Positions 1 to 64,000 of a stretch of DNA of 64,000 bases are shown piece after piece. Each line of letters opens with the position of its first letter. The first letter of the stretch is position 1. The notes under the pieces were generated by a model, which was given only the letters and a program-made list of their open reading frames with translations, did no database searches and was not told where the DNA came from. The position numbers and the translations under genes were made by a program. Source of the DNA: Spinellus fusiger (lineage: Eukaryota; Mucoromycota; Mucoromycetes; Mucorales; Phycomycetaceae); the NCBI GenBank assembly GCA_025094145.1, contig JALLLS010000042.1, positions 124,001 to 188,000 on the forward strand. Reading direction: 5' to 3'.

Positions 1-621
1 AAATAAAGTAAGTTTTTTTTTTTGGTACGATAAAAGAACCTTAATAACCTTCTATCTAGAGTAAAAGATGCAGATAACGTGGACCAAGTGCTGATGATAC
101 ATCAGGCATTAGTGGGCGCTCCTTTTGGCGTCAAGGCACAGCGAAGATTGGTTCTTCAAGGAGAACTCTCACGTATCGCAACAAACTCAAAAAGTGGAGA
201 GGACAGAACCTATATCTTGTTCACAGATCTATTATTGTTCGTACGACCCAAACAAGAGTCTAAACGTACAATTTTACAGTACAAAGGACATATTATTCTG
301 GAATGTGCTCGCATTCGTGCTCTGTCCATTGAGGAAGCCGGTGGCCGGGAACACTGTCTAGAAATCACCTCTTCTTTTCAAGGTGTCGATACTTTAAATA
401 CCACTTTTATGGGTTCTTCTACAGTCTATGTATTAAAAGCAGGTAGCAAAGATGAACAAAAAGAGTGGCTTGATAAGACAAAGACTGTGATTGAGCGCTT
501 GGATGAAGAAGACAAAGCAAAAAAACGTAAGGAATCTTTTTCTTCTTTCCATCTTCCTTGTACTAAAGATCAACGCTATCTCTTATCTAGTAGCAGCAAG
601 CAAAAGACTAGCTCAGAGTAG
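1..621 (+). CDS. Rho guanine-nucleotide exchange factor, C-terminal PH region (5' partial)
   Basis: Bases 1-7 are the end of an upstream exon. A GTAAGT donor (8-13) and a TCTAG acceptor give a last exon at 60-621, stop TAG. The roughly 187-residue reading starts with the end of a DH-type helix (VDQVLMIHQALVG) and runs into a pleckstrin-homology fold: LVLQGELSRI strand, DRTYILFTDLLLFV, a variable region, then the C-terminal helix with invariant Trp (EQKEWLDKTKTVI). A basic, serine-rich tail follows. DH-PH proteins activate Rho/Rac/Cdc42 GTPases at membranes, and the PH part controls DH activity and lipid binding. The catalytic DH core lies outside the window, so the subfamily cannot be named. 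The ATG-like start at 79 is a GTG inside the exon, not a real start. Confidence 0.8.
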
Positions 622-1725
622 ATCACCACCTCACTCTGTTCGCCCACATACTAGAATGGGCTCTGACATCTCCTCAGGAATATCAGCAGCCAGTGGTGAA
701 AGCTCAAGTGGAAGCAGCCTTGGTCCATCGCACCCCTTGCAGCGGTGAGCAAAGAAATGAACATGAAAATGGAAATGGAAATGGAAATATGAAAGAAAGT
801 TTTCTCTCTTCTTTTCCTGATCCAATTCCCTTTACTACTTTACATATCAAAAATCTACTACGAACATATCCATGTTTATCTGTACATATAGGCCTTTCAA
901 CTGGCACTGTTCTCTTGTTTTCTATCGACAACCTCTTTAAGATAATAATGGACTCGCTTGTCACCAGGTTGTGTTATGCTAATTTGCCTGATGCTAGCAT
1001 ATAATAATTATAGTATCTTACTTTTAATCTTTATTTATTTATTTATTTTCCCTTGTGTTTATTAAAGCAACTCAAATTCCTGTGTGTAATATTTGTGTGG
1101 ATGGCTGGAGCTTAACTTTATTTTCAAGTGTGCCTGACTTTCTTCAGATGGTGTGTCACTTTAATGATTCAACAATCAACTTTAATTCATTCTTGCTTAA
1201 AATGGCTACCAGCACTCTTCTGTCTTTTGAAGTGTCCAGATCACTGTTTCTGATGGGTTGGCTGGGTGGGCTGGTAGGTGGGTAGACTACAGTAGGTGTG
1301 TCTGCACTAGACTACACCATTCAATGAGATTCTGATAGGCTAAGAATGAGTAATGCTACGATGGAACAGACTCAGGTCGTGTGGGTTCCACATAGACATT
1401 TTGTCAATAGATCTCAACACTACTCCTTTGTTAGGGCATGAGCTATACACTCCACTAGGCTAAACCACTTTCAAACAGTCTAACAAAAAGACACATTGGT
1501 TTTAGCATCAGTTGATTGGGTCTTAAAAGGTGGGATGAGGGATTGGCTAGTCATGGCATGTCTAGCTCTCTCATCATCAGGTTTTGTTTTTCCTTTTTCT
1601 GAATCATCCCTAAAGGTGGATAGACAATTCCACATTTCTACCCTATAGTGGCATCAGCAGTGTCAAAATCAATAGACTCAGGTTGCAGTCAGAAAGTGAG
1701 ACTGTTTCTTCTTTATTTATTGCAG

Positions 1726-1806
1726 AGTCTATAGCAGTCTATAGCAGTCTATAGCAGTCTATATTCTATCTATATTCTATCTATATTCTATTTACATTCT
1801 ATCTAG
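1726..1806. repeat. Tandem AGTCTATAGC and TCTATATTCTA repeats
   Basis: Four copies of the 10-mer AGTCTATAGC are followed by three to four copies of a TCTATATTCTA-like unit ending at TCTAGA. Simple tandem expansion in intergenic DNA. Confidence 0.85.
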
Positions 1807-2066
1807 AAGATGGATAAAAGGATAAATGATCCCTCTCCAATAGAAATTCTACCTTGCCATAACATTGGACCTTGGTAAGCGTGTGTAATGATTTGGTCAT
1901 CCATCACTTCACAAAAGCTTTATCTGTGCTTCCCAAAGCATAAAAATAAATGAATAAGAAAGGGGGTGGGAGGGGTGAGAGAGAATGAAGATTGGACGTA
2001 TATGGTATTCAGACATACCTTTCTTTTCCGAATCAAATAGCGATGGCATTGTCTTTTATGTATTCA

Positions 2067-2091
2067 TGTGTGTGTGTGTGTGTGTGTGTGT
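2067..2091. repeat. (TG)n microsatellite
   Basis: Twelve uninterrupted TG dinucleotides in intergenic DNA. Confidence 0.95.
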
Positions 2092-2162
2092 ATCTCTCCA
2101 CCCACCTCTTTATCGTATGTCTACATTCTTGGTGCTTCTGTCAGCAAGATAGGAAATAAGAA

Positions 2163-2560
2163 TCAGACAAAACCCTGACTGTTTCCTTCTGCGTCCTCTT
2201 TATCAGTGCCTATCCAAAGGAAATTCACTCGTCTATTGGACTGAAAATACTCATTCTTTTCTTGGAAAATAAACTGTCTCAACCTCACTGTGTCTAATGG
2301 GAAGACAGGTTGGCTTTCTGTGCTAGTGCTGTCTTTGAAAACTAGACAAAGAAATAGAAAGAAATAAGAAAGGCAATTACTTGATTTGTTATTTTTTAAG
2401 ATACAGTGTTCATGTCCGAGAGTACGCAAGGCAGGGATGTTTTCCCAAAGTTGGGATTCAAGGAGGGAATTTACTTGATTGAGTGACCAACTTCAAGTCT
2501 GCGAGAATGCACAATGCTTTGTTTCATGTGTACAAGAACAGCGTTTACTCCTTGGATACG
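2163..2560 (-). other. Possible unrecognised gene fragment
   Basis: On the minus strand an acceptor (TTTATTTATAG) precedes an open stretch, GRIQGVNAVLVHMKQ. A second stretch contains LLESQLWENIPALRTLGHE, then a 40-nt GTAATTG...TCTAG intron-like segment, then a 60-codon reading (KDSTSTESQPVFPLDTVRL onward) to a stop at 2163. Amino-acid composition looks coding and splice-like signals fit the small introns of nearby genes, but I recognise no family and no convincing start. It could be chance or a decayed gene. Confidence 0.2.
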
Positions 2561-2667
2561 TCCTATAAATAAAAGAGCAAGAGATCCATGTAACTCTTTG
2601 CAAAGCCTTGTATAGCCCTCTTTTCATCTATTTATCGGCCTTATCTTTTATAATGAATTGTTCTGAG

Positions 2668-2712
2668 ATGATGATGATAATAATAATGATAATAATAATT
2701 ACTATAATAATA
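2668..2712. repeat. (GATGAT)/(AATAAT) trinucleotide-rich tract
   Basis: A run of GATGATGATAATAATAATGATAATAATAAT-type trinucleotides in noncoding DNA. Low complexity; no function visible. Confidence 0.8.
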
Positions 2713-4900
2713 AAGGGCTTAATGTTTGATACTCAGGCTATAGTTTTGTTTGTTTCATCTTATGCCTTTGAGCCTTATATCCATCTTATCTATTCACATT
2801 GAATAGACTACAGGCCCATTTTAATGATAAGAAGCTGAGAATTTACTTATTCAATCGATTGTGTATTGTTCATGAGATAGTGGATAGAAAGACTTCATCT
2901 TATCCTCACTGATAACGCTGCTTGATTTGAGTCAGGCGACTCTTTCTTTTTCCTTAACCCACTAAAATAGACTCAAAATAAGTAGAAAAGAACAAGACAA
3001 GATAAAAAAGGGGGTCTATTGTTATGACAATAAAGACTATAAAACGTGGATAAGGAATGAACATATTAAAATACTAAAGACAATCGTTGTTCTATGGAGA
3101 ATCCCTCAATACAATAAATCAGGCAAACAATGCTATTGAACTCACTGACAGCAGCCCCTGAAAGAAAAAAAAATGAAAAAAAAAAGATTCGGAGACTGAG
3201 TGTCTTATTTGAAGTCTGCCAAGATGTTTCGCGGTAGTAGAAGAGAGCTCATTTTACTATTATTACAATAAGCATCGATGGTCTGATATTCTATTCTTAA
3301 TATTTCTGTTTAAAATGCCATGCCTTGTTATTTAATTCAGAAACAATTGTCCATCTTCAAGAGGATATAAGGCTCGATGTCCTACAAGCAAAAAGACCTT
3401 GTGGCCTGAACTAGATGTTGAGAGAACAGTGGCTATTCATGATACCTCCTCGATCCTAGTTCAATGGTGACTAAAGTGTAGAAGAGTGTGTGTTTTCTAC
3501 GCGGAAATAGATTCTGCTATTAGGATGGCCCGAATAATTCATGTGGTTACTCAAACTTATTGCTTTGTTAGCATAGACCCAAAGCTTAAATGAGGGATGA
3601 ATGGCAAAAGTATACGCCTATCTGCAAGTCAATCAATGAGTCAGTCAGTGCTTAGAATTGTGTGTCCAGACCGTGATATATCTTGGTTATAAAATAGTGG
3701 TTTATTGTGTAGTTTGAAAGATACAGTATTCACATGGAGCCAATCGATAATGGACACCGAGACGAGCCAATGATCATGCCAATGGGATGGTGTGTCTGCC
3801 TTGGCCCTCTCCTTTGTGCCATGAAGGGCGTTTATGGTTCTTTTCTATTCTTATTGGATGAGGGAGTGGGCTGAAAATACTCCCGGATCTTATCACTCTA
3901 GTCCATGAGTAATAAAAGAGTAATCATTGATACACTATGCAGTGTTCTGGTGTGGTAATTAAGCCGTTGTATTTATTGTAAATGTAATATTCTGTGCATA
4001 GATGAAGAGTATTGAATTAACATTTATAATTCCCCTGATTAAAATGGGTGATGTTACTAGCACTCTAAGCACATTGGTAAGACAATCGATCTGTTCTATC
4101 TATCAGAGAAGGAGAATACGAAAATACGGCCAAGTCACTAGTCCAAGACAATAGAAACGTGCCAGTGAAGCAGTAGTAAATAACAGAGTATCTTTTTTCA
4201 TTGGTAGTTTCCATAAAAGTAGATGTGCCGATCACCACTATGTTGATCCAAATTCATTTCATTAGTGTGCATCTCTTTTCTCTTGCTTTTTATCTATAAA
4301 GAAACTACAGGCTGGTAAAAATGTACTTTTCCGCGTGAAGACAATACAAAGAAGGAAATTTTGGTTCATTATGAATTTATCACCAGCAGATCTGCCATGA
4401 GACCCTTAACTTGTATTTCTCACGTGATGTACCAAAAAATACCCTACTGCCTTGGGTAGATGGACTGTTGAGTGGACTGCTTTGAATCCTCTAGACTAGA
4501 GGGAAGTCTGCTCCAATTTCTTATGGGATCATAGTATTGATGGTGGTATTGATGGTGGTATTGATAACAGAATGGAATAACTCCCTGCACTTTATAAGAA
4601 CGCTTTATGCAGATGAGAATAGCTTATATCAAAGCTACTCTATCATTTAGCATCAAGACTATATGGTGTGGTCTTAAGAAATAAACACTCCCTATTGCTA
4701 AACACACTCCCTTTGTGGATGGGGTTTTCATGAACACTCGTATAGCTCAATGGCAAATAACAGAAGGTCTGCTGGATCGCTCTTTTAATTTCCTTATGAA
4801 AGGATGAAAAGAAGTGACATGAGAGATAACTATTAGACTTGATAACAATGACAAGAACAAGGTATAATATAGAAATGTAGAAGCATTTTTGAATCACACT

Positions 4901-5733
4901 CTACTCAGAATCAACATAGTCTGAGGCGATTGGCCCAAAGTAGGGCAATTCATATCTTTCCAAAGAAGCACCGTCCAAATAAGCATGGTATCTGTAATGC
5001 AATGATGAATAGACAGCACACTAGCAGATAGGATAGAATAGAATAGATAGAAATGTAGATAGAATAGAATAGATAGATAGATAGATAGAAATGTAGATAG
5101 ATATCTCTTACGTGAGCCAAAGAAGGAGCGCCACACTTGCCATCAACAACATCCATGAAAGGACACTGGAGATGAACACGATAAAAAAGTGCAGACACAT
5201 CAATGCCAAAAACACCATGGAAGACTAATCACTCACCATGTTAGATCCAAAGGAAAGCTCTTCTTTCTCTTTCTCTCTTAGTGTAAGTAAGCTAACAAAA
5301 TACCTGCCAAGCATGGAATCTCACATAATCATTTTGTGTCTCTAGCACAAGCAGTAAAAGACCTAAACCCATAGCATCAATCACCATACCTACAGTCCAT
5401 AGTACCTGTAATGGGTCCTAGTACATAAGCAAGTGCTGCCTCAATATCCACTCGAATGGGTAAGGAAGTTTCGTACTTGTTGACACGCAGCGTATCTGAA
5501 GAAGCTCCTCGTAAACTGCCTCCCAGTCCAGCCGTATCGCCATAGAGTCCTTGTTCCAAGAAAGAGGCAGATGAGCTTCCTACATTAGGCTCTCCTGAAG
5601 AAAAGACATTGTGAGATGGCACAAATGTATCAACATTCTTGGATTTTTCCTTTTTCTTTTGATGATTTCTTTCTTTCTTTAGTCTTTGGGTTCTGTCTTC
5701 GTCAGGCGAGGGCTTATACGGCGAGAAATCCAT
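4901..5733 (-). CDS. DUF4870 / UPF0132-type small membrane protein
   Basis: Four exons on the minus strand: 5406-5733, 5304-5362, 5112-5224, 4901-4991, giving about 196 residues. All three introns are GT-AG and keep frame. The N-terminus is hydrophilic, charged and Ser/Gly-rich (about residues 1-85). The conserved core begins with YETSLPIRVDIEAALAYVLG and continues across intron 1 as GPITGLLLLVLETQNDYVRF, then HAWQ. This pattern is typical of DUF4870/Tic20-like small membrane proteins. Two hydrophobic segments follow (FLALMCLHFFIVFISSVLSW; MLLMASVALLLWLT), then a conserved end, YHAYLDGASLERYELPYFGP. Function in fungi is uncertain. Intron 3 carries a tetranucleotide (GATA)n tract. The spliced model is strongly supported because each exon joins into family-conserved text. 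Confidence 0.85.
5030..5105. repeat. (GATA)n / GAATA repeat in intron 3 of the DUF4870 gene
   Basis: AGAATAGATAGAAATGTAG units and four GATA repeats lie entirely within the third intron of the minus-strand membrane-protein gene. Confidence 0.8.
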
Positions 5734-5908
5734 ACTAACAAGGACAAGTAGTCAATGGAAGATGTTCCCTCTGCACTGAGCGGGATTCCAATGAGCTGAC
5801 GTCAAACACGCGTCCCAATAGGGAAAACAGCGAGGCACGACAAAAAAAAAGTACTTACATTTATTTGTTGGCTTGTTTATTTATTTGTTTTTTGTTTTTT
5901 TTATTTCC
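5734..5908. promoter_or_regulatory. Divergent promoter with CRE and MCB sites
   Basis: Only 175 bp separate the starts of the DUF4870 gene (-) and POB3 (+). The stretch contains a perfect palindromic CRE/ATF site TGACGTCA at 5797-5804 and, four bases further, ACGCGT at 5808-5813, the MluI cell-cycle box bound by MBF-type factors in ascomycete yeasts. A pyrimidine-rich leader (TTTGTTTTTTGTTTTTTTTA) directly precedes the POB3 ATG. Sites are seen; their use is inferred. Confidence 0.5.
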
Positions 5909-7874
5909 ATGTCAGAAAGAAAACATATTGACTTTAACGGTATATTCTGTGGTATCAAACCAGAAACAGGAAGATTCCGTCTTGCTCCCACTGCAGTTGG
6001 ATGGAAGGCGTCTGACGATAAAGCGAATATTATCAGTGCTGAAGATCTTAAGAAAGTGTCTTGGATCAGAGCAGCAAGAGGCTACCAGTTGCGTATTACC
6101 AACAAAGACAACACTGTTTCCAAGTTCGATGGGTTCAAATTGGAGGTTGGCTTGTTAATGTATAAAGTCAACTCACCATGAACAGGACTTTGATACTTTG
6201 AAGGATACTATTAAGCTTTATTACAAAATGGTACTTGAGTCCAAAGAACTCAGTGTCAAAGGATGGAATTGGGGAAAGACTGATTTCCAAGGTAATGTCT
6301 AAGCAGGAAAACACAACTCACGGAAACATAGGATCTGATCTTGTCTTTAATGTCACCAACAAGACAATGTTTGAATTACCACTTGCACAAGCCATCGGAG
6401 CTAATAAGCCAGGAAAGAATGAAGTGTCTATTAACTTTGTTGATCCTGGACAACCTGCACCTGAAGGCGTAAATCCCAGAGAGATTGATGAATTGATGGA
6501 TGTTACCTTTTATATTCCCGGCACAGTGGCTAAGGAGACAGACAACAATGAGGAAGATGGGGATGAAGAAGAAGTCAATGCAGACATGGTCTTTTATGAG
6601 AACGTCAAGTCCAAGTTAGAATTCAGTCAAATGACAACAGAAAATATTGTACAGTTCCAGGAAGTACTTTGTCTTACTCCTCGGTAAGGATGGATCAGTA
6701 GGGGTAGATCATAAATTGACACTCTTTTTGTATACTAGTGGTCGCTACAATATCGATATGTACCAGGATTTTCTTCGTTTACGTGGAAAAACCTACGACT
6801 ACAAGATTCAATATTCCAGTATTATCAAGCTGTTCCTGTTATTGAAGCCTGATGAAGTACATGTATTGTTTGTTGTAAGTAGACAAAAGTGTGGGCTACG
6901 TGTGCAAGCATTCACAAGGGAGAATGTGATTTCTATAGATTGGCTTGGATCCGCCTTTACGTCAAGGTCAAACGAAATACCCTTTCCTTGTTTTCCAATT
7001 TGTGCGTGAAGATGAAGTGGATGTTGAACTGAACTTGGACGAGTATGTACACAATATCCATGATAATCAAATAGAGTTGTATCTAAATAGCTTGTTAGGG
7101 CAACAATGAACGAGAAATATGATAACAAATTACTAAAGCATTATGAAGCACCCACCTATGAAGTTATCAGTACAATCTTCCGTTCATTGACTGGTAGAAA
7201 AGTGACAGTACCAGGTGCTTATCGAAGGTAAGGGTAGAAAAGTGTGTGGACAAAGACAGATGATGCTCTTTTCTAGTCATCACGGTGCCCATGCCCTTAA
7301 GTGTTCTATGAAGGCAAATGAAGGCTATCTGTACCCGCTGGAAAAAAGCTTCCTGTTTATACCAAAGCCTCCTACCTTTATTCCTCTTCATGAAATCAGT
7401 ATTGTTACCTTCTCACGTGTTGGTACATCATCTGGGGCCAGCTCACGTACTTTTGATATGAAGTTTCATATGAAGAGTGGAAATGACATTCAGTTCTCCA
7501 GTATTAATCGTGAAGAATATGCTAACCTCGAGGACTTTATAAAACAAAAGAAGATCAAGATCAAGACTGAGAATAATGAAGAGACAATCATTACATATAC
7601 AGATATTGATGACGGAATAGAAGATGAAGATGACAACTATGATAACAGCCGTAAGAAACGACGAACTGAAGTTAGAATGCCAAGTCAGATTGATGATGAA
7701 GATGAGAGTCGTAAGTTCTCTATAGAGAGTCATAAGGAGAGGAGAATCACTAACATCTTTTTTTTTGTAGCTGATGAGGACTTTGCACCTGATGAAAGTG
7801 GCAGCGATGTACCTGAAGAATATGATTCTGATGCACATGATTCATCTGCAGGTGAAGAAGAAGAGGATGATTAA
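5909..7874 (+). CDS. POB3: FACT complex subunit POB3/SSRP1
   Basis: Eight exons: 5909-6145, 6186-6291, 6332-6683, 6739-6874, 6939-7042, 7099-7227, 7277-7710, 7771-7874; 1602 nt, 533 residues, all introns GT-AG. POB3 pairs with Spt16 in FACT, the nuclear histone H2A-H2B chaperone acting in transcription and replication. The N-terminal dimerisation region is seen in [20 protein letters not shown] and [14 protein letters not shown]. The Pob3/SSRP1 middle domain with tandem PH folds is seen in [32 protein letters not shown] and [14 protein letters not shown]. An acidic tail ([19 protein letters not shown]) closes it. No HMG box is present, as in fungal Pob3 and unlike animal SSRP1. The start ATG at 5909 fits the family N-terminus. 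The exon 5 donor GTATGT at 7043 was chosen because it gives [15 protein letters not shown]. The last intron (60 nt) is a multiple of three without stops. Confidence 0.95.
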
Positions 7875-8030
7875 CTTGCTGGCAAAGCTACTTTGGCTTC
7901 TGTAAATAATAAACAATACTTATTTTGAGCTTTTTTTTTATTAGCCATACTGTAGCCTGATGCATGTTTATATTTTTTGTATGATGTAGATTAAATATTT
8001 TTATTATTTTATTTTTGGCTATATGGCACA

Positions 8031-8387
8031 CGCTTCGTTTGCCTACACGCAGTAGAATGCACTGTGTCCTGCCTGTCCAATTTTCTTCTTACCTTTTCTG
8101 TTCTTCTTTGGTGGAAAATCAAGACCATTTTCTGTTTCTCTGTCCTGAGAAGAGGCGTGTGTGGAGTCTTGTTCTCTATCGTTGGCATCCCTCTTGGAGT
8201 CTCAAGGATGTTCAGTCTTTGTTTTCTTGTTGCCCTCTTTCTCTGCCAGACGCCAACCTTGGTGTTCTGGTGGTGACTGCTATAGTGCAGGCAATTTGGC
8301 ATGCCCACTGGGCCTTTATATTTGACTCTGTTCCTTTTCTTCATGGTGTTGGAAATGGGTAGACCTAGTCACCTATTTCGGGAGAAC
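8031..8387 (+). pseudogene. 5'-truncated LINE, C-terminal ORF2 end
   Basis: About 110 codons read as the tail of a LINE reverse-transcriptase protein. A Cys/His knuckle-like block ENQDHFLFLCPEKRRVW parallels PLHFLFQCLPKWQVW at 39750 and PKHFLVTCPRVWPVW near 8880 (minus). It begins directly after the GCTATATGGCACA duplication, the usual 5' truncation of target-primed reverse transcription. Its 3' UTR and A-tail continue at 16502-17041 on the far side of later insertions. No RT core is present, so it is a dead fragment. Confidence 0.7.
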
Positions 8388-8749
8388 TTATTATAGTAAT
8401 TTTTTTTTGTATAAGACACTTTATATTGAGCGTCTTTACGCAGTCACACGTCGCACTGAGAGGTCTGACTGGGAAAGCATATTGGACACAAGTCACTTGC
8501 AGAAAATTAAAATAACAGAAAAAGAAAGAAAAAAAAACTAGCTAAACAAAAGGAGTATATAGGAGAAAAGGGCATAAAGTTAAAAAATAAACACTAGACT
8601 ATGACATGTCTTTGTTTTCGTGGGTAAGGGTGGTAAGAAGGGATTGGGCATGTTCAGAGACAGTGGAGGTGAGGAAAGGAGAGTTGTGGAAGTGGCTGGC
8701 CCAGTAGCCATGCCAAATTGCCTGTAGTACCACTCCATAGACTTGACTA

Positions 8750-11700
8750 CTAGTCAGAGGTCCATTGGGAGGAAGAGAAAAGGAATGTAAATATCAGATA
8801 GTATCTGCTTGCAAAGGAGTGTATATGTTGAGCCAATATGGCAAAACGGACATCCAGACAGGCCAAACCCTTGGACAAGTCACTAAGAAATGTTTGGGAC
8901 TGTGGCAAGGGTGAGAGCATAGGCGGCAAGAGGGAGACAGGACGATGGTGGGCATAATGTGGTGTAGGAGTGACAAGGTGGACAGTTTGCCATACAACAG
9001 GCAAAACCAAACATTCCTTGCCACATGTGGCATAGGTGCCTTCCAAAAGGCTTTCCACTTGTTGGGTGGAAGCAAGGCAGCAGGAGAAGAGTTTGGCATA
9101 GGTGTTGTATAGCATAGTGAGTGGAAGACTTGTAATGAGAATGAGTGCATAAGTGGCAAGTTGAATAAGGATATTGTTAGGGGAGAAGAAGGCATATCCA
9201 CAGTATCAGGATATGATGACTGTGGGTTCATATGAGGAGTGCATGAGTGGATGATGTGATGGTTATCCACATCATGGAAGAAATGAGAGAGAAGGTAAGG
9301 GCGCATTGGCCAATCTGTCCAAGGACAACATTGTAAGGATTGTGTGGGGAGGTCATAATAATAAGCATTGGCAACTGTAAGGTTTTTGAGGCCTGGACTA
9401 GCTGGAGTGGGGTCAGTGGTTGATGATATACATATGGATGACAGGGGAAGGCAAAGACATGTAGCAGGAGACAAGTCACTGCACAATTGTGGGAGGGGAA
9501 GATGGTCAAAAGCCAAGAAAAGAAGATTAAATGAATGTGAATGGGGCAGACGTAAAGCAGAACAAAAAGCAGGAAAAAAGAAAAGAAAGAGACATATAAT
9601 AAGAAAAATAGGCACAAAGCCAGAGGATTGGAAGGGGAGCATATTGGGTGACAGGACAAAGGAGAGGGAGCCAACAAAACTGGAGTGAGGCCTGTTGAGT
9701 GGACGGATCTAGCACACCAAGACCACCACAGTGACAAGGGAGACATAGGTTGACATAGCTGATGGGAGGAAACATCCTTCTCATCAGGAACTTACTTACC
9801 ATAGATTTTAGCTTGGCATAAAAGGAGACAGGAAACCAGAAAAGACAGAGAACATGCCAGAGCTTGGAGAGAACCAAAGTGTTAACCACAGTGGCTCTAC
9901 CTCAAACTGACAGGAATCGTTGTGAATGAATGGAGTGCTTGCTGGATGGTGGCAAGAAGTTGGGTGGCATAGGTGTTGCATTGTAAAGAAGTGTGGATGA
10001 GGGGATAACTAAGGTAAATGAGTAGAGAAAGAGAAGAGTGGTCTATCCAAGAGGGAATACCAGCTCTTGTAAGTGGCTCATGCCATTCAGGCAGAGGAGC
10101 ACCAGAGAGGGAAAAGGCATGGGTTTTGTCAAGGTTAGCATGGGCGTTGGAGGCAAGGCTTTAGGTGTCAAGGTGGTGGCAAAGGCAAGTGAGGTTGGAG
10201 AGTGTGCTGGGGCAGGCAAGGATGTTGTTGGCATAAGCAAGTAATTTGAGGCATAAGAGAGGTGAGGCATAGGGGATGGAATGACCTCTGAAGAGAGGAT
10301 CATCTTGGATGGCAAGAAGGAGCAGTTCAAGGACAAAGTTAAAAAGGACTGGAGATAATGGGCCTTCCTGCCTGAGACCTCTTGCTTGGGTGACAGGATG
10401 AGAAAGGTGCCCATTAATATTGATGTGGATTTTTGTGTTGAAAAAGAGGGAGGTGACAAGGGAAGAAGGGAAACAAAAACAGGTAAGGATGGACTGGAGG
10501 TAAGAAAGATGGACATGGTCATAAGTCTTCTCTTGGTTGAGAAGGACACCAATGGTGGGGGAATGAGAGGAAGAGGCATGCTCTATTGCTAACTTGATCA
10601 TTAGACCATTGTCAGCAATAAAGCAAGAAGGGAGGAAGCTAGTTTGGTAGGGATTAATGAGTGTCTTTGCTACCCAGACCATTCTAGAGTTCAGCATCTA
10701 TGTAAACACTTTAGCATCACAATTGATCAGAGAAAGGGGGCACCAGTTGTGAAGGAGGGTAAGATCACCTTTCTTGGGTAGGAGGCACATAGTAGTGTCC
10801 ATCCAAGAAGAGGGAAATAGGGAGAGGGAAAGGGCATCATTGTAAAGATGGGTAATGAGTGTGGCATAGAGAGGGTGGGCATAAACAAGGGAAAGGATTG
10901 GATAAGGAAGACCATCTGGACCAGGACTGCTAGCTTTGGGGCTGCAAGATACACTGTCACAGATGTCAAGGATGGTGAAGGGAAGGAGAAGGAAGGATTG
11001 TTGTTCTGCTGTGAGTTGGCAGTTGGGAGTGATGTGATCCAGCAATTGGGATGTGGCAGTGGGGTCGGTGGGTTCAGGGGAAAAGAGGGTTGTATAAAAG
11101 GAATGTGCTGTGTCTGTCATAGTGGAAGGAGTGGTGCATAGGCCGTTGGTGACTGGATGTTGGAGGGAGGGCATATGTTGCTGAGAGGCACATTGGGAGA
11201 TGGTATTCTTGAGGAAACTGGCAGATTTCTCACCTTTTTCTTGCCAACATTTGCCAGCTCAAAGAGATGAGATATCCACCAGTTCCTGTTGGAGGGTGGC
11301 AATTTGCTGGTCAAGGGAAGGAAGGACTTAGTGGAGAATGGCAAGAGGAGGTTTGCTACAAAGCAGCTTGTTACACTTACTCTGCAGCATCTTCAATTGC
11401 TTGTCTCTCCATGGAACATGCTTCTGGCTAAACTTCTTGGCTATACGTTGCACTGCCTGCTTCACTGTTTCCCAATTGACTTGTGCTGAGGGAGAAGTGA
11501 GAGAAGGAAAGAGGTTGGTGAGGGTGGAACAGAGCTGTTATTTGAAGGAAGGATTGGAGACAAGGAGAGGATTAGCACACCAGGTGCCTTTTCCACTGGG
11601 CAAAATACCCAAGCAGAAGGAGGCAGAAAGAAGAGAATGATCAGTCCAAGAGGATGAGACCAGCTCAACATTGGATGACTTAAGGGAAGAAGAAAGAGAG

Positions 11701-12280
11701 GAGAGGGTATAAATATAGTCAATAGTAGAGAGGATAGTGGCATTGCACCTAAAGGTAGGTAATGGAAGAGAAGGAGGGGCATAGTGACAGTCCACAAAGT
11801 ATGAAGAGAGATATTCACACCAGGGTATAAGAAGAGGATGAGTAGAGGGAGTGTGAAGAGACATGTTGAAGTCTCCCATAATAAAGAGGCAATCCCAAAT
11901 GAGTGGGTTGTGTAAAATAGAAAAGGAACAAAGGTTATGAAAAAAGTCTCTTCATTGAGGAAGAGAACTAGCAGGGGCATAAAGAACAAGGACATAGAAA
12001 GGATCATAAAAGGAAAAAACATGACTTACCTTGACCAGCAGGGTGCAATCATCCTCTGGTAAGGGTATGCGGTTGAAATGAAGGTGAGGAGAGAGAGAAA
12101 CAATACCACAATGGTATGTCCATAGGGAAGAGTGGGCACAGAATTGTTGGTGAAGGAGGGTGGCAAGTTGAGGTGATGTGATATATGTTTTTTGAAGGGC
12201 AATGATGTTGAAAGAGGATTGTCAAAGAAAGGAAATGAAGTCTGAACAACAAGAAGGATCAGACATTTTAGTCAAGCTAT
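8750..12280 (-). pseudogene. LINE-B ORF2: endonuclease and reverse transcriptase, inactive
   Basis: Collinear fragments in several frames follow a LINE ORF2. The APE endonuclease has INCNSLTK, GDFN at about 11870, TIDYIYTL and SWTDHSLLSASF. The fingers show SSPGPDGLPYPIL and LLPKKGDL. RT motif A is degraded (LLNQEKTYDHV), motif B is GLRQEGPLSPVLFNF, and motif C reads YANN instead of YADD. The C-terminal region has GGLGVLDPSTQQASLQF and a Cys/His block. Endonuclease motif ALQ-E-T reads ALQKT, so the catalytic Glu is also lost. Multiple stops and frameshifts interrupt it. It cannot encode a working enzyme. Confidence 0.8.
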
Positions 12281-12327
12281 TGCAGTTGATGCTGGCAATG
12301 CTGACAGAAAGAGGAAGAGCCAACATC

Positions 12328-13584
12328 CTAGGATGTTAGTGTAGTTGCTGGTGTTGTTCCAGCAGAAAGAATGGAAGGGGTTGAAGCAGGCTTGGCCTGT
12401 ACTCCAGGGATGTGGGTGGTGTGCTTGGTGGTAGCAGAAGAAGCAGACCTAGTCAATCTAGGGAAGAGCTTCTTTGTCTTCTGCCTTTTGGTGGCAGGGG
12501 TCTCCATCTGAGGTTGCTCCTCAACCTGGTTGACCTGTTCAGCCATGGTGTGATCATGGCCTGGAGAGAGCAACTCCTCCTCCTCCCCTTCCACAGCTAA
12601 TACTGCTGTTACTACCTGGGGCTCTGGGGCTTTCTTGGGGCTTTCTGGGACCATTTGACCCTCCATTGGATCATCCCTCTCTTCCTTTGTGTTCACTACA
12701 GCAGTTGCTTGAACCTCTGGATTTACCTCCATAGAGGGCTGGTGCTTGTGGGTCTTGGTGCTGTGGGCATTTCTGCAAGGACAGTTGGCCTTAGAATGGC
12801 CAGTTTCTTGGCACAACCAGCAATTGCGGTTGTTGGTAGGGCAAATAGGGCAAGTGTCTCTCTTGTGGCCATCTTTTTGGCAGTAATGGCACCACTTGGG
12901 GAGGGTGCTAGTGACAGCATGGATTGCCATCTCCTCCTGCAGCCAAGGGATGTTGTGTTGGAGCTGCTCAAAGGTGATGAGGTCACCTTCTGAATCTGTA
13001 TATGGGGCCACATCCAGGACCACATAGCCAGTACCCACGTAAGTGCAATATGTTATGTCATAAAGGACACCTGCATCCAGGACTCAGCCATAGTGAACCA
13101 TTGTGTCCTTGATCCCATCTATGACAGTCTGTGGGTCCCTTAAAGGGAGTCTTGAAAGGGATACCTTTCTTATATCAACCTTAGGCTCAAGAGCCAAGAC
13201 ACCAACTACAGTTGCATTGACCTTTTTGAAGTACAGCCCCTTTTTGCAGGCCCTGCTGATGCTCTCATAGTCATCAGGTGCAAATCCAACCTTGAAGATG
13301 GTCTTCTTCCCTTCTTTCTGGGAAGCGGCACCAAGTCTCTTGGGGTATTGCTTAAACAATGCCTCATATACCTGGAGGTGAGTGGGTAAGATCTTGCTCA
13401 CATCAAAGATGACTGTGCCTGGGTAGTATGCACTATGTCAAACATGAGTCTTGTATGTTTTCATGCCTTGAGTGTTGCTCAGAGGCAGAGAAGTGTTTGT
13501 TTTGTTGGCAGCAATGCTAGCCCAACTGGTGTTTGTTGCAGGGGGATTGCCCTTAGGTTGTGATTCTTTAGCAGAAGAAGCCAT
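12328..13584 (-). pseudogene. LINE-B ORF1 with CCHC zinc knuckles, two stops
   Basis: Reads from MASSAKESQPKGNPPA through about 418 codons with TGA stops near 13437 (HV*HSAYYPG) and 13084 (VHYG*VLDAG) that leave the frame otherwise intact. The C-terminal third has two CX2CX4HX4C knuckles (CHYCQKDGHKRDTC and CWLCQETGHSKANC) separated by a further Cys pair. It would be an RNA-binding Gag-like chaperone in the LINE ribonucleoprotein. A low-complexity acidic/Thr-rich tail follows. The TGA changes are single-base, compatible with cytosine-deamination decay (inference). Confidence 0.8.
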
Positions 13585-13605
13585 GTTATTATAGTAATTC
13601 TATAG

Positions 13606-15127
13606 TTCAAAGTATTTTTATTTTTGGGTGTTGGTTGCTATTTGCACATTGGGCATGTTAGCCACCCTATGAGAACTTTTGAACAATTAAGATATACATA
13701 TAAACACTTTCAAATACAAAATTGGAAAAAATAAATGTAAGGAAAAAAAGAAACAGAAAGATAAGAGTATATAAAACCTCAAAATGAGGGAAAAAATAAA
13801 GAGAAATATGAGAAATGAGAGTAAATGACAATGCAGACATAGACATTAGTTTGAGCCTAATCCCACAAGCTTTCAATAGACCAAAGATTGGTCTATTTAC
13901 AAGTCTTGTTGGGTGTGTTGATTGTTTCCCTTGACTCCTTCCATGGCTGAGTCAGACCCAAATGCCTAGAGGGCTTCTTTTTCAAGGGTGGAGGGAGGGC
14001 TGGTGACTGTGGCCTTGGCCTTGAGGTCTGCCAAGAGCTTCTCAAAGGCAATGGTGGATAGACAGGGTGTGGTAATGCTTGAGCCAAAGTGGCAAGCAAT
14101 ACTGTGCCCTAAATGAGTGGGGGCACAAAGACAGGTGTTGGACACTTGTTGCTCAAAGAGTTTTTGGGCCATTACAGCCTTGGTGCTATCTGACTCCTGC
14201 TGGAGCTTAGGGTCTGCAATCACTGTTGCAGCTACTGGATCAAAGCTTGCCTGTGGCTTGATCTTTGATTTCTCAAGTTTCTCCTTGAGTTCTTGCTTGA
14301 AGCTACCATGTACAAGCAGTGCAATTGTGCCCCTTGCAGGGAAGTGGATGTCTATGATCCATGACTGTTGGATCTTCAGTGATCCCAACATCTTGTGGAT
14401 CTGACTGTACTTGAGGTAGCAGCAACAGGGCAAGTATACAAAGTTGTATACTGAGGGCCCAGTAGGCTCTTGTAAGGCCCAAACTGTTTGTGCTCTAAGC
14501 ACTGCTCTGGCCTTTGCTGTCTTCTTTGGTGGGGAGTAGTTCTTTTTAGCCATGTTGGCATAAGTGACAGTAGCCTTTTCTATGGCATCTGTGGGTTTTG
14601 CTGTGGGGATGGGTGTGGGAGTAGGGGTGGGAGGTGATTTGGGTGCATTATCTGCACTCTTGGCATTGATCTGAGCCTGGAGAGATGTAATAAGGACATC
14701 CTTGACCTTGACTTGTGCTTCCAATTCCTGGATGCAGAGTCCAATTGTTGCAATTTGTCTCTGAATATCTGACAGAAATGCCATCATCTGCTGGGTGAAG
14801 GTATCAGACTTTTCTACCTCAGTCATTTGATACTTGTAAGTATTTGCACAAGTGCATTTGGCAAGTAGTCTGGGTTTTCTGCTGTCTGAGTTAGGAATGG
14901 TGGTGGCAGTGGTGGCCTCAGACACAAAGGGTCTGACAGGTGCTGGTACAGGAGGTTGCTTGATGGTTGGTGGTTGGCCAAGATCCATAGTTGGTGTATC
15001 CAATGTGTACTGTATACTATGTGGGTGGATAGGGATTGTTGCTGATGGATGGATGTTACTTATGTTGAGTTTTTCAATTTGTATTTTTACTCTTTTGGGG
15101 TAATATTGATTACACAAAAGAGCCAAG
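13606..15127 (-). mobile_element. ORF1-only (half-LINE, HAL1-like) element with 17-bp TSD (LINE-I)
   Basis: Flanked by identical TTATAGTAATTCTATAG (13589-13605 and 15128-15144). On the minus strand it holds a single ORF1 and goes straight into a 3' UTR that matches LINE copies at 45099-45398, 48725-49215, 54735-55117 and 56468-56970. The shared 3' end includes CATAGGGTGGCT and the terminal AAATACTTTGAA. No endonuclease/RT region lies between ORF1 and the 3' UTR. The right TSD overlaps the first bases of a Tc1 terminal repeat (TATAG, then TGGCTCATGG). Confidence 0.85.
13966..15126 (-). CDS. LINE ORF1 protein (nucleic-acid-binding, non-autonomous element)
   Basis: Open for 386 codons with stop TAG at 13966. 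The frame is open from the element's 5' edge; the first clear ATG gives MDLGQPPTIKQPP at about residue 46, so the true protein may be about 340 residues. It has a Pro/Thr-rich N-terminus and a coiled-coil-like stretch (QRQIATIGLCIQELEAQVKV). The conserved ORF1 core IIDIHFPARGTIALLVHGSF matches LLDICFPARSVLGLLVHNGY of the intact LINE at 22744-23781. It has no zinc knuckle. Intactness despite the lack of ORF2 suggests recent trans-mobilisation or recent origin (inference). Confidence 0.7.
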   Translation of the reverse strand: MALLCNQYYPKRVKIQIEKLNISNIHPSATIPIHPHSIQYTLDTPTMDLGQPPTIKQPPVPAPVRPFVSEATTATTIPNSDSRKPRLLAKCTCANTYKYQMTEVEKSDTFTQQMMAFLSDIQRQIATIGLCIQELEAQVKVKDVLITSLQAQINAKSADNAPKSPPTPTPTPIPTAKPTDAIEKATVTYANMAKKNYSPPKKTAKARAVLRAQTVWALQEPTGPSVYNFVYLPCCCYLKYSQIHKMLGSLKIQQSWIIDIHFPARGTIALLVHGSFKQELKEKLEKSKIKPQASFDPVAATVIADPKLQQESDSTKAVMAQKLFEQQVSNTCLCAPTHLGHSIACHFGSSITTPCLSTIAFEKLLADLKAKATVTSPPSTLEKEAL

Positions 15128-15141
15128 TTATAGTAATTCTA

Positions 15142-16499
15142 TAGTGGCTCATGGAAAACATATGTAGATTTCAAATTCAGACCCTAATTTCTTCCTTAAT
15201 TTTTTTTATTAAACATTCCTCATTTATTGCTTTTCCACCATAATGTCTACCTCATCTAACACCACCAACCAACCCATGAGACCTTGTGGAAACAAGAAGA
15301 AAAATATCAATGACTTCACTTGATGCCTCATTGCTCATGAGGCCACCATAAATGGGACCAGGCAGGTTGCCATTGCTGCTAGGTTTGGAGTCAGTGCACA
15401 GTTGGTTTTCTTTATTGTAAAGAGATATAAGGAAACTGGCTGCTTCAAGGCCAAAAAGAGCACTGGGTGCCAGTCCATTCTGACAGAGAGGGACAAGAGA
15501 GAAGTTGCCCACAAAGTGGCAAGAGATTCATTCCAGACAATGAATCAGCTTTTCAGCCAGATGACCACCAAAGTGTCCATGACCACTTTCTTAAAGATGA
15601 TGAAGAAGCTTGGCCTGTTATCTTGCAGGGTGGTCAAGAAGCCTTATTTGACCAAGAAGCACAAGAAGCTGAGGCTTGCTTGGTCTAAGGCCCACCTCCA
15701 CTGGACCAAGGACAACTGGAAGATGGTTATCTGGTCCAATGAGTCCAGATACCAGTTGGTCACCACCAACAACCATACCAGAGTAGTACAAAAAGTGAAT
15801 GAAGGACTGCTCCCAAAGAACGTCAAGCCCACTGTGAAGTTTGGAGGTGGCAGTGTAATGGTGTGGGGATCTTTCTCTGGTGAAGGTGTTGGGAGATTGG
15901 TGCCTGTGAAGGGCAGTATTGATAGTGCAAGATACATTGAGATCTTGAAGAAGGAATACTGACCTGAGCTGGCCCAACTCAAGGCACTGAATCCAGAGGT
16001 AGATTATGTTCTTCAAGAGGATAACGCCTCCTGCCACAAGAGCAGAGAGTCCAGGTTGTGAAAGGCAAAAGAGACCATTGCCACCATGGAGGGGTGGCCT
16101 TCCCAGAGCCCTGATCTCAACCCCATAGAGCACCTTTGGGAGGTGCTTGACAGGGCTATCTGCAAGAGGATGACCCCAAGAAACACTCTCCAGGATTTGG
16201 AGGTGCTTCTGTTGGAAGAATGGGAGAAAATCCCCAAGGACACCACAGACACCCTCATTTCCAGCATGCATCAGAGATGTAAGGCCATCATTGAGGCCAA
16301 TGGTGGAAACACAAAATATTAAGGGTTTCCACCCAATAAACTTGTATATAATATTCTGTTGACCTTCTTTATACTTCATCCAATTTTGAAGTCTCTACTG
16401 TGTGTTTAATGTGTGTTTTTATGACAAAGAATGAGTATTTCCTATTACAGAAGTATATTGGAAAATAAAAAATCTATGTAAGATTTCTACAAGGCACTG
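15142..16499 (+). mobile_element. Tc1-like transposon, 1358 bp (Tc1-1)
   Basis: Inserted at TA. The left end is TAGTGGCTCATGGAAAAC and the right end, reverse-complemented, is CAGTGCCTTGTAGAAAT, followed by TA at 16500-16501. It has the same length and terminal motif as the copy at 46750-48107. The left TA and first bases of the TIR were duplicated when LINE-I inserted there. Confidence 0.8.
15243..16322 (+). pseudogene. Tc1-1 transposase, inactivated
   Basis: Reading from ATG 15243 (MSTSSNTTNQPM) to TAA at 16322. It has a helix-turn-helix region (VAIAARFGVSAQLV) and a DDE core: VIWSNES (Asn in place of the first catalytic Asp), VLQEDNASCH (second Asp present) and SPDLNPIEHLWE (Glu present). 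In-frame stops: TGA after NDFT near 15330, TGA after LKKEY at 15961, and TGA after SRESRL near 16060. The NDFT* stop and the WSNES change are both shared with the copy at 46927-47991. Confidence 0.8.
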
Positions 16500-16501
16500 T
16501 A

Positions 16502-17041
16502 TATATGTAAAAATGTAGAATAGTATAAATAGTGAGAGCAGATGCACACTTTGGATCTTTGAGAAATATACCTTTATTTTACTATTAAAAATATGAAAGT
16601 ATTTGATCCATGGCATATTAATATACTAGAAATCCTTCCTATGTTTTTGGAAGTGATTGCTTTTGTAATTCTATATAGACTAATGTAGCAGATAGAAAAA
16701 GTATATAAGCTATCCATCTATTAGATAGAAGAAAGCTTTGCAAAATATATTTCTTATATTACAAATACACCTTTTGTTTCTGATTTTTTGAACATTACCA
16801 AGCACTCATTTTGCCTCTGATTCTTAACACTAGTGTTGTGGCAAGTAAGGCTTCTTCTTAAGTGATGGCTCTGAACTCTATGGTGTCTTGAAGTTTTTTT
16901 TCTTTTTTTCTTTCCCTCTCTCTTTCTTATGTACTATTCATCATAGCTAGTTTCCTTTCTCTTCTTTTGTCCATGTGACTACTATTCCAAGTGCTGCATG
17001 TCATAACGTGTCAGCCTATTCAATAAAGAATACAAAAAAAA
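16502..17041 (+). mobile_element. 3' UTR and A-tail of the outer LINE
   Basis: No ORF. It ends TTCAATAAAGAATAC then an A-run, directly followed by the right GCTATATGGCACA duplication. AATAAA is the polyadenylation-like signal. This is the continuation of the LINE fragment at 8031-8387 beyond the nested insertions. Confidence 0.65.
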
Positions 17042-17510
17042 GCTATATGGCACATGCCCTATAAAAAATTTTGCTAGCCAAGAAAACACAGATACAGCTG
17101 GTAGGAGTTGTAAGTGCTTTTTTACAGGCTGCTATATAATAAAAAAAATTATTCACAGTTAATAGAGTTGATAAAATATGTTAGTACAGTATTTTTACTT
17201 AGTTTTTGGACCTTTTCAAAAAAAATTCAGACATTCTCTTTTTTTTTTGGACAATTTCCATTTTAATTTCAGACGTTTATAAAAGGAAATTCAGAAAATT
17301 TCCATTCTAATTTCAGACATTTACAAAAGGAAATTCAGACAATTCCAATTTTTTATTGGACAAGTTTCTTTTATCTTCAGACTTTTTCCTTACTTAATTT
17401 AGACAAACTCTTATTTCAGAGAAGCAGTAAATTTTAACCTATTTTATTATCTCCTTAAACTTCACATTTATAATATTATTTTTTTAAAAAAAACTGAACT
17501 AAATAAAAAG

Positions 17511-18815
17511 ATGGACTATATTAAATACCAACCATTAGAAGATACATACTTGACAGAAGATACTGATAAAAAGATGGAATTAGAGACTACAGCAACTGAG
17601 TATGGCAATATTGAGATGATTATAGATTTTGACATGATGTTGCAAAATCAAACAACACAAATGACAGAAGCTATGGATAACATTGTTGAGGACATGGGTG
17701 CTGTATCATTATATTAGTCAAACAGATATAAGAAATATACCCAAGATCAGATAGAATGGTTTATTCATGTAAAGCAAGAAGAGGGCATGTCAGTCCCAAA
17801 AGCCACTATGCTGTGTGGTATTCCTCAAAGCACTGCATATGAATTAATAAATAGATTCAATGTTAGTAATGGCACTGTTCTGCCTGGAAACAATCCAAAA
17901 AAAAACAAATAACAAACCAAAGAAACTATTCTCTCAACACTCAGCATTTCTAGTCAAACTCTTTGATAAAAATCTGTCAATTATCCTTGAAGAAGCAAGA
18001 TTAAAGTTGTGTGAGGCATTTCCTAGGCTGGAAGTCTCTGTCAGTAGGCTTTATAGGCATATTGTTGAAAAATGTGCTTTATTGTTAAAGCAAGCAACAA
18101 AATATACAGCTGAACAAGATGCACCTAGGACTATCAAACTTTGTTTTGATATCATTACTCAATGGAAAGCAGCTGGCATTGATTATCAAAATAATTGTGT
18201 ATTTGTTGATGAAACCAAATTCCACACTCAAATGATTAAAGATTGTGCATGGTCAAAGAAAGGTGATCCAGCAATTGTGAAAGTTCATACCCAAAAGAGT
18301 GTTAATATAAGCATTGTTGGCTGTATTGCTTCATTTAGTGTTATAAACTTTTTAAAAGTTGAGCCTTTGAAAAAAACAGATGCAGAAAAAATTGAAAAGG
18401 AATTTCCCCAGCAACACACAAGCAAGAAAAGAAAAGCTGCTACCCAAGATATATCAAAGCTGAAACAACTTCCAAAAGGCACTACAGCTTACCACATTGT
18501 AAAATTTATGGAATCTGCAATGGATGTTTTGGATAAGCATAACAAAAAGGGCATATTTATAGTTTTAGATAACTGTAGAATTCATCATTCTTACTACATT
18601 ATCAATGCCATTAACAATAGAGGTTATAGACCTCTTTTTATGCCACCTTACTCACCTTTTTTGAACCCCACTGAAGAATGATGGTCAAAAATCAAAAAGC
18701 TTATCAGAAGAAATCCTCTAGATAAATCAGACACACTTACTCCACAAATTACAGAAGCTTGCAACCAGATTACTTTAGAAGATTGTAAAGAATGGTGTGA
18801 TTATTCAGACAAGTA
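17511..18815 (+). pseudogene. DD34E transposase, broken
   Basis: N-terminal part MDYIKYQPLEDTYLTEDTD ends in TAG at 17715, then continues in frame as an HTH-like segment (MSVPKATMLCGIPQSTAYEL). A frameshift lies in the A9 run near 17897. The catalytic part reads VFVDETKFHTQ (Asp), FIVLDNCRIHHS (Asp) and PPYSPFLNPTEE (Glu) with 34 residues between the second Asp and Glu. TGA at 18679 splits TEE from WSKIKKL. The last codons (EWCDYSDK*) coincide with the start of an LTR. All three acidic residues persist, so decay is recent or frame-only. Confidence 0.75.
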
Positions 18816-19381
18816 GAAAGTAATGAGATTGAACAAAGATAATTTTTATTAAGTGAAGAGTGGTTCATTATTTATACTTTTTGTAGGTGCTTATCCTTTG
18901 GTGGTATTCTACCTTTTGGTAGTTAATGATTAGTTTATGGCATAGCTTATTGATAGATGCAACCATATGGTTGGTGTAGATGATTTATCCTATGGTAGTT
19001 TACATAGGTGTAGCTTTATGGTTGGTGTAGCTGTTCTACCTAATTGTAGACTACATGTTGGAGCCTTATAGTTGGTTCATTGAATAAGCACACCATTATA
19101 GAGCCATCTATTATGTCTTCACTTTTAATTGCCTTTGATAGGTCTTATTTAATCCACTAAGGATTTATAGATGAAGGCAGCTCATTAAGTGTCCAATAAT
19201 AATTTGAGCTTAGAAGGTTGATTTGTAGTTACAACCAATCAGTGAGATGATATAAAGATGTACTATGGTATATGTGTGCACTCAAGCTTTCATAGAGTAT
19301 TCTGAGTGTCACTCTATGAAAGCATACTACTCATGTTGACCAATTCATGAAGAATCTTTGGATTGAAGTTGGAACACAACA
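18796..19381 (-). repeat. Solo LTR (copy A) inside the DD34E transposon
   Basis: On the minus strand it starts TGTTGTGTTCCAACTTCAAT and ends in CA; flanks GAATGG and GATGG are a near-duplicated target. It belongs to the LTR family at 21151-21806, 28541-29196 and 36540-37099. Imperfect CCTTATGGTTGG/CCTATGGTAG units recur about every 30-40 bp inside. Confidence 0.75.
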
Positions 19382-19577
19382 GATGGGTAAGACATGCTGA
19401 AACCTATTGGGATAGATGTCTTTTTAATAAGATTAAATTAAAATAGTCTGAAATTCCTTTCATAAATGTCTGAAATTAAAATGGAAATTGTCCAAAAAAG
19501 AAAAGAGAATGTCTGAATTTTTTTTTGAAAAGGTCCAAAAACTAAGTAAAAATACTGTAAATAATAACAAAAATAGA

Positions 19578-19650
19578 CGACGACAACGGGACTCGAACCC
19601 GCAATCTTCGGCTCCGGAGGCCGATGTGTTGACCATTTCACCATGTCGTC
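19578..19650 (-). tRNA. tRNA-Arg (CCG)
   Basis: Minus strand, 73 nt, no intron. Acceptor stem GACGACA/TGTCGTC; anticodon stem TCGGC/GCCGA with loop CTCCGGA giving anticodon CCG (plus-strand 19615-19617); T arm GCGGG-TTCGAGT-CCCGT with one G-T pair. D arm ATGGTGAAATGGTCAAC. It looks functional and reads the rare CGG codon. Confidence 0.93.
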
Positions 19651-19739
19651 AGCTCAAAAGATTGTCAGTTACCAATTTAAACACAATAATACTAAACCCG
19701 AAAGTAGAGACAGTGATAAGAGGAAACTGAGGATAACAA

Positions 19740-20176
19740 GGTACACACCAGGAGATTTTTCTGGCCTTTAAGCAGTGATATCTCCTTCCTTTTAAGTAAA
19801 AGAAAACTTACCTTATATGTAACTGTGTTTAAAATCAAAAGGTTTGCAGATATCTGTAATAAAGGGCACTAAGCATTGTTGTAAGAGACCACTGGAAACA
19901 GGTAGGGAGAAGGTACTAGGTGTTGTGCAAATAAGACAAGATATAGTAGATAGTATAGGCTGATAACAGATATCAGAATGTGGATTTTATTATGACAATT
20001 AGATAAGTATTTATATAAATGTTTCTATGGTACTATCCAATTACTAAGTGACATATGCTATACAAATAATAAAGGAGTGTATGATCAGTGACATAGAAGT
20101 AATGTGAAATAAAGGAGTGGTATTGATGGTGGGGGGAAATGGTTTAAAAAGGAGTGTTCAGATTAGGTCATCACAA
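19740..20176. repeat. Transposon-end debris (ACACCAGGAGATTT repeat)
   Basis: TACACACCAGGAGATTTTTC at 19741 and the following 120 bp (including AACTGTGTTTAAAATCAAA) resemble 20620-20740. The first motif also recurs at 34713. It is probably the end of a DNA transposon. No ORF. Confidence 0.5.
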
Positions 20177-20628
20177 TTGTGTTCCAACTTCAATCCAAAT
20201 ATTCTTCATGAATAAGTCAACATGAGTAGTGTGCTGTAACATTCAGAATACTCTATGAGAGCTTGAGTGCACATAAGTAACATTGTTGTGATCCAACTTC
20301 AATCCAAAGATTCTTCATGAATTGGTCAACATGAGTAGTATGCTTTCATAGAGTGACACTCAGAATACTCTATGAAAGCTTGAGTGCACACATATACCAT
20401 AGTACATCTTTATATCATCTCACTGATTGGTTGTAACTACAAATCAACCTTCTAAGCTCAAATTATTATTGGACACTTAATGAGCTGCCTTCATCTATAA
20501 ATCCTTAGTGGATTAAATAAGACCTATCAAAGGCAATTAAAAGTGAAGACATAATAGATGGCTCTATAATGGTGTGCTTATTCAATGAACCAACTATAAG
20601 GCTCCAACATGTAGTCTACAGACCAGGA
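20177..20628 (+). repeat. Two nested LTR fragments, inverted relative to copies A and D
   Basis: 20177-20284 and 20285-20628 both start TGTTGTG/TTGTGTTCC-type. The second is the reverse complement of 19035-19381 at high identity (CATGTAGTCTAC, AATAAGCACACCATTATAG and others) and is cut at GTAGTCTAC by the ACCAGGAGATTT repeat. The first is a more diverged, interrupted copy. Confidence 0.75.
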
Positions 20629-21150
20629 GATTTACTGGCTTTTAACCAGATACATGCTATCCCCTTTACATAAAAAAATATATTGCCTTTTATGGAACTG
20701 TGTTTAAAATCAAAGGTTTGCAAGTATCTAAATCTTTCTTTCCTTTTGTGGATACCTCAATATCAAATTGTATTATCAATAAAATATATTGTTTATGAAT
20801 AAAATTGTTTATTGTAATACTGTAGCTAATAACATACTATTACTATAGCTACTGCTGCTCTAGGCATATTCCTTCATAGCAATAGAATTCACAACCTAAA
20901 AGCCTTGTAATTTATTCTTGAGAGATAGATAACTATGCTCAGGAGTATACCCTAAAGACCCTAGATAGTATAGAAGACCACCTAAGACTGACTTGAAAGG
21001 AGTCTTTACTTGCCTAATAACAATACAATGAGTGCCTTGTGGAATAAATTGAGCTCAAGCCCAGATGAAGAAACTGCTTACCTTTTTATCACTAGAATAG
21101 CCTTTGGTAGTGTCTACCACTTCTTTCTATTGTTTCTCTTTGTTAATAAT
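20629..21150. other. No gene recognised; old transposon debris
   Basis: It starts with a second copy of the ACCAGGAGATTT repeat (to about 20750). The rest is AT-rich; on the minus strand a short stretch around 20900-21100 reads like degraded protein (VKTPFKSVLGGLLYYLG) but matches no family I can name. Confidence 0.35.
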
Positions 21151-21806
21151 TGAGATTGTTTGGACAGGTAGATTAACAAGACTGAACAAAGATAAATTTT
21201 ATTAAGTAAAGAAAGGTTCACTATTTATACTTTTGGTAGGGGCTTATCCTTCAGTGGCTTCTACCTTATGGTAGGATAATATATTCTACCTTATAGTAGT
21301 TATGATAGTCAACCTTATGGCTGCTTCACAATTACAACTAAATGGTTGGTGGGGACATTCTACCTTATGGTAGAATTCACTCTCTTTGACCTTATGGTCA
21401 GTGTCTATATTGCTGCCTTATGGTAGTATTAATAACTGCCACCTTATGGTTGGCTCATATGTTTTACTTAGTTGTAGTATTATTAGATTCAACCCTATGG
21501 TTGGTTCCTGGGATAAGCACTCCATTATTAAAACCATTAATTATTATGAGTCTTTACTCAATTGACTCTGATAGGTCAATATTGTTCTGTTAGGATTATT
21601 AATGAAGATGGCTCTTGTTAAGTGTCCAATAGTACACTGAGCTTTAGAAGGTGATTTGTAGTTACAACCAATCAGTGAGATGATACAGAGATGTACTACA
21701 TTACTTGTGTGCACTTAAGCTTTCATAGAGTATTCTGAATGTCACAGCACACTACTCATGTTGACTTATTCATAGAAAATCTTTGGATTGAAGTTGGAAC
21801 ACAACA
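21151..21806 (-). repeat. Solo LTR (copy D) with 5-bp TSD
   Basis: TGAGATTGTTTGGACAGG ... GGAACACAACA on the plus strand, 656 bp, bounded by ATAAT at 21146-21150 and 21807-21811. Same family as the 3' LTR of the chromovirus at 28541. Internally rich in ACCTTATGGTAG/TTATGGTTGG imperfect repeats. Confidence 0.8.
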
Positions 21807-22487
21807 ATAATGGCATATTACCTTGTTCAGCTATGCTCATCTTGATGAGTACTTGGGTGTTAAGTTGTATGTTTAGTGTGAGAAATAACAAATATAGGAG
21901 AATATCAAAACAAATAATCTTTCTTTCTCTATTCTGGTAATGTATACATTTTAGTCTTCACTCATACAATTCACAAATCAAAATTCACAAGTCAAACTCA
22001 CAAGTCAAACTCACAAGTCAAATTCAAAAGTCAAACAATTCACACTCTATTTGCCTTGGGCCTAAAGTCCAGTATTAGAAAACAATACCTTGATATCATT
22101 AAGCACCACTGTTAATACCAGTTACAATAAGCTAATTGAGGTGATTATAGATATTTAGTCAATAAATGAATACACTGTTCTTAATATAAGTAAGTTTGGT
22201 TTTATTTTATGGACAATCACCACTAGAGTTAATTTTGTGTGAGTCCTATAATAAATAATTTCTTAAGCAGTGTTATACTGCAAATACTGTGGGCTTATGG
22301 ATAACAAATTATGCTAAGAGAAGAATATCAGTGACTGAGTTGTAATTTTGGGGTGATTCTTGTTCTATTTCTTGTCTTTACAGCCAATTCAATATTTTTT
22401 AATTAAAAAGTCAGTAGCCATTGCTAAAACTCAACAGGCAAGTAGAGTTTGAATTAGTTCATTTAGACAAAAAATAATTCTACTTAC
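21807..22487. other. Intergenic with tandem CACAAGTCAAACT and an inverted-repeat partner
   Basis: 21966-22048 holds four to five CACAAGTCAAA(C/T)T units. 22190-22420 is a diverged reverse complement of 34865-35095 (shared AAGACAAGAAATAGAACAAG, ATATTCTTCTCTTA, CCACAGTATTT in opposite orientation), so it is probably the end of the same Plavaka-like transposon family. No gene. Confidence 0.5.
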
Positions 22488-22507
22488 AAAAAAAAAAAAA
22501 AAAAAAA
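22488..22507 (-). terminator. RNA polymerase III T-run terminator of tRNA-Ala
   Basis: An A20 run on the plus strand is a T20 run immediately 3' of the minus-strand tRNA-Ala, as expected for Pol III termination. Confidence 0.7.
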
Positions 22508-22580
22508 TGGAGAAGCTGGGCGTCGATCCCAGTGCCTCTCGCATGCTAAGCGAGCGCTCTACCATTTGAGCTACATCCCG
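22508..22580 (-). tRNA. tRNA-Ala (AGC), 5' end altered by LINE junction
   Basis: Anticodon arm CTCGC-TTAGCAT-GCGAG (AGC, plus 22545-22547), T arm CTGGG/CCCAG, A box TAGCTCAAATGG. Acceptor position 1 is C instead of G, where the LINE-associated duplication GAGCTACATCCC begins. Position 6 is a T-T mismatch (3' strand CTTCTCC rather than CATCTCC). It may be weakly functional or a pseudogene. GAGCTACATCCC (its first bases, antisense) occurs again at 22580-22591 and 27552-27563, each time just before a LINE 5' end. Confidence 0.85.
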
Positions 22581-22743
22581 AGCTACATCCCCACTCTCTT
22601 TCACTTTCTCCTCACTTTTGGTAAGTTTTCAAATTTTAACTAACTTTTTCCACCCCATCTATTTGCATCCAGTACATTTTTGGGTGCATCCATCTGCTGC
22701 CTTTTCGAATCCATTGTCTGTTTTCCTCTAGGCCTATTTCTCA

Positions 22744-23781
22744 ATGAGCTTCTCTCCCTTTCCTTTGGGAACACCTTTACACCTTGTCTCTGGTGCCATG
22801 GAGACCACCACCGAACCACCACCTAGTCCGGCCCTGTCGGACTTCCAATCCCTGACTGCCTTGGTTTTAGGCCTGGCAAAAAAGGTCCAGGAGCTAGAGA
22901 GCTCCAAGGCTGATATCTTGGCTCTGAGAGGTCGGATTTCAGAGCTTGAGGCGGAGAACGAAAGCCTGCGACGTCGCGCAGCCGCCACAACACCAGTCAC
23001 ACCCATGACGTCATCGTCGGAGGTAAAAAATGCAAAAATTACTAACAATATGTTGGTTTCTCCTGTCTCTTCTTCAGGATCTTCCCCCCTGGCTGCCTCT
23101 GCCAATGCTGTCAAAACAGCAAAGGACTCCTCCTGGGCCACTGTGGCCAAGAAAAACCGCCCTGCTCCTGCTCCCAGACCTAGGACTTCCCAAAGGAAGT
23201 TTGAGGCTAATGTCCGAGTCTTTTCTGAGGCTTCTGATGTCACAGGACATCAGTATATCTACATCCCCCGGTCAAGAAAGATGACCAGACAAGAGGTCCG
23301 TCGCCGCCTTTGTGTCTTTGGTCTGGAGCCCTCCCGTCTGCTGGACATTTGTTTCCCTGCCCGCTCTGTCCTTGGCCTGTTGGTCCATAATGGGTATGCC
23401 CCCACTGTCCTGGAGCTCTTGGAGAAGGCTCAGGTGAAGGTCATCTCTGGGTTTGAGCCCCTGGACCCCAAACACCTGGCTGACCCTGCCTTTGCCAGCC
23501 TGTCTTCTGAGGAATTGGAAGACAAGGCCCATGAAGTGCACCGTAAGAGGTGCATCCTGGCCCTGACCCACCTCCGCACCCCCCTGATCCCCTCTGTGGC
23601 CAAGTCCTTCCTTTCTGTTGGCTGGATCTCTGAGGAAGACCTCAAGGAGATCCTCTCCAACCCTGCCCGTGCTGTCCGCCACCGTGACCAGGCCTTCTCC
23701 ATCAGTGATGATGAGATGAGTGAAGTCTCCTCCTCCCCCTCCTTTACCCCTATGACCCATGATGACAATCTTGATTTATGA
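22744..23781 (+). CDS. LINE-A ORF1 protein
   Basis: 345 residues. It has a Pro/Ser-rich start, a coiled coil at about residues 35-80 (LGLAKKVQELESSKADILAL; RISELEAENESLRRR), a Ser/Ala linker, a basic segment (KKNRPAPAPRPRTSQRK) and a folded C-terminal half with QYIYIPRSRKMTRQEVRRRL and LLDICFPARSVLGLLVHNGY. The same C-terminal core is present in the ORF1-only element at 13966-15126. There is no CCHC knuckle, unlike LINE-B. Its role is RNA binding and RNP assembly, by analogy with LINE ORF1 proteins. A second in-frame ATG (METTTEPPP) lies 18 codons in. Stop TGA (23779-23781) overlaps the ORF2 start ATG. Confidence 0.85.
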   Translation: MSFSPFPLGTPLHLVSGAMETTTEPPPSPALSDFQSLTALVLGLAKKVQELESSKADILALRGRISELEAENESLRRRAAATTPVTPMTSSSEVKNAKITNNMLVSPVSSSGSSPLAASANAVKTAKDSSWATVAKKNRPAPAPRPRTSQRKFEANVRVFSEASDVTGHQYIYIPRSRKMTRQEVRRRLCVFGLEPSRLLDICFPARSVLGLLVHNGYAPTVLELLEKAQVKVISGFEPLDPKHLADPAFASLSSEELEDKAHEVHRKRCILALTHLRTPLIPSVAKSFLSVGWISEEDLKEILSNPARAVRHRDQAFSISDDEMSEVSSSPSFTPMTHDDNLDL

Positions 23782-26700
23782 GTGAGTCCATAAAGGTAAG
23801 TTTATGGAATGCCAATGGTCTTCGGACAACCATTGTGCATGATGTATTGTCCCACTGTCCCCCCTCCTCCATTCTTTTTATCACAGAAACCTGGCTTCTT
23901 CCCCCTGCCTGTCTACCTACAGACTGGGAGCAATTCCATCTGTATGGCTCTCCTGTTCTCTCTGCCAACCGTGGCTCTATGGGTGTCTCTGCTCTGGTGT
24001 CTCCTTCCTTTCCCTTTCCCGTCTACCAACTTCCTTCTCCAAACAAGTATACCCTTTCTTTGAAAGTGGGACCACTTCGTTTTCTATGCCTGTACCTCCC
24101 CCCTTCTATGCCACGTTCTCACTTTATGTCTGTCCTTTCTTCTCTTCCTATTTTCCCCAACACCATCTTGTGTGGTGACTTCAATGCAAGGCTGGGTGAC
24201 ATTACTGGTGATGCAGTGATGTCTCCCCGTGGCTCTGCCATGGTTCCATGGCTTGAGGAGCGGTCCCTGTCTGTGTTGAACTCTTCTCTTTCCTATGGCA
24301 CTGCTACCTGGCATGGTTTCCGGCGTGATCGCACATGCACAAGTATCATTGACCTGTTTCTATGCAATTTCCCTATGACCCTCCCTTCTATGAATATCTT
24401 TTCTGACCTCTCCCTTGGCTCTGACCACCGTATGCTTACCCTTTCCTTTACCTATGACATGTCCTCTACCTCCCCTTCTCCCCCATCCTCCCCTTCATCA
24501 TTCATTCACCCCCGACGCCTCTGGAATCTGTCAAGACTACAAGAAGAAGATCCATGCAACCTGTACATTTCCACATTCACCTCCCTCTCCCAACCCCTAT
24601 GCACCCAACTACAATCCCTTGTGTCTTCCCCTCCCCCTACTTGCCCACTCATTGACAGTCTCAATGACTCACTCAATGAGTGTATCTACCTATCTCTGGA
24701 TGCAGCTCTGGGTACCAAGACTCCTCGGCCGTCCCATTGGAAAAAGTACTGGTCTCCTGCTCTACAATCTGCTGCTGCCAACAGGGAAAAGTGCTACAGA
24801 AAGTGGCACTACTGCACTGGCATTGACAAGGTCCACTGGTGGTCAAAGTACAAGGCTGCCCATGCTTCCTTTGTGTCTGCTGTCCTGTCAGCAAAACGTA
24901 TGTCATGGCAGAATTTCTGCAAGTCACTTGAGACCAACTTTTCCAAGGCTTCAGCCAAGGTCAAGCATCTCAAGGGGCGCCACACTTCCACTCCTTCCTT
25001 CACCCACCCTGATGGTCCAGCTGTTGCTGTAAAAGTGATGGCTGACCATCTTGAAACTGTATATAGTGGTGACATCCTTCCTTCCTCCCGTCCTCCCCCT
25101 CCTGGTCCCTTTACTTCCCTCCTTCCCTTCTCCTCCTATGCTCCCCTTCCTTCCCCTGGTGTGTCTGGTGTGTCTGGTGTTCCTGGTGGCTGTCTGTCTT
25201 CTGGTGTTCCTGTTGTCCTGTCTGGTGTCTCCCCTGGTTCCCCTGGTTTTCCTGGTTCTCCTGGTGTCCCTTTGGTTCTGCCTGGTGTCTCTGGTTCTCC
25301 TGGTGTGTCTGGTGCTCGTGGTTTGCCATCCATTGGCATTCCAATGTTTGACTCTGCTTTGGTGGGTCGTTGTATCAAGCTTCTCCCTAACAGGAAAGCC
25401 CCTGGTACTGACCATATCAAGGCTGAAATGCTCAAGCCTCTGTGCTCAGTGGTGGCCCCTCTCATTTCTTTGCTCTTCACAGTCTGCTGGCAGTGGTCTT
25501 ACACCCCTTGTCTATGGAGACATGCAGCAGTATTCCCCATCTTTAAGAAGGGTGACAAGTCATTGGCAGAAAATTACAGGCCTATTTCCTTGACCTCAGT
25601 GATAAGAAAGCTGTTGGAGTTCTGTCTGGCCCCATCATTGTCCCACTATGCTCCTGTGCCTGACCTTGCACAAGGTGGTTTCCGTCCCAGGAGAAGTCCC
25701 ATGGATCAGGCTCTGTGCTTGCATGATCTGATGCATGCATACTTCCTTCAACATCACCACTATCCTGTTGTGGCCCTCTTGGACATATCCTCAGCTTATG
25801 ACAAGGTGGACAGAAATGTGGTCTGGCAAGCCCTTTCTGCTGCTGGTGCTCCCACTGCTTTCCTGTCTTTTGTTTCCCATATATTTGATGAGGTAACAAT
25901 ATCAGTGCTAGTTTCTAACCACTCTTCCATTCCTTTTTCACCTGTGACTGGAGTGTTGCAAGGTTCTGTGCTGAGTCCGCAGTTGTACACAGTGTACATT
26001 AACTCTCTTCCTGGTCTGCTTCGTCTGGTTCCTGGTGCTGGTTCAAAGTCCCACTGTGTGTCCCTTCCCTCTGCCTCTGGTCCTGCCCCTGTGGTGGTAA
26101 ACTCTCTGCTTTTTGCAGATGATGTGGCTGTCTTTGGAGACAAGCAGTCTGTCCAGGATATGCTGGCTCTGGCAGAGCAGCATTCATTCTCTCTTGGGTA
26201 CAGGTGGAACCCTAGCAAGTGTGTGGTGTTGAACCATCCCTCCTCCACTTCCTCAACGTCCCATGGCCTCTCCCTCTCTCTGTATGGCGTGCCACTTCCA
26301 CATGCAGAGGAGGTGACGTATCTTGGTCTGCCCTTTGGCAAGAAGGGTCTGTCTGCTTCCTCTTTGGTGTCTTCTCGGTCCCCTGGTGTGCTCAAGGTGA
26401 TGGGCATCCTAAACCTGGTTGGTGTGAACCGTGCCGGCTTCTCTCTCCACCTCTGCTCCCACATCTACAAGACTTTTGTAAGGCCAAAGTTTGAGTTTGG
26501 CCTGGCCATCTCCTATCTGAAGGCTACAGAGTTCAAGGCCCTTGAAAGGCTCCAAGACAGGTGTCTCCGTCTCCTGGTGGGTGGCCACCCAACTTCATCC
26601 ACAACAGTGCTGAAGCACATTACCAACATGCCCTCCATGAAGCATAGAGTAAATGTGCTGGTGACCCGTTTTGCCTTGCGTTTTTGGTCCTTGCCTTCCT

Positions 26701-27305
26701 CTTGTCTTCTTGTCCTGCTCTCTGCCTCTCTGCCCATGGCCAGAAGGAGCTCATATCTGGTAAAGAACCCACTGTACCTTGCCCTGCCAGACCCTGTTCC
26801 TACCAAAGATAGCCAGCTGAAGCTGTTCTTTGAGGAGTACCGCCAGCACAAGTTTGACCTGTTCCTTGCCACCACCACCATGGTGTTGATCAAACACTGC
26901 CGCCCCTTGTTGGGAATTGATCCTGTTCTGTTGGTGCCTGCTTCTAGAGCAGAGAGAAGCCGTTTGGTCCGTTGGCGTCTTGGGTGGCTCCCTGGAAAGC
27001 CTAGAGAGTGTCCTTGTGGTTCTGACCATACCTCGCGCCGTCACCTGCTGGAGTGTTCTCTTGTGCCTGCCTCCCTTTGGTCTTTGCTGCCTGTTTGTTC
27101 TGCTGGGGTTCACCCTATTGACTCCTGCCTCAACAGCATGTCAACACGTTGTGGTGCTCCCTGTCCTGTGTGGTGGCCTGCCTTGCTTGCCTTGCTCTGG
27201 CACATAGAAACACTATGTTGCCCAGACTGTTTCTTTCCTGAGGACTTGTCTCCTGGATCCCTGTGGCTGGCCTCTGGTGGCAGTATTAGGTCCTTACAAG
27301 AATGA
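23778..27305 (+). CDS. LINE-A ORF2: APE endonuclease-reverse transcriptase, intact
   Basis: 1175 residues. Endonuclease about 5-225: [41 protein letters not shown], all catalytic motifs present. A linker at about 457-517 is collagen-like (Gly-Val/Ser/Pro repeats). RT about 530-830: [49 protein letters not shown] (motif A Asp), [30 protein letters not shown] (catalytic FADD), [10 protein letters not shown]. The C-terminus has a Cys/His block [16 protein letters not shown] at about 1078. This is the R1/Jockey/I-like plan. It nicks target DNA and copies LINE RNA at the nick. Start ATG overlaps the ORF1 stop. Confidence 0.92.
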
Positions 27306-27564
27306 AACCTTTTCTGTCTGTCTCCTGGTTGCTCTCCCCCACTGCCACAACCATTTAGTGCATGTTGGGTGGAAGACCTCCAGAACAGTAGTTTAGAGAG
27401 TAGTTTAGAGTTTTCTGTCAAGTAGTTTAGCATTTTTTATATCTTTTAGTCTTAGATGTTTTTTTGTTTCTTTTCTTTTCTTTTCTGTGGGGTCACTTTA
27501 CTTTTTGAAGCATGTGATAAATACCCCTTTAATAAAAATAATCTTTAACCTGAGCTACATCCCC

Positions 27565-28540
27565 ACTCTCTTTCACTTTCTCCTCACTTTTGGTAAGTTT
27601 TCAAATTTTAACTAACTTTTTTCCACCCCATCTATTTGCATCCAGTACATTTTTGGGTGCATCCATCTGCTGCCTTTTCGAATCCATTGTCTGTTTTCCT
27701 CTAGGCCTATTTCTCAATGAGCTTCTCTCCCTTTCCTTTGGGAACACCTTTACACCTTGTCTCTGGTGCCATGGAGACCACCACCGAACCACCACCTAGT
27801 CCGGCCCTGTCGGACTTCCAATCCCTGACTGCCTTGGTTTTAGGCCTGGCAAAAAAGGTCCAGGAGCTAGAGAGCTCCAAGGCTGATATCTTGGCTCTGA
27901 GAGGTCGGATTTCAGAGCTTGAGGCGGAGAACGAAAGCCTGCGACGTCGCGCAGCCGCCACAACACCAGTCACACCCATGACGTCATCGTCGGAGGTAAA
28001 AAATGCAAAAATTACTAACAATATGTTGGTTTCTCCTGTCTCTTCTTCAGGATCTTCCCCCCTGGCTGCCTCTGCCAATGCTGTCAAAACAGCAAAGGAC
28101 TCCTCCTGGGCCACTGTGGCCAAGAAAAACCGCCCTGCTCCTGCTCCCAGACCTAGGACTTCCCAAAGGAAGTTTGAGGCTAATGTCCGAGTCTTTTCTG
28201 AGGCTTCTGATGTCACAGGACATCAGTATATCTACATCCCCCGGTCAAGAAAGATGACCAGACAAGAGGTCCGTCGCCGCCTTTGTGTCTTTGGTCTGGA
28301 GCCCTCCCGTCTGCTGGACATTTGTTTCCCTGCCCGCTCTGTCCTTGGCCTGTTGGTCCACAATGGGTATGCCCCCACTGTCCTGGAGCTCTTGGAGAAG
28401 GCTCAGGTGAAGGTCATCTCTGGTTTTGAGCCCCTTGACCCCAAGCACCTGGCCAACCCTGCCTTTGCCAGCCTGTCTTCTGAGGAATTGGAAGATAAGG
28501 CCCATGAAGTGCACCGTAAGAGGTGCATCCTGGCCCTGAC
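27565..28540 (+). mobile_element. Tandem second LINE-A copy, truncated by LTR element
   Basis: The 5' UTR and ORF1 (27717 onward) are almost identical to 22593-23569 (one extra T near 27620, a few substitutions such as ADP to ANP). It is preceded by TGAGCTACATCCCC and cut at 28540, after CTGGCCCTGAC, by the start of a chromovirus LTR. ORF1 is therefore broken at about residue 275. ORF2 is absent and does not resume beyond the LTR element. Confidence 0.88.
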
Positions 28541-29196
28541 TGAGATTTTTTGGACAGGTAGATTAATGAGACTGAACAAAGATAATTTTTATTGAGTAAA
28601 GAAAGGTTCACTATTTATACTTTTGGTGGGTGCTTATCCTTCAGTGGCTTCTACCTTATTGTAGGATAATCTATTCTACCTTATGGTAGTTATGATAGTC
28701 AACCTTATGGCTGCTTCACAATTACAACTAAATGGTTGGTGGGGACATTCTACCTTATGGTAGAATTCACTCTTTTTGACCTTATGGTTGGTGTCTATAT
28801 TACTACCTTATGATAGTATTAATAACTGCCACCTTATGGTTGGCTCATATTTTTTACTTAGTTGTAGTATTATTAGATTCAAACATATGGTTGGTTCCTG
28901 GGATAAGCACTCCATTATTGAAACCATTAATTATTATGAGTCTTTACTCAATTGACTCTGATAGGTCAATATTGTTCTGTTAGGATTATTAATGAAGATG
29001 GCTCTTGTTAAGTGTCCAATAGTACACTGAGCTTTAGAAGGTGATTTGTAGTTATGACCAATCAGTGAGATGATACAGAGATGTACTATGTTACTTGTGT
29101 GCACTCAAGCTTTCATAGAGTATTCTGAATGTCACAGCACACTACTTGTGTTGACCTATTCATAGAGAATCTTTGGATTGAAGTTGGAACATGACC
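28541..29196 (-). repeat. 3' LTR of the chromovirus
   Basis: About 655 bp, homologous to the solo LTRs at 21151 and 36540. On the element strand it ends CAAAAAATCTCA. Its inner border is mutated (CATGTTCCAACTTC instead of TGTTGTGTTCCAACTTC). It inserted into LINE-A copy 2. Confidence 0.8.
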
Positions 29197-29405
29197 TTGC
29201 CCCCTTCCAGGTTTTAACTACATTTCTGGAGTAAGATTCATGAATGTGGAATCATATAGATGAGTGTAAGTGTGTGTCTCAGCAGTATGCTTTTATATTG
29301 GTAAAAAATATGTAGCTTGTGGTAATGTTGAGTCATGAGTTCAGGATGGAAGAATGAAGTAGTTCATAATGCATAGAGTTTATGGTGTACTTGTAAATGT
29401 CTGCA

Positions 29406-32400
29406 TTATGGAAGTATAAGAACATAAATAAGAGTTGTAGTGAAGCAGATACTTATTTTTTTTAGGTGTGTTTTTATCCCAAATAAAATAGTAGTCACAC
29501 TAGTTTTTTGTGCATTTTCTGTTAGGCATACTTTGGCCATCTGCTTGTCTCTTATTGTTCTGTTTGGCTCTAGATGAGTCATTAGGTGGTGGTTGTTCTT
29601 TACAATGTAGCCAGTATGTTTGAATTGGTCTGTAGTTGTCAAAGTTACTTGCGGGTTCCCAAGTGTCTTTGTTTTCACTGTAACCATGCCATCTTACCAA
29701 GTATAGGTAATTTCCAGGATTGCCTTTGTGATTAATAACTACTTCAACATTGTAGGCCTCTGTGGACTCTTCAGATATTATTTTGAGATGAGGAGGGATA
29801 TTTCTTGGGAGTAATGCTCCTGTATTATCATGTAGTATATAACTTTCACCTTAGTTTTTCCTGATAACAGTGAAGTTACCAATATAAGATGGGTCTGTCT
29901 TTGCCATGCAGTTTACATTCTTGATCATGACCTGATTACCAGCGGGGATGTTGGTGAGGATTCTATGAGACTTGTTGAACTTTGTCACGTGATGCTGCTT
30001 GTGAAGTCTGTATTTTTTCACATATAGCAGGTAGGACTGTGTCATTAAATCTGCTGATTCTCTTTGCTAACTGTTCCTCTGTTTCATCATTACTTTGAGT
30101 AGATGTATTGCTGTAATCTTTTGCTTCATTTAAGTGTCTAGCAAACATTAAGGCAAATGGCCTTGTATTGAGGCACTATTCCTATTTAGATAAGTGGATT
30201 AAAACATAACAATACTACCTTATAATGATAATATATATTTTATTTATTATAAATTTTTTAATTTAGATAGAATTACTTAAATTCATAATGTCTGGAGATA
30301 GCTTTTCTATTTAATAATAATTGTGTTAATAAGCAATAGAAAAAAATAAATTGAGATATGTATATTTTTAAAAAATAATTTTATAATACTTCAGATAACA
30401 AATATTTTAAAGTATTTTTTTCTATCTAAAGATCATAATACTATTTAAAGAAAGTTTTTTATAAATTAATTATTATTAAATAAATAGAATAACTCAAAAG
30501 ATATATATTTTATTATTAAGATATAAATAGTACTTCATTGTGTAAAGCAGAAGGAGTATTGTTCAGAGCTTCTTGGGTACTGTTGATGTACAAGTCCCAG
30601 TCCTCATCTTTTCCTTGTATTCTCTTTGACAATATGCTTTTTGTTTTGCCAACCCAATGTTCAGCTAAACCATTGCTTCTGGGATGATAGGGAGAGATAA
30701 GACAATGGTCAATGCCAGAGATCTCAGTGTAGGCCCTTATGATTCTGTTGACATATTCTGTACCATTATCACTTTGTATTACTTTGGGACAACCAAAGAG
30801 TGACAATATGCTTCTTAGTGTGAGTGCCACAGTGAGTGATGATTTGTCAGGTATGGCTCTTAGTACACAGAATCTTGTGAACATGTTGACTACAATGAGG
30901 ATGTAATTGTTCCCTTGTATAATGTAGTCATAGGTCCAGCAGTGTCAATGCATATATGGTCCCAGGGTGCATTGGCATATATGGATGTCAGTGGATGATA
31001 ACCGTGTTTAGCAATGTTGAATTTTTGACAATCAGGGCAACTCTTGACTACTTGTAGAGCATCTTCCTTTAACTTTGTCCAGTGAATTCCTTCACTATAT
31101 AAAGTTGTTACAATTGCTTGTGAGCCACAATGTCCTTAAGATGTGTGTTGAGGAGTAGCTGTTGACATTCTTCAGGTGCTGGTGTGATTAGATCTTCAGG
31201 GATCATCATGCATGCAGTCATGTTTGAGGTAAGACTTTTGTCAGTGGCATGAGTAGAATTGGAATTGTTGAGGTTTTACCCCCCACCAGTGTTTTTTGTT
31301 TTCAAAGAGACACAATAATATGTCTGGCAGTATGTTTTGTATACCAGGTCTGTGAATGATCTTAAAGTTGTAATCCAGTATTGTGTCTAACCATTGGATC
31401 ATCATAGGGTTTGCAATGGGTTGTGTGTGGATGTAAGTAAGCGCCTTGTGGTCTGTAAACAGAGTGAAAGGGTTACCCCATAAGAATGGTAGAACTTTTT
31501 AAGAGCAAACACTATAGCAAGTAATTCTGTTTGGTAGTGGAATAGTTCTTTTCAGATGTGGACAATGCACAAGCCATGAATCCAATATGTTGCATGTTAT
31601 TGTTGATTATCTGGTAAAGAACGGCACCAATGGAATAATTGCTAGCATCAGTGGCCACAAGGAATGGTTCCTCAAGGTTGGGATGGTACAGCACTGGAGC
31701 AGATACAAGTAGCTGTTTTATTTTGCTAAATGCACTGTCCTGGTGTGATCCCAGACTTTGTTGGTGAGTTTACCCTCAAAGTGCAGCTTGTCAAGTGGAG
31801 CTGTTACTTCAGAGAGGTTGGGCAGGTATTTCCTGAAATAGTTTACCAAGCCTAAGAAGCATTGAATGTCTTTTCCTGTTGTTGGCTTTGGCCAAGAAAG
31901 TGCATTTGAGACCTTACAGGGGTCCAGATGTGAGCCTTTTGCATCCACACAGAATCCTAGTAGGTAAACTGTGGTCTGTGCAAAGTGACATTTATCTGTG
32001 TTGAGGATAAGATTGGCTTGAGTCAACTTCTGTATTATATGTTGTACATGGCTGATATGTTCTTCATAAGTCTTGGAGAAGATGATAATGTCATCTACAA
32101 AGGCAAGAGCATATGGTATACCTGCTAGGATTGAGTTGATAACTCTTTGGTAGTGTGAGGCAATATGTTTGAGTCCAAATGGACAGCCAAGAAACATGTA
32201 TTGTGTACCTTGGAAGGTAAGGTTGTCTTCACACAATGAGTTTCATAGACTTGGAATCTGTGGAAAGCTTGTTGTTGATCCAGAGTAGAGAAGATAATAG
32301 AACCTTGTAGTTGATCAAATATTTTGTCAATTTTTGGGATAGACTGTTTGTCATTGGACTCCAAGATAGAGTTTAGTAGATGTGGATCTAAGCATGGTCT

Positions 32401-32950
32401 ATAGCCTGTTGGATTTCCTTGTAGGTCTTTCTTAGGTACAATAGTGAGTAGAGAGTTTCATTCAGAATTGTGAGGTGCACATTGAATTACTTTGTCCCAT
32501 AACCATGTATTGATGTGTTCTTGCATTACAGGTATTAACTTGAGAGGGATTCTGTAAGGTGCCCTATAAGCTGTTTTGTTTGGCTTTGTCTCCAAGTGAA
32601 TAATGGATTCAGGAAGAGTACAAAAGCTGTTTTTAGGGATTTGAGCATTCTGATCAAGATTGGATTTGATAGAAGCTGCAAATCTAGCTTGTTCATTTTG
32701 GTTACCATAAGGAGAATTGTTTGGTTCAGGTGTATCATGGATAACATCCTTCACTATTGCTTTCTTGTTTGGATGTCTTACTGCTAAATTGGTTATTTGA
32801 ATATTCAATTTGGGCATTAAGTCTAATCTAATGACTACATTTGTATTAAAGGATAAAGGAAGAACTTCAAAGACATGGGATGTGTTGATGATTGAGTTAT
32901 CATTATCTCCATATGTAATGCTTAGTGCTTTTGGTTGTACCAATGCATTT
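29406..32950 (-). pseudogene. Chromovirus pol: RT, RNase H, integrase, chromodomain
   Basis: Fragments in order: pre-RT (32943-32458), RT with STLDQQQAFHRF (motif A) and ALAFVDDIIIFSKT (VDD catalytic pair kept), thumb FLGLVNYFRKYLP, RNase H (PFLVATDASNYSIGAVLYQ), integrase core (VIQSDNGTEYVN and SPYHPRSNGLAEHWVGKTKS), and C-terminal chromodomain (NYLYLVRWHGYSENKDTWEP). Chromodomains steer chromovirus integrase to histone-marked chromatin. Stops and frameshifts occur near 32458, 32230, 31500, 30880 and 29850, and the 370-bp insert at 30171 splits integrase. No functional product. Confidence 0.85.
30171..30540. mobile_element. AT-rich MITE-like insertion in integrase
   Basis: Nearly pure A/T (about 370 bp) between integrase codons that otherwise join (SALHN ... 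TRPFALMFARH). ATTG occurs at 30167-30170 and 30537-30540, fitting a 4-bp target duplication. The ends AGGCACTATTCCTATTTAGA and, reverse-complemented, GAAGTACTATTTATATCTTA form an imperfect TIR. No coding capacity. Confidence 0.6.
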
Positions 32951-34582
32951 TGTTTTATTGTTGCTAGTGGCTAGTATTATAGTTCCTGAGAATTTTTTGT
33001 TTATGTTTATTTGGTTTTTATTAGCAAATACTACATCAATAGAACTAAAGGAAGCACCAGTGTCCAGGAGGGCAAAGGTTTCTATTTGTTCTATGATGAT
33101 AGGTATACACAAAGAATGGTTAGCTTTTGCTTTATTCTGTTTGCCATTTTTTTGCTTACAATCAAAGTTCATAGGAAGGCTGTTGTATTCAATGTCCATA
33201 TTTGTGTTATCTTCTTGGAGCTGTGCCAAGGTAGATGTTTTTTTGGAGTTATGACTTTTTGCATGGAATCTTCTAGCAGAGTGGAATGCTTTCATTGGAC
33301 CATTATTTTTCTTGTTGCATTTGCAGATGGCTGCATGCAAGGGAGACCAAGGGACATTGTCTGTGCATTGGAAGCACACAGAAGACAAGACAGGAGAAGC
33401 AGAGGTTGGAGCTGGGAATGGGGACTTGATGTTGACTTTGGCCAGGATACGCTTGTAGGCATGGCATTGCTCACTAGAGTGGCTGCCATTGCTATAGATT
33501 TTGCAATATGCCTTCTGTCTGAAGGTAGAGGAGGTTGCTGAGAGCTTGCTCAGGTTGAGACTACCTCTTTTGTTTGCAGGATTATGAATTGAATTTTTTA
33601 CACCACTGACAAATGTAGACTTAACAGGAGGCTCTGCTTGCAGATTGCCTTTGAGATTAAAGATATTGGAAGATACCACATTGTGGGCAATGGTGGCTAC
33701 TTTTACCACCAAGTCTTGTTGGTGGAGTGGCGTGCTCATCAAGGACCAGGAGACTTCTCTGAACAGTTGTTCAGGCAATGCTTGTTTGAACAGGGTGGCA
33801 GCCTTGAGATCATCCTGCCACTGGGCTGCACATCTGATTCTCTGGAACCGGTCAGTGAAGGCTTCAATAGATTCATTGGGCAGCATTTTCATGGTTACAA
33901 GCTGGTCAAGGTGGCTAAGGGTGTGTGTGACATCCTGTGTAGCATAAGTTTTCTTTACAATTTGTTTTACCTCTTCCCATGAAATGTTTTTGCCTTTTAG
34001 GTTTTTGTTAAACCAGGAATTTTGGTCATGGTTCATCTTAATAGGCATAAGTCTTGCCCAGTGTTGGTCCAATGCTAGCCCATTGGATGTCACAATGAGT
34101 GCAAAAGTGTCCAGAAGGTCTTCTACTGAGTCTTGCAACTCAGCATTATCTTTTCACGGGTTTCCAAGCCATTGCCATACAGGGAGGTTGGAAGGGATCA
34201 AGTGGTTGGTCCTGACTGCTGCACTTGCTTGCTGGTTTCCCTGGGACACAGCTGGGATGGGCACAGGTGGAGAACAGAAAGCATTAAGCTCATCAAGGTA
34301 ATGGATACACTTGGCTATCTCAGTTGCTTCTTTGCACAGGGCAGAGAGCTGGTCTACTGGGAGATGGCTAGTGACAGCAGTTGCAAATCTGCCAGAGACT
34401 TCCTGCAGTTGGGCCCAAAGTACAGTAATGGGGTCCTCTTGACTTGCCTGTTCAGCATCCACAATTTCAGATGGTTGAGGGGTAGAGGTAACCTCAGGTT
34501 CCACTTGCTCAGAAAAGGTAATGTCCATGGCAAACATAGGGGAGATCATGGACTTGATGGATTCAGTAGGGATGTTGGACAT
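32903..34582 (-). pseudogene. Chromovirus gag-protease
   Basis: Starts MSNIPTESIKSM at 34582, with one in-frame TGA after WQWLGNP (34154), then open to 32903. Capsid-like region LVTMKMLPNESIEAFTDRFQ. The zinc knuckle is altered: CKIYSNGSHSSEQC has Tyr where the second Cys of CX2CX4HX4C belongs. The aspartic protease motif is intact (FALLDTGASFSSID). Gag packages element RNA and the protease processes Gag-Pol. Broken copy. Confidence 0.8.
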
Positions 34583-34712
34583 ATTTAGAAGAAAGTGAAG
34601 ATAAGGTTTTTAAAGAGTAGAAATAAAGATTGGGTTTGCAGAATTTGTTAAAAAAATGAGATTGTTTGGACAGGTAGATTAACAAGACTGAACAAAGATA
34701 ATTTTTATTGAG

Positions 34713-36539
34713 TACACACCGGGAGATTTTTGGGATATATAAGGAAATATTCTGAGAATAAAATTGCAATATTCTTATGATTGGCTAATGTGATTGAAAA
34801 GGCCTTTTTGCTGTCTAAATGATCAATTTCAAACTCTGATTGCCTGTTTAAGCAGTGACAATTGACTTTGCAATTAAAAAGTATAGAATTGGCTGTAAAG
34901 ACAAGAAATAGAACAAGAATCCACTTAATATTGCAACTCAGTCACTGATATTCTTCTCTTAACATAATGTGTTATCCTTAAGCCCACAGTATTTTCAGTG
35001 TAACAATGTTTAAAAAATATTTATTGTGGGACTTGCACTGAATTAACTCCAGTGGTCATTGTCTAAAAGAGAGAGCCAAACCTACTTGTATTGAGAACAG
35101 TGCATTCATTCATTGACTGAATGTCAACTGCCTCTACAACAACTATACTGTCAAATTTTATCTCAACAGTGTTGTTCAGGGGAAAGACAATATTGTTTCC
35201 AATATTATCCTTTAGGCCCAAGGCAAAGAAAGAAAAAAGGTTGTAGGTTTCTTTGGCAAAAGCCAGATGTTGTGGTTGTGGGTGGGTAGATGACTTTTGA
35301 CCAAAGGTAAGTTTGAGGTTATAGGGAAGAATGGTGGCCATATTCTTCTTCTTATCAGTAGCAATGATTTGACCAAAGAGAAAGAAAGAACCAGAAGAGA
35401 AGGAAAAGAGACCAGCCAGACCAACAACAATGTTTTTTGAGCTGCTATTGTTATCAGCAAGCTTGTGGGAAATGGTGAGGGGGTGCATCTCTTGAAAGAG
35501 CTTGACCTCAGCTCCAGCAGTGAGTAGACCATGGTAGCCAGGCACATGCCAGTACCCACCTTGGAAGATGTGTACTAACATGTACTTCTTCCCAAAGGAA
35601 ACAGCAACATCTCAAGAGGGCAAGCATCTGTTGGTAAAGATTATCCTTTCACAGATAAACTTGTTGAATTGTTTGCCTCTCTCTGTTTCATAGTGAATGG
35701 GAGGGGCAAAGCAAGAAATGTCTTCACAAAGATGGCTCAGGAGATGCATCTTCAGAGTGCTGCCAATCTTTCATTTTTTTTGTAGACTTGCCAAGTGCTG
35801 CCACCTTATCATACTTGGCAATTGCCCCAGTCAGCTCTCCAACAACAGACTCCACATTGTCTAGATAGACATACAAAGATGTCTCAACTCTTTGCATATA
35901 TAACAGCAACACAAGAGAACCAAGTTTGACAAAGCAATCAAAAATGATTGCCTTGGTGCTGTTCATAGTAATGAGCTGATCTTGAATCAAATGATTCAAG
36001 ATGGTGGGCATCTGCTGCACAATGGTTTTATAATCTCTTCCAAGATATGAGCCACAACAGCAGAAAGGAGTGTGGTGGTTTTGTTTGAAAGCTTTGTTGT
36101 AATTGAAGAAGCTTTCTTCTAAGTGCTTCACTTCTGCTTTGGTTAAGAATGGCATCATGCCAATCACAAGGCTCTTGGCAACACCAAGGAGAACAGTGTA
36201 GAGTATCTCCACTGGGCAATCCTTGGAGGGATCCCACAACTGCAAGGACAAAAGTGCTTCACCGCCAGTCAACTTGCATCCAGTGCTGGTGTTGGTTTTC
36301 AGACTGGTGTTGTTGGGGTTGTTGATACAGTGTTAGTGCATTTCCACCAACTCTTCTTTTGTTTGGGCATGGGCATCACCTTCCTGCTCCACTGCTCCAC
36401 CTCCATGTTCATTTATCCAATGGCATTTCCTGCATGGGAATCTAGCCTTGGGACCAAGACTACATGCAATTGCTGCCATGATGAGGTGAAGTACATCAAC
36501 AACAAGAACAGACTTTCCAAACTCCACATCAAACTTCAC
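34713..36539 (-). pseudogene. CACTA/Plavaka-like (tnp2-type) transposase remnant
   Basis: Three minus-strand pieces: LGPKARFPCRKCHWINEHGG (36333-36539), LQLWDPSKDCPVEILYTVLL-GVAKSLV (36272-35724), and a downstream piece (35581-35063) with YWHVPGYHGLLTAGAEVKLF. CRKC followed by a D-P-x-K-D-x-P-V-E-I-L block is what I know from Plavaka/tnp2 transposases of fungi. Only part of the catalytic protein is present. The plus-strand side begins ACACCGGGAGATTTTT, the motif also seen at 19741 and 20620, probably its terminus. Family assignment is tentative. Confidence 0.5.
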
Positions 36540-37099
36540 TGTTATTATTCAGATAAGTAGAAAATAATGAGACTGAACAAAGATAATTTTTATTAAGTGA
36601 AGAGTGGTTCATTATTTATACTTTTTGTGGGTGCTTATCCTTCAGTGGCATTCTACCTTTTGGTAGTTAATGATTAGTCCATGGCATAGCTTATTGATAG
36701 ATGCAACCATATGGTTGGTGTAGATGATCTATCCTATGATAGTTTACATAGGTGTAGCTGTTCTACCTAATGGTAGACTACATTTGGAGCCTTATGGTTG
36801 GTTCATTGAATAAGCACACCATTATAGAGCCATCTATTATGTCTTCACTTTTAATTGCTTTTGATAGGTCTTATTTAATCCACTAAGGATTTATAGATGA
36901 AGGCAGCTCATTAAGTGTCCAATAATAATTTGAGCTTAGAAGGTTGATTTGTAGTTACAACCAATCAGTGAGATGATACAGAGATGTACTATGGTACTTG
37001 TGTGCACTCAAGCTTTCATAGAGTATTCTGAATGTCACAGCACACTACTTGTGTTGACCTATTTATAGAGAATCTTTTGATTGAAGTCAGAACACAACA
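36540..37099 (-). repeat. Solo LTR (copy G)
   Basis: 560 bp, closest to copy A (TTATTCAGATAAGTAGAAAA, AAGTGAAGAGTGGTTCATTA). It joins the Plavaka remnant on one side and a gag remnant on the other. The flanking five bases differ (TTCAC/GGCAC), so it is recombined or inserted at a pre-existing junction. Confidence 0.75.
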
Positions 37100-38545
37100 G
37101 GCACAATGGTAGGTGTGGCCTCTACATTCATAGACCTCTGCACCAGGGATGGCCAATCCCTGGGTTTGCTGCCTGAGCATTTGTGCTCAGGCGTCTAGTC
37201 AGGTGCATGGCACTTAAAACATGCACCTTTCTTGGCTCTGGTTTTACTTATTCCTCCACTTGCTGCTGCCTTGCAGTCCTTGGTTTGGTGGGTAGTTACT
37301 CAATGGTATGAGCAAAAGACATCACTACCTTTACAAACTTTGACTGCAGGGGACAAAGAAGAATACTTGGAGCATTTAACTCCCATATCCCTATTTTCAT
37401 GGCTTATGGATCCCTTTGCAGCAGAGTCTCTACCTTCATATTCACCAAAACAGTCAGCCATCTCTTGTGCTGTTTGGTAAATGAATTTTATGTCCTTTTT
37501 TGCTGAGAGGTGCACTTCATGAGAGCCAGCTTCAAATCATGCTCAAACTTATCTGGTAATGCCTTCATGAAATGCTTCACCAACACATGTGCATCAGTTA
37601 CCCTAGCCTTTCTTCTTACCGCGTTGAAGCAATCTATGAAAGAGGACACAAATTCACCATCTCTTTTTCTCATGGTTTGCAATTTTTCTAAGGCAGCATC
37701 CACCTGGTCACTATGGTTTCCACCATAGCATGCAGTATACACTTTCTTAAATGCATCCCATGTTTTGACAGCAGTAGACTTCTTGTATCTACCAAACCAT
37801 TCAGCTTAACTGTTTGGTAGACACAAGGAAAGGAGACAAACCCAGTTTTGGTTCACATCTAAACTATATGAGCCCAAAACATTCTCAAAACTTCTATAGC
37901 AAGCAGGCAGATCTTCCAGGACAACTCTGGAAGCATCTGCCACCTTTCCCTGCCATTGGAAGTATGGCAGGCTTCTGGGTACAATACAACTTATATCACC
38001 CCAAGTTAAAGGTGAGTTACTTTTTTGCACAACAGGAAGAGGATTTCCACCTGTGCTGGTAATCTGGGAATGCTGCTTTAGCTGTTCCCAAATGGCACCT
38101 ACAGCATGAAAGTCCTTCTTCACTTGCTCATACTCAAGAAATAGGAGATCTGTCTCAGATACAACTCCTACCCTGTTTGCAACTTTTGTTGTCAGAGCTG
38201 TGACTTTAGAGGCCAAGGCCATGTACAATCTATGTACACTAGTGCTAGCCAAAACTAGACTACTGCACTCATTGTTTGCAGGACATACAACCAAAACCAC
38301 TGGGGACTCCAACACAGACACAGGGTGCTCCACCACAGACACAGGGTGCTCCACCATGGACACAGGGGAAGACTCAAAACCCATGCTTTTCAAGAGGAAA
38401 GACAGACTAGCAGGGGACACAGGCTGGATACTCTCATTGAGAGAAGCCTTAGAAAAGGGAGACAAGGGAGAAAGACCAGAGAAGGACAACATGTTGGTTT
38501 GTAGTAAGAAAAGTATCAAAAAGATAAGATTAAAAAAATGTTAAA
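37100..38545 (-). pseudogene. LTR-retrotransposon gag remnant
   Basis: Minus-strand text over three frames. The N-terminal part is MLSFSGLSPLSPFSKASL at 38519-37806. The capsid-like part holds ALEKLQTMRKRDGEFVSSFI and LVKHFMKALPDKFEHDLKLA (37742-37488). Knuckle-like Cys clusters follow (ACFKCHAPD-stop-TPEHKC; VFCSYH-stop-VTTHQTKDC). It contains a tandem Val-Glu-His-Pro-Val-Ser repeat coded by 38310-38370. It is unrelated to the chromovirus gag at 34582. No pol follows because an LTR joins at 37099. Confidence 0.6.
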
Positions 38546-38754
38546 TTTGAAAAGGAATTAATCAGACTCAAGAACAAGATGCTTTTATTAAAACAATTTT
38601 GACATATCTATTTATATTAAATAGACAGGTGACTGTGTTATTGAGAATAATCTATTACTGTTTTAGGATACTCAATAATAATGGCCTGTACAGTAGACTT
38701 TAATATGCAGTGTCTTAACTATGAATTACGTTGTAGAAAGGAGACAACTTAATA
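38546..38754 (-). other. Possible 5' LTR of the gag remnant
   Basis: AT-rich noncoding stretch upstream of the gag start. On the minus strand it contains AATAAA and resembles an LTR 3' portion, but no second copy is present in the window, so the call is weak. Confidence 0.3.
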
Positions 38755-40145
38755 ATTGGTCTGTGACTGCTACCATTGTCTTCATGATTACAACAGACTC
38801 CAGTCAATTATCTCTTCTTTTCTTCAATGCCGCATATTTCCTGTTGTTTGTTACTCTTTTCTTACTGCACCCAAGGGTAAAGGAGGATTGGGTATATTGG
38901 ATCCACCTAGACAGCAATTAGCACTGCAATGGCATTGGCTTGCACCTCTACTTTCACCTTGTGCTAGTGGCTCTTTTGCTACTGTTTATATCAGACATGT
39001 TCTTCAGTCTCTGTGCAATGTTGGTGACTATCTTATCCCACTTTTTTTTCTGTTTTCTTGCCCTTTCTTTTTGCAAAATGGCCTCAATTCTCTAGCCACT
39101 TTGCTTAAAGCCATGGATGCCTTGCCCTGGCCTCTCTTTGATTGTTCTCTGTCACCAACCACATGCTTGACTTTACCATTAAAGGATGTTTGGCAAGTAA
39201 ACTCAGAAACATTTAAAGACTCTACTGGATACCAAAAACTTCTGGTCAAAGATGCATTTTTTTATCCATCTCTACAGGGACTTCAATGGAAGCCAGTAGC
39301 AAATTTACAAGTAGCCCCCTGCTTGATTCACCATCTTTGTCATGCCCATGCTAGAAGGAAAATTCTCTTAGCTGCTCTGCTAGTGGATGCTGTCTTTCTC
39401 CCCTGATGGTTGATTCTGATAAACACAGACCAGGGATCTACAATCTTAGCCCAGTGGTGAGCTGCCTGAAATTAGGAAATATTCCTATTTACAAATTGAG
39501 CTCTTGCTCTTTCTGTTACCTGGCTTTGCCTGCTCAAACAGTTCCTTCCTTCAGCCATCCTCTCACAGCATTACAGTGGAAGGACTTCTGGCACTTTCAA
39601 ATACAACACTTGGTGCACAATGTGTGGTTTTGCCTACTTCATGGTAAACTACCTTGCCGCCAACAACTCCACTCTCTTGTTCCTACAGTTTTTGTTTCCA
39701 GCTCTTGTCCCTTGTGCAACCACCCTGTTGAAGATCCTCTTCACTTCTTATTTCAATGCCTACCCAAGTGGCAGGTCTGGTTTGATGTGTGGACGTCTCA
39801 ATTTGGACATGGACCCACTTTTTTAACAATTTCCAATGCTCTTTTTGCACTTTCTTTTCTGTATGAAAATGTGCATGAGTCTATGTACTCTTGCCAAATC
39901 ATCAGTTTGATTTTACTAGCCATTTGGAGAGCACTCTGGAGACTTATTTTTGATGATGAGCCTTTTCTACCCCCTGTGGTGGCCCAACGTGTAGTCTCTT
40001 TGGTGACTACTCTAGCAGAAGAGCAAGAAATAGACACTGATCTGTAGTTGTTTTTCTTTTTCTTGTTTTATTTTACCCTTCTATAGATATATCTTTTTTT
40101 CTCTCACCTTCCTCCCTCCTTCTGATAGGTTGTGCATGTAAATAA
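38755..40145 (+). mobile_element. 5'-truncated LINE (LINE-B family), C-terminal end
   Basis: Two frames read the C-terminal third of a LINE ORF2. GKGGLGILDPPRQQLALQW parallels GGLGVLDPSTQQASLQF of LINE-B. After a frameshift near 39405, VHNVWFCLLHGKLPCRQQ and a Cys/His block CPLCNHPVEDPLHFLFQC follow, with stop at 40047. It ends near 40145 after AATAAAATTG. The missing N-terminal part is ordinary 5' truncation. Confidence 0.75.
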
Positions 40146-42395
40146 AATTGAAGTCAGTGACTTCCATACAAGAAAAAATGTCTTCAGCTCCCATACATTT
40201 ATGGATAGGTCTTTTTCCTCCAAGTTCCAGAATCCTGATGTCTGACAGTGATTGGAGGTCACTCCCCATCCTGTATCCAATGCATTTACATGAATTATCA
40301 CCACTGGGATCTTTGCTTGTTGGTGTTGAATAGGCAGTCTATTCTTCTGACTTGCAAAGGTCTCCCACCAAAGGAGTTCCTGTCTGCTCTCCAGTGATAA
40401 AAAGCATGGGTAATCCCAACTCTGTTTGTTCATATGTAGGTTCTTTGCCAGGTCTCTCTGCATAAACCTGATATGTAAGAGTGCTTTGCCTATGGCTGGA
40501 ATCATTGATATGACTTTGCCTAATAACCCCGCAATCCATCTGCACATCTGTGTCTGTAGTAATCTGGCTTGTTTCACTCTGGAAATTAACTTCTTCATTT
40601 TCTCCTGAGGAACTGTGATTTTCATTTGCTTTGTGTTGAACTTGAATCCTAAGAATTCTTGTGTTGTCTATGACATCAAAGAGCTCTTCTTCCAATTGAT
40701 AAGAAATCCCAATTTGCTCAAGTGGGTTGTTATCATATTGCAAGTTTCTTTCATCTTGGCTTCTGTCTTTTCCAATATGCAGATATCATTAAGGTAGTAC
40801 ATCAGACGAATTCCCTTTTCCTCATTTGTTCAATTGCATATCTCATAATCCTGGAGAAAAACCAAGGGGCTGCACTTACTCCAAAAGCTAGTGATCAGCA
40901 CTGATAAATTGTGTTCTGATGTGAGAAAGTCAAAAAGGGTCTGGATTCTGTATGGATTGGCACTACTACGTAGGCATCTTTCAAGTCTATTTTGCAGATG
41001 AGGTCGTTTTTCTCTACAATTTTCCGCAGTGCCATGGCTCCTTCCATCTTGAAGTGTTCTACTTGGAGGAATTGGTTTAGTTTTTGATAATCCAAGATAG
41101 GTCTTCTTTTTATTGCTTCTTGTACTGTAAAGAAGTTTGACAGAAACTGTTTGTATTGTATAGGTAACCTTTCTATAATTCCTTCTATTAGGAATTATTT
41201 TACTGCTGTGTCTACTGCTACTTGATCTTCTACTGTCATTTTCATTGGACCCTGGATCTATGGTTTGGGCACTTTTTCAAATTGTAGGCGATATCCTGAA
41301 GTTATCACTGATAATGGCCAATTGTGTGTTATTGTTGTTTTCCAATAATTGAGGAAGTGTACTAGTCTGTCCCCTGGTAGTATCCCGTCCATGGGAACAC
41401 TGTAGTTCTTTGATATTTCTTGTGTTAATGGTTGTATTATTGATATCTTTTGACATGGATCTTGTAATATTTTTTTCTAATTTATTTTATTTATTTTATT
41501 TTATTTTATTTTATTTATTTTTCGTTTTTTTGTTTATGAAGTCTGCTTTCTTTATTGAGACTCTTGGTTCGTGGGATAGCGTTACTGGGACTGTTATGTG
41601 AATGGGGCGCCACCTTGTTCTCTTCCCTAAAAACCGGAGCTAAAGTTGCTGTTAAAGTTGTTTCTGAATCCTCTTTGGTTTCCTCTGAAACCTCGTGAGG
41701 AATAATGATTTCCTCTGCTTCTAAATCCATTGGAGTGGCTGACTCCTTGGACCAATCTCTGCTCAAATCTTGCTTTGTTGATCTGCGCCATAAACTTCTC
41801 TGAGAAGGCATTTGAATTCCCTCCTTCATCCTGGCTCTCCAGGTGTTTGAGGCTGGCAGGGAGACGAAGTGCTTTGGTAGCGTAATCTCTGGCCTTTTCT
41901 TCTTGGACTTTTGCTGAAGTGTATTCATAGAGAGCCAAGCGTCTTGATTGCTCCACTGTCTGTTCAAAAAGCTTGTTGTCTGTATCTTCAAATTTGTCTT
42001 TTTCTCGTAAAAAGAAGAGTTGTTTGTAGATCTTTGTGGCTGCTTTAGCCTGAATTCTTGCTGTTTCTGTGATCTAATAAATGGAATGTATGATCTGATA
42101 GGTGTCGACCATTAATTTTTTTGAGTTATTGGGCTAAGTTTTTGTTGATGGTTTCAGGAGTTATCTATTCTCCACATCTGTACCTGTGTACATTTTTCTT
42201 GTAAGGCTTTGCTTTTTCTTTAAGGTCATAAAAGGGGATATTGTCCAAATAGGTGGCAATTCCCTCAGGAAGTACTGTGCTGTCCATTTGTCTTGGTCCT
42301 TCAACTTGGAGTTTTGACTGAAGCTCTTTTACTATTTATTACAATTGTTCTGCTGTGAGAATGTTGGGTGTGTTGTCATTGCTTGACATTATTTA
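40104..42395 (-). pseudogene. DIRS-like retroelement copy 1 (gag/pol part)
   Basis: Minus strand. Gag-like start MSSNDNTPNILTAEQ then stops. Two overlapping frames (41991-41515 and 41956-41627) follow, the latter ending in an RG-rich tail (FRSRGNHYSSRGFRGNQRGF). RT: ICKIDLKDAYVVVPIH, SLAFGVSAAPWFFSRIMRYA, and motif C YYLNDI where YLDD is expected. RNase H-like text follows (VIIHVNALDTGWGVTSNHC). Overlapping frames and KIDLKDAY/FG-S-AP motifs fit DIRS elements. The tyrosine recombinase end is missing. Bases 40798-42395 belong to the left arm of the big inverted repeat. Confidence 0.7.
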
Positions 42396-42919
42396 TTATA
42401 CGAATGCATGACTTAGAAAGATATGAAGTAGTAAAGATAGATTTTTATTTATTTATAGGAGAATAAAAGTGTGGCTCTTAAGAGCAATACCACATTGGAG
42501 GTCAGAGTGGAGGCAACAAAGATTGCTTTAGGAACAACATGCAATTTGAATCCCAAAAAACAAATATCAACACAGTTCTAATAAACATTGGCTTGATGTA
42601 CACACCCAAAGGGCAAAATTTCCCCGAAGCAAAGCATAGGTTGCAAAATCAATAAATATAACTTTTGATAAGACATAACAGCGCAATCGGTCATCAAAAG
42701 GTAAAACTTTGTGTTTAGAGAAGAAAACTGAACAACATAATAGCAATAAAACCTAAGAACAAATATTCTGTTTTAGGGTTTTATTATAATTATAATAGTA
42801 GTGGTAATAGTAAAGAGATCACACAAGCTTCAATGGTAAACGCCTCCGTATTACCACATGACATTCACTTACTTATAAAATCTAACAAAAGTCTGTCTCT
42901 TTCTGCTTTGTCTCATTAA
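42396..42919. other. P450 upstream region (promoter), copy A
   Basis: 524 bp between the DIRS gag start and the P450 ATG. AT-rich, with an ATTATAATTATAATAG stretch near 42785 and a pyrimidine-rich leader (CTGTCTCTTTCTGCTTTGTC) just before the ATG. Repeated identically in the right arm. Confidence 0.4.
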
Positions 42920-44966
42920 ATGTCTTCATTCTTATCACTCCCGAATCCTCAAGTTATCAGTGAAATCTTGAATGATTCAAAACTACCACTGATGAGTGCT
43001 GTGGCTCTTGTTACTGCTGCCTATTCAGTATATTATATTATGAAAAAGGACAAAAACCAAGACTTTAGCTCAATCCCAATGCCAAAAGGAAACTACCCAA
43101 TTGTTGGTAAGAACCATACCATGAATTATTGAAAGATTCATCATGTATTTTAGGCCACATACCACACCTTGTTAAATCTCTCGAACTTAAACTTCATGAA
43201 TGGCATAAAGAATTGGGTAAATAGTGTGTTCTATTCATGTTGGCATAGATTAACTTATACACTTCCAGGGCCTATTATTCATATCAAGATGGGCGCAAAA
43301 GACTTCATCATTATATCTGATCCAGGACTTGCCCATAAAGTATTTGTAACTAATGGGGTTAGCACTTCTTCACGTCCACCTCATAGATTTAGTGATAAAT
43401 ATCACAGTCATGATGGCAGGTAAAATGCAACAAATCTATGGTGTGTATAGAGATCTAATTTCTACTTTCTCTTTGAACTTTAGAGGCGTTATTTTTGCTA
43501 ATTATGGAAAAAGATGGACAGACGCAAGAGCAGCTGGTAAAGGGAAAAAAAACTCAAGCTCTTAGTTGTATTAATTATGTATCATAGTTGCCAATTTCTT
43601 ATCACCCAAGGCTGTGAATGCTTCTAATGATGTACTCTTATTTGAAGCAAAAAATCTTATAAAAGAATTGATAGCACAAACAAAGTCAAAGAAGAGCGTG
43701 AATCCATTTAACTATGCTAACTGTGCCTCTCTTAATGTGGTATTGGGATTATATTGTACGATGCGTGTGGATTCATCTGAAGATCCGTTATACAAAGAGA
43801 TTATGGATGCTATTGATGTTATTGTACAGAAGGCCAGTTTTGAAGAAGACATAAGCTCGTACATTCCTGCTTTATCTTTTATTGACTACATACGTGGTAA
43901 AGATAAGAAAGACAGTGAATGGGTTCGTAATTCACGTGACCCTCTCATGAAGAAGTTACTTAAAGAAGCCTTCGAGAGCGACACCAATTCAGCCTTCAAA
44001 AAGATACATGAATCGAATGAAAAGACCCAATTCGAGGAAAAAGATTTCATTGTGATTATGAGTGAGTTGAATTACATAAAGGCTCTCAGTATTCTACGAG
44101 ACTAAACTCATTTTTTAGATGATATTATTGCTGCTGGAACAGACACTGTTGCTACAACAATTTCGTGGGCTTTCCTTTTCTTATCACACCATCCAGAAAT
44201 CCAGAAAAAGATTTGTGATGAGATAGACACATTTGTTACCAAACATGAACGACTACCAGATTTCTCAGAACGTGAACATTTCCCCTATATGGTGTCTGTT
44301 CAAAGAGAAATATTACGCCATATCCCTATTTCTACTTTGAGTATTCCTCATGTTGCTGATAAGGATAGTCAGTATATTATATCTGCTCAATACTAAAGGA
44401 AATTGACTTATCTTCTCTCATTTTATGTAGTCATAATTGATAACTATCTGATCAAAAAAGGATCAACACTTCTTAGCAATATGTATACTATGCACCTAGA
44501 TCCTGATGTTTATTCCGAACCAGATAAGTTTATTCCGGAGCGATATATGAACAACAAAAGTACAATGTTTGCATCAGCAAATGGAAACACAAGTGAGCGC
44601 GATCACTTCAACTTTGGATGGGGAAGGTAAAAATAAATAGCATAATATCACCTATCTTTGATTTACTAATGTTAATGTGTGGCGCTATAAAGACGTATTT
44701 GCCCTGGAATTTATCTGGTAATATCTCCAAGAAATATTTGAGTTTGCCTTTTAACAAAATAATTTCATTTGGCCATTCAATAGGCTGAGGCAGAGCTTTT
44801 TTATGTTTATGTCAATCTTTGGTCACGCTGTACAATTGAGCCAATGCTTGATTCCAATAATAATCCTGTATATACCGATTATACGATATCTATACCCTAT
44901 GGTTTGACTCTCCGTCCTACTCCTCATGAATTAAGATTTGTTGAGCGTCCTGACAAATTACTTTAA
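42920..44966 (+). CDS. Cytochrome P450 monooxygenase, copy A
   Basis: Nine exons: 42920-43106, 43154-43216, 43269-43419, 43484-43536, 43588-44061, 44119-44367, 44431-44626, 44693-44717, 44784-44966; 526 residues, all GT-AG and in frame. N-terminal membrane anchor (LPLMSAVALVTAAYSVYYI), proline-rich hinge (IPMPKGNYPIVGHIPHL), I-helix AAGTDTVATTISWAF, K-helix ExxR in SVQREILRHIP, PERF-like FIPERYM, and heme loop FNFGWGRRICPG with the cysteine ligand. It is a microsomal class II P450 that oxidises a hydrophobic substrate with electrons from P450 reductase. The style is like CYP509-type families of Mucorales (from memory; not searched). Complete and apparently functional. An identical-looking copy lies in the opposite arm. 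Confidence 0.93.
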
Positions 44967-45098
44967 AATAAACTATACTGTTAGAACACACAATTAGAGC
45001 ATCAATCTATTCACTCTGCCAAATCAGCTAATATTTGAAAATAATCGTTTAAATGACTCACATTGAAGCTTTTCTGAAAAATACATGGAGATATACAG

Positions 45099-45398
45099 TT
45101 CAAAGTATTTTTAATTTTTGGGTGTAGTTTTCTATTCGCGCTTTGGGCATATCAGCCACCCTATGAGAACTTTTGTGAAATAAATGGGAATAGACATATA
45201 AACACTTCAAATACAAAAGTGAAAAAAAGTAATGCAAACGAATGGGAAACAGAAGGACAGAGAAATAAAAAACCTCAAATGAGGGGAAAAAAATGAGAAA
45301 ATGAGAAATGATTGTAAATGAGAATTATGAATAGACATCCAAAAGGCCATAAAGTCAGCAAGGAAACCAGGACACCAAAAAAGATAACCGTCATCCTG
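45099..45398 (-). mobile_element. LINE 3' end (mirror copy of LINE-II), cut at the arm boundary
   Basis: Reverse complement of 48916-49215 with the same target flank CATGGAGATATACAG (45084-45098). It ends abruptly at 45398, the inner breakpoint of the inverted repeat, where the other arm carries 796 more bases of the LINE. Confidence 0.85.
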
Positions 45399-45454
45399 TT
45401 CTTAGATTCTACACTGCCTTTAATTATAGCACATTTATTCTTATTTTGTTTTCG

Positions 45455-46747
45455 ACAGTCTAAATAGGCAATAAAATATTTATGGATTAACACAAGATTT
45501 GGAATAGTTGTTCTTCAGATGATTATCTACATTTTTTATTATAAAGATATTGCTCAGTACTTTGTAGCAAAGCCTTTATTCTTCATCACAGTAGAGCACC
45601 TCCTTGGCATGCTATCTACTAAATTTTCCATAATTTCATTTGGGATCTTCTGCTATTCACTACGCAAGCATCATTCAAGTTGTTTTGTATTTGTTATGCT
45701 TGTTCGACGTGGCTCAATCTTCTTTTCAAAATAAGCCCAGACATGCTCAATTGGGTGAAGATCTGGACTTTGTGCAGGCCAAAAATCAAAACATTCAATC
45801 ATACATCTCTTGTTTGTACCATCTACTATATGTTCCTGTGTGGCAAGGAGCACCATCTTCTTGAAAGAGAATGGTCTCATTGAGGTTCTCTTTCAATTTT
45901 TAGAACCAAGGAAGAAAATATTTGGCAAGTACATTGACATATTTGTATTGATTAACTGATCCTTCCAAGAGTACAAGAGGTCCTACACCTCCACGCCAAA
46001 AGCAACCTCATATCATGACTGAACCCTTGCCATACTTGTATGTTCTTTGCGTATAACGCTCCTCATACCTTTCACCTTTTTTCCTGATCACTCTAGTCCC
46101 TTTATCATTGCCCACAACTGTAAAACGGGACTCATCAGACCAAACGATGTTACTCAACCTCTCCACTGGTCAATCAGTCTTGTTTTTACACTATTCTCAT
46201 CGTCTTTGCTTGTGAGTAAGTGTCATACCAGATTTTCTTGATGGTGAGCATGAAAAAAACCCCCGAGTTCATTCATGCATTTTAAAAATATGCTACGGCA
46301 AATATCTACGCCTGCATCATTATTTTTTGAATGATATGCAATTGTTTGTATAGAGTTTCTATGAATAGACAAAACGATAGCCAATTTTGAAGTAGATGAG
46401 ACCTTCTCAGGTCTTTCTATACGAATTTTGAGTTGAAGTGTGCCTTTGTTTTTATACAATAGAATGATCCTGCCCACTGTGCTCTTTGGGATGTCAATAT
46501 CGTCAGAAATCTCCTGATAAGTAGCATGTCTTTTTCCATTGTCCTATAATTTGATCTATAATAAACATATCATGCTTTCTTTTTTTGATGAGACTATATT
46601 TATGTTCTTGGCTAAGAGTCTACTTATTTCTATTGCTTGAAGTCATCTTTTGATTAAGTTATAAAAGAAAAGAAAAGACCTCTATTTTATTTTTGAAGAA
46701 TAAAAAATAGAGATTTATCTTTTCTTTAGTCACATTACATGGGAGTG
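45455..46747 (-). mobile_element. Tc1/mariner-like element (Tc1-3a)
   Basis: On the minus strand it begins after TA with CACTCCCATGTAATGTGAC (46747 downward) and ends near ACAGTCTAAATAGGC. It matches the shorter element 53525-54302. Transposase text: HTH region (MGRIILLYKNKGTLQLKIRI), WSDES (first Asp present), FQEDGAPCHTG (second Asp), SPDLHPIEHVWAYF (Glu). Several stops, at least one a Trp-to-TGA change (MI*GCF), and frameshifts make it dead. Confidence 0.75.
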
Positions 46748-46749
46748 TA

Positions 46750-48107
46750 CAGTGGCTTTCAAAATAATAATGGACTTTTTTCATTCCCCGGTATAATTCT
46801 GTAATAGGAAATACTTATTCTTTGTAATAAAAACACACATTAGACACACAGTAGAGACTTGAAAATTGGATGAAGTATAAAGAAGGTCAACAGGATAATA
46901 AATAAAAATTTCTTGGGTGTAAACCCTTAATATTTAGTGTTTTCACCTTTGGCCTCAATGACAGCCTTGCATCTCCGCCCCATGCTGGCAATGAGAGCGT
47001 CTGTGGTGTCCTTGGGATTTTTTTCCCATTCTTCCAACAGAAGCACCTCCAAATCCTGAAGGGAGCTTTCTGGGGTCATTATCTTCCTGATGGCCTTGTC
47101 AAACATCTCCCAAAGATGCTCTATAGGGTTGAGGTCGGGGCTTTGCAATGGCCACCCCTCCATAGTGGCAATGGTTTCTTGTGCCTTCCACAACCTGGAC
47201 TCTTTGCTTTTATGACAGCTAGTATTGTCCTTTTGAAGAACTTAACATACCGCTGGATTCAGTACCATGAGTTGAGCTAGCTCAGGGCAGTAGTTATCCT
47301 TTAAGATCTCAATGTATTCTCTACTGTCTCTACTGTCCTTCACAGGCACCAACCTTCCAACACCTTCATCAGAGAAAGAACCCCACACCATCACACTAAC
47401 ATCACCAAACTTCATGGTGGGTTTGATGTTCTTTGGGAGCAGCCCCTTCTTCTTGCGCACCACTCTGTTGCGGTTATTGGTCCTCATCAGTTGGTACTTT
47501 GACTCATTGGACCAGATGACTTTCTTACAGTCTTCCTCAGTCCAATGGAGGTGGGCCTTAGCCCAAGCAAACCTCAGCTTCTTATGTTTAATAGTGAGAA
47601 AAGGTTTTTTGACCACCCTGCAAGAAAATAGGCCAGGCTTCTTCATCAATTTTCTAAAAGTGTTCATGGACACTTTGGTGGTCATCTGCTTGCAAAGTTG
47701 ATTCATTGTCTGGAATGAATCCCTTCCCACTTCGCGACTGACCTCTCTCTCGTCCCTCTCCTTCCGAATGGACTTGTGCCCAGTGCTCTTCTTGGCCTTG
47801 AAACAGCCAGTTTCCTTATATCTCTTTACGATAAGGGAAACAAACTGCTTAATAACTCCAAACCTAGCAGAAATGGCAACCAGACTGGTCCCATTTACGG
47901 TGGCCTCGTGAGCAATGAGGCATCAAGTGAAGTCATCGATATTATTTTTTCTGTTCCCAAGAGGTCTTGTGGGTTGTTCGGTGGTGTTAGATGAGGTAGA
48001 TATTAGGGTGGAAAAGCAATAAATGAAGAATGTTTAATAATAAAAAAATTCAAGGCTAAAGTTTGGGTCTGAATCTGAAATGTCCATTGTTTTATTGAAA
48101 GCCACTG
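46750..48107 (-). mobile_element. Tc1-like transposon, 1358 bp (Tc1-2)
   Basis: TIRs CAGTGGCTTTCAA (46750) and TTGAAAGCCACTG (48095-48107), flanked by TA at 46748-46749 and 48108-48109. Same length as Tc1-1. It lies head to tail against Tc1-3a, and its right end is the landing site of LINE-II. Confidence 0.9.
46927..47991 (-). pseudogene. Tc1-2 transposase, inactivated
   Basis: Collinear with Tc1-1: QTMNQLCKQMTTKVSMNTF, KKVIWSNESKYQL (Asn for the first catalytic Asp), SVMVWGSFSDEGVGRLVPV, then a break near 47240, and SPDLNPIEHLWEMFDKAI to TAA at 46927. It carries TGA at the same place as Tc1-1 (DFT*CLIAHEA). The start ATG position reads ATA. Inactive. Confidence 0.8.
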
Positions 48108-48119
48108 TATATCTCCATG

Positions 48120-49215
48120 TTCAGAGTAAAGCCAGATGGATTAAGCTACATGGCAATGTACTCTGGGAAAATGCTCAAAGAATAAGACGGGCTCACAACC
48201 CTCCTAAATATCCATTAAAAGTAGCTTATCTTGAACGTCTTCAAAGTGAAATTACTAGTCTAGTATGTGGCAAGAATCCGCTGGTGACGGTAGCCCGTGG
48301 ACTATGTAGACCTGTTTGGGATCCAATTCTTCTACTACCGTGCACGCGCAAAGAAAGACATCGTCTACTAAAATGGAGGATTGCTTGGTTACCACCAACA
48401 CCTTCAGTTCCTTGCCAATGTGGCCACCCATCTGCCAATCGGGACCACTTTCTCACTTGCACATTCGTTGACCATGAACGCTCCACGTTCTTGTTCTTCT
48501 TAGTTCCTGCACCACCACAAGACGTTCATCCAATTGACTATTGTCTAAATCTTCTGCCGCGCACGGTTAAGTCTTTTGTTAAATGGCGAGATCTTTGGCC
48601 CAGTTTGTTAATACTGCTGCAAGCCATTGATCGAGCCACGTCTACTCGAGACTTTAAGGTGGAGCCATCAACTGGTAGCTTGCTCATTGAGGCTGCTGAT
48701 GGGTGTGATGAGCGGGAACACTGATGCTGTTATAGAGTGAAAAAGGACTCCTTCAGCAACAGACGCTGTATCCTCACTTCTCCTCCGATCTCCCCTCTAC
48801 CACCCATTCTTAGCCCGTTTAGCAAAGCCAGAAGCTGCTAGTGTAGTTGCTGTATTTGTGTCCTCAGGATTGTCCGAGTTGCTCTAAGTATCCCTCGTTG
48901 GATTTCGAATCACCACAGGATGACGGTTATCTTTTTTGGTGTCCTGGTTTCCTTGCTGACTTTATGGCCTTTTGGATGTCTATTCATAATTCTCATTTAC
49001 AATCATTTCTCATTTTCTCATTTTTTTCCCCTCATTTGAGGTTTTTTATTTCTCTGTCCTTCTGTTTCCCATTCGTTTGCATTACTTTTTTTCACTTTTG
49101 TATTTGAAGTGTTTATATGTCTATTCCCATTTATTTCACAAAAGTTCTCATAGGGTGGCTGATATGCCCAAAGCGCGAATAGAAAACTACACCCAAAAAT
49201 TAAAAATACTTTGAA
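48120..49215 (+). mobile_element. 5'-truncated LINE with 15-bp TSD (LINE-II)
   Basis: CTGTATATCTCCATG flanks it (48105-48119 and 49216-49230). The left copy starts inside the Tc1-2 TIR. It encodes the last 200 codons of a LINE ORF2 (to TGA 48724), with KWRIAWLPPTPSVPCQCGHP, a Cys/His block CQCGHPSANRDHFLTC and VHPIDYCLNLL, the last matching [11 protein letters not shown] of LINE-A. The 3' UTR (48725-49215) ends AAATACTTTGAA and is shared with LINE-I, III and IV. Confidence 0.88.
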
Positions 49216-49347
49216 CTGTATATCTCCATGTATTTTTCAGAAAAGCTTCAATGTGAGTCATTTAAACGATTATTTTCAAATATTAGCTGATTTGGCAGAG
49301 TGAATAGATTGATGCTCTAATTGTGTGTTCTAACAGTATAGTTTATT

Positions 49348-51393
49348 TTAAAGTAATTTGTCAGGACGCTCAACAAATCTTAATTCATGAGGAGTAGGAC
49401 GGAGAGTCAAACCATAGGGTATAGATATCGTATAATCGGTATATACAGGATTATTATTGGAATCAAGCATTGGCTCAATTGTACAGCGTGACCAAAGATT
49501 GACATAAACATAAAAAAGCTCTGCCTCAGCCTATTGAATGGCCAAATGAAATTATTTTGTTAAAAGGCAAACTCAAATATTTCTTGGAGATATTACCAGA
49601 TAAATTCCAGGGCAAATACGTCTTTATAGCGCCACACATTAACATTAGTAAATCAAAGATAGGTGATATTATGCTATTTATTTTTACCTTCCCCATCCAA
49701 AGTTGAAGTGATCGCGCTCACTTGTGTTTCCATTTGCTGATGCAAACATTGTACTTTTGTTGTTCATATATCGCTCCGGAATAAACTTATCTGGTTCGGA
49801 ATAAACATCAGGATCTAGGTGCATAGTATACATATTGCTAAGAAGTGTTGATCCTTTTTTGATCAGATAGTTATCAATTATGACTACATAAAATGAGAGA
49901 AGATAAGTCAATTTCCTTTAGTATTGAGCAGATATAATATACTGACTATCCTTATCAGCAACATGAGGAATACTCAAAGTAGAAATAGGGATATGGCGTA
50001 ATATTTCTCTTTGAACAGACACCATATAGGGGAAATGTTCACGTTCTGAGAAATCTGGTAGTCGTTCATGTTTGGTAACAAATGTGTCTATCTCATCACA
50101 AATCTTTTTCTGGATTTCTGGATGGTGTGATAAGAAAAGGAAAGCCCACGAAATTGTTGTAGCAACAGTGTCTGTTCCAGCAGCAATAATATCATCTAAA
50201 AATGAGTTTAGTCTCGTAGAATACTGAGAGCCTTTATGTAATTCAACTCACTCATAATCACAATGAAATCTTTTTCCTCGAATTGGGTCTTTTCATTCGA
50301 TTCATGTATCTTTTTGAAGGCTGAATTGGTGTCGCTCTCGAAGGCTTCTTTAAGTAACTTCTTCATGAGAGGGTCACGTGAATTACGAACCCATTCACTG
50401 TCTTTCTTATCTTTACCACGTATGTAGTCAATAAAAGATAAAGCAGGAATGTACGAGCTTATGTCTTCTTCAAAACTGGCCTTCTGTACAATAACATCAA
50501 TAGCATCCATAATCTCTTTGTATAACGGATCTTCAGATGAATCCACACGCATCGTACAATATAATCCCAATACCACATTAAGAGAGGCACAGTTAGCATA
50601 GTTAAATGGATTCACGCTCTTCTTTGACTTTGTTTGTGCTATCAATTCTTTTATAAGATTTTTTGCTTCAAATAAGAGTACATCATTAGAAGCATTCACA
50701 GCCTTGGGTGATAAGAAATTGGCAACTATGATACATAATTAATACAACTAAGAGCTTGAGTTTTTTTTCCCTTTACCAGCTGCTCTTGCGTCTGTCCATC
50801 TTTTTCCATAATTAGCAAAAATAACGCCTCTAAAGTTCAAAGAGAAAGTAGAAATTAGATCTCTATACACACCATAGATTTGTTGCATTTTACCTGCCAT
50901 CATGACTGTGATATTTATCACTAAATCTATGAGGTGGACGTGAAGAAGTGCTAACCCCATTAGTTACAAATACTTTATGGGCAAGTCCTGGATCAGATAT
51001 AATGATGAAGTCTTTTGCGCCCATCTTGATATGAATAATAGGCCCTGGAAGTGTATAAGTTAATCTATGCCAACATGAATAGAACACACTATTTACCCAA
51101 TTCTTTATGCCATTCATGAAGTTTAAGTTCGAGAGATTTAACAAGGTGTGGTATGTGGCCTAAAATACATGATGAATCTTTCAATAATTCATGGTATGGT
51201 TCTTACCAACAATTGGGTAGTTTCCTTTTGGCATTGGGATTGAGCTAAAGTCTTGGTTTTTGTCCTTTTTCATAATATAATATACTGAATAGGCAGCAGT
51301 AACAAGAGCCACAGCACTCATCAGTGGTAGTTTTGAATCATTCAAGATTTCACTGATAACTTGAGGATTCGGGAGTGATAAGAATGAAGACAT
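49348..51393 (-). CDS. Cytochrome P450 monooxygenase, copy B
   Basis: Mirror image of copy A: exons 51207-51393, 51097-51159, 50894-51044, 50777-50829, 50252-50725, 49947-50195, 49688-49883, 49597-49621, 49348-49530. The frames I compared encode the same protein, with intact ExxR and FNFGWGRRICPG motifs. The only difference noticed inside the gene is a T5 instead of T6 run just before an intron acceptor. Both copies keep the same 5' and 3' flanks, so both should be expressed alike. Convergent transcription across the spacer could yield complementary RNA (inference). Confidence 0.93.
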
Positions 51394-51925
51394 TTAATGA
51401 GACAAAGCAGAAAGAGACAGACTTTTGTTAGATTTTATAAGTAAGTGAATGTCATGTGGTAATACGGAGGCGTTTACCATTGAAGCTTGTGTGATCTCTT
51501 TACTATTACCACTACTATTATAATTATAATAAAACCCTAAAACAGAATATTTGTTCTTAGGTTTTATTGCTATTATGTTGTTCAGTTTTCTTCTCTAAAC
51601 ACAAAGTTTTACCTTTTGATGACCGATTGCGCTGTTATGTCTTATCAAAAGTTATATTTATTGATTTTGCAACCTATGCTTTGCTTCGGGGAAATTTTGC
51701 CCTTTGGGTGTGTACATCAAGCCAATGTTTATTAGAACTGTGTTGATATTTGTTTTTTGGGATTCAAATTGCATGTTGTTCCTAAAGCAATCTTTGTTGC
51801 CTCCACTCTGACCTCCAATGTGGTATTGCTCTTAAGAGCCACACTTTTATTCTCCTATAAATAAATAAAAATCTATCTTTACTACTTCATATCTTTCTAA
51901 GTCATGCATTCGTATAATAAATAAT
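51394..51925. other. P450 upstream region (promoter), copy B
   Basis: Mirror of 42396-42919 between P450 copy B and the DIRS gag start (ATG at 51924-51926). Confidence 0.4.
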
Positions 51926-53524
51926 GTCAAGCAATGACAACACACCCAACATTCTCACAGCAGAACAATTGTAATAAATAGTAAAAGAGCTTCAGTCAAA
52001 ACTCCAAGTTGAAGGACCAAGACAAATGGACAGCACAGTACTTCCTGAGGGAATTGCCACCTATTTGGACAATATCCCCTTTTATGACCTTAAAGAAAAA
52101 GCAAAGCCTTACAAGAAAAATGTACACAGGTACAGATGTGGAGAATAGATAACTCCTGAAACCATCAACAAAAACTTAGCCCAATAACTCAAAAAAATTA
52201 ATGGTCGACACCTATCAGATCATACATTCCATTTATTAGATCACAGAAACAGCAAGAATTCAGGCTAAAGCAGCCACAAAGATCTACAAACAACTCTTCT
52301 TTTTACGAGAAAAAGACAAATTTGAAGATACAGACAACAAGCTTTTTGAACAGACAGTGGAGCAATCAAGACGCTTGGCTCTCTATGAATACACTTCAGC
52401 AAAAGTCCAAGAAGAAAAGGCCAGAGATTACGCTACCAAAGCACTTCGTCTCCCTGCCAGCCTCAAACACCTGGAGAGCCAGGATGAAGGAGGGAATTCA
52501 AATGCCTTCTCAGAGAAGTTTATGGCGCAGATCAACAAAGCAAGATTTGAGCAGAGATTGGTCCAAGGAGTCAGCCACTCCAATGGATTTAGAAGCAGAG
52601 GAAATCATTATTCCTCACGAGGTTTCAGAAGAAACCAAAGAGGATTCAGAAACAACTTTAACAGCAACTTTAGCTCCGGTTTTTAGGGAAGAGAACAAGG
52701 TGGCGCCCCATTCACATAACAGTCCCAGTAACGCTATCCCACGAACCAAGAGTCTCAATAAAGAAAGCAGACTTCATAAACAAAAAAACGAAAAATAAAA
52801 TAAAATAAAATAAAATAAAATAAAATAAAATAAAATAAATTAGAAGAAAAAATATTACAAGATCCATGTCAAAAGATATCAATAATACAACCATTAACAC
52901 AAGAAATATCAAAGAACTACAGTGTTCCCATGGACGGGATACTACCAGGGGACAGACTAGTACACTTCCTCAATTATTGGAAAACAACAATAACACACAA
53001 TTGGCCATTATCAGTGATAACTTCAGGATATCGCCTACAATTTGAAAAAGTGCCCAAACCATAGATCCAGGGTCCAATGAAAATGACAGTAGAAGATCAA
53101 GTAGCAGTAGACACAGCAGTAAAATAATTCCTAATAGAAGGAATTATAGAAAGGTTACCTATACAATACAAACAGTTTCTGTCAAACTTCTTTACAGTAC
53201 AAGAAGCAATAAAAAGAAGACCTATCTTGGATTATCAAAAACTAAACCAATTCCTCCAAGTAGAACACTTCAAGATGGAAGGAGCCATGGCACTGCGGAA
53301 AATTGTAGAGAAAAACGACCTCATCTGCAAAATAGACTTGAAAGATGCCTACGTAGTAGTGCCAATCCATACAGAATCCAGACCCTTTTTGACTTTCTCA
53401 CATCAGAACACAATTTATCAGTGCTGATCACTAGCTTTTGGAGTAAGTGCAGCCCCTTGGTTTTTCTCCAGGATTATGAGATATGCAATTGAACAAATGA
53501 GGAAAAGGGAATTCGTCTGGTGTA
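51924..53524 (+). pseudogene. DIRS-like retroelement copy 2
   Basis: Mirror of copy 1 with the same early TAA, the two overlapping frames at 52322-52798 and 52357-52686, an (AAAAT)n tract at 52796-52840, and RT part MDYQKLNQFLQVEHFKMEGA ... KIDLKDAYVVVPIH, a TGA before SLAFGVSAAPWFFSR. It ends at MRKREFV, where Tc1-3b inserted at TA. The downstream RT and RNase H of copy 1 are missing here. Confidence 0.7.
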
Positions 53525-54302
53525 CACTCCCATGTAATAAGTGACTAAAGAAAAGATAAATCTCTATTTTTTATTCTTCAAAAATAAAATAGAGGTCTTT
53601 TCTTTTCTTTTATAACTTAATCAAAAGATGACTTCAAGCAATAGAAATAAGTAGACTCTTAGCCAAGAACATAAATATAGTCTCATCAAAAAAGAAAGCA
53701 TGATATGTTTATTATAGATCAAATTATAGGACAATGGAAAAAGACATGCTACTTATCAGGAGATTTCTGACGATATTGACATCCCAAAGAGCACAGTGGG
53801 CAGGATCATTCTATTGTATAAAAACAAAGGCACACTTCAACTCAAAATTCGTATAGAAAGACCTGAGAAGGTCTCATCTACTTCAAAATTGGCTATCGTT
53901 TTGTCTATTCATAGAAACTCTATACAAACAATTGCATATCATTCAAAAAATAATGATGCAGGCGTAGATATTTGCCGTAGCATATTTTTAAAATGCATGA
54001 ATGAACTCGGGGGTTTTTTTCATGCTCACCATCAAGAAAATCTGGTATGACACTTACTCACAAACATAACCAATGCAAAGCAGCTTGAATGATGCTTGCG
54101 TAGTGAATAGCAGAAGATCCCAAATGAAATTATGGAAAATTTAGTGGATAGTATGCCAAGGAGATGCTCTACTGTGATGAAGAATAAAGGCTTTGCTACA
54201 AAGCACTAAGCAATATCTTTATAATAAAAAATGTAGATAATCATCTAAAGAACAACTATTCAAAATCTTGTGTTAATCCATGAATATTTTATTATAAACA
54301 TC
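53525..54302 (+). mobile_element. Internally deleted Tc1/mariner copy (Tc1-3b)
   Basis: Starts CACTCCCATGTAATAAGTGAC after TA and contains the N-terminal transposase ORF (53796-54050, 84 residues identical to the 46477-46223 reading). It then jumps, at CTCACAAACATAACC, over roughly 500 bp of the catalytic region present in Tc1-3a and resumes at GCTTGAATGATGCTTGCG. It ends TTATTATAAACATCTTAGACTG. A deletion derivative lacking D, D and E. Confidence 0.7.
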
Positions 54303-54718
54303 TTAGACTGATAGATATGCCTCTATTTTTCAAAATAGTAATAACATTAATTTGCCATCCACTCATTTATTACATGGGACTGTATGTGCAATTATACACT
54401 GTAGATTTTAGTATGCATAATCAAGTCAATTCAATGAATAAAAATGATATTTTATTCACTCTTTTATCCTTTTTGTTTGATCTATGTTGGCTCTTGTCTA
54501 AATGATACACTTGCTAGCTATTTTACTTTGTGTCTATACCACCGAGCTTGGAACTATTTTGTCCAAATTAAGGAACGACACATGACGATCTTTCTGTACT
54601 CATTAATGTATTTTTTATACATATACAAATCCTGAGCCTGCGTGGCTTTTAGGTGACATGTGAAAGATCAACAAGAATGTATTTATAGTGCAGGTAGTAC
54701 ACTCTATGGGTGTTTTTA
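54303..54718. other. No gene recognised
   Basis: AT-rich DNA with only short hydrophobic open frames (for example 54317-54505). It ends in ACTCTATGGGTGTTTTTAAA beside the LINE-III target duplication. The DIRS reading does not resume after Tc1-3b. Confidence 0.4.
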
Positions 54719-54734
54719 AATACATGGAGTACAG

Positions 54735-55117
54735 TTCAAAGTATTTTTATTTTTGGGTGTTGGTTGCTATTTGCGCATTGGGCATGTTAGCCACCCTATG
54801 AGAACTTTTGAACAATTAAGATATACATATAAACACTTTCAAATACAAAAGTGGAAAAAATAAATGCAAGGAAAAAAAGAAACAGAAAGATAAGAGTATA
54901 TAAAACCTCGAAATGAGGGAAAAAATGAAGAGAAATATGAGAAATGAGAGAAAATGACAATGCAGACATAGACATTAGTTTGAGCCTAATCCCACAAGCT
55001 TTCAATAGACCAAAGATTGGTCTATTTACAAGTCTTGTTGGGTGTGTTGATTGTTTCCCTCGGCTCCTTCCATGGCTGAGTCAGACCCAAATGCCTGGAG
55101 GGCTTCTTTTTCAAGGG
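54735..55117 (-). mobile_element. Severely 5'-truncated half-LINE (LINE-III), 16-bp TSD
   Basis: AATACATGGAGTACAG flanks it (54719-54734, 55118-55133). The minus-strand sequence starts CCCTTGAAAAAGAAGCCCTC, the last codons of the ORF1 of LINE-I, and continues through the same ORF1/3' UTR junction to AAATACTTTGAA. It is therefore a separate retrotransposed copy of the ORF1-only structure. The right duplication ends inside the mariner TIR (TACAG, then TGGGATAG). Confidence 0.85.
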
Positions 55118-55130
55118 AATACATGGAGTA

Positions 55131-56462
55131 CAGTGGGATAGCAAAAAAAATTTGGCAAATTTAAAAAATTCGATAGATTTCATATTATCAATATAGTGTT
55201 CTTCTTGTATCAAGAGAAATAAAACGTATTTTCTACTTTAATAAAGCTCATATTATGTTTAAAAAAGGCTCTAGAATTTGTACATGTAATTTATTTTTAC
55301 ATTTACTTATAAAAAATTATCACAAATATAGCTTCAATAATGCGTACTCCCACCCTTGTTCTTGATGACTTCTTGCATTCGTGCTGGCATTGTCTCAATC
55401 AAAGAATTCTATGTTTTTAACTCAAAGGAACCCCAGGCTTCCTTTATTATCGTTTGAGCTTGTCCATCTTGAAAGAACTGTTATATCTCTCCTGGATCTT
55501 GTCTTTCATCTGCATCCAAAGGTTTCCAATGGGGTTCAGATCGGGTGATTGAGCAGGCCACTCCAAACTACCAACTCCTCTCTCTCTTTTCCAATCACTT
55601 GCTACAATACTTTTGTGAGTGGCTGCTTGACCTTCCATCAATATCAAGTGGCACTCTAGACCCTAGAAACGTAGCAATGACTCTTTATAGACTTTCTTGA
55701 AAAAATCAACAGCCTTTCGTTCATCCTTCTCAAGCATCACTAGTTCTGACTTCTCATCGTGACGAATGACTCCCCAGACCATGACTGAGGATCTTCCACT
55801 CTTGAATGTGGGAGCAAGACAATATTTTTTGTAAGCTTCTCCATCCTTACGCCAAACGTGAACCACTCGACTGTTCTTGCCAATTTCGAAACTACTTTCG
55901 TCAGTCCATATAACTTTTTTCCACATGTCAATGGTCCAGTGGAGATGTTCTTTGGCAAACATGAGTGTTCTTTCTTGATGTGTTTCATTCAAAAAAAGTT
56001 TCTTCTTTTCCACTCGGCTAAATATACCCTCTTCATGCAGTACACGTCTAACAGTGTGCTTGCTTCATTCTTTGGGTATTGCTGCAACTATCTCACTTGA
56101 AGTCAATCGTCTATTCTTGCCAACAACGTTCAGAAGGTGTCGTATTTCTATTTCATTGAATATTTTGGGTCTTCCTGAACTCTCTTGGAGTTTATTAGTT
56201 CCTGTTGTCTTTTGTTGATTTAGAACATTGTAGATTGTTTGCAGCTTTCAGTTCTTTCAACTACTTCCATTACTTTCATATTTGCTTGTCAAAAATTAAC
56301 AATGGTAAGTTTCTGCTCGTCTGTTAGTTGCATTGTAAATTAAATATGTATATACTCTTATTAAGAAGAAAGGAAGAAAACTGCTACAAGTGTCTCTTAT
56401 GTAAGATATGAAATACATCGAATTTCTATTAAATAAATGCCATTCTTCCTGTCTCTCCACTG
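55131..56462 (-). mobile_element. Mariner-like transposon, 1332 bp (mariner-4)
   Basis: Ends CAGTGGGATAGCAAAAAA (55131) and, reverse-complemented, CAGTGGAGAGACAGG (56462), with TA on both sides. Similarity continues inward to ATTCGATRKATTTCATA at about 55 bp. It sits inside the left target duplication of LINE-IV. Confidence 0.8.
55447..56333 (-). pseudogene. Mariner-4 transposase, catalytic residues lost
   Basis: From MQLTDEQK (56333) through HTH text to TAA 55447 in two main frames. First Asp is kept in KKVIWTDESSFEIG. The second motif reads LMEGQAATHKS, with no Asp where LM-x-D-x-A is expected. The third reads SPDLNPIGNLWMQM, with Gly in place of the catalytic Glu. A stop after KESLLRF (55663) adds to decay. 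Confidence 0.75.
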
Positions 56463-56467
56463 TACAA

Positions 56468-56970
56468 TTTAAAGTATTTTTATTTTTTGGGTGTAGTTTG
56501 CTATTCGCGCATTGGGCATGTTAGCCACCCTATGAGAACTTTTGAAAAATAAAATAAGAATAAACATAGAAACACTTCAAAGACAAAAGTGAAAAAAATA
56601 ATGCAGAAGAATAAGAGACAGATGGACAGAGAATACAAAATCTCACACGAGGGAAAAAATGCTGAAAAGTGAGAAATGATTGTAAATGAGAATTATGAAT
56701 AGACATCCAAAAGGCCATAAAGTCAGCAAGGAAATCAGGACACCAAAAAAGATAACCGTCATCCTGTGGTGATTCGAAATCCAACGAGGGATACTTAGAG
56801 CAACTCGGACAATCCCGAGGACACAAATACAGCAACTACACTAGCAGCTTCTGGCTTTGCTAAACGGGCTAAGAATGGGTGGTAGAGGAGAGATCGGAGG
56901 AGAAGTGAGGATACAGCGTCTGTTGCTGCAGGAGTCTGCACTCTATGGCGGCGTTGGCGTTCCCGCTCAA
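56468..56970 (-). mobile_element. 5'-truncated LINE 3' end (LINE-IV)
   Basis: Same 3' UTR as LINE-II (CATCCTGTGGTGATTCGAAA and CTTCTGGCTTTGCTAAACGG on the plus strand). Right flank AATACATAGAGTACA (56971-56985). The matching left flank AATACATGGAGTA|CAA is split by mariner-4. It contains only the ORF2 stop region and UTR. Confidence 0.75.
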
Positions 56971-57233
56971 AATACATAGAGTACACTACTTGTATTACAC
57001 TTATCCTTTCAATCCCAGTCCATGGTAACTGGCACAGATAAAGCTACTGACAAAGACAGAAGCAAGAAAAAAAAGACACTTGGGAAAAGTATTTTATTCT
57101 ACTGTAGAGAATAATCCTTCAATAAACAGAGTATTTGTATTGATTTATTGTTGTATAATCTCTTATGTTTACTTATGTTTTTAGATAGAGCGACAGAAAG
57201 AGAGAAGAAGAAAAAAGAGATGGAAAACACAGC

Positions 57234-59468
57234 TTATTTCTTGAAAGTACCAATAATGGCATAAGGAGCATACTTTTGCACAACATCAGGCTTGTGCATC
57301 ATATTGAACTCTTCAGTAGCATCACGACCAGCATAGATCATTATTGCCTTTTTGCCACCGGGGTGATCCTCCAAGAAGTCTGTTACATTGAGTACCTGGC
57401 CATTGACAATAACCCAGCAATCATTGGCTTTGTTGTGTTTGGCCACTTCTTCCAATGTGTATTCTTTGGCACTATCCGAAGGAGCTTCAATGGTGGGTAA
57501 AGACTCAACCTTTGGGGGAGAGTTTTGCTGCTGCTGTGGTTGCTGCTGCTGCTGATGCTGCTGCTGCTGATGCTGCTGCTGCTGATCAGGCCAAGCAATA
57601 TCAACAACAATGCGGTTGGGCTCATTTTGCTGGATAGAAAGCTGAATGCCTCCCTGACCACCCAAATGACCAGCAATAGCACCAAGACGCTGCTGTGCTC
57701 TCTGAGAAGATGAGTTCACCAACTGTGAGAAGAGATGGCGTACAGCGCTCTGACCAGCTACTCTTCCAAATACAACACAACCAAGCAGAGATGAACCTCC
57801 CAGACGATTGGCACCATGGACACCACCACACATTTCTCCTGCAGCAAACAATCCAGAAACAGCACCGCCCTGGGTACTCTTGATTTCAGCACTGGGAGTT
57901 ATCTCCACACCACCCTAAATTAGGTAGAAGAAAGAATAACAATAACACTATGAATAACCATTCCATATATTACAAAATCCCTCCAGGTGCAGAGAGAAAG
58001 ATGAGACTCCTCACTTACCATAGTATAATGAAGAACAGGCTGCATATGAGCAACATAAAAGTCATCGGTCATTTTGATGGGCACATTGTGGAAGAACTTC
58101 TTGCCCCAAGGATCTTTGACTTTACCAGCAGCAATGGCATTATAGGTCTCGAATGTTTCTTCCAATTTGCTAGGAGAGATTCCCATGTTCTTTGCCAATG
58201 CCTCTCCACTGGCAAACTTCTCCATCAAACCACGACCAGCATAATGACGACAGTGCCATTCAATCTCTTTTGAAGCAGCAGTGTTCAAGACAAGACGAAT
58301 GGGGAATTTGTTTTTCCACATCTCACCGGTAACATAGTCTCGGTGGCCCAATTCATCACAGAAACGGCTACCATGAGCATCCAACAAAAGACCACCACAG
58401 CCACGCAAGGCCTCTGCTGCCAGGAACTTGACCTTGGCATCAGGTTCTTTGGGATCCACAAGACCTGTGGGGTGGACTTGGACTTTTTCCATGTCAATGG
58501 TGTTGGCACCCACCAAGGCAGCCATCTTAATGCCATCACCAGTACAGTGATCTCCATTGGTAGTGGATCTAGTAAGAAGAAAAAGAAGAAGAAAAAAACA
58601 CACATGTTATACTCTCTTTCTCTTTTCTTGATACCAATGCTGATATACATGCCCATGTGCATACACGGACAAGAACAAAAACAACCACTTACAAGTCAAA
58701 CAGTTCAGGACGGTGTTGACGCAACAAAGAGTCAGGTCCAAAGTCAGCAGCATACCCTCCTGTGGCCAATACCACTGGACCATAGGCCTTGTAGACCTGG
58801 CCATCGGCATCCTTGCCAACCAAGACATACTCGACACCCACCACTTGGTCTCCCTGCTTAATAAGACGCTCTACCTTGGCACGCTTAATGATCTTTACAC
58901 GGTCAGGACTGTTAACAGCCAACTCCTCAAATCCCTCCATAAGAGCATAAGTGATTGTCATGCCAGGGAATTGCTCCTTGCCACGGTGAGTGCGAGGGAA
59001 TGTGTGGCCTCCCAAACGAGAGACAAGAGAGAGATCCAGTTGGAACTTGTCTTGGAGCCACTCTACAGCAGAGGCAGAACGGCCTGTCAGGACTTCAATG
59101 AGGTCAGGACGAGCAAGATCACGTGCAGACTTAAGGGTGTCTTGGTAGAATTGTTCAACAGAGTCCTTGATGTTGAGGGCGACTTGGGTGCGTGTCAATG
59201 CGCCGTTGATGCCAGAGGTGGCCTTGGTGGAGTTGCCACTGTAGATATTGAGAGTAAGAAAGGGTCAATGGTAAGATTGGTGGGCTAATTTCTTTTTCTT
59301 TTTCTTGTAGATATCTCCTATAGACCTCCATGTTCTATTCTCTATTTACCCAAAGAAAGGATTCTTATCCAACAACAACACATTGCCTCCTTGCTCAATG
59401 ACAGTGTGGGCAGCAGCAAGACCAGAAAGACCACCACCAACAACGATGATTTGGTTCTGGAGAGACAT
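57234..59468 (-). CDS. Soluble fumarate reductase fused to cytochrome b5
   Basis: Four exons: 59350-59468, 58693-59238, 58019-58568, 57234-57914; 631 residues, introns GT-AG. FAD-binding dinucleotide fold at the start (IIVVGGGLSGLAAAHTVIEQ). Flavoprotein core with STKATSGINGA, TTNGDHCTGDGI, VHPTGLVDP and GEMCGGVHGANRLGGSSLL, as in Osm1/Frd1-type enzymes that reduce fumarate to succinate to reoxidise FAD/NADH under low oxygen. After residue about 500 a Gln/His tract (coded by 57532-57590) leads to a C-terminal cytochrome b5 domain: YTLEEVAKHNKANDCWVIVN and the heme loop FLEDHPGGKKAI. The b5 fusion implies on-chain electron delivery. ATG 59468 was chosen because no upstream in-frame ATG exists, although the frame stays open to 59555. 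Confidence 0.93.
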
Positions 59469-59737
59469 GATGGACTTATAGAAGAAGAGGAGGGAGGGGG
59501 AAGAAACAAGCAGAGCAAAGAAGCGTCTTGGAGTCCGCAACGCGTCAATAACGCTCTGTTTTATGGGTGTGTAAGCATGAGAAGACGTAAGGGAGGTGAC
59601 GCAAATCTAAAGTCATGCGGGTTTGTTTCCCATCCAATATTCCCACTCAAATTATATCCACATGTGTGTGTGTGTGTGTGTGTAAGGTTTTCTAGCACAA
59701 AGAGACATGTGAAGATTGGGCATTTTTATTCTTTCTT

Positions 59738-60103
59738 GGTATTTAGTATTTGGTATTTGGTATTTGGTATTTGGTATTTGGTATTTGGTATTTGGTATTT
59801 GGTATTTGGTATTTGGTATTTGGTATTTGGTATTTGGTATTTGTATTTGGTATTTGGTATTTGGTATTTGGTATTTGGTATTTGGTATTTGGTATTTGGT
59901 ATTTGGTATTTGGTATTTGGGTATTTGGTATTTGGTATTTGGTATTTGGTATTTGGTATTTGGTATTTGGTATTTGGTATTTGGTATTTGGTATTTGGTA
60001 TTTGGTATTTGGTATTTGGTATTTGGTATTTGGTATTTGGTATTTGGTATTTGGTATTTGGTATTTGGTATTTGGTATTTGGTATTTAGTATTTAGTATT
60101 TGG
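59738..60103. repeat. (GGTATTT)n minisatellite, about 50 copies
   Basis: Nearly perfect 7-bp tandem repeat, about 365 bp, with rare variants (GTATTTGTATTT near 59843, GGGTATTT near 59918, AGTATTT at both edges). It lies upstream of the FRD gene start, opposite strand. It encodes stop-free repeats in several frames, which are artefacts. Confidence 0.97.
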
Positions 60104-60237
60104 CATGTAGGAGGAGGCAGAAGGAAGCAAAGAGAAACAAAAGACACTTCAACATACCACAAGTGTATCAAGAGACACTATTACTAGACATATAAATCAT
60201 AGCATAATCATAGGCATAAAAGCATGGAGATTAAAGA

Positions 60238-60300
60238 ATTATAAAAAAGAAAAAAAGAAAAAAAGAAAGAAAGAAGAAAAAAAAGAGAGAAAGGCGGGGA
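60238..60300. repeat. Purine-rich A/G tract
   Basis: AAAAAAGAAAAAAAGAAAAA-type purine run with homopurine asymmetry, between the minisatellite and the TACTG repeats. Confidence 0.8.
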
Positions 60301-60337
60301 AGAAGGATTGTGGATGTTAATAGTGTAACAACTGTTA

Positions 60338-60515
60338 TGTACTATACTGTAGTGTAGTGTACTGTAGTGTAGTGTACTGTACTGTGCTGTACTGTACTGT
60401 ACTGTAGTATACTCTGCTGTTCTGTTATGTTCTGTTATGTTATGTTCTGGCATGTTCTGTTCTGGCATGTTCTGTTCTGTCTACAGTGCACTGTACTATA
60501 CTACACTACAGTAGA
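60338..60515. repeat. Degenerate TACTG/TGTTC pentamer array
   Basis: TACTGTAGTG/TACTGTACTG units pass into TGTTCTGTTATG and TGTTCTGGCATG units and end with CTACAGTGCACTGTACTATA, which is partly complementary to the start of the array, so it could fold back. It lies just 3' of the kinesin stop codon. Confidence 0.75.
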
Positions 60516-60534
60516 GTCAAGAAGAGAGTTGCCT

Positions 60535-63500
60535 TTAGTGCTCAAGCTGCTTCACGGAAAACATGGGATCAATCTTGGTGATCCAGTCCACCATCTCGGA
60601 TTTAGAAGAGGCTTGCAGAGTGTAGGCATTGTTGGCAGTGTACAAGGCGTAGATATGCTTACGCTGTTGTTTCTCTCTTGGTCAATGCATGTTATGGGTG
60701 TCATTCCTTGTTGACTTACCTTTATCATTAATTCCAGGGCATGGCTATAGTCAACACGTACAGAAGAGATGTTGATCACACCCAGTTCGTCTGTTTCTGA
60801 CTGATTGGCATAGATGTAGATGTAGGGTCTAGTATGTGTTGTGGCAATAATAACACCAATAACACCATGAAATCAATCAGTCATGCCCCTCCCTTTCTCT
60901 TATTCACAAATACACAAATACACAAATACACAAATAAATAAGAGTAAAACGATCAACTCACCTGCGAACAACAAACCAACGCTTCACCCACTTATTGTCC
61001 AGTGCATCCTCTTGGTAAGTCAAATACCCCTTTTTGGCCACAGTGTCTCTTGGTGATGTTAACCAGAATCCATAACAAAAGGGAAATAATAATGGGAAAT
61101 AGACTTACGCCTGTACTACTAACTTGACTTCAGCCAGCAGTTTGTGCAATGGCTTATGGTCACGACTCACATCCAATCCAGGCATCGGTGGATCCTGACA
61201 CAAAGGAATCTATTCTGTTAATGCCCTTTTTCTCTATTTCAGCCATAGCTTACTTCTTGGTCACACCCCAATTTCAACTGCCACAGAGCCAATACTTTGT
61301 GCAGCAGCTGTTCCCCACTCATCTTCGTGTCCTGTGCCAATCCAGTTGTGTGGGGATCCTCCTGTCGGTGCAGCATGGACCCTTGGCTGGTTTGCGACCT
61401 GGCTGCCCTCAGGTTCAGTACCTGGACAGTTCGTGCCACGCTCTCCTTACGCCGAATACGCTCACGGATATGTCGGTAGTCATTGACAAGCGACACCCCT
61501 CTTGGCTTCCACACACCAAGACACTCCTCTCCCTTTAGGTGTTTGGATGTGTCATTGAGCCTCCACAGCTGACTTACTCTTCTTGTCATAGGTGGCCTCA
61601 GCTGGATGAGAAACAGACCACTGCATTTGGACAGGTGGCGGTGGGATCCGAGTAACTTGCGGAGACGAGACGTGCCGGTGGAATCCCTGCCTTGGATCTG
61701 CACAGCAATGTCCATGCCAAATTGGACAGGCTTGGCACACTTCTCCACCAGCACCTCCCACTTCAGATGAAGAAGCACACGACTGTTGGTGGTCGTCAGC
61801 CGATTGAGAAGCAGACACTCGTGCTGAGAACTATCCCATGCTCCATTGGCCTGGAGCTGGCTTGTCCCGTCATTCCTGTACTCCACACTCGGTCCTGTCA
61901 GTTTGATATGGACATCTTGGTGATCCGACACAATGACACGTCCCTTGGCATCCAGCAGACGCAAATGGCCCAGGGTGGCTTTGGTGACACTGTTCCATGC
62001 TAATTGGCGTCCAGAAGTATGCGAGAGAGTGATACAGATACGCCGCTGAAGGCCTTGACGTAGTTGGAAGGCCCCTCGGTCCATGACTGTGTGTGAAACA
62101 ACCTCGACAGGCGTATAGGCACCATTAGGCGTGAGTTCACATACCTGGATCCATGCCATAATGTCATGGTATTCTGTAGACATGAGCTCCTCTTCGGGCT
62201 GCTTGGGAGGAGGAAGGCACAGGGTAGGCTGGTCTGCCAACATATCTGCCAAGGACGGCTTTTCACGCTGGTTGTCCCACTGCTCATAGTGAGTGAGAAT
62301 GCGTGGCTGGGCTGCTCCATACACTTCAAAGGAGATCATAGAGTGGAGCAAGTGCTGGAGCATCTCCTGTGTCACTACCACCGACAGCTCCTGGCTATAG
62401 TTAAGGAGAATGGGTCGGGTATCAAAATCACTGTGGGGATCTGTAGCAAACAGCTTCTCTGTGGCGGCATCAGGAGAAGTGCCTTTGAAGGAAGACCGTC
62501 TGAACTGCACATGGACATGTGAGTAGTCAGACTCACTCAGACCACTCAGTTCAAGCATCCTGATTTCAAACGGCAGACTCTGTCCCACTTTTACTTGCTG
62601 TGGACCACGGTGGATAATGGGAGACACAAGAAGACGTAGCTTGCCTTTGATTTGTCCTGTTGAGCGACAGATAATCTCAACATGGCTCTCATAAGGCTGC
62701 TGCAGTACCAAGTTACGCATGGAGACAGCTGCACTGCCAATCAGTGTGTATTTTGGACTGGGGATGTCATAAAACGCATCTTTCCAGTTGAAATGTTGGC
62801 CATAGTTGGGTCGATCAATGCATTCGTACAGTTTGCGCATCTTTTCAAGGCGTGAAGTGAGGCGTTCCAAAGACCATACATACATGGCCTGATGCTTTCT
62901 GTCAATGACACGCACACCAATGCAGGGTTTCGCATCTGATGCAAAGTCAATAGACTCACTAAAATAGGCACCACTGGGCTCCCAACACGACACTGGATGA
63001 GAAAACTGTCCAGGCTCAATGATAGTAAACTGGTAGAGTACATCCTTCTGGAGTTCCTTGGCACATATATTGGCTTCTTTCAGCAGAGCAGCATGGGTAA
63101 GCACTTGTTCAGCCATGGCAACATGTCCCAACTTCTTCCAACGCGTAAGGACTCTCTGCAACAGTTTGACTTGGTGGGTCGTATAAAAAGTGTCTCCAAA
63201 ATGCATGGAGAGACGGTTGAGCCTGGCTTCGTAAAACTGTTTCTGACAATCAATCTCTTTTTGCAGTTTCTGTTTTTCCATCCTGAACTTCTCTTCCATG
63301 TCCACTACAGTGGTTTCTGTGCAGATACTTCCATGTTCGTCATCTACCATCGTGGCAGCAAGGGAATAGCGGGAGTGTCTGTCGTCGTGGGTGTCGGTTC
63401 TGCTCTCACAGCGTTTGCGAGTCGTTAATACACGGGTCACTTCTTCATACAGCTTCTCAAGGTCATCGTCCTTCATTCGATGAAAGTTGATATCTGAAGA

Positions 63501-64000
63501 AACATAATTCTTGAGTGCCTCTACACGGGCATAGTTCCAATCCATGCATTCAGAGCTAGCAGTACTTCCAAACTCAGTGGGAGAATCAGGCCGTTCATAC
63601 TCTACATAGCCAAGAGGAGTGCCTCCCATGGCATTTTCCACTGCCATCTTTTGAAGATCCCGCTCTTTTCTTACTTCTTCAGGGTGGTTGAAGCGGAAGA
63701 TATGGTGGTCCCCTAGAATAATGCGATACCCACTGCGCAGTCGTCGTGGTGCATCAATTCGCATTCCATTCACCATGGTAAGAGACTTAGGATGAGGGTA
63801 CAGAGTGACAATGCCATTATTGTTTTCAAAATAACAGTGGTCGTTTTTTATATTGGCACCACTGAGTCGTATATCACCAGGGGCTTCTTCTTGACCCACC
63901 CGTGTAATTCCTTGCTTGAGTTGATACATAAGACACTCGGACATGAGAGGATCTTCATTCAAATTGACAAGATGAGGCATTCTCTTGGGTGTATAGACAC
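60535..64000 (-). CDS. Kinesin-3 (Unc104/KIF1-type), FHA to PH region, 5' partial
   Basis: Minus strand; exons >61254-64000, 61109-61194, 60962-61048, 60720-60828, 60535-60663, the last ending TAA. Reading from the window edge: an FHA entry typical of kinesin-3 (TPKRMPHLVNLNEDPLMSEC, ITRVGQEEAPGDIRLSG, RSGYRIILGDHHIFRFNHPE), coiled coil (EEKFRMEKQKLQKEIDCQKQ), a KIF1B-like and DUF3694-type region (RLTSRLEKMRKLYECIDRP; EECLGVWKPRGVSLVNDY), then a C-terminal PH domain (AKKGYLTYQEDALDNKW, KRWFVVRRPYIYIYANQ, MVDWITKIDPMFS). These motors carry endosomes and vesicles toward microtubule plus ends; the PH domain binds phosphoinositide membranes. The motor head lies beyond 64000. Over 900 codons of one exon are intron-free while the tail has four small introns. 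Confidence 0.92.

Follow-up and report, generated by a model that had tools for sequence, protein, structure and literature searches.

The LINE family designated here LINE-A, of which the genome of the fungus Spinellus fusiger (Mucorales) contains at least 243 copies, was found to have most of its insertions at one kind of element, the outermost tip of Tc1/mariner transposons, with the 3' end of the LINE joined to the motif TACAG. The best reading of these observations is that LINE-A is a new form of target-specific LINE, and on balance we consider it probable that TACAG^ is nicked by the element's own endonuclease, with Tc1-like tips as the sites to which this enzyme is steered.

The window, that is, the whole stretch of DNA analysed, comprised 64,000 nucleotides (GCA_025094145.1, contig JALLLS010000042.1, 124,001-188,000, forward strand). 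LINE-A copies range from 38 bp (L056) to 5.2 kb, the 5.2-kb member encoding an L1-like APE endonuclease and a reverse transcriptase (RT) and the 1.5-kb members only ORF1. The inserted copies lack poly(A) and show the 5' truncation and target-site duplications of a non-LTR retrotransposon. Genome-wide loci were retrieved by likeness to a young copy. The 3' junctions were counted in 100 listed exact LINE-A 3' ends, at least one further exact copy being present, and the far sides were read by examining the flanks outward from the 40 best-matching LINE-A 5' ends.

Results

Insertions in the window

The sequence-only reading had described three LINE insertions with target-site duplications at the ends of Tc1/mariner elements, each joined by its 3' end directly after TA(C/T)AG. 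All three were recovered in the window (Table 1) and the joint was as described in LINE-I, LINE-II and LINE-III. In LINE-I, the final five bases of the duplication at the 5' end are TA and the first three bases of Tc1-1. The same reading had the LINE 3' end join three bases inside the terminal inverted repeat. The joint does lie there, but because the duplication contains TA-CAG, the target is rebuilt and the transposon keeps its TA and the complete terminal repeat, so that the LINE finally lies just outside it. Another LINE-A fragment, at 45099-45399, was rejected as an independent insertion since it is the end of LINE-II copied by an inverted duplication.

Table 1. Features of the window at and around the LINE-A insertions
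Feature	Position	Strand	Description
LINE-B	8400..13585	-	unrelated to LINE-A; zinc-knuckle ORF1, weak APE endonuclease remnant, RT, poly(A) end
LINE-I target-site duplication, 3'-end copy	13589..13605		TTATAGTAATTCTATAG
LINE-I	13606..15127	-	1.52-kb ORF1-only LINE-A member; both ends common to the 5.2-kb member
LINE-I ORF	13966..15126	-	386 aa
LINE-I target-site duplication, 5'-end copy	15128..15144		TTATAGTAATTCTATAG, then TGGCTCATGG
Tc1-1	15142..16499	+	Tc1-like, transposase broken; tip TATAG/TGGCTCATGG; opposite end CACTG-TA
LINE-II 3'-end copy	45099..45399	-	within 3.9-kb inverted duplication 41474-45399 / 48915-52839
Tc1-2	46750..48107	-	Tc1-like; tip repeated inverted at opposite end, 21/24 bases
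LINE-II target-site duplication	48105..48119 (adjoins Tc1-2) and 49216..49230		CTGTATATCTCCATG
LINE-II	48120..49215	+	5'-truncated LINE-A, keeps C-terminal part of ORF2
LINE-III target-site duplication	54719..54734 and 55118..55133		AATACATGGAGTACAG; second copy followed by TGGGATAGC of mariner-4
LINE-III	54735..55117	-	383-bp LINE-A, 5'-truncated
mariner-4	55131..56462	-	mariner-like, transposase broken
LINE-IV	56468..56970	-	older LINE-A copy; AATACATAGAGTACAC on 5' side

The arrangement could also have arisen in the reverse order, Tc1 elements having entered the TA of TACAG beside older LINEs, with repeats that begin with CAG mimicking a LINE in a tip. Such an event seems to have occurred once: mariner-4 was probably inserted into the TA of the LINE-IV 3' duplication before LINE-III arrived, because AATACATAGAGTACAC is present on the 5' side of LINE-IV. 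The reverse order predicts a TA-CAG past the other end of the transposon, and this was seen in 0/13 of the paired elements tested, which refutes Tc1 insertion into LINE duplications for these 13 and makes it hardly credible as the general explanation.

Junction motif and target-site duplications

A genome-wide check of the 3' ends, proposed beforehand, gave TACAG directly preceding the LINE-A 3' end in 88 of the 100 listed exact ends. The remaining 12 ends had TATAG (four), CACAG (three), AACAG, ATCAG, TACAA, or TACAG with an extra TTCAG (two). Among the 68 junctions examined for a duplication, 34 had none in the flanking DNA examined and 34 had an exact one of 10 bp or longer, its length being 14-17 bp in 33 of these. 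At two tip sites with full-length copies, L041 and L050, a matching duplication was looked for and not seen. The duplications differ at every resolved site and therefore the insertions were independent; a single segmental duplication as their common origin was rejected.

Preference for Tc1-like tips

The duplex of a Tc1-like tip can be written as flank-TA-CAGTGGCTTTCAA. Eight of the 40 LINE-A 5' ends adjoined another LINE-A copy, leaving 32 direct far sides, of which 24 were Tc1/mariner-type tips and 8 were not. Over 47 far sides, a non-self transposase match began at most 400 bp from the junction in 33, L059 included, and a paired repeat ending in CTG-TA was found in 13, many far sides being covered for only about 230 bp. 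The far sides thus carry both the transposase homology and the TA-flanked inverted repeats of Tc1/mariner elements. L032 and L056 are tip sites. L022 was rejected as one, its transposase match belonging to a mariner-3 element that starts 642 bp further on. In L011 and L023, the flank at the LINE 3' end matched mariner-3 and Tc1 interiors.

It could be argued that the endonuclease merely prefers TACAG, the association with tips then reflecting genome composition or the survival of harmless insertions. TACAG is indeed the one near-constant feature and 8/32 sites are not tips. However, 20 of 28 TACAG insertions were at tips (the paired-repeat element L059 excluded), compared with 5 of the window's 144 TACAG sites (p = 1.9e-15), a comparison that should be conservative as its baseline is the transposon-rich window alone. 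The longer motif TACAGTG gave the same picture, with 18/19 insertions and 5/18 window sites at tips (p = 2.9e-5). Moreover, in a test based on coordinates only, 25 same-strand Tc1 tips lay ahead of LINE-A and one behind, while a bias from survival should enrich non-genic sites of every kind, not tips in a single orientation. A preference for TACAG alone is therefore improbable and already strongly disfavoured. Since the motif, even extended to TACAGTG, cannot explain the preference for tips, a second determinant is needed; none was found beyond TACAG and TACAGTG.

The tip is nevertheless dispensable. TACAG was present at seven of the eight non-tip direct sites and TATAG at the other, and because a cut by a Tc1 transposase is not expected at these sites, the motif seems to be recognised by the LINE's own machinery. 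The sequence-only reading had named the tip of the terminal repeat as the common factor, which agrees with 24 of the 32 direct far sides, but it is TACAG that is nearly obligatory. Nor are all Tc1/mariner tips used equally. The mariner-3 tips (TACACTCCC or TACAGTCCC, many of them TACAGTCCC) number 232 in the genome, and the 100 listed showed no clear excess near LINE-A, with five same-strand tips ahead and two behind.

Stacks and relative age

LINE-A copies also stack on one another at TACAG/LINE junctions. All five stacks that were traced to their end (L003, L005, L033, L056 and L057) ended on a tip, and L006, L013, L020, L025, L026 and L038 had another LINE copy on their tip-distal side. Relative age was estimated from the nearest other 3' end over 200 bp, a rough proxy that is biased by retrieval via a young copy. 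By this proxy, the copy farther from the tip appeared younger, clearly in L007, L021, L028 and L033 and slightly in L003, L005, L023 and L024, and the third copy of the L006 stack appeared youngest. This went against the idea that insertion always occurs at the tip itself; as the outer copies often appear younger, TACAG/LINE junctions may themselves serve as targets.

LINE-A proteins

ORF2 of L033 contains a reverse transcriptase (Pfam RVT_1, E = 2.9e-20) and an APE endonuclease (Exo_endo_phos, E = 3.2e-6). In 14 aligned sequences including the query, the endonuclease residues N10, E37, D135, D194 and H220 did not vary, and two others, N137 and D219, were conserved to at least 90%; we take all seven to have catalytic roles. 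The best PDB match of the ORF2 model, by profile and by fold, was human L1 ORF2p, a result that does not assign a clade. The model also matched the endonuclease domains of L1, TRAS1 and R1Bm and gave L1 and R2 fold matches, while a sequence search of the PDB with the endonuclease piece alone returned no match and ORF1 had no confident Pfam domain. Among the scored copies, ORF2 was free of stops in seven complete copies and in one beginning at residue 21, and LINE-A activity was therefore recent.

Discussion

Proposed course of insertion

In the proposed mechanism, the L1-like APE endonuclease of LINE-A ORF2 would nick the strand 5'-TACAG^, as the position and motif of the junctions suggest, and reverse transcription of LINE-A RNA would start on the nicked TACAG 3' end. 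The second strand would be cut about 14-17 bp away, yielding the duplication, whose narrow range of lengths fits a fixed second cut. Among TACAG sites, insertion is strongly steered to Tc1-like tips, as the statistics above show, and stacks would form when a restored tip or a newly made TACAG/LINE junction was hit again.

The bond at which LINE-A is joined is also the bond first nicked by Tc1/mariner transposases, so that LINE-A could instead prime on the transposase nick, the flank-TACAG with its free 3' OH being extended by LINE cDNA. According to PMC5481204, the first nick of Mos1 falls three bases within the repeat and on the non-transferred strand, and PMC7827188 describes the same for mariner and Sleeping Beauty, with the strand inferred for the latter. 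Both the position and the polarity of the LINE-A joint coincide with these nicks. The preference for tips exceeds what TACAGTG alone gives, and the unused mariner-3 tips could be accounted for if the mariner-3 transposase had been inactive. The unrelated LINE-B, which has a duplication of 12-14 bp, stops 20 bp short of the TATAG that adjoins LINE-I at its 3' end, on the outer side, and 7 of 20 copies of this second family end beside such tips or are stacked; clustering at the same places with another offset hints that some property of the sites, and not a single endonuclease, is responsible. On the other hand, the 8/32 non-tip far sides and the TACAG/LINE stack junctions offer no transposon end and yet have the same motif, LINE-A retains a conserved endonuclease, and the one-strand nick of the transposase is normally transient. 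Priming on the transposase nick is thus the less likely course, and we are equally doubtful of a combined one, in which the transposase served as nickase for two LINE families at tips and the LINE endonuclease came to read TACAG as well.

Comparison with known systems

Tx1L of Xenopus, a LINE within the Tx1D DNA transposon, resembles LINE-A in occupying a specific position in a DNA transposon. It is tied to one transposon family, while LINE-A uses the very end of elements from many Tc1/mariner families and re-forms that end on insertion. R1, TRAS/SART and other target-specific APE LINEs share with LINE-A the APE endonuclease, a fixed cut position and a multicopy target and, as we infer, target-primed reverse transcription; the targets of R1 and TRAS/SART are rRNA genes or telomeric repeats rather than transposon tips. 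Human LINE-1 ORF2p has the same architecture of endonuclease and RT, but human L1 uses a loose T-rich site and has a poly(A) tail, in contrast to TACAG^ and the lack of poly(A) in LINE-A. The targets of target-specific LINEs named in excerpts of two sources are rRNA, snRNA or tRNA genes, telomeres, microsatellites and other transposons (PMC8869645, PMC4640811), the first of which includes LINEs in "other TEs" (PMC8869645). As described in PMC12810828, CNL1 of Cryptococcus and MoTeR of Magnaporthe are fungal LINEs with a target preference, and CNL1 inserts into its own copies to form arrays that resemble the LINE-A stacks; these elements are R2-related with telomeric targets, whereas LINE-A has an APE endonuclease and targets transposon tips. 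No LINE with this tip targeting was found in the open-licence literature searched.

The target of LINE-A is a tip that numerous families within the widespread Tc1/mariner superfamily have in common. Since insertion rebuilds the tip, the supply of targets grows of its own accord instead of being exhausted. Transposon tips may reasonably be regarded as a putative "safe haven" for LINE-A. The match with the first nick of the transposase raises the testable question of whether one class of mobile element can prime its integration on the break made by another, and a ready-made TACAG^ specificity could interest those seeking site-directed insertion by reverse transcriptases. Relatives of LINE-A, known as proteins, occur in Circinella, Lichtheimia and Phycomyces.

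Insertions in the window

A sequence-only reading had claimed that three LINEs were joined to Tc1/mariner transposons at the same place, three bases inside the terminal repeats. The window sequence confirmed that all three insertions are real, with slightly shifted coordinates, and that TA(C/T)AG directly precedes each LINE 3' end. Beyond the far copy of each target-site duplication was the TGG... of a Tc1/mariner repeat. The 5' flank of a further copy of the same APE-type family (LINE-A), designated LINE-IV, was AATACATAGAGTACAC, which is similar to the LINE-III duplication. The simplest history would be that LINE-IV inserted first, that mariner-4 then entered the TA of the LINE-IV 3' duplication, and that LINE-III subsequently entered the new tip, or outermost repeat end, of mariner-4.

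Table. Positions of window features and related loci
Feature	Position	Description
LINE-B	8400-13585	Zinc-knuckle ORF1, RT, weak APE match, poly(A); unrelated to LINE-A
Tip-linked LINE-B copies	8400-13585; loci L099, L102, L103, L105, L108, L114
Inverted duplication	41474-45399 / 48915-52839	3.9 kb, arms 99-100% alike; carries a gene resembling, by eye, a cytochrome P450; Tc1-2 and one mariner-3 copy separate the arms
LINE-II fragment	45099-45399	Copied LINE-II end within the inverted duplication
Shared TA	46746-46750	One TA common to mariner-3 and Tc1-2 (GTG-TA-CAG); one transposon integrated immediately next to the tip of the other
LINE-IV	56468-56970	Older LINE-A copy on mariner-4's other flank
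Tandem array	59680-60158	14-bp unit (27 overlapping matches)

The LINE-A family

The LINE-A 3' pattern occurred at 243 places (132 + 111) in the genome (38.1 Mb, 197 contigs), while the reversed-pattern control gave none. Inserted copies terminate in CTTTGAA, with no poly(A). A 5.2-kb member at locus L033 encodes an ORF1 of 314 aa and an ORF2 of 1197 aa with RVT_1 and Exo_endo_phos domains; human L1 ORF2p was the closest match of both the ORF2 profile and the AlphaFold model (mean pLDDT 76.7). The nearest named ORF2 proteins were mostly from Mucorales (Circinella, Lichtheimia, Rhizopus, Mucor), and the best relative of ORF1 was a Spinellus fusiger protein. Of 1200 candidates, 39 ORF2 matches were scored; 21 covered almost all of ORF2, eight of them free of stops at 98-100% identity, which argues that LINE-A moved recently. 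LINE-I (1.52 kb) carries only ORF1, with both ends as in the 5.2-kb member.

Insertion site and far sides

In the first 100 listed of the 243 places, all exact matches, the LINE-A 3' end was preceded by TACAG in 88 cases and otherwise by TATAG (4), CACAG (3), AACAG (1), ATCAG (1), TACAA (1) or TACAG with an extra TTCAG (2). The last two loci, L080 and L081, read TACAG-TTCAG-TTCAAAG, where the extra unit is perhaps a slip at the start of reverse transcription. Further upstream, in junctions ending AG or AA, there was no strong consensus except that T was rare at position -6. The duplication was 14-17 bp long in 33 of 34 cases.

LINE-A 5' ends were sought on their own, so that the sample was not selected by flanking DNA; 40 of 71 candidates were scored and all 40 were read outward into the far side. 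Another LINE-A copy adjoined eight. The 32 non-LINE far sides started with TACAG (28), TATAG (2), TACAA (1) or TACTG (1), and 23 had Tc1/mariner transposase near the junction or in-register tip homology, the transposase queries being frames from four window transposons and six of the far sides collected, with self matches excluded. The far side of L059 was a 726-bp element whose paired repeats enclose the remains of a mariner-3-like transposase. No tip was found in the approximately 1.7 kb or more examined at each of eight loci (L010, L022, L030, L048, L063, L066, L068, L069); a mariner-3 element begins 642 bp past the junction at L022, and at L048 there is mariner-3 transposase at 1.4-2.3 kb and one weak match at 407 bp. 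A contig-order sample of 20 exact 3' ends, partly overlapping the first, represented 19 sites, with 11 tips, 3 others (L036, L047, L048) and 5 unassigned by hand count. All 47 far sides collected, including second copies met by chance in fetched loci (L044, L045, both among the 37) and excluding L032, comprised 37 tips or paired-repeat ends and 10 that were neither.

Tip preference beyond the motif

Tips, as read by the analyst, made up 5 of 144 TACAG sites in the window and the same 5 of 18 TACAGTG sites. Among TACAG insertions, 20 of 28 were at tips (with L059 not credited as a gain or a tip) compared to 5/144 (p = 1.9e-15). The corresponding fractions were 18/19 versus 5/18 for TACAGTG (p = 2.9e-5) and 9/9 versus 4/8 for TACAGTGG (p = 0.03). 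A coordinate-only test compared 100 LINE-A ends with 200 listed tips of two patterns (381 counted; the patterns may share tips): on the same strand, 25 tips were ahead of the LINE and one behind; on the opposite strand, 20 were ahead (mostly other ends of the same transposons) and one behind. Several LINE-to-tip distances, near 1.53 and 5.2 kb, equalled the lengths of LINE copies.

For 100 listed mariner-3 tips there was no clear excess (5 same-strand and 1 opposite-strand ahead, 2 and 3 behind). The 232 mariner-3 tips in the genome, judged from those 100, have two main forms, TACACTCCC and TACAGTCCC, and several elements bear one of each. LINE-A does not evidently target even the TACAG form, though L022 and L048 have mariner-3 elements nearby.

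A second family near some tips, and the source of the nick

Of 20 scored LINE-B 5' ends (L109 and L111 have an identical flank), seven copies end 18-22 bp outside a TA(C/T)AG that precedes LINE-A in five cases and a tip in two (L108, L114); the other 13 lack that arrangement. Left flanks were obtained for 14 copies, 6 of them tip-linked. The LINE-B duplication was readable in one of six tip-linked copies (L103/L128) and in the window copy, and both stop 6 bp before TA(C/T)AG^, the LINE-A nick position (^, cut or join).

The LINE-A cDNA strand would extend the 3' end of ...TACAG. Tc1/mariner transposases make their first nick in the non-transferred strand at TA-CAG^, three bases into the repeat, as described for Mos1 (PMC5481204) and for Sleeping Beauty, where the authors inferred the strand (PMC7827188). 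A tip preference exceeding the motif and the presence of LINE-B both favor help from the tip; off-tip insertions at TA(C/T)AG and the conserved endonuclease speak for LINE-A's own cut. LINE-A's own endonuclease has probably come to read TA-CAG^, and priming by LINE-A on a nick made by the transposase is unlikely.

No LINE aimed at Tc1/mariner tips was found in the open-access literature searched; the fungal target-specific LINEs met there were CNL1 and MoTeR. A parallel outside the fungi is Tx1L of Xenopus, which occurs within the DNA transposon Tx1D. Transposons are among the targets of target-specific LINEs, of which those of the Tx1 and R1 clades have APE endonucleases (PMC4640811), and "other TEs" are likewise given as targets (PMC8869645).

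Order of events and stacked copies

Insertion of Tc1 into the TA of a LINE duplication predicts TA-CAG past the other Tc1 end, which was seen in none of 13 paired elements, indicating that the LINEs entered existing tips. Because the duplication contains flank-TA-CAG, the transposon retains its TA and entire repeat, with the LINE outside and the tip regenerated.

In stacked LINE-A copies, one common duplication is repeated between copies. Besides those at L006, L007, L021, L023, L024, L028, L052 and L067, there were five stacks that were followed through (L033, L003, L005, L057, L056), and all five end at a tip; the L006 stack continues into a third LINE. The copy farther from the tip often appears younger, which counts against a tip-only rule, and both junction types, tip and TACAG|LINE, seem to be used. 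At six loci (L006, L013, L020, L025, L026, L038) a LINE occupies the side that faces away from the tip, and at L056 the copy adjoining the tip is 38 bp long.
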